A DNA stretch of 36,738 nt from an uncultured Selenomonadales bacterium. Its GTDB lineage: Bacteria; Bacillota; Negativicutes; Selenomonadales; Selenomonadaceae. Shown one piece after another: positions 1 to 36,738 of this stretch; the first letter of the stretch is position 1, and each line of letters starts with the position of its first letter. Below the pieces are notes generated by a model. That model was not told where the DNA came from, made no database searches, and was given only the letters and a program-made list of their open reading frames with translations. The position numbers were made by a program, and so were the translations under genes. The DNA lies in assembly GCA_946411735.1 (NCBI GenBank), contig CAMKFB010000015.1, forward strand, positions 1 through 36,738. The letters are read 5' to 3'.

Positions 1-188
1 GTCGCCGTCCGCTGTCGAAATCGCCGTCCGCTGTCGAAGTCGCCGCCCGCTGTCGAAGTCGCCGCCCCGTTGTCGAAACCTGCTGCCCCGCCGTCGAGCC
101 TGCCGCCCCGCCGTCGAGCCCTGCTGCCCGTTGTCGAAGTCGCCGCCCCGCCGTCGAGCCCTGCTGCCCCGCCGTCGAGCCTGCCGCC
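1..188. repeat. Degenerate 19-21 bp GC-rich tandem array
   Basis: About nine and a half head-to-tail units of 19-21 bp, each ending in TGTCGAA or CGTCGAG, for example units at 1-19, 20-38, 39-57, 58-77, 78-98, 99-118, 119-138, 139-158 and 159-179. Two unit flavours alternate irregularly: GTCGCCG...TGTCGAA and CCTGCYGCCCCGCCGTCGAG. The array starts at the window edge, so its full length is unknown. Unit length varies, so a coding repeat is unlikely, although one frame stays open from position 70. No gene is supported here. It could be a minisatellite, a transcription-end structure or part of a longer intergenic repeat. Confidence 0.85.
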
Positions 189-197
189 TTTTATTTT

Positions 198-246
198 GAA
201 AAAATTTTTTTCATGGGTGGGTGGGTGGGATGAAAAAATTTTTTTC
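198..246. other. G-quadruplex motif between two GA6T7C direct repeats
   Basis: GGGTGGGTGGGTGGG lies at 215-229 on the plus strand. It has four G3 runs with single-T loops, the arrangement expected to fold most stably. It is bracketed by two identical copies of GAAAAAATTTTTTTC at 198-212 and 232-246, each nearly self-complementary. The element sits 40 bp beyond the stop codon of the Hsp70-like gene. For that gene's transcript the G-tract is on the template strand, so it could impede RNA polymerase. Function is inference; the sequence pattern is exact. Confidence 0.8.
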
Positions 247-286
247 CGTCACTCCTCGTCACTCCACGTCGCCTCGACACAAACAA

Positions 287-3127
287 TCAGTCAAAGCCGT
301 TGAGCTTGAGCAGCAAAAATTCTTCTTCGTCCTTGCTCAGCGCTTGACCCTGCACCACCTTGCGCACCACCGACTGCATCTTATACAGCCGCCGCTTTTC
401 GTCCGAAGTGTAGTACATATTCATCTCGTCGAGCGTCTTGATCGCAAGCTGCACCGCGCCCTCATCAATGTCATTCTCCGTCCGCCGATCGCATATCCAG
501 CCCAGCGCCAGCACACAACAGATCGTCTCGTCAATCGACACGCGCTGATTGAGGATCACGTCGCTCAGCTCCTCGACCACTCGCGCCTTGTCCACCCGCG
601 TCCGCGTCTCCCGACCGTCAAGGTAAAACGACAGCCCGATCGAGTACGAACTGAATTGTATATTGCTCTTGAGTCCGCGCCCAAGCATCCCGATATCACG
701 CTTGAAACAATCGTAAATCCAATCGACCTGCGTCTTGGTCTTGGCGTGCGTGTACAGGCAGGCATTGAGATATCGTTCATCCGAGTGCAGCCGCTCCAGC
801 TGATTCAATTGCTCCGTCGTCGCGCACATCGACATCGCAAAGATCGCCTGCAACTTCGTGTTCGTGTTCGATGACGAGCTCCAATAATCCCTCAAGTTGA
901 TCCCCTGCAAGTCACTGTCAAGCTGCATCATACACTCGTTCGCGAGCCGCCGCTTTTGATCCTCCGTCCAAGTGCTTCCGATCTTGCGCGCGATGATGAA
1001 ACACCGCTGCTTAAATTCATTGCTCCGCGTCGAGGGAATCATTCGGAGGATCGGCGCCGCAAAGTCGTCGGTATTGCCCGCCGTGCACACGCTGTTGACC
1101 AACGTGCGAATCTCCTTCGCGATCGCCGACTTCTTTGCGATATATGCCTTGCCGTAGAGATTTTCGTAATTCCGACAGAGCTGCTCGATGTTGTTGAGCA
1201 CCGCCTCCGGCTTGAGATTGCTGCCAACGCGCGGAATAATTTTGCCCTTCTTGTCGGAGCTGAAGTCGGTGTGAATCGAGATATCGACGCGCCCCTGCTC
1301 GAGAATCTGTGTGCCGTCGACGTCGTTGCACGTCCACGCCTCCATCGTGATCACTTTCGAGCTTGCCATATACACTCGAAACGCCACGTACGCGCCGTCG
1401 GGATATTTGCGCGTGAAGACGATGTTGCCGCGCGCGATCACCCGATAGGTGCTGTCGATGTTGCGACTGAGGATCGGGATCGCAATCTGTTTGTAATTCG
1501 GCATCAGTTTGAAGCCCTTCATCATTTCCGAAGTGTACGGCAGCTCCGCGCCCGAGGGAATGATCTTCACCTGCGTGTCGTTCTTCGTCGCAAGGTAAAG
1601 GCTGTCGTTGAGAATGTTGCGCCCCCACTCGATCGACAGTGGCGGCTTGAGCAGCGTCACTTCGTCGTCCGACTCGTATTTCTTATCGGCTTCGCTCCGC
1701 GCGGAGCTCACGTCGCCGACCATCCGCATGTTATCCTTGATCTCTTCGTATTTGTGGAGATAATAGTGATAAACCGCCGCGCCGCGCGCAACCGCCTGAT
1801 CGGGATCGATCGCCACGATCGGCTCGAATCCGAAAAACTTTTTGAGCCGATCGGTCACCATATAAAACTTCGACATGCCGCCGTTCATGATCACCGCGTC
1901 GATCGTCACGTTCGATGTGCCGAGTTTCTCCGCCGCCTTGTTGAGCACGTCGAGAATCGGATAGATGATGTTTCGAGTGTGCGTCTCGCCGGTCAGCTCG
2001 TCGAGCCGCTTGTAATCGTCGAACTTGAGGTTGAGCCCCATAAACGGATTGAGAATCTCCTCGATCTCCTCGACCGTGAAGGTGTCGTCGTAGGCATAGC
2101 CCGTGCTGCTGATGTTGCCGCCGATCGGAAAATCGTTGTCCTCGTCGTCCTCATCCCACCCCGACGAGATGATGTTCTCACTCTTGCGATCGCTGAGCTC
2201 AAGCTTCAACTCCTCGGCGTAGACCAACAGTTGAGGCATAATCGTTTTCTTCTCTCGACGGAGCTTGCTGACGATATCCGCGTGTCGCTCGTGCTGTTTG
2301 ACGTAGCGGCGGAACATCGCCTCCGCAATCGCCTGATCAAAGTCGTCGCCGCCGAGCAGCGTATATCGATTGGTGGCAATCTCGCTGACCTTCAAAATCT
2401 CCGAAGACGAGTCCCGACGCGCTATTTCATGCAGCGTGATATCGAGCGTCCCGCCGCCGAGATCGAACACCATCACATTGCGTTTTTTGCTCAAGTCGAG
2501 CACGTTGGCAGGAATCTCACCGTTGTGCGCTTGATTGATGAAATCGTAAATGACGGCATTCGGTTCGCTTAACAGCACCGGGCGCTCCGAGTCGTCGTCG
2601 TTTTTTATTTTGATGCCCGCGATCTCCGCCGCGTCCCGCGTCGCTCGACACATGCTCGAGTCGAAATTCGCCGGCACGGTGATCACCGCGTCATCGATTT
2701 TTGTTCGGAAAATCCTCTCCGCGTGTCGTATCATATGCTCGAGTATCCGCGCGGAGATTTGCGCCGGAGTTTTATCCGGCACTTCCGGCGAGAGCCCCTC
2801 TGCGAACTCCCGCCCCATCTGACTTTTAATAGACTTCGCCACAAGATGAGGTCGAACGGGATAACGTTTCTTGGCGAAGTCGCCGACGACCGTTTTGTAA
2901 TGATGTTCGTCATCGTAGTAGACGCACGAAGGTAAAGTCGGGCGTCGCTGAGTATTAAACTTGGCTCCCTCGACAACGGTATAGGTGTCGACGGCGCGCG
3001 GAATTTCCACCACCTTGCTTATGATGTCCCCGTTGAGCTTGACATTGATGATTGACAACACGGAATTGGTCGTGCCCAAATCAATTCCGACGCACAGATC
3101 GTTGTGCTCCTCTCCGTTAATTTTCAT
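287..3127 (-). CDS. Atypical Hsp70 family chaperone with long helical C-terminus
   Basis: A 946-residue cytoplasmic Hsp70-type ATPase. The actin-like nucleotide-binding domain spans about residues 10-455: phosphate-1 GIDLGTTNS (14-22), phosphate-2 FDLGGGTLD (221-229), adenosine-side NGGMSK (415-420) and DPDQAVARGAA (441-451). A DnaK-like beta-rich substrate-binding region follows at about 495-620. The remaining ~300 residues (about 640-946) look all-helical and replace the short DnaK lid, so the protein is about 300 residues longer than DnaK, with no EEVD-like or disordered tail. An acidic insert (WDEDDEDND, 324-332) interrupts lobe II. The start is ATG at 3127, behind AGGAGGT. It is the last gene of an operon with an MBL hydrolase and a GrpE-like factor, 21 nt from the latter. 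No J-domain protein is visible. It is probably a specialised chaperone; its client is unknown. Confidence 0.9.
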   Translation of the reverse strand: MKINGEEHNDLCVGIDLGTTNSVLSIINVKLNGDIISKVVEIPRAVDTYTVVEGAKFNTQRRPTLPSCVYYDDEHHYKTVVGDFAKKRYPVRPHLVAKSIKSQMGREFAEGLSPEVPDKTPAQISARILEHMIRHAERIFRTKIDDAVITVPANFDSSMCRATRDAAEIAGIKIKNDDDSERPVLLSEPNAVIYDFINQAHNGEIPANVLDLSKKRNVMVFDLGGGTLDITLHEIARRDSSSEILKVSEIATNRYTLLGGDDFDQAIAEAMFRRYVKQHERHADIVSKLRREKKTIMPQLLVYAEELKLELSDRKSENIISSGWDEDDEDNDFPIGGNISSTGYAYDDTFTVEEIEEILNPFMGLNLKFDDYKRLDELTGETHTRNIIYPILDVLNKAAEKLGTSNVTIDAVIMNGGMSKFYMVTDRLKKFFGFEPIVAIDPDQAVARGAAVYHYYLHKYEEIKDNMRMVGDVSSARSEADKKYESDDEVTLLKPPLSIEWGRNILNDSLYLATKNDTQVKIIPSGAELPYTSEMMKGFKLMPNYKQIAIPILSRNIDSTYRVIARGNIVFTRKYPDGAYVAFRVYMASSKVITMEAWTCNDVDGTQILEQGRVDISIHTDFSSDKKGKIIPRVGSNLKPEAVLNNIEQLCRNYENLYGKAYIAKKSAIAKEIRTLVNSVCTAGNTDDFAAPILRMIPSTRSNEFKQRCFIIARKIGSTWTEDQKRRLANECMMQLDSDLQGINLRDYWSSSSNTNTKLQAIFAMSMCATTEQLNQLERLHSDERYLNACLYTHAKTKTQVDWIYDCFKRDIGMLGRGLKSNIQFSSYSIGLSFYLDGRETRTRVDKARVVEELSDVILNQRVSIDETICCVLALGWICDRRTENDIDEGAVQLAIKTLDEMNMYYTSDEKRRLYKMQSVVRKVVQGQALSKDEEEFLLLKLNGFD
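1696..1705. repeat. TCCGCGCGGA palindrome, copy in Hsp70 gene
   Basis: Exact TCCGCGCGGA, extended to CTCCGCGCGGAG. Reads as Ser-Ala-Arg within SSARS (about 474-478), after the ATPase domain. Confidence 0.9.
2746..2755. repeat. TCCGCGCGGA palindrome, second copy in Hsp70 gene
   Basis: Exact copy in the nucleotide-binding domain, read as Ser-Ala-Arg (ISARIL, about 124-129). Confidence 0.9.
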
Positions 3128-3148
3128 GGCGTACCTCCTGCCGTTAAC

Positions 3149-4223
3149 TCAATCGTCGTCGCCGAGCTCCTTGATTTTGGGGCGCGCGATTTGAATGTCC
3201 TTGTCGGTGTAAATCCAACCGGGGGAGATGACGCGGATGATTTTCTCCTCGTCCTTGTCGACAAACGGCGTGCCCTCGTAATCACAGAACTCGATATCGG
3301 ACGCTTTGACGATTTTTTCATCGTCGAGTTTCATAATGGGATCGATGTGGCTGTCGCGAACGAACTGGATCAGTTTTTGCGTGATGATGAACAGCCCGCT
3401 CAACTCGGGCGGCAGCTCGTAATGATTTTTTTTGAGCTTGTTGACGCCCTTTCTTACGCTCAACAGCCCGTCGAGAATGCAACCGTACTTCTCCGAGTTA
3501 AGCCGCGAGAAAAATTCGGTGAGTTCTTTGGTTTTGCTTTCGCGAAGCGACTCCTCGAACTCGTCCTGGAGCGCCTTGGTCAAACGTTCGTTGCGTTCGA
3601 GCAGCGTCTTCAATCGCTCGATCTTTATTTTTCGCTCCGCGCGGAGGTCGCTTGACCGCGCCGCAATACTTCGCAAGCGCATCGGTCATATCGTCGAGGA
3701 AATCATTGGCGTAAGCGTTTTTGAAGTGCTCGAGCAGCTTGAGATCGTCGTAGATGTCGAGCTCGGGATGCCGACAATAGATCATCAGCACGCCGATCCG
3801 CTCCTGCAGTTTATATCGGCTGCCCTCCTGCGTGAGCACATCGGTCTTGCGATGATTTTTGAATCGCTGATAATCCTCGGGGTCGGAGGTTTTGAGCGCC
3901 TGCATGAGAAGATCGGCAAGTTCCTCCGCCCAATCGAGCAGTTCCCGCCGCTTCTGTCGATGCGACACGTGAAACTTTCGGAACTGGCGAATGATATCGT
4001 AGCCGCGATAGTCGGTGCCGACGGCGTCGTTTAGCTTATCGGCGTATTCGCGCGGCTCGGCGTCGGCGTTGAGACAGAGGATGCCGAACAGTTGATTTTC
4101 GCGGATCACGTCCTCGTCAATGTAATCGCTTGCCTTCTGATACTTTTGCTTGGCGCAACTGTGGATGTCGGCGAGGAATTTTCTCAGCCTGTCGTTCTTA
4201 AAGTCCAGCACTATATCGCACAC
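3149..4223 (-). pseudogene. GrpE-like nucleotide-exchange factor, split by a frameshift
   Basis: Two overlapping frames read as one protein of about 355 residues. The upstream frame (from GTG 4223, or better GTG 4211, nine nt after AAGGAG) gives a helical N-terminal domain to about DALAKYCGAV. The downstream frame then gives a coiled coil (LRAERKIKIERLKTLLERNE), a short LDGLLSVRKGVNKL helix and a GrpE-like end with HIDPIM, EKIIRVISPGWIY and IARPKIKEL. These resemble GrpE's DPNxHEA, IVEVLQxGYxL and RPAxVxV. The downstream frame is +1, so one extra base modulo 3 lies between about 3628 and 3665. That interval holds a 5-T run (3628-3632) and the TCCGCGCGGA palindrome (3636-3645). The cause could be a real mutation, a sequencing error or recoding. 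The gene sits between the MBL and Hsp70 genes, the expected place for an Hsp70 cofactor. The GrpE call is from motif reading only. Confidence 0.65.
3636..3645. repeat. TCCGCGCGGA palindrome at the GrpE-like frameshift
   Basis: Exact copy, extended to CTCCGCGCGGAG, in the short interval where the two frames of the GrpE-like gene must join. Its 10-bp length equals one base modulo 3. Confidence 0.9.
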
Positions 4224-4232
4224 TCCTTTGAT

Positions 4233-5330
4233 TTAGAAAACGTAAGAATCGCCGTCATTGGCGAAAACGAATTGCGTTCGACAATCGGCATCATTCATCA
4301 GCGTCTGCTCGATGGTCGAATCGAACGGGTCGAGCGATGGCGGGCTGTGGACGACGATCGCTGTCTTGGGATTGACGCGCTTGACGAACTCGACCGTGTC
4401 ATTAAAATCGTCGTGGAGCGAAAAATCCTCGTCGAGCCGCTCATATCTCGGATCGAACGGGAAGCGCGGATCCCGACTGATGACGACATTCGGAAATTTT
4501 TTGTGCTCGACGCTCAACGGATAATTATTCTCCCGACGAACGGGAATGAATTGCGTCTCAAGCCGTTCGCTCAACCGCAGAATGAAATCGTCGAAGTAGA
4601 TCGGCACATCGAGCGAAGCGTTTAGCAGCGCGATCAGCTCCAGCCCCTTGCTCAACTGTCGGGCGTGATAAAATACGGAGCGCTTTTCTTTGATGAGGCG
4701 CTTGATTTTTTGAATGATGTACGGAAGCTTGCCGCGCGAGCGTCGATAGCTCGAGTGTCTTGCGTGGAGCCCGCAGAGGATTAGCAGGTCGATGTCGCCT
4801 TCGGGGATGCGGCAGCCGGAGGTGAAGGGCGTGTCAGCAATCGAGTAGTCGCCGGTGTAGAGGATGCGGCGGTTGCGACATTCGAGCAGCGTCATCATCG
4901 CGCCCGGGATGTGACCGGCTTGATAAAACGTGGCGCGGAACTTGCCGAAGGGAATCTGTTGAGCGTAGCTGACGCGCGTGACGACGGAGCCGAGCAATTG
5001 GCGCTTGACGGAGTAATCGCCCTGTTGGAAATTCGACAGCTGATGGTCGATCAGATTGAACGTCATATCGGTCATGCAAACGGCGGCGGATTGATTTTGC
5101 AACAGGAAATCGGGAAGGTAGCCGGCGTGGTCGAGGTGGGCGTGGGAGATAAAAACTTGCGAGATTTGCGCGAGGCTCTGAAGGTAAGGCGTCGACAGCA
5201 GCGCGTGGAAGTTGGGCGCGAACGGCACGCCCTGTTGGAAGCCGACGCCGCAATCGAGCAGTATGTTGGAGTTGCCGAGCTTGAGGAAGTAGCACGAGGC
5301 GCCGATCGATTGTCCGCCGCCGAGCGGCAT
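4233..5330 (-). CDS. Metallo-beta-lactamase fold hydrolase, short beta-CASP-like
   Basis: A 365-residue protein with the MBL metal-binding set: HAHLDH (63-68), AGHIPGA (138-144) and YTGDYS (158-163). The later layout resembles the RNA-processing beta-CASP branch (CPSF/RNase J-like), ending in a VVHS motif. It is shorter than usual for that family. The segment that should carry the motif-A acidic residue reads ILCGLHARHSSY instead of the usual ESTY. It may be a nuclease, a hydrolase on another substrate or a degenerate member. ATG 5330 is the first credible start. The purine-rich AGGGAGGG lies about 32 nt upstream, too far to be its ribosome binding site, so the start is less certain. It is the first gene of the chaperone operon, 9 nt before the GrpE-like gene. 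Confidence 0.8.
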   Translation of the reverse strand: MPLGGGQSIGASCYFLKLGNSNILLDCGVGFQQGVPFAPNFHALLSTPYLQSLAQISQVFISHAHLDHAGYLPDFLLQNQSAAVCMTDMTFNLIDHQLSNFQQGDYSVKRQLLGSVVTRVSYAQQIPFGKFRATFYQAGHIPGAMMTLLECRNRRILYTGDYSIADTPFTSGCRIPEGDIDLLILCGLHARHSSYRRSRGKLPYIIQKIKRLIKEKRSVFYHARQLSKGLELIALLNASLDVPIYFDDFILRLSERLETQFIPVRRENNYPLSVEHKKFPNVVISRDPRFPFDPRYERLDEDFSLHDDFNDTVEFVKRVNPKTAIVVHSPPSLDPFDSTIEQTLMNDADCRTQFVFANDGDSYVF

Positions 5331-5381
5331 GAAAATTATTTGGTTGCTTCTCGTCGCTGAGCCCTCCCTTCTGAAGACTTG

Positions 5382-5410
5382 ATCTTATATTTTATTGTGA
5401 TCGCCGTCAA
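5382..5410 (-). promoter_or_regulatory. Putative sigma-A promoter of the MBL-GrpE-Hsp70 operon
   Basis: On the minus strand TTGACG (5405-5410) is followed after 17 bp by TAAGAT (5382-5387), about 50 bp before the MBL start. It sits back to back with the MATE promoter region. The -10 match is only moderate. Confidence 0.5.
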
Positions 5411-5426
5411 CGAAAAATTTTTTTGA

Positions 5427-5432
5427 TATAAT
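5427..5432 (+). promoter_or_regulatory. Putative -10 box of the MATE gene
   Basis: A perfect TATAAT at 5427-5432. No convincing -35 is seen; CGTCAA lies about 17 bp upstream. The box overlaps an in-frame ATG at 5431, which argues that translation starts at ATG 5455 instead. Confidence 0.5.
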
Positions 5433-5454
5433 GTTTGCAGGGGTGAATCGAACT

Positions 5455-6792
5455 ATGTTTGGCAGCAGGGAAATTGACATGCTTCACGGCTCTCTTTGGG
5501 ACAAGATAATTTGGTTTGCGATCCCTCTGGGCTTGACGGGCGTGATGAATCAGATGTTCAACACCGCCGATGTCGCCGTGCTCGGCAAGTTCGTCGGCAA
5601 GGAAGCGATGGCGGCGGTCGGCAACAACATTTCGCTGATCGGGCTGCTCGTCAACTTATTCATGGGGCTGTCGCTCGGCGCGAATGTGATCATTGCTCAA
5701 AATATCGGCGCTCAAAATTTCGAGCGGGCGCGCGCCGCCGTCCGCACCGCCTTCGTCCTGTCGATCGCGACGGGGCTCGGGATTGTAATCGTCGGGCAAG
5801 CGGCGACGAACGTTGTGCTCGATATGATGGAGGTTCCGAGCGAAGTTCGCGACATGGCGGAGACTTACCTTCGATTATATCTGTTGAGCATGCCGGCGAT
5901 GAGCATCTACAATTTTGAGGCGGCGATTTTCCGAAGCCGCGGCGACACCAACACGCCGTTGATTGCGTTGGCGATCGCTTCCGCGCTCAACCTCGGGCTC
6001 AATCTGATTTTCGTCTCGACCTTCGACAACGGAGTGTTCGGCGTGGGCTTGGCGACCGTGATCGCCGACTCGATTTCCGCGCTGATCCTTTTCGTCGAGC
6101 TGATCCGCGCGGAGGGCGTCATTCACCTCGACATTCATGATCTCTCGATCGATCGCGATCGATTGAAGGAAATCGTTAAGATCGGCATGCCCGCCGGCAT
6201 ACAAGGCATGGTGTTTTCGCTGTCGAACCTGTTGATCCAAGCAGCGATCAATTCCCTTGGCGCCGACGCGATGGCCGCCTCCGCCGCCGCCTTCACCATC
6301 GAAGTCAACGTGTTTTGCATCATCAACGCCTTCGCGCAAGCGGCGACCACATTCGTCAGTCAAAACTTCGGCGCCCGCAATCTCGAGCGCTGTCGACGCG
6401 TGACGTGGTTGGCGATGGGGCTGGGCGCAATCTTCATGGGCGTGCCGGCGATCTTCATATTGACATTCGCCGAGGAGCTGCTGGCATTTTTCAACAGCGA
6501 CCCCAACGTGATCACGCTCGGCAAAATCCGATTGTGGTACATCGTCGCGCCCGAGATCGTCAACGTCCTGCTCGAGGGCTTATCGGGAGCGCTCCGCGGC
6601 TACGGCATTTCGATGGCGCCCGCCGTCATAATTTTGATCGGCGTGTGCGGCGTGCGGATCACATGGCTGTTCACCGCCTTCGTCGCCGCGCCGACCTATC
6701 AGACTCTGATGACTGTCTACGCCGTCAGCTGGTTCGTCACCACCGCGCTGATGTGCGTCGCCTATCGATTTTACATGCGACACATTCACTAA
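5455..6792 (+). CDS. MATE family multidrug/cation efflux transporter
   Basis: A 445-residue inner-membrane protein with about twelve hydrophobic helices in two homologous halves. Family-like segments include GLTGVMNQMFNTADVAVLG near the N-terminus, LGANVIIAQNIGAQN, FRSRGDTNTPL and, in the second half, FAQAATTFVSQNFGARN. MATE proteins export organic cations or drugs in exchange for Na+ or H+. The start at ATG 5455 is preferred over 5431 because AGGGGTGA lies 8 nt upstream and the -10 box overlaps the earlier ATG. It is a single gene, divergent from the chaperone operon and followed by a separate promoter for ilvE. The substrate cannot be read from sequence. Confidence 0.93.
   Translation: MFGSREIDMLHGSLWDKIIWFAIPLGLTGVMNQMFNTADVAVLGKFVGKEAMAAVGNNISLIGLLVNLFMGLSLGANVIIAQNIGAQNFERARAAVRTAFVLSIATGLGIVIVGQAATNVVLDMMEVPSEVRDMAETYLRLYLLSMPAMSIYNFEAAIFRSRGDTNTPLIALAIASALNLGLNLIFVSTFDNGVFGVGLATVIADSISALILFVELIRAEGVIHLDIHDLSIDRDRLKEIVKIGMPAGIQGMVFSLSNLLIQAAINSLGADAMAASAAAFTIEVNVFCIINAFAQAATTFVSQNFGARNLERCRRVTWLAMGLGAIFMGVPAIFILTFAEELLAFFNSDPNVITLGKIRLWYIVAPEIVNVLLEGLSGALRGYGISMAPAVIILIGVCGVRITWLFTAFVAAPTYQTLMTVYAVSWFVTTALMCVAYRFYMRHIH
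6104..6113. repeat. TCCGCGCGGA palindrome in MATE gene
   Basis: Exact copy, read as Ile-Arg-Ala-Glu in a cytoplasmic loop between transporter halves. Confidence 0.9.
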
Positions 6793-6796
6793 AGAC

Positions 6797-6825
6797 TTGA
6801 CAGTGTTTGACGCCGATAATAAAAT
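6797..6825 (+). promoter_or_regulatory. Sigma-A promoter of ilvE
   Basis: TTGACA (6797-6802), a 17-bp spacer and TAAAAT (6820-6825), starting 4 bp after the MATE stop codon and about 45 bp before the ilvE start. A near-consensus housekeeping promoter. Confidence 0.75.
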
Positions 6826-6869
6826 AAAATTCGCTGTGATTAAAAACTGAATTTCGATCGGAGATGTTG

Positions 6870-7934
6870 ATGATGGAGATCAGAATTGAGAAGGCAACGA
6901 CGTTGAAGGCGAAGCCCGACGTGTCCAAGATCGGCTTCGGCACGCACTTCACCGACCACATGTTTTTGATGGATTACGAGGAGGGGCGCGGTTGGCACGA
7001 CCCGCGCATCGTTCCGTTCCACGACATCACGGTCAGCCCTGCCAATACGACGCTGCATTACGGTCAAGCGATCTTCGACGGGCTCAAGGCGTATCGTCGC
7101 GGCGATTGGGTATCGATCTTCCGCGCGCGCGATCACGTCCGCCGTATCAACGTCTCGGCCAAGATTCTCGACATTCCCGAGGTTCCGTTCGATGTGGTGC
7201 TCGACGGACTCAAGCAACTGATCAAACTCGAGCGCGATTGGATTCCGCAGGGCGAAGGGCAGAGCCTTTACATTCGACCGTTCATTTTCGCCGACGATCC
7301 TTATTTGGGCGTTCGCGTCAGCAAGACTTATAAATTCATGATCATCTTGTCGCCGGTCGCCGCGTATTACGCTCACGGCTTTGCGCCCGTCAAGATTATG
7401 GTCGAGGACAAATACGTCCGCGCGGTGCGTGGCGGGCTTGGCGCGGCGAAGACTCCGGCGAATTATGCGGCGTCGCTCCACGCGGGCTTGATTGCTCACG
7501 ACAAGGGCTATGACCAAGTGCTGTGGCTTGACGGCGTCGAGCGCAAATACATCGAAGAAGTCGGCTCGATGAATATCCTGTTCAAGATTAACGGCGAGAT
7601 CGTCACGCCGGAGCTCGACGGCTCGATCCTCGACGGCATCACGCGTCGGACGGTGTTGGCGGTCGCAAAGGATTGGGGCGTCCCCGCCGTCGAGAGAAAA
7701 ATTTCGATCGACGAAGTGATTACCGCTCACGAGAACGGCACGCTCGAGGAAGTTTTCGGCTCGGGGACGGCGGCGGTGATTTCGCCGGTCGGCGCGCTCG
7801 AGTACAAAGGACGCGAGTATGTGATCAACGGCGGCGGCATCGGCGAGTTCGCGCAGCGGATGTTCGATTACATTGACAAGCTGCACATCGGCGCGGTCGA
7901 AGACAAGTTCGGTTTCAACGAGATCGTGGAATAA
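6870..7934 (+). CDS. ilvE: Branched-chain amino acid aminotransferase
   Basis: About 354 residues, a fold-type IV PLP aminotransferase that interconverts branched-chain 2-oxo acids and Val/Leu/Ile with glutamate. Family segments: LHYGQAIFDGLKAY, LYIRPF, the PLP-lysine region RGGLGAAKTPANYAASL (Lys about 194), EVGSMNILF and EVFGSGTAAVISPVG. Length is that of the ~350-residue bacterial form. ATGs occur at 6864, 6870 and 6873. CGGAG ends directly at 6863, so 6870 or 6873 has proper spacing and 6864 does not. It is monocistronic or weakly linked to cdaA 34 bp downstream. Confidence in the enzyme class is high. Confidence 0.95.
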   Translation: MMEIRIEKATTLKAKPDVSKIGFGTHFTDHMFLMDYEEGRGWHDPRIVPFHDITVSPANTTLHYGQAIFDGLKAYRRGDWVSIFRARDHVRRINVSAKILDIPEVPFDVVLDGLKQLIKLERDWIPQGEGQSLYIRPFIFADDPYLGVRVSKTYKFMIILSPVAAYYAHGFAPVKIMVEDKYVRAVRGGLGAAKTPANYAASLHAGLIAHDKGYDQVLWLDGVERKYIEEVGSMNILFKINGEIVTPELDGSILDGITRRTVLAVAKDWGVPAVERKISIDEVITAHENGTLEEVFGSGTAAVISPVGALEYKGREYVINGGGIGEFAQRMFDYIDKLHIGAVEDKFGFNEIVE

Positions 7935-7968
7935 TTTTTGTGGGCTACTCTTTTTTGGAGGGTTGTGA

Positions 7969-8814
7969 ATGCCGTTTGACAGAGCATTTCCGGCGCAACT
8001 GCACGGGGTCCTTTCAACAATCGGTCCGCTCGACATCGCAGACATCCTGATCGTCGCGGCAATCCTCTACAAAACCTACAAGATGCTGCAGGACACGCGC
8101 GCCATCACGCTCGTCAAGGGGCTGATTGTGCTGTTCACGTTGACGGTGGTCTGCAGCTGGTTAAACTTGCACGTCATCTCCTGGCTGCTGCAAAAATCGG
8201 CGAACGTGCTGGTGGTGGCGCTGCCGATCGTGTTTCAGCCGGAGCTGCGCCGCGCGCTGGAGCATCTGGGGCAAGGGAAATTTTTCGGTCGAAACTCTTC
8301 GCTCGACGAGACGGAGGCGCGGGCGGTGGTCGACGAGCTTGTCAAGACGGCAAAAAATCTATCGGCGACGAAGACGGGCGCCTTATTGGTGATCGAACGC
8401 GAGATGAAACTCAACGACGTGAGCGCGACGGGCATTCACATCGACGGGCTGATCACGGCGGATTTTCTAATGAACGTATTCATCCCGAACACGCCGTTGC
8501 ACGACGGGGCGGCAGTGATCCGCGGCAAGCGATTGATAGCGGCGGGTTGTTTGCTGCCCTTGACGGAGAATCGGGGGCTGTCGACGGAGCTCGGGACGCG
8601 CCATCGGGCGGCGATCGGATTGTCGGAGCAATGCGACGCGCTGATAGTGGTCGTCAGCGAAGAGACTGGGACGATCTCGGTCGCCGAAAACGGTCACATC
8701 ATGCGGCATCTCGACAGCGACACGTTGAGGGCGGTGCTCAAGCCGGCATTCTCGAATCAGCAGCCGACGATGAGCGAATTTCTGTTGAAGTGGCGCGCGA
8801 AGGACGACGATTGA
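7969..8814 (+). CDS. cdaA: Diadenylate cyclase CdaA
   Basis: 281 residues. It condenses two ATP into c-di-AMP, the second messenger controlling osmolyte and K+ balance and wall homeostasis. Three N-terminal membrane segments fall at about residues 22-40, 45-62 and 63-90. They are followed by the DAC domain with the catalytic DGA motif (HDGAAV, 179-181) and RHR motif (TRHRAAIG, 211-213). GGAGG lies just upstream of ATG 7969. It heads the cdaA-cdaR-glmM operon, but a glycosyltransferase gene separates it from cdaR. All key residues are present. Confidence 0.97.
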   Translation: MPFDRAFPAQLHGVLSTIGPLDIADILIVAAILYKTYKMLQDTRAITLVKGLIVLFTLTVVCSWLNLHVISWLLQKSANVLVVALPIVFQPELRRALEHLGQGKFFGRNSSLDETEARAVVDELVKTAKNLSATKTGALLVIEREMKLNDVSATGIHIDGLITADFLMNVFIPNTPLHDGAAVIRGKRLIAAGCLLPLTENRGLSTELGTRHRAAIGLSEQCDALIVVVSEETGTISVAENGHIMRHLDSDTLRAVLKPAFSNQQPTMSEFLLKWRAKDDD

Positions 8815-8826
8815 GGAGGTGATCGG

Positions 8827-9822
8827 ATGGCGAAAAATTTTTCGGTGACGGTGATCGTGCCGATGTACAATGTTGAGCGCTACATCGAACCGTGCCTTCG
8901 GAGCCTGCTCAATCAGACGCTCAAGGATTTCGAAGTGATAGCGGTTGATGATTGCTCGACGGACGGCTCGGCGGCGGTCGCAAAGAAAATGGCGGCGATG
9001 TTCGGCGGGCGGATGTCGTTGCTCAAGACGAAGAAGAATAACGGCGCGCCGGGCGTCCCGCGGAACCTTGCGCTCAAATCCGCGCGGGGCAAATACATTT
9101 TGTTTCTCGACAGCGACGATCTGTTGACTCCGACGGCGTTGGAGGAATTGTATTCGATCGCGGAGTCGACGGGCGCCGACGTTCTTCACGCCGAGCAGTT
9201 TTATGCTTTCGAGGACGGTTCGGATCAAAAAAGAATCCATTCTTGGGAGAAGGGTCAATGCGTCGAGGCGCCGACACTCGAGACGGCTGATGTCGGGCGG
9301 CGCATCGACGATTTTTGTGCTCGAAAATATAATTGGTCGTCGTGCCTGAAGTTTTTCCGTCGAGAGTTTCTGTCGAAGAACAAACTCGAGTTCCCGAGTC
9401 TGCCGTATTCGGAGGATATGCCGTTTTGTTTCAAGTGCGTGTGCTTGGCGGCGAATTACGTGCGGGTGCCGACGATTTTTTACGAGTGCCGATATCGGGC
9501 GGGGTCGCTCCAACATCGCTCCGTCACATCCGAGCAGCTGATCAAGATTTATTTGACGGTGATCGTCGAGGGCGTGCAGGTGCTGGATCGATTTATGAGC
9601 GCGCTGCCGTTCTTTGCGGACGTCGAGAATCACGGTCGGCGATATCGGGCGCTCGATTTTTTCATTCGAGAGCATATGAGTTATTTCGACGAGATGTATC
9701 AAAAATATCCGCCGGAGTTGATCGACATTCTCAACCGTGAGACGTTGGCGCCGATGCTCGGCAAAAATGCGCCGCTGATGTCGTATCTGTTCAATGCGGC
9801 GAAATTGGGAGGGCGTCAATGA
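8827..9822 (+). CDS. Family 2 glycosyltransferase inside the cda operon
   Basis: 331 residues, a GT-A fold glycosyltransferase. The nucleotide-binding start is VTVIVPMYNVERYIEPCL (7-24), followed by FEVIAVDDCSTDGSA and the metal-binding DxD region YILFLDSDDLLTP (about 94-106). No membrane segment is evident; the C-terminal third is helical. It should transfer a sugar from a nucleotide-sugar to a wall, capsule or flagellin acceptor. ATG follows GAGGAGG. The gene begins 12 nt after cdaA and overlaps cdaR by ATGA, so it is translated with the c-di-AMP genes. Base composition matches its neighbours, so there is no sign of recent import. The acceptor is unknown. Confidence 0.9.
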   Translation: MAKNFSVTVIVPMYNVERYIEPCLRSLLNQTLKDFEVIAVDDCSTDGSAAVAKKMAAMFGGRMSLLKTKKNNGAPGVPRNLALKSARGKYILFLDSDDLLTPTALEELYSIAESTGADVLHAEQFYAFEDGSDQKRIHSWEKGQCVEAPTLETADVGRRIDDFCARKYNWSSCLKFFRREFLSKNKLEFPSLPYSEDMPFCFKCVCLAANYVRVPTIFYECRYRAGSLQHRSVTSEQLIKIYLTVIVEGVQVLDRFMSALPFFADVENHGRRYRALDFFIREHMSYFDEMYQKYPPELIDILNRETLAPMLGKNAPLMSYLFNAAKLGGRQ

Positions 9823-10748
9823 TCGCGCAAATCAACAACGCAGTGCGACACAACATCGTCGAAAAATTGATCGCGATTGTGGCGGCGGCGGTGTTGTGGG
9901 TGTTTGTGATGGAGGATCAAAATCCGGTCATCGAGAGCTCCTACACCGTGCCGCTGACCTTCGCAAACGCGTCGGAGAATTACAAGGTGCTGCACGGCAA
10001 TCAACAAGTCAAATTGAAATTGCGCGGTCCGCGGTCGTATTTCGTCAATTATGAGGCGAAGGATTGTCGAGCGTATTTGAATTTGGCGGGGCTGGAGGAG
10101 GGCGATCACGAGGTCAAAATCGAGACCGCCTTCCCGCCGGGCTTTGAATTGATCTCGGTGACGCCGGAGCAGACGCAAATCAAACTCGATCCGTACATCG
10201 AGCGGCAAATGCCGGCGGAGCTGATCGTGACGGGCGCGACGGGCGCGAACGCGACGGTGACGCGTGTTACGCAATCGGCGGATACGGTGACGCTGATCGG
10301 CTCGCGGACGGCGGTGGACGCGGTGACGCGGGTGATCGGCTACGTGGGGCTGTCGGGGAACAAGGAAAGTTTTACGTTGCAGGTGACGATGACGCCGATC
10401 AACGAGGACGGTCGGGCGGTGCCGGATGTCAAAAGCGTGCCTTCGCAGATGAACGTGGACGTGCAGATTGAGCTCGACCTGATTCGGAAGACGGTGCCGA
10501 TCGAAGCGGACATTTTGGTGGCGGACGGATTCGAGATTGAGCGCGTGACGATCGATCCGGCGCAAATCGAAATCGCGGGCAAAGAGACGGTGATCAATCC
10601 GGTCGACAACATCAAAACGGACGCGATCACGGTACCGCTGGGCGACAAGTCGGTGAAGCAGACGGTGAACCTGCTGATCCCCGATGGCGTGACGGCGAAC
10701 ATCAAAGAGGTGACGGTCGAAGTCGTGATGAAGGAAAAGAAGCAATGA
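9819..10748 (+). CDS. cdaR: CdaA regulator CdaR, YbbR-domain protein
   Basis: 309 residues with one N-terminal membrane anchor (about 15-32, LIAIVAAAVLWVFVM) and an extracytoplasmic part made of about three YbbR repeats (roughly 40-125, 130-220, 225-305), each beta-rich with VxLKLRGP- or VTLIGS-like turns. In Bacillota CdaR binds CdaA through the membrane and tunes c-di-AMP synthesis. The start overlaps the glycosyltransferase stop (ATGA), with GGGAGGG upstream. It overlaps the following oxidoreductase in the same way. Confidence 0.93.
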   Translation: MIAQINNAVRHNIVEKLIAIVAAAVLWVFVMEDQNPVIESSYTVPLTFANASENYKVLHGNQQVKLKLRGPRSYFVNYEAKDCRAYLNLAGLEEGDHEVKIETAFPPGFELISVTPEQTQIKLDPYIERQMPAELIVTGATGANATVTRVTQSADTVTLIGSRTAVDAVTRVIGYVGLSGNKESFTLQVTMTPINEDGRAVPDVKSVPSQMNVDVQIELDLIRKTVPIEADILVADGFEIERVTIDPAQIEIAGKETVINPVDNIKTDAITVPLGDKSVKQTVNLLIPDGVTANIKEVTVEVVMKEKKQ

Positions 10749-12394
10749 GGCTTAGGATAAACGATTTGACGGCGGCGCTCGACGACGATTCGACGCTTGA
10801 AGAATTGGCAGCGCGGCGATTGAAGGTAGCGCGCGGAGCGATCGTGTCGCTCGAAGTGATACGGAAGGCGATAGATGCGCGGCGGCGAAATGGAGCGCCG
10901 ATCAAATTCAATTACATAGTCGAGGTTGAAGTTGACGGCAAACTCCCGACGGCGACAAAAACGAAGGGCGCCGCCGCCGGGCGGGAACCGCTCTGTAAGT
11001 TTGGCGCCGCCACCGCAGGGTGGGCACGCTGTCCTCAGTTGGGTGCCGCAATCGTGGGTGGGAGCGGTGGCGGCGCCCCCAAAAACCGTCGCCCCGTTGT
11101 GATCGGCTTCGGACCGGCGGGAATGTTTGCGGCGTTGACGTTGGCGCGCGCGGGATATAATCCGATAGTTTTTGAGCGTGGCGCCGACGTCGATACTCGA
11201 GCGCGGGATGTAAAAAATTTTTTCGAAGGCGGCGAACTCAATCCCGAATCGAACGTGCAATTCGGAGAGGGCGGCGCGGGGACATTCAGCGACGGAAAGC
11301 TGACGACGCGGATAGACGATCCGTTGACGCGCGAAGTGATTGACGCCTTCATCGAGGCGGGCGCGCCGAATGAGATTGCATACCTTCAAAAGCCGCACAT
11401 CGGAACGGATCGATTGCGGGGCGTGGTGAAGAATATAAGAAAGAAAATCCTTGCCGAAGGCGGCGAGATTTTTTTTAATGCGCGCCTGACGGACATTGAG
11501 ATTGCCGACGGTCGAGTACGGGCGGTGCACATCAATGGGGAGCGGCGCGTCGAGTGTGATCAAATTTTTTTGGGGATCGGGCATTCGGCGCGCGACACTT
11601 ACGAGATGTTATACGAGCGCGGCGTGATGATGGAGCCGAAGGCATTTGCGATCGGCGTTCGGATCGAGCACCCGCAGGAGTTTATCGATCGGGCGCAATA
11701 CGGCGCGGACTTTGACAATCCGAAATTGCCCCGCGCGGATTATTTTTTGACGTACAAAGGCGACGGGCGCGGCGCGTACACATTTTGCATGTGCCCGGGC
11801 GGGAGCGTGATCGCGGCGGCGACGGAGCGCGGCGTGGTGACGAACGGTATGAGCCGCTACGATCGGGCATCGGGCGTAGCGAATGCGGCGATCCTGGCGA
11901 CGGTCGGCGTGAATGATTTCGACGGTTGGGACGCGTTGAGCGGCGTCCGCTTTCAACGTGAGTGGGAGTCGCGTGCGTTCGACTTGGGCGGGAGAAATTA
12001 TCGAGCGCCGGTGCAGACGGTCGGAGATTTTCTCAACGGTCGGCGCGGCTCGAAAGAATTTTGGATTCCGCCGACATACCCGCGCGGATTTTCGACGGCG
12101 GATTTGCATGAGTGTCTGCCGTCCGAGGCGGCGCGGACATTGGAAGAAGCGTTGCGCTCGTTCGACGCGAAGATCAAGGGCTTTGCGTCGGCGGGGGCGG
12201 TGCTGACGGGCGTCGAGACGCGAACATCGGCGCCGTTGAGGATCGTCCGCGATCGCGCGACTTTCGAGTCAACCAACGTTAAGGGATTATATCCGATCGG
12301 CGAGGGCTCGGGCTATGCGGGCGGTATAATGTCGTCGGCGGTGGACGGGCTGAGGGCTGCCGCATTTTTTGTTGAGCGAAGGGAGAAAGTTTGA
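10745..12394 (+). CDS. NAD(P)/FAD-dependent oxidoreductase with in-frame insert
   Basis: 549 residues of the uncharacterised FAD dehydrogenase family (COG2509-like) commonly found beside glmM. An N-terminal alpha/beta domain (1-70) is followed by the Rossmann FAD-binding motif VVIGFGPAGMFAALTLARAG (118-137), then FGEGGAGTFSDGKL and a C-terminal GEGSGYAGGIMSSAVDGLRAA that closes the FAD site. Between the two domains, residues about 74-114 are a Gly/Ala-rich stretch encoded by a GC-rich inverted repeat that looks inserted. It is translationally coupled to cdaR (ATGA) and to glmM (TGATG). The substrate is unknown. Confidence 0.9.
   Translation: MRLRINDLTAALDDDSTLEELAARRLKVARGAIVSLEVIRKAIDARRRNGAPIKFNYIVEVEVDGKLPTATKTKGAAAGREPLCKFGAATAGWARCPQLGAAIVGGSGGGAPKNRRPVVIGFGPAGMFAALTLARAGYNPIVFERGADVDTRARDVKNFFEGGELNPESNVQFGEGGAGTFSDGKLTTRIDDPLTREVIDAFIEAGAPNEIAYLQKPHIGTDRLRGVVKNIRKKILAEGGEIFFNARLTDIEIADGRVRAVHINGERRVECDQIFLGIGHSARDTYEMLYERGVMMEPKAFAIGVRIEHPQEFIDRAQYGADFDNPKLPRADYFLTYKGDGRGAYTFCMCPGGSVIAAATERGVVTNGMSRYDRASGVANAAILATVGVNDFDGWDALSGVRFQREWESRAFDLGGRNYRAPVQTVGDFLNGRRGSKEFWIPPTYPRGFSTADLHECLPSEAARTLEEALRSFDAKIKGFASAGAVLTGVETRTSAPLRIVRDRATFESTNVKGLYPIGEGSGYAGGIMSSAVDGLRAAAFFVERREKV
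11003..11077. repeat. 14-bp perfect inverted repeat inside the oxidoreductase gene
   Basis: GGCGCCGCCACCGC at 11003-11016 and its exact reverse complement at 11064-11077 are separated by 47 bp. A third, imperfect copy of the left arm begins at 10967. The block falls exactly where the family has only a short linker before GxGPAG, and it keeps the frame. It resembles palindromic elements that insert into coding genes. Confidence 0.75.
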
Positions 12395-13734
12395 TGTCGA
12401 GATTGTTTGGAACGGACGGCGTGCGCGGCAAGGCGAACGTCGATTTGACGCCGGAGCTTGCCTATCGATTGGGGCGGGCGGCGGCACTGTATTTTTGCCA
12501 CGACGGCTCGGCGCCGCTTATCTTGATCGGGCGCGACACGCGCATTTCGGGCTCGATGTTCGAGGCGGCGTTGACGGCGGGCATCTGCTCTGCGGGCGGG
12601 CACGTTGTCATAGTCGGCGTGATCCCGACGCCGGGCATCGCCTTCCTCACGCGCAAACTTAAGGCGGCGGCGGGCATCGTGATAAGCGCTTCGCACAATC
12701 CGTTTTACGACAACGGGATCAAATTTTTCGGCGGCGACGGATATAAGCTGCCTGATGCGGTCGAGGACGAGATCGAATCGATTGTTCGTTCGATCGAGAG
12801 CGACGATCGATATGCGCGGGCGGTCGACGATCGGATCGGGCGGTTGGAGTACCGTCACGACCTGTTGAATGATTACATCGACTTCGTGTTGACGACGACG
12901 AATATTCGGCTCGACGGTCTTAAAGTGGTGCTCGACTGTGCGAACGGCGCGGCTTATGAGGCGATGCCGAAGGTCTTGAAAAAGCTCGGCGCGGAGCTGA
13001 TTTTGGTCGGCGTGGAGCCCGACGGCATAAACATTAACGATCGTTGCGGCTCGACGCACATCGAACGCCTTCAAAAGATTGTGGTCGACAACGGCGCGGC
13101 GATCGGCATTGCTCACGACGGCGACGCGGATCGCTGCCTTTGCGTCGATGAAAAAGGTCAGATCATCGACGGCGATCACATCTTGATAATGTGCGCGCTT
13201 GAGATGATGCGCCTGGATCGTCTTCCGAATTTGACGGTGGTGACGACGGTGATGGCGAATATCGGCTTCCGTCAAGCGATGGAGCGGCTCGGCGGGCGCT
13301 ACGAGATCACCAAGGTCGGCGATCGCTACGTGCTCGAGAATATGAGGAAGAACGGCTATAAATTGGGCGGCGAGCAATCGGGGCACATCATCTTTGCGGA
13401 TTACTCGACGACGGGCGACGGTTTGATCACGGCGCTGCAGGTTTTGACGACGATGGTCGAGAGCGGGCGGCGCGCGTCGGAGCTCAACGCCCTGATGACG
13501 ACTTATCCTCAAGTGCTGTTGAACGTCAGAGTGAAGAACAGAGACGTATGCGGCAATCCGATTGTGCAAGAGGCGATCCGCGCGGGTGAAGCGGAGCTGG
13601 GCACGAGCGGACGGATATTGGTGCGTGCGTCGGGGACGGAGCCGCTGGTGCGCGTGATGGCGGAGGGACCCGAGCGCGAACAGCTCGAGACGATCTGCCG
13701 GCGGATTGTATCGGTGGTGGAATCGGTGCAATGA
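12394..13734 (+). CDS. glmM: Phosphoglucosamine mutase GlmM
   Basis: 446 residues. It isomerises glucosamine-6-phosphate to glucosamine-1-phosphate on the way to UDP-GlcNAc, peptidoglycan and other glycans. The N-terminus is LFGTDGVRG. The active-site phosphoserine loop is GIVISASHNP (Ser about 100). The metal-binding loop is AHDGDADRC, the sugar-specificity loop is GGEQSGHII, and the phosphate-binding loop is RILVRASGTEPLVRVM. ATG 12394 is preferred over the preceding in-frame TTG because GGGAG is well spaced. It overlaps the upstream stop by one base and cbiK by ATGA. In Bacillota GlmM also interacts with CdaA, which fits this operon. Confidence 0.97.
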   Translation: MSRLFGTDGVRGKANVDLTPELAYRLGRAAALYFCHDGSAPLILIGRDTRISGSMFEAALTAGICSAGGHVVIVGVIPTPGIAFLTRKLKAAAGIVISASHNPFYDNGIKFFGGDGYKLPDAVEDEIESIVRSIESDDRYARAVDDRIGRLEYRHDLLNDYIDFVLTTTNIRLDGLKVVLDCANGAAYEAMPKVLKKLGAELILVGVEPDGININDRCGSTHIERLQKIVVDNGAAIGIAHDGDADRCLCVDEKGQIIDGDHILIMCALEMMRLDRLPNLTVVTTVMANIGFRQAMERLGGRYEITKVGDRYVLENMRKNGYKLGGEQSGHIIFADYSTTGDGLITALQVLTTMVESGRRASELNALMTTYPQVLLNVRVKNRDVCGNPIVQEAIRAGEAELGTSGRILVRASGTEPLVRVMAEGPEREQLETICRRIVSVVESVQ

Positions 13735-14468
13735 CGGGGCTGATTGTTGCGAGCTTCGGCACGGTCGACGATGCCGAGCGCGCGCGGACGCTCGATGCGA
13801 TCGCCGAGGATATTGCGGCTGAATTTCCGTTGATACGATTGAAGTCGGCGCTGACGTCGAGATTTATCCTTCGACGCTTGAAAGAAAAAAAAATCCGCTC
13901 GATCGAAGAACAGATTGCGGAGCTCCGCGCGGAGCACGTCGATGAGATCATAATCCTGCCGACGCATTTGACGCCGGGCGAAGAATTTGAGAACAAAATC
14001 CTGCCGTTTGCGACAGCGGGCGTGAAGGTATTGCCGCCGCTTTTCTCGACGGAGTGTCGGACGGAGTTTGATCGGCGGGCGTTGGACGTGGTGATCGATT
14101 GCTTTCGACGGTCAAGCGATGAAGAATTGGTTTTGATCGGGCATGGGTCGCCGCATCGCCACAATTCTGTTTACGAAAATTTACAGCGGCTCGACGGGCG
14201 CATTCACATCGGCGTGCTCGAGCCGACGGATCGCCCGAATTATGATGATGTGCTCGGACGGTTACGCTCGATCGGAGCAAAAAAAATACTCCTCGCGCCG
14301 TTGCTTTTGACGGGAGGAGTGCACGTCGTTGAAGACATTGCCGATCGTTGGTTCAATCGGTTAAAGGCGGACGGCTTTGAAGTGCGGGCGTTGACCGAGG
14401 GGCTGGGCACCTTCGCCGCCTTCCGCCGCCTTTACATCGATCGGTTGAGAATCAATATTTCTGATTGA
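13731..14468 (+). CDS. cbiK: CbiK-like sirohydrochlorin cobaltochelatase
   Basis: 245 residues, a class II chelatase of the CbiK family, which inserts Co2+ (or Ni2+/Fe2+) into sirohydrochlorin in anaerobic B12-type synthesis. Recognisable: VASFGTVDDAERART near the N-terminus, TSRFILRRLKEK, LPTHLTPGEEFE, the first metal/catalytic His in LIGHGSPHRH (His about 138), and LTGGVHVVEDIADRW (His about 198), where the family often has GDHAxNDM. The second motif is diverged, so activity or specificity may differ. The start overlaps glmM (ATGA); no other cobalamin gene is nearby. It ends convergently over the last 17 bp of the FliT-like gene. Confidence 0.85.
   Translation: MTGLIVASFGTVDDAERARTLDAIAEDIAAEFPLIRLKSALTSRFILRRLKEKKIRSIEEQIAELRAEHVDEIIILPTHLTPGEEFENKILPFATAGVKVLPPLFSTECRTEFDRRALDVVIDCFRRSSDEELVLIGHGSPHRHNSVYENLQRLDGRIHIGVLEPTDRPNYDDVLGRLRSIGAKKILLAPLLLTGGVHVVEDIADRWFNRLKADGFEVRALTEGLGTFAAFRRLYIDRLRINISD
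13924..13933. repeat. TCCGCGCGGA palindrome in cbiK
   Basis: Exact copy, extended to CTCCGCGCGGAG, read as Leu-Arg-Ala-Glu (65-68). Confidence 0.9.
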
Positions 14469-14808
14469 AGATGCGCCCGCGATGCCCGTACGACGCCGTC
14501 AGATCATACGCCTTCACCGTCGACGTTTGACGCCGCGCCTTGTTGAGCCACGCCCGCGCCTTATACATTATCTGCATGTCCATCGGCTTGATCTGCTCGA
14601 TCATCGCCCGGCACTCTTCGGTTTGACGAAAATTATTCGGCGGCAACGCCTTTATCAAATCGATCAGCTGACTGCGCTGCGGCACCAACGCCAAAAACGT
14701 ATCGATGTCCTTTTTATCGATGAACTTGAGCAATTCCTGAGTGAGTATGACATACCTGCGCCAGAGGTTGCGAGCTTCATCGATAATTTTTTGTTCGTCG
14801 TCATGCAT
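14452..14808 (-). CDS. FliT-like flagellar export chaperone (putative)
   Basis: 118 residues, all-helical (LWRRYVILTQELLKFIDKKD, then QRSQLIDLIKAL), with a basic C-terminus. The size, helical pattern and place directly after fliS match the FliT/FlgN-type chaperones that escort FliD or other late substrates. Sequence identity to FliT is not obvious by eye, so the call rests largely on position. ATG 14808 overlaps the fliS stop by 8 nt. The last gene of the flagellar operon. Confidence 0.6.
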   Translation of the reverse strand: MHDDEQKIIDEARNLWRRYVILTQELLKFIDKKDIDTFLALVPQRSQLIDLIKALPPNNFRQTEECRAMIEQIKPMDMQIMYKARAWLNKARRQTSTVKAYDLTASYGHRGRIFNQKY

Positions 14809-15205
14809 AGCCCTGCCCGCCTTTACCTTGTCCTTTTTCGGCGCGCGCCTTCTTCATCGCTCCGACCCAAGCATCGCGAAGTTCGGTGATAATATCGCGC
14901 GCCTCCTCGAGCTTGGAGACATCACTGCGGAGATTGCCCTCGACCAACCGATCGTAAACATAATTGTAGAGCGGAAAAAGTTGATGCGAAATCTCATAAT
15001 CCATATTGAGCGTGAGACGGAACTCCGAGATGATGCGTTGCGCCTTTTGGAGGGCGGTATTGCCCGCCTCGTATTTTTTTTCGGAGACGGCGTCGATGCC
15101 CTCCCCGATGAATTTCAAGCAGCCGTTGTAGAGCATGAGCGTGAGTTGTTCGGGAGTGGCAGTCAGGATTTGCTGTCGCTTATAAGCCTCTGCCGCATTT
15201 ACCAT
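14801..15205 (-). CDS. fliS: Flagellar export chaperone FliS
   Basis: 134 residues. It binds the C-terminal helix of unpolymerised flagellin in the cytoplasm and delivers it to the export gate; in FliW systems it links to flagellin homeostasis. Family landmarks: NAAEAYKRQQILTATPEQLTLMLYNGCLKFI (start), ALQKAQRIISEFRLTLNMDYEISHQLFPLYNYVYDRL (middle). Basic Lys/Gly-rich tail. It lies 21 nt after fliD and overlaps the FliT-like gene. Confidence 0.97.
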   Translation of the reverse strand: MVNAAEAYKRQQILTATPEQLTLMLYNGCLKFIGEGIDAVSEKKYEAGNTALQKAQRIISEFRLTLNMDYEISHQLFPLYNYVYDRLVEGNLRSDVSKLEEARDIITELRDAWVGAMKKARAEKGQGKGGQGYA

Positions 15206-15226
15206 GTCTTACGTCCTTTCTGCCGG

Positions 15227-18200
15227 TTACTGACCGCCGGTGATGAAGCTCAATTGCGTCCCGAGTTGCGAGAGCGCAACCTCCATCGCGTCGTATTTCT
15301 TATAGAGTTTATCCTCGAATGCGTCGAGCAGCTTTTTGAAGTCGCTCATCTTGTTTTGCAGATTGCGCATGAGAGTGCCCAGATCGGAGTCGTCATTGAT
15401 CGAGTCGTCGGTGCCGGCGCGTTCTTTGATCAGTTTCGTCGCATCGATCATCACATCGCTCAACCGTTGAGCCACGCCGTTCTGCGAGAAGTCATCGTCC
15501 TTCGACAGCGTACTGAACACGTTGTAGACCGACTCCGAATCGGTGTCGAGCGCCGCGCGGAGCTTATCCTCGTCGAGCGTCAACTGACCGTGAATGCCGG
15601 TCGTCGAGATGCCGAGCGAGTACACCGAAGTATATTTGCCCGTCAAGCCCTCGATCGGTTGAGAGATCGCATCGCGCATCTTGGTGGCGATCTTGCTGAG
15701 CGTCTGATCGTGATACAGCAGACCGGACTTCGCCTTCTCCTCCCACTTCTCGATCTGCTCGTCCTTCATCTGCTCTTTTTGAGACGCCGTCAACGGCTTG
15801 TAATCTTTATACTGCTTTTCGTCATACTTGTCGTAGATGGAGCTGAGCAGCTTGTTGTAATCCTCGACGAAGGACTTGACGCGGTCGACAATCGCATCGG
15901 TGTCCTGCTCGACTTGGACGCCGACCGTCTGCACTTTGCCGCTGTCATCGACGGTGGTGTTGTGGAGCTTGTAGGTGACGCCGTAGGCGGTGACGCTGTT
16001 ATCGGTGAGCTTGTCGAACTTGACGCCGTCGATGGTGACCGAGCCGTACTGACCGGTGATGCCGAAGCTGAACGTCGCGGAAGCGATGCCGTGCGATCCA
16101 AGCCCGTTGACAAGCCCTTCGACGTCCTCAGTCTCGTCGTCCTCGCCGTACGAATCCGCGTTGGCATCCGCCAAATTGAACGCCGCGAAGAACTCCTCAA
16201 CAGTATCGGCATCGTCGTCGGAGGCGGTGATGTTGACCGCGCTGCTTGCGCCCTTGACCGTGCTCGTGAGGGAGAAAATGCCGCTGTTGTCGATGGAAGC
16301 CTGCACTTTGGTCGTGCCAGAATCGGCGTTGATCAGATTGATCAGATCGCCGACGGTCGAGAGTTCGCCCGACTCCGCCGCGGTGACGTAAGAGAAATTG
16401 CGGGTTTCGCTGTCATAATTGAGCGTGTCGTCGCCGGCGAGCGCCCTCAAATCGTCCAAGCCGGCGCCGCGCGTCGTCTCCTTCATGACGTAGGAGAGCT
16501 GATCGGCTTCGTCGTCATAGCTGACCGATTGAGCGCCGATAAGCTCCGCCATGCCGTCGAGCGTCTGATAAGCGGTATAGGTAACCGTTCCTTCGTCGCC
16601 GTCGACCTCAAACGAATCGAGATCAATCATATCGGCGTATTCGGGCTTGATCAAATTCGCCAGCTCATCTTGGAAATCGGCAGTGGTAAATTCATCGGAC
16701 GTTTGACCGTTAATGGTGTAGGTGAAATCGCCGGTTTCGTTGTCATAGTCGATCAAATCGGCGCCGATCAATTGAGCGAGCGCGGCAAGCGATTGCGTCT
16801 GATCGTAAGAAAACAGCTGCGTGTCGGTATTGAAGTTGACCGTGTCAGTGTCAATCGTTTGCGCATATCTGCTGCCGATCAAACCTCCGAAATCGGCGGC
16901 ATCGGCGGCATCAACATCATAAGTCTCGTTGCGGGTATAGGTGAAAGCCTCCGTCCGTTTGTTGTAGGAGATCGCCTCGGCGCCGATCAGATCGGCGAAG
17001 AGCGAAGCGCTGTCGGACTCGGCGGTCTGAAATTTGGTGTAGGTGAAGGTGCCGACCGCGTCATCGTCGGCGTCATCAGCAGGCGGTTGATAAGCGATCG
17101 TGATCGCGTCCGCGCCGTTGAGCGAAAAGCCGAAGCCGTCTTTGAAGGCGCTCGGATCATCGAAAAGCGCGGCAAGGTTGATGCTTGCGTTGGCAGTGAG
17201 GGTATCGTCGCCGCTCTCGTAAGTGATCGCCTCGGAGGAGGCAAGCGCCGCCGACGTGCCGTTGCCCGCATTGCCGCTGCCGATGTAATAATTATCGCCG
17301 ACGATGCCGGAGCCGTCCGTCCCGTAGAAATCGACGAGATTGCCGTCGGCGTCCTGCGCAAGCAATTCGCCGTTGATCGACTGCGCCAATTTCATCCCTT
17401 GGAAGAATGTGGCAGTCGTCTGCGCGACGGTTTCCTGATCGACGTTGGCGCCCTCGACCGACAGCTCGAAATTGATCTTCGCCTCTTCACCGCCGTACTT
17501 GTTATAGAAACTGAACTTGCCGCCGACCGCGTCATAGCTTGCCTTGATATTCGAGCCCTGCGCGTTGAAATCCGAAACGAAATCGTTAAAAGTTTTCTCG
17601 GTGTTCTCGGTGTACGTGAGCAAGCCCGCCGAGTTCTTCGTCACGCCGAGCAGATCGCCGTAGGTATACGAGAAGGTATAGGTTTTCTCGACGCCCTTAT
17701 CATCGGTGGTGCCGTCGGAGAATTTGAAGGCGAAAGCAACGTCATTGACGTCATTGACGTCGATATCCTTGCCATCCGCGTCGCTGACGACGATGAATTG
17801 ATCCACCATATTGTAAGTGCCGTTGGTGAAGAGATAATCCTGCAGTTTGACGCTGCCTGCTTCGGCGGACGAGTTGCGCGCCTGAAGCGATTGCGTTGCG
17901 ACCAGATACGGGCTGGAGCTGAGCTGCTCGACGGAAACTTTGTGGCTCATCACGACCGCGTTGCCGTTGGGCGTGGCGGTGACGGCGTTTTCGTTGGAGC
18001 TGACGGCGGTTTTCGCGCTCATATTCGACGACATTTTGTACGGCGAGAGCGTCGAGGTGCTGTACGTCGTGAGTTTCGTATAGATTTCGTTGTAGGCTTG
18101 CTTGGTCCACTCGTTTTTGGTGTAGGTCTGCTGCATCTTGTCGTACTCTTTTTGTTTCGAGAGCATGCCGACCTTGACCATCGACTCGACATCGATACCC

Positions 18201-18235
18201 GATCCCGACAGACCGTAAATTCCATTGACTCCCAT
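15227..18235 (-). CDS. fliD: Filament cap protein FliD with tandem repeat expansion
   Basis: 1002 residues, against roughly 400-700 in most FliD. It caps the growing filament and helps flagellin fold in. The N-terminal D0/D1 starts GVNGIYGLSGSGIDVESMV; the C-terminal half (about 740-1002) has IDGVKFDKL, VDRVKSFVEDYNKLLSSIY, LSKIATKMRDAI and the helical QLSFITGGQ end. The surface-exposed middle (about 330-625) holds at least six related units of 30-45 residues. Three of them follow a pattern like LxxLIGAxxIxYDxExxxFxYxxxxT: about 483-512, 559-588 and 592-621, with diverged units near 412, 450 and 525. This part is very acidic. Regulated from the upstream sigma-28 promoter. Confidence 0.95.
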   Translation of the reverse strand: MGVNGIYGLSGSGIDVESMVKVGMLSKQKEYDKMQQTYTKNEWTKQAYNEIYTKLTTYSTSTLSPYKMSSNMSAKTAVSSNENAVTATPNGNAVVMSHKVSVEQLSSSPYLVATQSLQARNSSAEAGSVKLQDYLFTNGTYNMVDQFIVVSDADGKDIDVNDVNDVAFAFKFSDGTTDDKGVEKTYTFSYTYGDLLGVTKNSAGLLTYTENTEKTFNDFVSDFNAQGSNIKASYDAVGGKFSFYNKYGGEEAKINFELSVEGANVDQETVAQTTATFFQGMKLAQSINGELLAQDADGNLVDFYGTDGSGIVGDNYYIGSGNAGNGTSAALASSEAITYESGDDTLTANASINLAALFDDPSAFKDGFGFSLNGADAITIAYQPPADDADDDAVGTFTYTKFQTAESDSASLFADLIGAEAISYNKRTEAFTYTRNETYDVDAADAADFGGLIGSRYAQTIDTDTVNFNTDTQLFSYDQTQSLAALAQLIGADLIDYDNETGDFTYTINGQTSDEFTTADFQDELANLIKPEYADMIDLDSFEVDGDEGTVTYTAYQTLDGMAELIGAQSVSYDDEADQLSYVMKETTRGAGLDDLRALAGDDTLNYDSETRNFSYVTAAESGELSTVGDLINLINADSGTTKVQASIDNSGIFSLTSTVKGASSAVNITASDDDADTVEEFFAAFNLADANADSYGEDDETEDVEGLVNGLGSHGIASATFSFGITGQYGSVTIDGVKFDKLTDNSVTAYGVTYKLHNTTVDDSGKVQTVGVQVEQDTDAIVDRVKSFVEDYNKLLSSIYDKYDEKQYKDYKPLTASQKEQMKDEQIEKWEEKAKSGLLYHDQTLSKIATKMRDAISQPIEGLTGKYTSVYSLGISTTGIHGQLTLDEDKLRAALDTDSESVYNVFSTLSKDDDFSQNGVAQRLSDVMIDATKLIKERAGTDDSINDDSDLGTLMRNLQNKMSDFKKLLDAFEDKLYKKYDAMEVALSQLGTQLSFITGGQ

Positions 18236-18265
18236 AATTTTCCCCTCCCTTGGAAAAATTCTTCC

Positions 18266-18275
18266 TCCGCGCGGA
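18266..18275. repeat. TCCGCGCGGA palindrome between flaG and fliD
   Basis: Exact copy in the 45-bp gap between the two genes, so not under coding constraint. Confidence 0.9.
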
Positions 18276-18280
18276 GCCGA

Positions 18281-18742
18281 TCACATATTCTTGTCGATGA
18301 AAGCGCCCAGCCAATCCTTTGCGCGCACCATGTTCTCGATCATTTCCTCCGGCGGGACCTCTTTGATGACTTCGTTTGTCCGCTTATCGACCATCTTGAT
18401 CGACATCAGATTGACTTCCTTGTGATATTGAAATTCCAGATTGCAATTGATTTTGCTCATCAGTTCGTTGAACGTCTTGGTCATGAGCGAGACCGTCTCT
18501 TCGTCGAGAGTGCCGGGCTCGAGTCGCCCGCCGTCATCAAACGGCTTGTACTCTTCGTCGCGCTCAAAAATCTCGTCGAGCGCCTCCGTCCTCTGCACCT
18601 TCGGCGGTTCCGTCGCCATTACCACGCGCGGGTGGTCGGCGGAGATTGCATCCGCCTTCGGAACTCTGCTGCTGTTTTTGACTTGGTCTGCCGAATTGAT
18701 CACGACAGCCGCCGTCAAGACATCCTGCAATTTCCCCACCAT
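18281..18742 (-). CDS. flaG: FlaG family flagellar protein
   Basis: 153 residues from ATG 18742, chosen because GGAGGAG lies 8 nt upstream; an ATG 30 nt earlier lacks such a site. The conserved FlaG domain is C-terminal (about 75-153): FNELMSKINCNLEFQYHKE, LMSIKMVDKRTNEVIKEVPP and the terminal GAFIDKNM. FlaG influences filament length and is often placed before fliD, as here. The N-terminal 70 residues are a low-conservation linker. Confidence 0.93.
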   Translation of the reverse strand: MVGKLQDVLTAAVVINSADQVKNSSRVPKADAISADHPRVVMATEPPKVQRTEALDEIFERDEEYKPFDDGGRLEPGTLDEETVSLMTKTFNELMSKINCNLEFQYHKEVNLMSIKMVDKRTNEVIKEVPPEEMIENMVRAKDWLGAFIDKNM

Positions 18743-18812
18743 TTGTATCACTCCTCCATGAATTACTGCCATCCTAACCGGCGGTCAACGGACGCCTCGC
18801 TGTCATGACAGT

Positions 18813-19040
18813 TCAGTTATTCAACGGCAGAGCATTGCTCAAATCGAGTTTGCCGATCTGTTGAGCGGCTCTGCGGTTTTCCTCCTGGATCGCGCGATAG
18901 ATTTCGCCGCGATATATTTTAATCTCCCTCGGCGCATCGATCGCTATGCGGACGTTTTCGCCCTGCACCTCGACCACGTTGATCACTATGTCGTCGCCGA
19001 TCATAATCTGCTGTCGGGGTTTGCGCGTCAGTACTAACAT
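18813..19040 (-). CDS. csrA: Carbon storage/translation regulator CsrA
   Basis: 75 residues. An RNA-binding dimer that represses flagellin and other mRNAs by covering GGA-containing ribosome binding sites. Family motifs: MLVLTRKPRQQIMIGDDI, VRIAIDAPREIKIYRGEIY. The ATG follows directly after the fliW stop, and its GGAG sits inside the fliW end, so the two are co-translated. FliW, encoded just upstream, is the protein antagonist of CsrA. A 70-bp gap to flaG follows. Confidence 0.98.
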   Translation of the reverse strand: MLVLTRKPRQQIMIGDDIVINVVEVQGENVRIAIDAPREIKIYRGEIYRAIQEENRRAAQQIGKLDLSNALPLNN

Positions 19041-19484
19041 TTACTCCGCCCCCTTATCGGGAAAAAGTCGATGCTTGGTCGTGTAGCGCGTTTTCTCCAT
19101 TACGAGCTGTTTTGCCTGCATGTTTTCGGTGTTGACGACGAGCGGCGCGAGCAAATTCGCCGTCATATAACGGATGCTGCCGTTGGGGATCGTGATGATC
19201 GAGTAGAGCAGGACGTGCTCGGAGTCGTTGATGTGCAGCTCCTCCATCGTCTCGTCGTCGATCTCGATCGAGTAGTCGGGGAAGAATATGAAAGGCGTGG
19301 TGATCAGGAATGCCAGTTCGGGCGATTTGAGCGATTGCATGAAGTAGTACGGACTCTCCTCGTCGTAAGGGATGATGACAAATTCATGTTCTTCCTCGAA
19401 GGCAGGGATGCCGCGCTTGAAATGCACGATTTTGTCTTCGCCGATTTCGATCTCGCCAAATCGCATGGTGTTGATTTTCCTCAT
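19041..19484 (-). CDS. fliW: Flagellar assembly factor FliW
   Basis: 147 residues. FliW binds CsrA and relieves flagellin translation until flagellin titrates FliW. Family features: RFGEIEIGEDKIVHFKRGIPAFE at the start, FVIIPYDEESPYYFMQSL, LAFLITTPFIFFPDY and the central ITANLLAPL-type motif (MTANLLAPLVVNTENMQAKQ, here residues about 108-127). GGAGG precedes ATG 19484. Directly abuts csrA. Confidence 0.97.
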   Translation of the reverse strand: MRKINTMRFGEIEIGEDKIVHFKRGIPAFEEEHEFVIIPYDEESPYYFMQSLKSPELAFLITTPFIFFPDYSIEIDDETMEELHINDSEHVLLYSIITIPNGSIRYMTANLLAPLVVNTENMQAKQLVMEKTRYTTKHRLFPDKGAE

Positions 19485-19510
19485 AAGACCTTGCCTCCAA
19501 TTCTTTTAAG

Positions 19511-20092
19511 CTAAGCGTAGATGTCGAAACGATCTTTAGTGGTCCACTGCCGCAAAAAACCTTTGTTCTGCAGATAGGTCTCGACGCTGCCGGTGGTGAT
19601 CTCGATCGTCGGAGCGGGCGGCACATCGATATCGAGCTGAGCGTCCGCGACTCGGATATCGCCGATCAGTTCGGAGCGTTCCTCGAGCGTGGTGGTGGGA
19701 TCGGGAATGGCGGCGGCGACAAGATATCGCTGCTGCATGATATCCGCCTGACGCTGCTGCTCCGCGCGGTTGACGACGTAATTGCCGGACTTTGCGGCGT
19801 TGTTGATCATCGACCAAGCCTCTTGAGCGTGAGCGGAATTTGCCGCCTGCACATCGCTGATGCCCTGTTGACCGTGCTCCTTCGTGAAGTCGTCCATAGT
19901 CGAGTGACTGTAGGCGTGACGGCTCTGATAGCTGTGAATGTCGATGCGCGGCTGAGTGATCCACTTTCGAGACTGAGCCTGCTCGGTGTGACCGCGAATC
20001 GTCGCCTGATTGTCGTGCGCTTGATCGACGCGCGAGTGCTGAATGCGAAGACCGATCTGCGGCAGTTGGTGCCTTATGTTTAATTTTAGCAT
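19511..20092 (-). CDS. DUF6470 family protein of the flagellar operon
   Basis: 193 residues. The MLKLNIRHQLPQIGLRIQHS start and the Gln-rich middle (QQRQADIMQQRY) are typical of the small DUF6470 family found between flgL and fliW in Bacillota. It has no signal peptide or membrane segment. Function is not established; the operon position suggests a role in late flagellar assembly or in FliW/CsrA control. AGGAGG lies 8 nt before ATG 20092. The 94-bp gap to flgL holds a GC-rich imperfect hairpin (CCCGCTC/GAGCGGG arms near 20123 and 20154). Confidence 0.85.
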   Translation of the reverse strand: MLKLNIRHQLPQIGLRIQHSRVDQAHDNQATIRGHTEQAQSRKWITQPRIDIHSYQSRHAYSHSTMDDFTKEHGQQGISDVQAANSAHAQEAWSMINNAAKSGNYVVNRAEQQRQADIMQQRYLVAAAIPDPTTTLEERSELIGDIRVADAQLDIDVPPAPTIEITTGSVETYLQNKGFLRQWTTKDRFDIYA

Positions 20093-20186
20093 GGCTTATT
20101 CCTCCTTTCAAATAAAAATTCCCGCTCGCCCGCCCAAAAATTTGGCGCCGACGGAGCGGGGTGGGGATCTCGGGATCAAATATTTC

Positions 20187-21695
20187 TTACAGGTAATCTG
20201 CTAAAGTTTGCGGGAGAATCCTTCCGCCCATTGACAGCGACAAATTGTAAAGCATCTGCTGCGTCATCAAATCCATCGCCAGTTGCGCCACATCCGTCGC
20301 GCTCACGTTCGTAATGTCGTCGGTGATGTTATCCTCCTGCTTGTCGAGCATCGTCTTGAAACTGTCGTAGAGTTGAGCGCGCGTGCCGATCTTCGTCTCG
20401 GCGAAAGTCAGCGTGCTGCTCGAGACCTTGGCGACCGTGATGCCGTCGCTCGACGCCCACTTCATATTCGCATTCTCGACCTGCTTTTGAACCGTCAGCA
20501 TCTGATTGAGCATCGCCGCGCCGGATTTTTCATTGCCCGAGAACTCATCGTCGAAAATATCAACGCCGAACAGATCAAAGCCCGTTGCATTGACCGTGTC
20601 GGCAGCCTGATCCGCCGCGCCGTTGAGCTTGACCATCGAGATGTAACGATCATCGCCCGCATAATCGACAATCTGCTGCTTGATCGTGGTAAAGTGCAAA
20701 ACCTTCGTCTCGTGCATCGGGACGCCGTTCTCGTCGCGCCGCACTTCCATAATCGGATTGCCCTCGTCATCGGTCTCGGTTTCGCTTTCGACGTACTGAA
20801 ATTCGTTCTGCAGTTGCATCGTAATGTTATTCGCCGATTCCCGATAGCCCATCGGCGTTTCGTCCTTGAGCACACCGCGATTGTCGAAGTAATCGCTGAC
20901 GCGGAAGCCGCCGGGGTTGCCGACCTGATTCTCCGTCTCCGCCTGATAAATGCCGACGTCGAGATAGCCGATTCGAAATTGCTCCTTGTTGCCGCTGATA
21001 AAATTATCGGGGTCCTCGTCGATCAACTTCGTCGTGCCGAGCGCGACCGCATCCTTATAGCCCTCGTCCATAAAATCTTTCGTGTAAATACTGCCGTCGA
21101 TCGTGTCGAGATAATAAGTGTTGCCGTCATCGTCGTGGAGCGTGAGCATCTGAGTGAGACTGGTCTGCACATCGACGTTCTTGCCGCGGAAGAACGATAC
21201 CTGCGAGTTGTCGAGCGTCTTCGCCAGCCCGCGATCGACCTCCGTCTGCGACAGCGTATACGGTTTTGTCAGATCGCGTTGCCCCGAGAAGAGATACCGA
21301 TCGCCCTCTTGAGAGTTGGCGGTCGAGACGATCTCCTGAATTTGCACCATCATCTCTTTCGAGATCGCCATCATATCCGACTCGTTGTTGGAGTCGTTGG
21401 CGGCATCGACGGTCTTGCCGGTGAAGGTCTGAATGATCTGCGACATGTGATCGAGCGCCGACTCCGAGTGATTCATCCATCCCAGCGCCGTGTCGACATT
21501 GCGCCGGTACTGCTCATTTTCGCTCATGCTGTTCTGATAGCGCAACAGTCGCGAGTAATCCAACGAGTTGTCCGACGGGCGGTGAATGCTGTTACCGTCG
21601 GCGTTCTCGAACAGCTTCGTTTGCTTTTGATACGCCAGGTTCAACGAGTGCTGATAGTTGAACATGAACTGCGTGCTGCTCATTCTGACTGCCAT
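20187..21695 (-). CDS. flgL: Hook-filament junction protein FlgL (HAP3)
   Basis: 502 residues, longer than the common ~300. It joins FlgK to the flagellin filament. The N-terminal flagellin-like domain has NADGNSIHRPSDN (SxRPSDN signature), LGWMNHSESALDHM and the YLFSGQ motif (about 134-139). The C-terminal helices end VAQLAMDLMTQQMLYNLSLSMG. The extra length is an acidic central insertion (about 150-390) expected to be surface exposed. It follows flgK by 17 nt. Confidence 0.95.
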   Translation of the reverse strand: MAVRMSSTQFMFNYQHSLNLAYQKQTKLFENADGNSIHRPSDNSLDYSRLLRYQNSMSENEQYRRNVDTALGWMNHSESALDHMSQIIQTFTGKTVDAANDSNNESDMMAISKEMMVQIQEIVSTANSQEGDRYLFSGQRDLTKPYTLSQTEVDRGLAKTLDNSQVSFFRGKNVDVQTSLTQMLTLHDDDGNTYYLDTIDGSIYTKDFMDEGYKDAVALGTTKLIDEDPDNFISGNKEQFRIGYLDVGIYQAETENQVGNPGGFRVSDYFDNRGVLKDETPMGYRESANNITMQLQNEFQYVESETETDDEGNPIMEVRRDENGVPMHETKVLHFTTIKQQIVDYAGDDRYISMVKLNGAADQAADTVNATGFDLFGVDIFDDEFSGNEKSGAAMLNQMLTVQKQVENANMKWASSDGITVAKVSSSTLTFAETKIGTRAQLYDSFKTMLDKQEDNITDDITNVSATDVAQLAMDLMTQQMLYNLSLSMGGRILPQTLADYL

Positions 21696-21712
21696 TTAAT
21701 CACATCCTTTTA

Positions 21713-23494
21713 TCATCTGCCGACGACGCCGGTATTGTTGACGAGGCGATCGAGCATCTCATCCATGACAGTCAGCATCCTCGAGCACGCACTGAAGCCC
21801 TTTTGGAACTTGAGCATATTGGTGAGCTCCTCGTTCCAATCGACGCCCTGTTCGGAGTCGCGCCAATTTCTGATCTGCGTCATGACGGCGTCCTGCGTGT
21901 CGAGCTTGACATCGATCGTCTCCGCCTCGATGCCCATGCGCGTCATCGACGAGTTATAAAAGCCGTTGAGCGAAACACTTCGGATCGCGCGGGTCGTGGT
22001 ACGGGTGCCGTCGAGATTCTTTTTTGTGTAGAGATCGCTGATGCGGAGCCCTTCGGTCAAGTTGCCGCGAAGATCGAGCAGCGCGGTGTACTTGGGAATG
22101 TCCTCTTCCTTGACGTAACCTTCGTGATCGCCCGCAGAGATGTTGAAAAGATCGCTGATAAGGACGGCGTTGCGCCCGTCGGCGGTATCGTCGTCGGCGG
22201 TCTGCTTTGCGGCAACGAGATTGGAGCCGTCGACGCCGTCGAAAACGCTGTTGACGACCATCGCGTCGATGATTGCCGAGCCGCTGATGCGGTTGTCGAT
22301 CAGATCGGTGACGGGCGAGGCGCCCTCGACGGTGAAACTGCCGTCGACCGTGCACGCCTTGAAATGCGGCGTGCCGTCGAGATTGGTGCCGTCCTGCTTA
22401 TAACAAAGCAGATAGCCGCGGTCGAACTCGTCGCGCTGATAAACATAATAGACGCCGTTGGTGCCGTAGAAGTTGACGTCGGTATAATTGCTGATGTCGC
22501 TGTCGGTGTTGCTCTTGACGAGCCCGTAGCCCGCCTTGTGCTGTTCATTGAAGGTCGACATAAAAAATGCCGACATGCTCGCAATGTCGTCGATGTAAGA
22601 CTTGCTGATGCGGATTGCCTCCATATCGCCGCCGAGGCTGCCGGTGGTCGGCGCGTAAACGATATCGCTCTGGTCGACGTGAATGGTGTAATCGGTGACG
22701 CCGTAATCGGTGCCGTAATCGCGGCTGGAGACGCCGTGCGTGAGCGAAAGTGTGAGTTTCGAGACGCCGTTGACGATGTTGATGCCTTCGCTGCTGAGCG
22801 TGAATTTGCCGTCGGGCTGCTCCGACACGACGACTTGCATGTATTGCGACAGCTCATCGACGAGAAGATCGCGCTGATCGCGAAGGTCATTGGCATTGGA
22901 ACCGACGACCTCCCGCGCGGCGATGTTCTGATTGACGTTGACAATCTTATCGGTGAGTTCGTTTACTTGACCGAGGCGAATGCGGATCGAATCGTAAGTC
23001 GAATCGATCTGATTTTGAAGTTCGGTCGTTGCGTACTTGAAAACGCTCGAGAGCACCTTGCCCTGCTCGATAACCTGAACGCGGTTGGCGGTGGTGCTGG
23101 CGTTCGCCGACAGATCGACCCACGACTGATAGAACTGCGTCATGGCATTTTGAATGCCGGTGTCGTCGCTGTCGTCGAAAATCGCCTCGAGCTTGTCATA
23201 GTTGGTCTGGATTGCTTTATAATACTCTTCGTTAGCCGTCTCTTGACGGAATTGCTTGTCGGCGTAGATGTTGCGCGCCCGAGTGATCGAAAGCGCCTCG
23301 ACGCCGGTGCCGACCTCGACGAAGCCGAGCGACGACGTCATGCGAATGCTCGCCGTCTGCGTCAAATTCACCCTCTGACGCGAATAGCCTTCCGTGCCCG
23401 CGTTGACGATGTTGTGACCGGTCGTGTCCTGCATTGCCTGATGCGCAAAAATGCCGCGCACCATCGTGTTGAGACCGGAAAATGTAGCCCTCAT
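21713..23494 (-). CDS. flgK: Hook-associated protein FlgK (HAP1)
   Basis: 593 residues. It forms the first junction ring on the hook. The N-terminus has the rod/hook motif TTGHNIVNAGTEGYSRQRVNL. The coiled-coil D1 contains the QFYQSWVDLSANASTTANR and LRDQRDLLVDELSQYM segments. The C-terminus WNEELTNMLKFQKGFSACSRMLTVMDEMLDRLVN is the polymerisation helix. The length is slightly above average. RBS AAGGGAAGTGAG precedes the ATG. Confidence 0.97.
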   Translation of the reverse strand: MRATFSGLNTMVRGIFAHQAMQDTTGHNIVNAGTEGYSRQRVNLTQTASIRMTSSLGFVEVGTGVEALSITRARNIYADKQFRQETANEEYYKAIQTNYDKLEAIFDDSDDTGIQNAMTQFYQSWVDLSANASTTANRVQVIEQGKVLSSVFKYATTELQNQIDSTYDSIRIRLGQVNELTDKIVNVNQNIAAREVVGSNANDLRDQRDLLVDELSQYMQVVVSEQPDGKFTLSSEGINIVNGVSKLTLSLTHGVSSRDYGTDYGVTDYTIHVDQSDIVYAPTTGSLGGDMEAIRISKSYIDDIASMSAFFMSTFNEQHKAGYGLVKSNTDSDISNYTDVNFYGTNGVYYVYQRDEFDRGYLLCYKQDGTNLDGTPHFKACTVDGSFTVEGASPVTDLIDNRISGSAIIDAMVVNSVFDGVDGSNLVAAKQTADDDTADGRNAVLISDLFNISAGDHEGYVKEEDIPKYTALLDLRGNLTEGLRISDLYTKKNLDGTRTTTRAIRSVSLNGFYNSSMTRMGIEAETIDVKLDTQDAVMTQIRNWRDSEQGVDWNEELTNMLKFQKGFSACSRMLTVMDEMLDRLVNNTGVVGR

Positions 23495-23536
23495 CCCATG
23501 CTCACTTCCCTTGTCGATCGCCGAAGGACGATCGTA

Positions 23537-24001
23537 TTAAACATTCGCGTTGAAGATTGATCGCTCGCTCCGCGCGGTGGTCATCGCGCTCTTGCCGTAC
23601 GTCGGACCGACCGACGCTCGAGACATAACGTTTAGATTGAAGTCGATGAACTTTTTCGAGTTGACGAGCAGCATGCTCGCCGTGATCAGTTTTCGTTGCA
23701 CCTTCGGTTGAAGAGCGCCGACTTGAGCCATCAGCCGCCGCGCGACGGAGCTTTCGACGGAATCCGCTTGTCGATCGATATACGCGCTGATGCTGTCGAC
23801 ATTCGTTGCCTCCAAAAACTCTTGCAATCGGACATCCGCCTTCGACAGCTCCGGCATTACCGATTCGATCGAGTGCACCGTCGATATGACGCCGTCGCCG
23901 CTCGAGGATTGTCGGAGATCGCCGATCAATTCGTCGAGCAGCTCGATCATCCGGCGCAAGAGGAATAATTGTTCGCGGAGATTTTTTATTACCTCTTTCA
24001 T
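23537..24001 (-). CDS. Helical FlgN-like protein of the flagellar operon
   Basis: 154 residues, mostly helical, starting MKEVIKNLREQLFLLRRMIELLDELIGDL; the tail SVGPTYGKSAMTTARSERS parallels the TVDQTYSNKG tail of the FlgN gene 4 nt upstream. It looks like a second, diverged member of the FlgN/FliT chaperone class or a paralog of flgN. No firm family match by eye. It is placed between flgN and flgK, which suits an export chaperone for FlgK or FlgL. Confidence 0.6.
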   Translation of the reverse strand: MKEVIKNLREQLFLLRRMIELLDELIGDLRQSSSGDGVISTVHSIESVMPELSKADVRLQEFLEATNVDSISAYIDRQADSVESSVARRLMAQVGALQPKVQRKLITASMLLVNSKKFIDFNLNVMSRASVGPTYGKSAMTTARSERSIFNANV

Positions 24002-24005
24002 TGAG

Positions 24006-24503
24006 CTACGCCTTGAAATTGAAATTCTTACGGTAAGTGACGCCGGTGCCGCCCTTATTGGAATAAGTTTGGTCGACCGTCGCTCCCCCGAGACGATTTA
24101 GATGGAAGTTCACCGCGTCGAGCGCGCCCTGCGCGAGTATTTGATTGTTGTCGCGCAAGCGGATTGTCTCTGCGACATTCGCCGACAGCTGTTGATGCAG
24201 CGTCCTCAACTGCACCTCCAGCGCGCGCGTCGGCGCCAACGCGATGAATTCTTCCATCTTCGTCTCCGACGTAATCGAAGGTTCCGATTGCGCCATTTGG
24301 GATAAGATTGACCCGCGCTGTTTCTCCAGACGTTGTATTTTTGCTATGAGCAACTGCTCTTCATCGAGTATGCGCGAGAGGTCTTTCATATCAATCATAA
24401 CCAGCGCCGCGTGCTTCCTTTTTCCTATCGCGATCGCCGATTCGTAGGCGCCGGTGAGTTTGATGAACACTTCCGTCAAATCCTGCCACAACGAACTGTT
24501 CAT
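24006..24503 (-). CDS. flgN: Flagellar export chaperone FlgN
   Basis: 165 residues, helical, with the FlgN pattern LTEVFIKLTGAYESAIAIGKRKHAALV, LSRILDEEQLLIAKIQRLEKQRGSIL and a C-terminal LRDNNQILAQGALDAVNFHLN followed by a TYSNKG tail. It escorts FlgK and FlgL. ATG 24503 is chosen because GAGGTGG lies just before it; an in-frame TTG at 24515 has no such site. It starts 9 nt beyond the flgM stop. Confidence 0.88.
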   Translation of the reverse strand: MNSSLWQDLTEVFIKLTGAYESAIAIGKRKHAALVMIDMKDLSRILDEEQLLIAKIQRLEKQRGSILSQMAQSEPSITSETKMEEFIALAPTRALEVQLRTLHQQLSANVAETIRLRDNNQILAQGALDAVNFHLNRLGGATVDQTYSNKGGTGVTYRKNFNFKA

Positions 24504-24511
24504 AGCCCACC

Positions 24512-24790
24512 TCAATGCACGCCCAATATGCCTGCCGCAATGTCGCTCGACGACACGAAGTAGGAGCCGTCGGCGATGCGCGCGCTGTACGCATCCACTT
24601 TGTCTTGGCGCACGTCGCTCGTCGACTGACGGAGCCGCCGGAGCATATCATTAAACGTTTGCGTTTCAGCCGAGAGCATCATCTCGTCGCGGAAGGAGCG
24701 CACTGCCTGTGTGCTGTTCCGGCGCGCGAGCGAAAACGAATTAAGCTGGTAGAGACTCGACAGCGAGCCGACGCTGTTGTTGATAGGCAT
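24512..24790 (-). CDS. flgM: Anti-sigma-28 factor FlgM
   Basis: 92 residues. It binds FliA until the hook is complete and is then exported. The C-terminal sigma-binding part DKVDAYSARIADGSYFVSSSDIAAGIL matches the FlgM domain; the N-terminus is the usual flexible segment. Two ATGs are possible; 24790 has GGTGGTGA at good spacing, while 24796 abuts it. It is the first gene of the operon, about 75 bp after the sigma-28 promoter, so FlgM and its targets are co-regulated. Confidence 0.92.
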   Translation of the reverse strand: MPINNSVGSLSSLYQLNSFSLARRNSTQAVRSFRDEMMLSAETQTFNDMLRRLRQSTSDVRQDKVDAYSARIADGSYFVSSSDIAAGILGVH

Positions 24791-24862
24791 AATCATTCAC
24801 CACCCAAAAATCTTTTGCCACATTCCCTGTTGTGTTTGGCTTCCTTGCCGATTTCAATCTTG

Positions 24863-24889
24863 TTATCGAATTATGCCGCCGCTTCCTTA
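24863..24889 (-). promoter_or_regulatory. Sigma-28 (FliA) promoter of the flagellar operon
   Basis: Minus-strand TAAGGAAG (24882-24889), an 11-bp spacer, then TTCGATAA (24863-24870). Compare the FliA consensus TAAAGTTT-N11-GCCGATAA: the TAA start, spacing and CGATAA are kept. It lies about 73 bp upstream of flgM. Confidence 0.75.
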
Positions 24890-24901
24890 AGATCGAAAAA
24901 A

Positions 24902-24911
24902 TCCGCGCGGA
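24902..24911. repeat. TCCGCGCGGA palindrome upstream of the flagellar promoter
   Basis: Exact copy 13 bp upstream of the -35 element of the flgM promoter, in non-coding DNA. Confidence 0.9.
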
Positions 24912-24950
24912 GCGATCGAGGTCGCTCGACCGTCGAAAAAAAATCGGGAC

Positions 24951-24980
24951 AAAAAAATTGAGCCTCTCAACGTGAGAAGC
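24951..24980 (-). terminator. Rho-independent terminator after tRNA-Pro
   Basis: On the minus strand GCTTCTCA, a 3-nt loop and TGAGAGGC (one G-U pair) form an 8-bp stem, followed by TCAATTTTTTT. It lies about 74 bp beyond the tRNA and ends transcription before the flgM promoter. Confidence 0.75.
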
Positions 24981-25053
24981 CCGAGTCCGTTTCATTATAT
25001 TTCAGCACCATTGATTGCGGCTCAACTGCGTCGAGCCAATTTATTACCTGTGT

Positions 25054-25130
<77 letters not shown>

Positions 25131-25138
25131 AGCCGTGG

Positions 25139-27235
25139 TTAGAGTGTAGCACATTCTTTTTCGGTTTGCAATAGTTTTTTTGAGCCGATAAGACTCGGCG
25201 CGAAGCCCATGATTTTCGGATCGCGCTTCGAATACATCTCGGAAGTGTTGACGTCGAAATCCTCAAGCGTGAGCTCGAGCAGCTGTTCTTTGGTGAGGTC
25301 GCCGCCCTGCTTGTATAATCGCTGATCCTGTTTCATCATCGCCTGCTCGAAAAGATTGCGGACAAAGCGTCCGTTGCCGAAATTCTTGTGCTTGCACGCC
25401 TTGACAAAAATTCGCCGGCACTCCTCAAAAACTTCCTCCGACGCGGTGTAATGCCTGTCCTTCATCATCAACTTCAGAATGTCGAGCAGCTCATCGGGAT
25501 TGTAATCGGGAAAATCGAGATGAAACGCGATCCGACTCCGCAGCCCCTCGTTTCGATCGAGAAAATCCTTCATCCGATCGGTATAGCCCGCGAAGATCAC
25601 CAGCACGCTGTTGCGCCGATTCTCCATCTCTTGGACAATCGTATTGATCGCCTCGTCGCCGTAAAGCCCGTGCTCGTCGTCGACCAACGAATACGCCTCG
25701 TCGATGAACAGCACGCCGCCTTGCGCCTGACGGAATTTCTTTTGAACGATCTTCGCCGTCCAACCGACGTACTCTCCGACCAGATCGCCGCGCCCGCACT
25801 CGACAAAACGCCCCGTCCGAAGCGCGCCCTCACGATTGAGAATGTCCGTCAGCAGCCGCGCCACCGTCGTCTTGGCCGTGCCGGGATTGCCCGTGAAGCA
25901 CATATGCCGCGTCTTTGTGATCCGACGCAAGCCCATGTCGAGCCGAAGTTTCATCATTTTGTGCGACGCGATCATCTGATCGATCAGCGCCTTCTGATCC
26001 TTCAAACCGATCAACGATTGCAATCGACGGTACGCGTCCGGCTTTTTCGACTCATCGTCGTCGATCTTCGTGACCACATCGAGCTGTCGATATGCCCGAT
26101 AAATTTTCTCCTTCAAACTGCCGCTGTAAAGTTTGTCGTGAATCCGAAAGATGTCCGACGTCCGAAAGCTGGTTCGATCGCCCAGCGCCGCCTCCAACTC
26201 ATCGTCGCTGTAGAAATTCGTATCCATTTTCCGCTCGATCATCTTGAGATAATCGAGCGCCTGTTTGCGATCGCCCGCGCCCTCCTGCAGATCGATCACC
26301 GTCACGTCGTCGCTGAGCGCGCCGAGCAGTTTCGACGAGAACCCGGGGCTGTCGGACATCTCGACGAAGATAATCAGCGTGTTTCGTTGATACTTCCTGA
26401 CGATCTCCGATATGTAATCGACAACCGCCTCATATGAGCCCGCATAATTCGAAGTCTCGTTTTTTGAGCCCTGAAGGTCGATTACCACCGTGCAGCCCGC
26501 CGCTTGAGCGATCACATTTTCGAAATCCTCTTCGCCGTAACAGTTGTGGTCGATCTCGAAAATGCGGCTGATGCGCTTGCCGACCAATCGCTTATTATTA
26601 TAAAGCGCATTGACCAGCGCCAAAATCATCTCCATCGACGAAGTTTGCATACCGGCGGTGATTTTGTAGTGGACGGGCATCCCGTAAAATTTTCTCCGAT
26701 CGTTGTCGCTCGAAAAAATCCGTTTGAGCTCGTCGAGGAAAGTCTGATCGGGCATGAGCCGTTGCACGGAGGCAACGGTTTGAGCGTAATTCATCTTCTT
26801 GGTCGGGCAAATCGTCTCCGAAACACAGAATGAGTTGTTGCCGCCGAAGTCGAGCCGCAACTCGTTGAGCACTCGAAAGGCGTTGAGAAATTCGGCGTTG
26901 TCGCCGCGCGAGAGCAGCTGTTGAAAATTCTCGGCAGTAATCTCCTTCAGTTCGCTGACCTTGATCGCCTTGATCGAAAACATATCCTCAAGGGCGTCCT
27001 TCAAAAATTTCTCGAGCTTGGCATTGGAGGGCTTCTGAAGCTCGCTGTCGGCGCAAACCATATTCATGGCGCCGGGGACTGCCTGATAGATGAACATTTT
27101 CAAGGGCTCTGTGACGCGATTGATACCGAGAATGCTGTTGAAAATCTCGACATTCTCCTTGAAATTCTTGCGCGTCTTATGAATTTCCGGTGCCTGCTTG
27201 TCGTCGTAAGTCATCTTGAAATCGTAAAGCAGCAT
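25139..27235 (-). CDS. Two-domain AAA+ ATPase, CbbX/SpoVK type
   Basis: 698 residues from ATG 27235, chosen for AGGGAGGG 7-9 nt upstream; an open extension to 27331 lacks this and runs over the promoter. The C-terminal AAA+ domain (about 405-650) is of the CbbX/SpoVK/EccA clade: Walker A GNPGTAKTT (449-457), Walker B VLFIDEA (508-514), arginine RSR (566-568) and sensor-2 GNGRFVRNL (620-628). An earlier AAA-like domain (about 180-330, FYGMPVHYKI, LVNALYNNKRLVGKRI, TVVIDLQGS) lacks a Walker A, so it is probably a degenerate, non-hydrolysing copy. The N-terminal ~175 residues are unique and helical. It is probably a remodelling ATPase; the target is unknown. A sigma-28-like promoter precedes it. 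Confidence 0.85.
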   Translation of the reverse strand: MLLYDFKMTYDDKQAPEIHKTRKNFKENVEIFNSILGINRVTEPLKMFIYQAVPGAMNMVCADSELQKPSNAKLEKFLKDALEDMFSIKAIKVSELKEITAENFQQLLSRGDNAEFLNAFRVLNELRLDFGGNNSFCVSETICPTKKMNYAQTVASVQRLMPDQTFLDELKRIFSSDNDRRKFYGMPVHYKITAGMQTSSMEMILALVNALYNNKRLVGKRISRIFEIDHNCYGEEDFENVIAQAAGCTVVIDLQGSKNETSNYAGSYEAVVDYISEIVRKYQRNTLIIFVEMSDSPGFSSKLLGALSDDVTVIDLQEGAGDRKQALDYLKMIERKMDTNFYSDDELEAALGDRTSFRTSDIFRIHDKLYSGSLKEKIYRAYRQLDVVTKIDDDESKKPDAYRRLQSLIGLKDQKALIDQMIASHKMMKLRLDMGLRRITKTRHMCFTGNPGTAKTTVARLLTDILNREGALRTGRFVECGRGDLVGEYVGWTAKIVQKKFRQAQGGVLFIDEAYSLVDDEHGLYGDEAINTIVQEMENRRNSVLVIFAGYTDRMKDFLDRNEGLRSRIAFHLDFPDYNPDELLDILKLMMKDRHYTASEEVFEECRRIFVKACKHKNFGNGRFVRNLFEQAMMKQDQRLYKQGGDLTKEQLLELTLEDFDVNTSEMYSKRDPKIMGFAPSLIGSKKLLQTEKECATL

Positions 27236-27272
27236 AAAAAAATCCCTCCCTCTGCGCTGATTCCGCTTAATG

Positions 27273-27300
27273 TTATCGACACATGGCGCCGAAAACTTTA
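27273..27300 (-). promoter_or_regulatory. Sigma-28-like promoter of the AAA+ gene
   Basis: Minus-strand TAAAGTTT (27293-27300), a 12-bp spacer and GTCGATAA (27273-27280). The -35 is a perfect FliA match and the -10 differs at one base; the spacer is one longer than the consensus 11. It ends 38 bp before the chosen start. Confidence 0.65.
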
Positions 27301-27318
27301 GCGTTACTTCACAAATTC

Positions 27319-27347
27319 TTGATAGCGGCATCGACGAAAGGTATAAT
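27319..27347 (+). promoter_or_regulatory. Sigma-A promoter of ridA
   Basis: TTGATA (27319-27324), 17-bp spacer and a perfect TATAAT (27342-27347), about 31 bp before the ridA start. Confidence 0.8.
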
Positions 27348-27378
27348 TGAATTTATTTTATCGACGGAGGGATTGACG

Positions 27379-27750
27379 ATGAAAAAAATTTACACGGATA
27401 AGGCGCCGGCGGCGGTGGGTCCGTACTCTCAAGCGATCGAAATTAACGGGATGATATTTTGCTCGGGACAAATTGCGATCGATCCGACGGTCGGCAAAAT
27501 CGTCTCGACCGACATTGAAGGTCAAGCGGAGCAATGCTGTCGAAATTTGAAGGCGGTGCTCGAGGAGGCGGGCGTCGGGCTCGAGCGGGCGGTGAAGACG
27601 ACGTGCTTTTTGGCGGAGATCAAAGACTTCGCGAAGTTCAACGCCGTCTACGAAAAATATTTCGTCGGCAAGCCCGCGCGGAGTTGCGTGGCGGTGAAGG
27701 ATTTGCCGGCGGGCGCGCTCTGCGAGATTGAAGTGATCGCCGCCAAGTGA
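27379..27750 (+). CDS. ridA: RidA family 2-iminobutanoate/2-iminopropanoate deaminase
   Basis: 123 residues. It hydrolyses reactive enamine/imine intermediates released by PLP enzymes such as threonine dehydratase. Motifs: YTDKAPAAVGPYSQAIEING (start), CSGQIAIDPTVGKIV, QCCRNLKAVLEEAG, and the active-site end GKPARSCVAVKDLPAGALCEIEVIA, with the substrate-binding Arg. GGAGG lies 8 nt before ATG 27379. Divergent from the AAA+ gene and overlapping the next membrane-protein gene (TGATG). Confidence 0.96.
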   Translation: MKKIYTDKAPAAVGPYSQAIEINGMIFCSGQIAIDPTVGKIVSTDIEGQAEQCCRNLKAVLEEAGVGLERAVKTTCFLAEIKDFAKFNAVYEKYFVGKPARSCVAVKDLPAGALCEIEVIAAK

Positions 27751-29150
27751 TGAGCCCCGCGTCGATTTTCGTTCTGATGGCGGCGTGGCTGATAATGTTT
27801 TGGTGCAATCGACTGATGCCCATGGTCGGCGACGACTATCTTTATTCGTACATCATCGACGAGCACACGATTTTCTACAGTTTCGTGCCGGAGACCGCCG
27901 TTCGCGTCGACTCGATTGCCGACATCATCACTTCGCAATGGAATCACTACTTCCTCTGGGGCGGGCGGACGATCGCTCATTCCATCGATCAATTTTTTTT
28001 GTGGTTCGGTGAGCTGCCGTTCGATATTGCTTCCGCCTCCGTCGCCGTGCTTTTGATCGTCGAGATTTATTGGATTGTTGATCGCGGGCGCGTCTCGACG
28101 GATTTTCGCTCGAGTCGGCTCATTTGGATTTTCTTTGCGCTTTGGACCTTCACCATCAATTTCGGTTCGACCTTCCTGTGGACGACTGGCTCGTGCAATT
28201 ACCTTTGGACAACCGTCATACTGCTCGGCTTTTTGCTCCCTTACGTTCGACAGTGGTTCGTCGCTCGCCCGCTCGAGATCAATCCGGTTGTTATGTTGAG
28301 CGCGGGCGTGATCGCCGGCTGGACGAACGAGAACACCGTCTGCTGGTTTATCATTGCGATCGCGCTGATGTGTCGTCGGCTCCGCGCGGAGGGTCGGATG
28401 AGCCGTTGGATGATCGCGGGGCTGATCGGACTGTCGATCGGCTACGCGCTGTTGATCTTCGCGCCCGGCAATTTCGCCCGCGCCGCGCTCAACACCGAGC
28501 ACGCCCGCGCCATCATTCTCGAGGACGCTTTGACTGCGGGAGCTTTATTGGGCGCCGGTTTATGGTTTCAGGTGATGATGTGGTACTTCTTCGTCCGAAC
28601 GCTCATCGCTCAAAAAAAATTCGGCGACGACGTTGATGTCCGTCGGTCGCTCCGCGCGGCTAAGATTTTCGCGGCGATCAGTCTGCTGTCGAATCTAATC
28701 ATGATGTTGTCGCCGGAGCTTGCCGTCCGAAGTTTTTTCCCGAGCCTGGTTTTCTTGATCATTGCCGTGACGATCGTCATTCGCCTGCAACACGAGACGC
28801 GCCGCAACACTCTCGATTTGTCTCTGCGGATTTTCCTCCACTCCGTCGGCGGCATCGTCTTCACGTTGAGCATCTGCGCGACGGTCATGTACTTGTCGAT
28901 TTTTAACAACTATTATCGACAGGTCGAGCATCTCATTGAAAATGTCGACGGCGATCAGATTGTCGAGGTGCGGGATTTTGATTGCCCCTCTTGGATGTCG
29001 ACGGCGGCGTTTTCGCATACGCCGGGCAATTTTTTGGCGCGGCGCAACGGCAAGGACACTTGGATCAATCCGATTTACGCTCATTATCACGGCATCAAGG
29101 GAATTTGGCTTGAATCCGAAGAGGACGGCGATGATGTTCACTCCGACTGA
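27750..29150 (+). CDS. DUF6056-like polytopic membrane protein
   Basis: 466 residues with about nine or ten hydrophobic helices. The early segment CNRLMPMVGDDYLYSY followed by a WNHYFLWGGRTIAH motif and NFGSTFLWTTGSCNYLWTT matches the DUF6056/GT-C-like membrane family often linked to surface glycan modification. The conserved acidic DD after the first helix is the kind of residue used by lipid-sugar-dependent GT-C enzymes, but activity is unproven. The C-terminal ~90 residues are soluble. ATG 27750 overlaps the ridA stop, and the 3' end overlaps the prepilin peptidase start by about 20 bp. Confidence 0.75.
   Translation: MSPASIFVLMAAWLIMFWCNRLMPMVGDDYLYSYIIDEHTIFYSFVPETAVRVDSIADIITSQWNHYFLWGGRTIAHSIDQFFLWFGELPFDIASASVAVLLIVEIYWIVDRGRVSTDFRSSRLIWIFFALWTFTINFGSTFLWTTGSCNYLWTTVILLGFLLPYVRQWFVARPLEINPVVMLSAGVIAGWTNENTVCWFIIAIALMCRRLRAEGRMSRWMIAGLIGLSIGYALLIFAPGNFARAALNTEHARAIILEDALTAGALLGAGLWFQVMMWYFFVRTLIAQKKFGDDVDVRRSLRAAKIFAAISLLSNLIMMLSPELAVRSFFPSLVFLIIAVTIVIRLQHETRRNTLDLSLRIFLHSVGGIVFTLSICATVMYLSIFNNYYRQVEHLIENVDGDQIVEVRDFDCPSWMSTAAFSHTPGNFLARRNGKDTWINPIYAHYHGIKGIWLESEEDGDDVHSD
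28381..28390. repeat. TCCGCGCGGA palindrome in the DUF6056-like gene
   Basis: Exact copy, extended to CTCCGCGCGGAG, read as Leu-Arg-Ala-Glu in a loop between membrane helices. Confidence 0.9.
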
Positions 29151-29772
29151 AATAATTTTGAGCGCGGTGCTTTCGATGGTGCTGACGATGATCGGCTCGA
29201 GTTGGATCGATCGGCTCTATGCTCGAGAGGACACGCCTTTGACGTTCCCCGAAGCAATCTCCGCGCGGAGCCGCTTTCGACGACCGTTGCTGTCGATCGG
29301 ATTGTTTGTATGCTTGATCGCAACGATCGGGCGCCCGCCGGTCGAGGCGCTTTACTTAACGACGGCGGCGTTTTTATTGCTGTTGATCACGGCGACGGAT
29401 TTCGAGCAGTACGTGATCTTCGATCGAATGTCGCTGCCGTTGGCGCTGATCGGATTGCTCATGACGATGCATTTGGGGCTGCCGATCGCGGATCGATTGA
29501 TGTCGGCGCTGGTCGGCGGCGGCGCGTTTCTATTGATGACGATCTTGACGGGCGGAGCGCTCGGAGGCGGCGACATCAAACTGATCGCGGCGTTGGGATT
29601 ATGGTTGGGCTCGGAGCGATTGCTCGACGTGGTTTTCTACGGGTCGATGGCGGGCGGAGCGGCGGCGCTGCTGATGCTGTTGACAAAACAAAAGGACCGT
29701 AAGAGTGCCTTCGCCTACGGTCCGTATTTTGCGCTGACGGCGCTGTTCTTTCTGCTCACGCATTCTGCATAG
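29131..29772 (+). CDS. Prepilin (A24) peptidase, catalytic domain only
   Basis: 213 residues, about six membrane helices. It cleaves type IV prepilin or prepilin-like leader peptides. The two aspartates of the GxGD class are present: ATDFEQYVIFDR (first Asp about residue 88) and GGALGGGDIKLIAALGLWLG (second). The N-terminal cytoplasmic loop lacks the CxxC pairs of the methyltransferase domain found in full-length PilD. It starts at ATG 29131 or 29134 inside the previous gene, after GAAGAGGA, so it is translationally coupled. An open frame extends farther upstream but is a shadow. Convergent overlap with recG of 17 bp. No pilin gene is seen here. Confidence 0.9.
   Translation: MMFTPTEIILSAVLSMVLTMIGSSWIDRLYAREDTPLTFPEAISARSRFRRPLLSIGLFVCLIATIGRPPVEALYLTTAAFLLLLITATDFEQYVIFDRMSLPLALIGLLMTMHLGLPIADRLMSALVGGGAFLLMTILTGGALGGGDIKLIAALGLWLGSERLLDVVFYGSMAGGAAALLMLLTKQKDRKSAFAYGPYFALTALFFLLTHSA
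29260..29269. repeat. TCCGCGCGGA palindrome in prepilin peptidase gene
   Basis: Exact copy, extended to CTCCGCGCGGAG, read as Ser-Ala-Arg in the first cytoplasmic loop, where longer family members carry the CxxC domain. Confidence 0.9.
29694..29723. terminator. Putative bidirectional hairpin between prepilin peptidase and recG
   Basis: GGACCGTA (29694-29701) and TACGGTCC (29716-29723) form a perfect 8-bp stem with a 14-nt loop, flanked by an A-rich run before and GTATTTT after. It is inside the last codons of the peptidase gene, where the two genes converge. Confidence 0.5.
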
Positions 29773-31849
29773 ACACAAACTTGTCGCCGTACGCGACGTA
29801 CAATTTTTTGCTGAGTCTCGCATAGCGCGCGAGATTTTTTTTGTCCGACATAAATTCTTCCGCTGCCTCCCGAGCCTCCTTCAACATCCCCAAGTCTCGA
29901 AACACGTCTGCGATCTTCAAATCAGGCAAGCCGTGTTGAGCCTCACCAAAAAATTGCCCCGGTCCTCTCAAGCGCAAATCTTCCTCCGCCAATTGAAAGC
30001 CGTTCGATGTCGTCTCCATGATCTCGAGCCGCTCGACGCCCACATCATTTTTCGTGTCGGAGATCAAGATGCAATACGCCGCATCGCTCCCCCGCCCGAC
30101 TCGTCCTCTCAATTGATGTAGCGTCGCCAGCCCGAATCGCTCCGCGTGCTCGACCACCATCACTGACGCGTTCGGCACGTCGACCCCGACTTCGATCACC
30201 GTCGTCGAGACCAACAGTCGAAATTCCCCCGCGCGGAACCGTTCCATCACTTCATCCTTTTCGCGCGGCTTCATTCGACCGTGCAACAGCGCGCAATCTA
30301 CCGTCGCGAACATTCCTTTGCTCAGCTCCTCAAAAACTTCCTCCGCCGACCGCACGCCCTCGAGTCGTTCACTCTCGCTCGGTTCGATCAAAGGACATAC
30401 CACATACGCCTGCCGCCCGCGATCAAGCTCGTCCATCACAAACTCGTATACCCGCCGCCTTTGAGCCTGCCGCTTGACTGTCGTCGTGATCGGCTTGCGC
30501 CCCGGCGGCAACTCTTTGATCTGCGATACGTCCAAATCGCCGTAGACCGTCAACGTCATCGTGCGAGGGATCGGCGTCGCCGTCATCACGAGCATATCCG
30601 GTCGCCGCTCCGATTTCTGCTCGAGCACCGCCCGTTGTGTCACGCCGAATCGATGTTGTTCGTCCGTCACCACCAGCCCCAACCGTCGAAATTGAACGCC
30701 CTCCTCGATCAGCGCGTGCGTCCCAATTACGATATCAAACTCGCCGCTCGCGATTTTTTCATACGCCGTCTCGCGCCGCTTCTTCGCCCGCGTCACTTGA
30801 CCCGTCAGCAGCCCGATCCGAATCCCCAACGGCTCGAGCATCGCCGAAAATTTTTCGTAGTGCTGCATCGCAAGAATTTCCGTCGGCGCCATCAGCACTC
30901 CTTGATTGCCGCTCGCGACCGTCTTGACCAGCGCCAACATCGCCACCGCCGTTTTACCCGAGCCAACGTCGCCTTGAATCAGCCGCCGCATCGGTCGATC
31001 GCTTTCCATGTCCGATGTGATCTCCTCCAAGACCGACCGTTGATCGCCCGTCAACGCAAACGGCAACGCCTCGAGCGCCGCCCGCATCAATCGACCGTCG
31101 GGCGCGTGCTTGATCCCAAGCTGATCGTCCTGCGCCTGCTGCTTGATCAGCAACAGCCCGCATTGGATCAAAAACAGCTCGTCGAACGCCAACCGCCGCC
31201 GCGCCTGCTCCATCTCATCCCGATCGGACGGGAAATGGATCGCCCGCATCGCCTCGTCGAGCGACATCAGATCGTAGCGCGCAATGATCTCGGGCGGCAA
31301 GATTTCGTCGAGCTCCGGCATTTTCGTCATCAGATTGCTCATCGCCGTCCGAAAAAATTTTTGACTGAGACTCGCCGTCGACGCGTAGATCGGCGCAATC
31401 CCAAGGTTCGGCTCCTCGTCCTCGTCGAGAATTTCATACGAGTGCACCTGCATCGCCAGCAGATTGCCGTTCGAATACGACTCGGTGACCTTGCCCTTGA
31501 CGAACAGCCGCATCCCGTTTTTGAGCGTGTTGAGCAGATACTTTTGATTGAACCACGTCAGCTGCACGTAATCAAAATCGTCGCCGAGCAGCGCGTTGAT
31601 GATGAGCAGCCCGTTGCGCGCTTGCCTCGAGCGGATATTCGACAGATGCCCCTCGACCGCCTCCACCTCCCCGACGGTCAGCGCGGAGATATCGCTCAAG
31701 ATGCACTCGTCCTCGTATCCGCGCGGATAATGCGTGAGGAAATCGTAAAATGTCTTGATGCCGATTTTGTTGAGCGCCGCCGCCTTGCGCGGTCCGACGC
31801 CCTTGAGATACATGATGTTGTCGGTGAGTTCAAATTTGTCGCGGCTCAT
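29756..31849 (-). CDS. recG: ATP-dependent DNA helicase RecG
   Basis: 697 residues. It remodels stalled replication forks and branch-migrates Holliday junctions. The N-terminal HhH-like YLKGVGPRKAAALNKIGI (14-31) and the wedge (OB) domain are followed by the SF2 core: Walker A IQGDVGSGKT (291-300), APTEILAMQH, DEQHRFGVTQR (396-), TATPIPRTM, and C-terminal VSTTVIEVGVDVPNA and QLRGRVGRG. The length is normal for the family. The start is ATG 31849, one base over the ABC ATPase stop (TAATG). Last gene of the nucleotidase-ABC run. Confidence 0.98.
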   Translation of the reverse strand: MSRDKFELTDNIMYLKGVGPRKAAALNKIGIKTFYDFLTHYPRGYEDECILSDISALTVGEVEAVEGHLSNIRSRQARNGLLIINALLGDDFDYVQLTWFNQKYLLNTLKNGMRLFVKGKVTESYSNGNLLAMQVHSYEILDEDEEPNLGIAPIYASTASLSQKFFRTAMSNLMTKMPELDEILPPEIIARYDLMSLDEAMRAIHFPSDRDEMEQARRRLAFDELFLIQCGLLLIKQQAQDDQLGIKHAPDGRLMRAALEALPFALTGDQRSVLEEITSDMESDRPMRRLIQGDVGSGKTAVAMLALVKTVASGNQGVLMAPTEILAMQHYEKFSAMLEPLGIRIGLLTGQVTRAKKRRETAYEKIASGEFDIVIGTHALIEEGVQFRRLGLVVTDEQHRFGVTQRAVLEQKSERRPDMLVMTATPIPRTMTLTVYGDLDVSQIKELPPGRKPITTTVKRQAQRRRVYEFVMDELDRGRQAYVVCPLIEPSESERLEGVRSAEEVFEELSKGMFATVDCALLHGRMKPREKDEVMERFRAGEFRLLVSTTVIEVGVDVPNASVMVVEHAERFGLATLHQLRGRVGRGSDAAYCILISDTKNDVGVERLEIMETTSNGFQLAEEDLRLRGPGQFFGEAQHGLPDLKIADVFRDLGMLKEAREAAEEFMSDKKNLARYARLSKKLYVAYGDKFVSMQNA
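31718..31727. repeat. TCCGCGCGGA palindrome in recG
   Basis: Exact copy read in the third phase as Pro-Arg-Gly (YPRGYED, about 41-47), a conserved RecG motif. Confidence 0.9.
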
Positions 31850-32631
31850 TAATCGAGCTCCTTTCGATAGCCGAGAATCTTTTCGCCGGCGCCGTTGATG
31901 AAAAAGTCGGCGTCGACATTGAAAACCGCGCGGATCAATTCGGGGTTGAGAACTTCGACGGGATTGCCGCGCGCAAAAATTTTTCCGTCGCGAAGGACAA
32001 TGACTTCGTCGGCGAAATCCCGGGCGTGATTAATATCGTGCAGCACCATCACGACAGTCATCGAGCGGCGGCGGTTGACGTCGGCAATAATGCGCATCAC
32101 CTCAAGCTGGTGATTGATGTCGAGGTAAGTGGTGGGCTCGTCGAGCAGCAAAGTTTTCGGCTGTTGAGCGAGCGACATTGCAAGCCACGCGCGCTGACGT
32201 TCGCCGCCGCTTAAGGTCGAGACTTGTCGATCGGCAAGGTGAGCGACGTTGGTGACGCTCATTGCCCACTCGACGGCGGTGCGATCTTCCTTCGGATTGC
32301 CGCTCGAAAATAATTTTTGATGCGGGAATCGACCGTAGTACGTCAATTGGCGGACGGTGGTATCGATCGGAGCTTCGCGCTCCTGCGGGAGGATTGCGAT
32401 CGATTGAGCGATCGAGCGGCGATTGAGCGAACGGATATCAACGCCGTCGAGCGTGACCGTGCCGCTGAAATTTTCGTTGAGCAAACAGAGCGCGCGCAAC
32501 AGAGTAGACTTGCCGGCTCCGTTGGCGCCGATGATTGCCGTCCTTTTTCCCTCGGCGAAGGCGTGAGTGATGCCGTCCAAAATAATTTTTTTGTCGATCG
32601 CGATACTTATATTGTCAACAGCCAGTTTCAT
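31849..32631 (-). CDS. Iron-siderophore/cobalamin-type ABC transporter ATPase (FecE/BtuD-like)
   Basis: 260 residues from ATG 32631; the longer open frame to 32865 only overlaps the permease gene. Walker A GANGAGKST (35-43), Q-loop ILPQE, signature LSGGERQRAWLAMSLAQ, Walker B LLLDEPTTYLDI and the switch His in VLHDINHA. The DLDxxHQ-like TTYLDINHQLEVM is typical of the iron/B12 uptake class. It overlaps the permease by 4 nt (ATGA), so one transporter unit is made. No binding protein is adjacent. Confidence 0.95.
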   Translation of the reverse strand: MKLAVDNISIAIDKKIILDGITHAFAEGKRTAIIGANGAGKSTLLRALCLLNENFSGTVTLDGVDIRSLNRRSIAQSIAILPQEREAPIDTTVRQLTYYGRFPHQKLFSSGNPKEDRTAVEWAMSVTNVAHLADRQVSTLSGGERQRAWLAMSLAQQPKTLLLDEPTTYLDINHQLEVMRIIADVNRRRSMTVVMVLHDINHARDFADEVIVLRDGKIFARGNPVEVLNPELIRAVFNVDADFFINGAGEKILGYRKELD

Positions 32632-33590
32632 AATTCTCGTCTCAACAGGTAAAGAAAAAACGGCGCCCCGAGGATCGCCATCAAAATGCCGACCGGCAAC
32701 TCCGTCGGCGCGAAGACCGTCCGCGCAAACGTGTCGCTTGCCGTCACGACCGCCGCTCCGAGCAATGCCGTCGCCGGCAACAGCCAACGGTGATCCGAGC
32801 CGATCAACATCCGCGCGGAGTGCGGCACGATCAGCCCGACGAAGCCGAGCAGACCAACCACACAAACCGCCGACGCCGCGAGCAGTGCCGCGACCGCCGT
32901 CATCAGAGTCCGCACGAGATCGACGCGTTGACCGAGCCCCTTGGCGACCTCGTCCCCCAATTGCAGGACATTAAGATGTTTCGTCCCGAGCATCGCGAGT
33001 ATCGTCCCGACGATGGTGTAAGGCAAAATGATTGCGACGTGATTCCACGACCGCGCCGATAAGCCTCCGACCATCCAAAGCAGCGCGCCGTGCACTCGAT
33101 CGCTGTAGAAAATGAGCATCGCCGAGATGCCCGCGCCGAGGAAAGCGCTGACGGCGACTCCGGCGAGTATGACGCGGATCGGTCGAATGCCGTGCTTCCA
33201 AGCGAGCACGTAAATGAGAACGGCGGCGAGCATTGCTCCGACGAAGGCGGCGGGAGTCAAAAGCGTCCCCGCATCGCCCTTGACGAGCATCACGAAGATG
33301 CCGAATAAGCCCGCGCCGGAGGAGATTCCGATGATGTGAGGATCGGCGAGCGGATTTTTCATGACGGCTTGGAGGATCGCGCCCGAAAGCGCCAGATTGA
33401 TCCCGACCAGCATCGCGACGATCGTGCGCGGCAGTCTGATGTTGTCAATGATCTGTCGCTCCGTCGGATTCAAAGCTGCGCCGTTGAGAATGTTCATGGC
33501 GGGAATGTCGACGGAGCCGAAGGACAGACTTACGACGAAGGCGCCCGCCGCGAAAATTATCAGCGTCGACAGCACAAAAATCTTTTTCAC
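32628..33590 (-). CDS. FecCD/BtuC-type ABC transporter permease
   Basis: 320 residues, about ten membrane helices. Family segments: RLPRTIVAMLVGINLALSGA, LQAVMKNPLADPHIIGISSGAG and GLLGFVGLIVPHSARMLIG, followed by PTELPVGILMAILGAPFFLYLLRR at the end. FecCD permeases import iron-siderophores, haem or cobalamin. Starts at GTG (GTGA overlap with the nucleotidase stop). No periplasmic binding protein gene in the window. Confidence 0.95.
   Translation of the reverse strand: MKKIFVLSTLIIFAAGAFVVSLSFGSVDIPAMNILNGAALNPTERQIIDNIRLPRTIVAMLVGINLALSGAILQAVMKNPLADPHIIGISSGAGLFGIFVMLVKGDAGTLLTPAAFVGAMLAAVLIYVLAWKHGIRPIRVILAGVAVSAFLGAGISAMLIFYSDRVHGALLWMVGGLSARSWNHVAIILPYTIVGTILAMLGTKHLNVLQLGDEVAKGLGQRVDLVRTLMTAVAALLAASAVCVVGLLGFVGLIVPHSARMLIGSDHRWLLPATALLGAAVVTASDTFARTVFAPTELPVGILMAILGAPFFLYLLRREL
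32810..32819. repeat. TCCGCGCGGA palindrome in FecCD permease gene
   Basis: Exact copy read as Ser-Ala-Arg in the conserved VPHSARMLIG motif. Confidence 0.9.
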
Positions 33591-35170
33591 GCCGCCTTTT
33601 TATACTCGATAATGCCGTCGGAGCGCTCCTCGGGCATCGGCACATCCTTCAAAACTTTGATGCGACCGAGACCGATATCGTGCATGCCGACCGTGTTGAG
33701 ATATTCGGCGACAATGTCCTCGACCATATCATACTGACCGACCATCTTGAGACCGTTGAGCATATCATAGCCGTCGCCGCCATTGAAGGCGAAATCGATC
33801 GCCGCAATCGTGTAAGCGGCGGTGTTTTCGAGCCGATTGCCGTTGACAAAAATGTCGCCGACGCGCTTGCCGACGGGCGCGGTGGGGTCGAACTCGAACG
33901 TCATGCCGCTGACGCTGAGGAAGCCGCCAAAAGAAGCGGGATAAGCATAGACGCTGCGCTCGAGCATCTCACGGATGGCGCGCCCGCTGATCTCACGAAC
34001 TTGGACTGAGTTATTGAACGGGAAGATCGAAAGAAGTTCGCCGCGCGTAATCGAGCCGCTCGGCAGATCGGTGCGGATTCCGCCGCCGTTGATGACAGCG
34101 ATATCGGATTTGGTCTTCCAACGGAAGGAGTCGGCGACGAGATTGCCGAACTCCGATTCGCCGCGACGGACGACGAGTCGATCGCCCGTCAAGTGCCGTT
34201 CGGCTTGAGCGACGACCTCATCTAACAATTTCTGATTGCGAACCTCGATATCGGCAAGCGTGCTCTCGACGAGCGGATCGGCAATCGGAGCGATGGCGCG
34301 GACGGTGTTTTCGTCGAGCATTCTAGCGGTTTTCGACGTGATGCGATGTTGATCGTCGAGCGTGATATCGACGCGACCGAGGAAATGACCGTGGCAGCCG
34401 GTCTGCGCGATGAGCGTTTTGCCGACGAAGAGCCCCTCGGGAAATTCGGTATGACTGTGACCGTCGATGATGATGTCGATGCCGGGCGCCTCGCGCGCGA
34501 TGCGCTCACTGGTAAAATCGGAGCTTGCATCGACGCCCATATGCATCACGGCGATCAGCACATCGACTTTGGAGCGGAGCTTGGCGATCATCATCTTAGA
34601 TTGGACAACGGGATCGAGGAAGTCGAGCGTGGCGACATTGGCGGGCGAAGTCTTATAAGCGCACTCGGGCGTGGACAGACCGAACACGCCGACCTTGGTG
34701 CCGTCGCTCATCTTATAGATTTTGGACGGTTTGAAGACGAGCTTTTGATTTTTGCGGCGGACGACATTGGCGTCGAGAACCGAACCTTTGAACGCCTTGG
34801 CGAGTTGCTCGAGGCGTTTCGAGCCGTAATTGAAGTCGTGATTGCCGGGGACGACGACATCAATGCCGGCGGCATTAATCAACTCGACCATATTCATGCC
34901 CTTGCTGATATTGATGCGGGGAGTGCCGTGGAAAGTATCGCCGGCGTCGAGCCAAAGGGTATTGGGATTTTCGGCTTTGGCTTCCTTGACGGCGGCGGCG
35001 AAGTAAGCGAGTCCGATGGTTTTACCGTCGTCGTCATCTGGCGCGACGCGGGCGTGCTGATCGTTGGTGTGAAAGATGATCAGCTCCGATGCCTCGACGT
35101 TGGGCAGCAGACAAATGATCAGACACAAGATGAGTGCGGCGCAAAATTTTCGTCGCAGTGCATTAAACAT
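33587..35170 (-). CDS. Secreted bifunctional UDP-sugar hydrolase/5'-nucleotidase
   Basis: 527 residues from ATG 35170 (GAGGTGG 7 nt upstream). A signal peptide of about 27 residues (RRK basic start, hydrophobic LILCLIICLLP, then VEA-SE) predicts export. The N-terminal metallophosphoesterase domain has FHTNDQHA, DAGDTFHG, VPGNHDFNYG, HMGVD and DGHSHTEF; the C-terminal 5'-nucleotidase domain has NGGGIRTDLPSG, ITRGELLSIFPFNN and FNGGDGYDML. It releases phosphate and nucleosides from nucleotides or UDP-sugars outside the membrane. Its coupling to a FecCD/FecE transporter by GTGA is unusual. A 41-bp piece of its 5' region is repeated near 36612. Confidence 0.95.
   Translation of the reverse strand: MFNALRRKFCAALILCLIICLLPNVEASELIIFHTNDQHARVAPDDDDGKTIGLAYFAAAVKEAKAENPNTLWLDAGDTFHGTPRINISKGMNMVELINAAGIDVVVPGNHDFNYGSKRLEQLAKAFKGSVLDANVVRRKNQKLVFKPSKIYKMSDGTKVGVFGLSTPECAYKTSPANVATLDFLDPVVQSKMMIAKLRSKVDVLIAVMHMGVDASSDFTSERIAREAPGIDIIIDGHSHTEFPEGLFVGKTLIAQTGCHGHFLGRVDITLDDQHRITSKTARMLDENTVRAIAPIADPLVESTLADIEVRNQKLLDEVVAQAERHLTGDRLVVRRGESEFGNLVADSFRWKTKSDIAVINGGGIRTDLPSGSITRGELLSIFPFNNSVQVREISGRAIREMLERSVYAYPASFGGFLSVSGMTFEFDPTAPVGKRVGDIFVNGNRLENTAAYTIAAIDFAFNGGDGYDMLNGLKMVGQYDMVEDIVAEYLNTVGMHDIGLGRIKVLKDVPMPEERSDGIIEYKKAA
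34994..35034. repeat. 41-bp direct repeat, copy 1 (inside nucleotidase gene)
   Basis: The segment encodes DDGKTIGLAYFAA of the nucleotidase. A copy with 40 of 41 identical bases in the same orientation lies at 36612-36652. Confidence 0.85.
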
Positions 35171-35237
35171 AACAACCACCTCGGCAGCTTTATTCGACCG
35201 CCGCGCGTCAATTCCTGTTGACACTTTTGGTTCATCT

Positions 35238-35558
35238 ATCATGCCAATCAAAGTTCTTTGCAGAGGAGGATATTTATGGGCGCTTGAGACCTTTTATCGG
35301 GTGGCGAAAAAAAACAGCGCCCAAGTCGTTCATTGCTCACAATTTCTGGAGCGCACGGAAATTGAGGAGGGGAAATTTAATCCCGAGTTACAGAAGTTCG
35401 GAGATGAGTCGGCTGTTGTCGGTCTGCCCTTTGACGATCGCAACAAGCGCTTTATCGAGTGCTTCATCAATAACCGCTTTCAACAGATGACATGGCTTAA
35501 TTTCTACCGGCGTGATCTTCTCGCTTTACGTTCGCTGTCAACACAAAGAGCAATGTGA
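35238..35558 (+). pseudogene. Family 2 glycosyltransferase remnant
   Basis: The frame from about 35238 encodes GGYLWALETFYRVAKKNSAQVVHCSQF and MTWLNFYRRDLL. This resembles the segment after the DxD of GT2 enzymes (compare LTPTALEELYSIAESTGADVLHAEQF in the GT2 of the cda operon). The nucleotide-binding N-terminus and the DxD are missing, and the frame stops at 35558. The likely continuation is in the next frame (from 35512), so there is also a frameshift. The base composition is lower in GC than the flanks. The 67 bp before it, next to the nucleotidase start, hold no clear feature. Confidence 0.65.
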
Positions 35559-36549
35559 AGAACGTCGAGCAGTGTCATACTATGCGCAATCGATTCTTAA
35601 TAAGTTGAAACATCTTCAAAAAATAATGAGCGGGCTGTCCGAAGAACAATTCTCGACCGTCAACAGAGTGCAATGTATCGGTTTTGTGACGCTGAGAATG
35701 ATAACGCGCTTGTCCGAGTCGCCTTTACAGATAAAATGGAGCGGCGGGCTTGAAAGGCAGCAGCGGCTATGGCAGTATGTGTTGAGCTTTTCGGAGACCT
35801 ACAGGAAATTTATATCCGAACTGCCTACGTATGACTTCACGCCCTCACCGACTCCGAAGATTTTTTGGTGGTGTTGGTTGCAAGGTGAGCAAGCAGCTCC
35901 GCCGATCTGCAAGGCTTGTTTGAAGGCTCTGCGGAAGTATTATCCTGATTATCAGATCAACATTATCACGAACGATAATATGATGAATTACGTCGAATTC
36001 CCCAAGCATGTTTCGGACAAGTACAGAGCCGGTCGAATGTCCAGGACGCATTTCTCCGATATGCTACGCCTGGAGCTGCTGCTTCGTTACGGCGGAGTAT
36101 GGATCGATGCGACAGTATTTTGTGTCGGTCGCGAGGAACATTATCTGGACGAGCCGCTCTTAATGTTTAAATCCAATAAGATATCCTTCGGCACAATGTC
36201 AAGCTGGTTCATTGTTTCATGCAAGGATCATCCGATTTTGAAAATGACGCGGGATATTTTGTATCAGTACTGGCGCGATCATAACAGACTCGACAATTAC
36301 TTCCTCGTTTTTGTTGCGCACAGATTCGCCACTGCCAGATATCCGCATCTTTGGAATGCGGTTCCGTTCTTTTGGAGAGTGATCCCGTCCAAGTTTCAGG
36401 GGGAGTTGTTGAGACCGTACAACGAAAAACGGTTCAATCAATTGGAAGCGGCTTCTCGCTTTCATAAATTGTCCTATAAGCTGCCGACCGATCGTATCAC
36501 GCCGGATAAGTCGAAAGGCACCTACTACGAAAAAATAATTTCGCTATGA
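35512..36549 (+). CDS. Capsular polysaccharide synthesis glycosyltransferase (Caps_synth)
   Basis: 345 residues. The conserved part begins at PKIFWWCWLQG (115-125), then CKACLKALRKYYPDYQINIIT, THFSDMLRLELLLRYGGVWIDATV (189-202, the donor-binding GGxWIDA of GT32-like/Caps_synth enzymes) and IVSCKDHPI. Residues 1 to about 80 look like the tail of the damaged GT2 upstream, joined by a frameshift, so the native start may be internal (for example Met39 at 35626). The GTG at 35512 has no clear ribosome binding site. Lower GC than neighbours suggests transfer. It is followed by a strong terminator. Confidence 0.75.
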   Translation: MIFSLYVRCQHKEQCEERRAVSYYAQSILNKLKHLQKIMSGLSEEQFSTVNRVQCIGFVTLRMITRLSESPLQIKWSGGLERQQRLWQYVLSFSETYRKFISELPTYDFTPSPTPKIFWWCWLQGEQAAPPICKACLKALRKYYPDYQINIITNDNMMNYVEFPKHVSDKYRAGRMSRTHFSDMLRLELLLRYGGVWIDATVFCVGREEHYLDEPLLMFKSNKISFGTMSSWFIVSCKDHPILKMTRDILYQYWRDHNRLDNYFLVFVAHRFATARYPHLWNAVPFFWRVIPSKFQGELLRPYNEKRFNQLEAASRFHKLSYKLPTDRITPDKSKGTYYEKIISL

Positions 36550-36553
36550 AAAT

Positions 36554-36590
36554 GGGAGGAGCACCGTACGCATGGATGGTACTCCTCCCG
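36554..36590. terminator. Strong bidirectional terminator
   Basis: GGGAGGAG (36554-36561) and CTCCTCCC (36582-36589) form an 8-bp stem extended by ACC/GGT, then ATTTTATTG. It separates the Caps_synth gene from the remnant on the opposite strand. Confidence 0.85.
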
Positions 36591-36595
36591 ATTTT

Positions 36596-36736
36596 ATTGT
36601 AATCGGTTCATGGCGGCGAAGTAAGCGAGCCCGATGGTTTTACCGTCGTCGTGTCCGTCACCGTCCAAGCGGATGCGGCCTTTTGAGGGAAAGCAGTCAA
36701 TTCTTTCTGCTCGAGGATATCAATTTTGCCAAACAT
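36596..36736 (-). pseudogene. Short remnant with nucleotidase-like segment
   Basis: On the minus strand one frame starts ATG at 36736 (MFGKIDILEQKELTAFPQ), but its stop is at 36608 after 42 residues. A second frame ends GHDDGKTIGLAYFAAMNRLQ at the stop near 36596. The latter carries the nucleotidase peptide DGKTIGLAYFAA. It looks like a gene end joined to a duplicated nucleotidase fragment, with a frame change. The upstream part is cut by the window edge, so it may instead be a complete small gene. No function assigned. Confidence 0.4.
36612..36652. repeat. 41-bp direct repeat, copy 2
   Basis: Starts GGCGGCGAAGTAAGCGAG and differs from the copy at 34994-35034 by a single C for T. It lies in the opposite-strand remnant, just past the terminator. 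Confidence 0.85.
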
Positions 36737-36738
36737 AT

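Follow-up and report, generated by a model that had tools for sequence, protein, structure and literature searches.

The palindrome TCCGCGCGGA recurs throughout the window (the whole 36,738-nt stretch of DNA analysed here) and throughout the 2.42 Mb genome to which it belongs, G000, in which 841 copies compare with 5 of the reversed word, a density of 0.35 per kb. Related words, most of them non-palindromic, occur in congeners at about 0.1-1.2 per kb. The best explanation, which we consider moderately probable, is that the word is a symmetric dialect of a Bacillota uptake-sequence system whose dialects differ between clades. Strand neutrality, perfect copies about as numerous as one-mismatch copies, persistence of sites between sisters, weak AT-rich flanks in two dialects and the presence of ComEC and pilus genes are all traits of uptake sequences, hence this reading; these features, like the enrichment itself, the agreement of dialects with clades and the even spacing in G000, were observed directly. 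Among named genomes the nearest is a Selenomonadaceae MAG from roe-deer rumen (Negativicutes, diderm Bacillota), and the host of the window is probably a rumen bacterium. The analysis used draft assemblies throughout, and almost every named relative is a MAG.

Copies of the palindrome in the window

An earlier note on this DNA had located 11 copies of TCCGCGCGGA, and all 11 coordinates are exact. The word was said to extend often to the 12-mer CTCCGCGCGGAG, which holds for six copies. The chance expectation of well under one copy is borne out by dinucleotide shuffles of the window (mean 0.34 copies, maximum 2), although the GC content is 55.4% and not the 58% assumed. The copies, with their counterparts in the sister genome G117, are:

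1696..1705, TCCGCGCGGA as the 12-mer CTCCGCGCGGAG, within an HSP70-like gene (287-3127, minus strand); 3 differences in G117
2746..2755, TCCGCGCGGA, within the same HSP70-like gene (287-3127, minus strand); exact match kept in G117
3636..3645, TCCGCGCGGA as the 12-mer; 4 differences in G117
6104..6113, TCCGCGCGGA, within a MatE-family gene (5431-6792, plus strand); exact match kept in G117
13924..13933, TCCGCGCGGA as the 12-mer, within a CbiK-like gene (13731-14468, plus strand); same core in G117, flanks differing
18266..18275, TCCGCGCGGA as the 12-mer, intergenic by our gene caller; 8 differences in G117
24902..24911, TCCGCGCGGA, intergenic by our gene caller; gap in the G117 alignment
28381..28390, TCCGCGCGGA as the 12-mer, within a DUF6056 gene (27747-29150, plus strand); outside the G117 alignment
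29260..29269, TCCGCGCGGA as the 12-mer, intergenic between convergent genes by our gene caller; 3 differences in G117
31718..31727, TCCGCGCGGA, within recG (29756-31849, minus strand); 3 differences in G117
32810..32819, TCCGCGCGGA, where the ABC-ATPase and FecCD ORFs, as listed, overlap; outside the G117 alignment
31925..31934, near-copy ACCGCGCGGA, with the core CCGCGCGG at 31926-31933

Every codon phase is represented, on both strands, in line with the independence from phase that had been claimed. Copies between genes are present as well, but our gene caller places three there (18266, 24902 and 29260) and not two.

Enrichment and spacing

The Markov comparison proposed in the earlier note confirms the enrichment: a 436,738-base sample of G000 holds 157 copies, whereas orders 3, 4, 5 and 6 expect 2.2, 3.4, 13.3 and 27.1. 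Orders 7 and 8 expect 92 and 151, close to the observed count because their sub-words hold nearly the whole motif, and for that reason we rejected this agreement as a refutation. The sub-word CCGCGCGG is insufficient as an explanation, as 203 of its 377 occurrences in 569,027 bases have T..A ends compared with 18 expected from base composition. The ratio of perfect to one-mismatch copies is 1.03 in G000 (203 and 198 in a recount, which left it standing), 0.85 in G012 and 0.70 in G142, while reversed words give 0.03-0.09; it is weaker in G058, at 0.22 versus 0.065 for the reversed word. One-mismatch copies in G000 differ most often at the outer bases. Copies in G000 are spaced more evenly than at random (CV 0.818 versus 0.995, with none of 2000 simulations as low), an evenness absent from two control word sets. 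Close pairs are scarce in G012, with nothing more to its spacing, and no evenness was seen in G142. One 9.96-kb stretch free of the word turned out to be mostly a giant repeat gene. These local statistics on G000 cover about 0.44-0.57 Mb of its 2.42 Mb.

Dialects across the genus and family

Among the 28 of 66 genus genomes in which TCCGCGCGGA was counted, it is numerous in one besides G000, namely G117 (592 copies). The TCTGCGCGG dialect occurs in 35 of the 66 at a threshold of at least 200 copies and at least five times the reversed word; G154 and G163 have more than 200 copies but less than five times the reversed word and so lie outside this tally. Seven of the 66 use the CTGCGCGA dialect, at up to about 1.2 per kb, and one, G058, the YCTGCGCA dialect. 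The core common to the dialects is C[T/C]GCGC[G/A]. G172 is mixed (706 TCTGCGCGG and 772 CTGCGCGA), and the boundary between dialects is therefore not always sharp.

A RecG tree of 28 rows, with five unsupported forks and long branches for G040 and G006, recovers the seven CTGCGCGA genomes (support 100/99) and the two TCCGCGCGGA genomes, G000 and G117 (100/100), as monophyletic, requires three changes for the six CTGCGCGG rows, and scatters the word-poor genomes. The two main sister words (the CTGCGCGG and CTGCGCGA dialects) are asymmetric, and the palindrome is that of G000 and G117. Because 140 kb of G142 contain neither of the palindromic variants, CCGCGCGG or CTGCGCAG, we disfavour a homodimer reading of the symmetric site as a general rule.

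Other genera of the family carry 0-29 copies of TCCGCGCGGA per genome, none near 592, and likewise 0-29 of the reversed word; some genera have a few times as many copies of the word as of its reverse (in g9, for instance, 7-26 versus 1-24). No related word emerged from de novo scans of 15 of 20 other-genus stretches, the remaining five being too short; the strongest excess was that of the unrelated AGCACGAG in L071 (11 versus 0.81). Similar scans of 6-55 kb from each word-poor genus member found no equally strong related word, YCTGCGCA in G058 excepted, and showed excesses of unrelated words, AGCGATCG in G162 and GGATCTGA in G040.

Strand, flanks and persistence of sites

The words have no strand or gene-orientation preference. 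Sense and antisense counts are 87/86 and 77/86 for CTGCGCGA and 53/54 and 19/19 for CTGCGCGG, and the asymmetric dialects divide between contig strands as 57/57, 38/33, 52/58 and 20/20. AT-rich tracts lie beside the core in the CTGCGCGG dialect, at roughly -7..-2 and +16..+22 counted from the first base of CTGCGCGG; they are weak (at most 0.12 bits on the downstream side and 0.23 at -2 on the upstream side), weaker still in CTGCGCGA and faint in G000. Of 25 sites compared between sisters, 15 are conserved, whereas 3.2 would be expected at matched flank identity. Sixteen phage-portal contigs hold 43 words versus 77.4 expected from rounded genome sizes, and in five of them the count approaches or exceeds the expected one (as in L207, 14 versus 14.6, and L210, 7 versus 3.1); the 16 come from 28 matches over the cut-off, after omission of word-poor genomes, three contigs of G134 and one of G172.

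Competence and pilus genes

ComEC is found in 62 of the 66 genus genomes, word-poor ones included, and G000 carries PilB, PilT, PilC, PilN and PilO as well as minor-pilin-like genes. In all seven word-bearing genomes with a whole locus pilC directly adjoins pilT (in an eighth, G012, the pil locus is cut by a contig end). This arrangement occurs in none of three word-poor genus members: in G040 pilC lies elsewhere on the same contig, and for G162 and G098 the result refers to the pilT neighbourhood, viewed for G098 in 5-kb stretches. Members of other family genera (G005, G006, G007 and G019) have PilB, PilT, PilC and an N_methyl pilin, yet no word in number, and the divergent G040 has a pilin and PilC with the word absent; hence the pilus is not in itself enough to bring the word. 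A search for the major pilin by the N_methyl pilin profile (PF07963) gave no match in the eight word-bearing genomes scanned. A PDB fold search with the model of a candidate minor pilin gave no match at E 0.001 or better; among weaker matches the relevant one was 5g23, a type IV-like pilin of Thermus (E 0.04, TM 0.45).

Explanations for the iterated word

If the uptake reading is correct, a genus of rumen-type Selenomonadaceae would use a DNA uptake sequence of which the word is the local dialect. Free word-bearing DNA would be bound by a type IV pilus on the cell surface, probably via a minor pilin, ComEC would carry it inward, and homologous recombination would swap out the resident copy. 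As word-bearing fragments would be preferentially imported, words born by mutation could pass from cell to cell and multiply across the genome with no need of a local function. Whenever the preference of the reader shifted, the genomic word would follow, giving rise to the clade dialects TCTGCGCGG, CTGCGCGA, YCTGCGCA and, in the clade of the window, the symmetric CTCCGCGCGGAG. Preferential uptake, a pilin receptor and recombination drive are thus what we infer for these genomes. To our knowledge, a palindromic uptake word is unusual. We regard as evenly balanced the broader proposal that sequence-specific uptake arose independently in diderm Bacillota, with at least four dialects in one genus, one of which has become fully palindromic and reads alike from either side, and that loss of the competence pilus leads to loss of the word.

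The earlier note had likened the word to the cyanobacterial HIP1, and as a highly iterated palindrome it is indeed comparable in kind. Elhai 2015 (PMC4390886) reports a candidate methylase for each cyanobacterial genome in which a word is highly over-represented, and reports that one-mismatch copies of HIP1 also differ most often at outer bases. A mechanism of this kind, in which mutation bias or methyl-directed repair creates and maintains copies of a word that a methyltransferase modifies, would suit a GC-rich palindrome in G000 and G117 and the two m5C methylases of G000, but we consider it unlikely. The methylase site that the note had also suggested found no such backing: in a search for m5C enzymes, with G000 and G117 91-93% complete and four of seven m5C loci read out, no methylase common to both was found. 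G117 has a single complete one, which shares 32-34% identity with the two of G000; for its broken C10 copy the figure is 28%. One of those of G000 is 74% identical to that of G079, a genome of a different dialect. Twenty of the 66 genomes have no m5C methylase match, among them the word-rich G138, G128, G086, G144, G181, G148 and G125. As the main sister words are also asymmetric, the HIP1 model fits badly, and the absence of palindromic variants from the G142 sample counts against it too.

If the word were bound by a nucleoid-organising or chromosome-architecture protein, at sites distributed evenly round the chromosome, this would account for the spacing in G000 and for the conservation of sites between sisters, and a symmetric site suits a dimer. 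However, the two commonest dialects are asymmetric, the AT-flank structure and the ratio of perfect to mismatched copies resemble those of uptake sequences, and known organising sites are far fewer than the copies here; the support for this explanation is weaker than for an uptake sequence, and we find it doubtful. It is very improbable that the word is a recombination hotspot like Chi or a polar sequence like KOPS. The words here are short and have clade-specific versions, and Chi is likewise species-specific, but they have no bias by gene orientation or contig strand, the palindromic version cannot be polar, and enrichment over order 3 is about 70-fold, which is higher than for Chi. Even less credit can be given to an artefact of composition or codon usage, to which the GC-richness of the word might point, the genome itself having about 56% GC, or to copies of a small mobile element. 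Codon or amino-acid preference was rejected because all phases and both strands are represented, mobile-element copies because common flanks are no longer than a few bases; with the Markov and reversed-word controls and the relatives that lack the word, this explanation is already refuted.

Comparison with known systems

The uptake-sequence literature, in the sections available, centres on Pasteurellaceae and Neisseriaceae, both Proteobacteria (PMC1626085, PMC3630211, PMC1939737, PMC7811141), and none of the matches listed reports an uptake sequence in these Selenomonadaceae. Should the uptake reading be true, it would add a third, unrelated origin, in outer-membrane-bearing Bacillota, and an independent replicate for the question of why cells prefer self-marked DNA. 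It would also bear on the co-evolution of receptor and genomic word and on the outer membrane as a precondition, would imply frequent natural transformation in these Selenomonadaceae, and would provide practical tags for transforming them.

Veillonella parvula belongs, as we take it, to the same class, Negativicutes. It has a comparable pilus-type competence locus and favours genomic over PCR DNA; the authors of that study report that no sequence of at least 10 bp reaches 100 copies, and they judged an uptake sequence an unlikely cause of the bias (PMC5397411). Cyanobacterial HIP1 and the alternate HIPs, as described in the accessible text (PMC4390886), share with the clade of the window a GC-rich iterated palindrome, and differ in that the main sister words here are non-palindromic and no common m5C methylase was found.

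The Pasteurellaceae USS (Haemophilus influenzae AAGTGCGGT type) are similar in having, by the portion of the account available (PMC1626085), hundreds to thousands of copies, perfect copies that rival one-mismatch copies, AT-rich flanking tracts and subclade versions. The present words have another core, occur in another phylum (Bacillota), have weaker flank tracts and include one palindromic dialect, and uptake is what we infer for them. Like the Neisseriaceae DUS, as far as the available text describes them (PMC3630211), they form several dialects with an invariant core that are congruent with phylogeny; the core is a different one, and there are eight dialects in that family and four here. 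The DUS receptor in Neisseriaceae is known, in the same source, to be ComP (PMC3630211), whereas the counterparts here are candidate pilins.

Enrichment of the palindrome in the genome

The palindromic 10-mer TCCGCGCGGA is present at all 11 positions listed in the earlier note, as compared to a mean of 0.34 copies in dinucleotide shuffles of the window. The assembly of the window's genome, G000 (2,418,287 bases, 93% complete), of which the window is contig C15, contains 841 copies of it and 5 of the reversed word. The excess held up against Markov models: 157 copies were counted in 436,738 bases of G000, where 2.2 (order 3) or 13.3 (order 5) are expected. The sub-word CCGCGCGG is also enriched (286 vs 48 expected in the G000 sample), but the possibility that it fully explains the longer word was not borne out, as 203 of the 377 CCGCGCGG copies (54%) carry T..A ends vs 18 expected. 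In eight control palindromic 8-mers, such ends were found on 0-11% of the copies. The consensus of the word in G000 is gCTCCGCGCGGAGc, and its perfect copies (203) are about as numerous as all one-mismatch copies (198).

Another palindrome, AAAAATTTTT, is over-represented in 437 kb of G000 (66 vs 6.4). A giant ORF (L008:3-9425, contig C3; L-numbers denote stretches of the compared genomes), which encodes over 3,100 residues and opens with a long Ser-Ser-Gly repeat, lies in a region where 9.96 kb are devoid of TCCGCGCGGA. Intergenic copies at L015:13862 and L093:7601 are located between convergent genes within longer inverted repeats beside runs of T, as though co-opted for transcription termination.

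Distribution of the word and its dialects

Among 28 genus members counted, TCCGCGCGGA is numerous only in G000 and its sister G117 (592 copies), with 0-25 copies in the other 26. In 123 family members outside the genus, both TCCGCGCGGA and the reversed word occur 0-29 times. When words were counted de novo in stretches of 20 kb, related words, or dialects, emerged in congeners, and these were then counted in all 66 genus genomes. With minimum requirements of 200 copies and a fivefold ratio to the reversed word, TCTGCGCGG passes in 35 of the 66 (maximum 1128 copies). CTGCGCGA reaches 1242-2335 copies in seven, exceeding the reversed word by a factor of 3 to 13; G186, G163 and G172 follow (796, 780 and 772; reversed 540, 553 and 185). 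YCTGCGCA, for which the reversed control is uneven, occurs 1204 times in G058 vs 119 reversed, the next highest genome having 379. About 21 of the 66 genomes have no clear level of any of the four words, and no related word was found in the scanned stretches from other genera. AAAATTTT is abundant in most congener stretches (e.g. L028, L030, L040).

A 28-row RecG tree groups the CTGCGCGA genomes in a single clade and the TCCGCGCGGA pair in a separate one, whose sister group consists of six word-poor genomes. Word-poor genomes are scattered over several places in this tree, which could be explained by losses or multiple gains. The word-poor G162 (L106, L165) has an excess of AGCGATCG (in 46 kb, 21 copies vs 1.4), which may be a separate word particular to this genome and unrelated to the others. 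The dense words around GGATCTGA and CAGATCCA in G040 (L026; 39 and 34 in 20 kb) probably belong to a repeat-rich gene.

RecG relatives in named genomes amount to 11 loci, the closer ones being Selenomonadaceae and Selenomonadales MAGs. Three of the 11 are labelled as samples from the forestomach of ruminants (roe deer rumen, goat omasum, goat reticulum), and G117, the nearest relative of G000, matches RGIG4916 from roe deer rumen. From these sources we infer a rumen origin of the window.

Strand, conservation and spacing

Neither a coding-strand preference (sense/antisense 87/86, 77/86, 53/54, 19/19) nor a contig-strand preference (57/57, 38/33, 52/58, 20/20) was found. The gain and loss of orthologous sites was compared over 80.8 kb aligned between G000 and G117 at 78% identity. 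The word is identical at 15 of the 27 sites in G000 and at 15 of the 20 in G117, whereas matched flank identity predicts 3.2 of 25 and 3.4 of 20, respectively. Two conserved cores lie within clearly diverged flanks. Eleven of the 12 non-conserved G000 sites and two of the five non-conserved G117 sites have at least three mismatched positions or fall in gaps.

The spacing of G000 sites is more even than random (CV 0.818 vs 0.995; none of 2000 simulations was as low), and control words in G000 do not show this evenness. It is not seen in G142, and G012 shows only a scarcity of close pairs.

Competence and pilus genes

G000 and its relatives belong to the Negativicutes, which are Bacillota that have an outer membrane. 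An excerpt of PMC5007114 states the same for the class. ComEC was matched in 62 of the 66 genus genomes; the four lacking a match are 70-80% complete. G000 carries the following genes:

L091:16728-19076, full-length ComEC
L012:12890-14047, PilB
L154, PilT and PilC
L220:332-3304, operon containing PilN, PilO and two minor-pilin-like genes

The two minor-pilin-like genes in L220 are candidate minor pilins, a call that rests on a prepilin-like start and the fold because Pfam gave no match for it. The predicted structure of the first product has a long N-terminal helix and a beta domain (mean pLDDT 78.5), and weakly matches a Thermus type IV-like pilin. This product is 42.5% identical between G000 and G117, vs 84% for PilB and 76% for PilC.

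In all seven word-bearing genomes with the whole locus (G000, G117, G079, G142, G108, G086, G058), pilC directly follows pilT; this is so in none of three word-poor genus members (G162, G098, G040). The N_methyl profile detected no pilin in G162, in G098 or in any of the eight word-bearing genomes that were scanned, and one each in G040 and five of five other-genus genomes. The pilins of the genus are either too divergent for this profile or absent in that form. A Fic-family gene lies directly 3' of pilC in both TCCGCGCGGA genomes (L154:5191-5820 in G000, L157:10673-11275 in G117); G058 has an FtsE-like ABC ATPase and pilins at that place.

Interpretation

The words combine high density, dialects that follow clades, a common core, lack of polarity, a high ratio of perfect to mismatched copies, and persistence. 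The same set of traits is reported, in the portions of the literature consulted, for the DNA uptake sequences of Neisseriaceae (DUS) and Pasteurellaceae (USS). The earlier note had also considered a methylase site, and according to a section of Elhai (PMC4390886) each cyanobacterial genome with such words has a candidate methylase. m5C methylases are present in 46 of the 66 genus genomes, but many word-rich genomes have none, and the TCCGCGCGGA pair does not share an orthologous one: the two enzymes of G000 are 32-34% identical to the complete enzyme of G117 and 28% to its broken copy on contig C10. An m5C-methylase site fails to account for the combined traits, as does Chi. By analogy with DUS and USS, and with these two alternatives failing, it is fairly probable that the words constitute an uptake-sequence system, in which the functional step would be preferential uptake of word-bearing DNA.

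Several results run contrary to an uptake system. G172, in which the dialects are not sharply separated (772 copies of CTGCGCGA beside 706 of TCTGCGCGG), is one of them. G040, although word-poor, has pilC and a pilin farther along the contig, and other genera possess pilus genes without the word, which argues against a simple pilus-word link. The 16 phage-portal contigs contain 43 words vs 77.4 expected, but in five of them (L207, L210, L212, L214, L219) the count is close to or higher than expected. A limited literature search found no published uptake sequence for Negativicutes; the part consulted of a Veillonella parvula study (PMC5397411) describes a genomic-DNA bias, but no long repeated word.

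The core common to the dialects is C[T/C]GCGC[G/A]. G142 has neither of the palindromic variants CCGCGCGG and CTGCGCAG in 140 kb (0 and 0 vs 133 CTGCGCGG), so the reader of its word is asymmetric; in the window's clade the two ends of the word look equivalent. The flanks of 353 CTGCGCGA and 226 CTGCGCGG sites are AT-rich, most clearly upstream (-7 to -2), and for CTGCGCGG also downstream, at about +16 to +22 from the first base of the word. These flanks are similar to the two AT-rich segments described for the Haemophilus USS in a portion of PMC1626085, but the AT tracts of the dialects are weaker and one of them is upstream.
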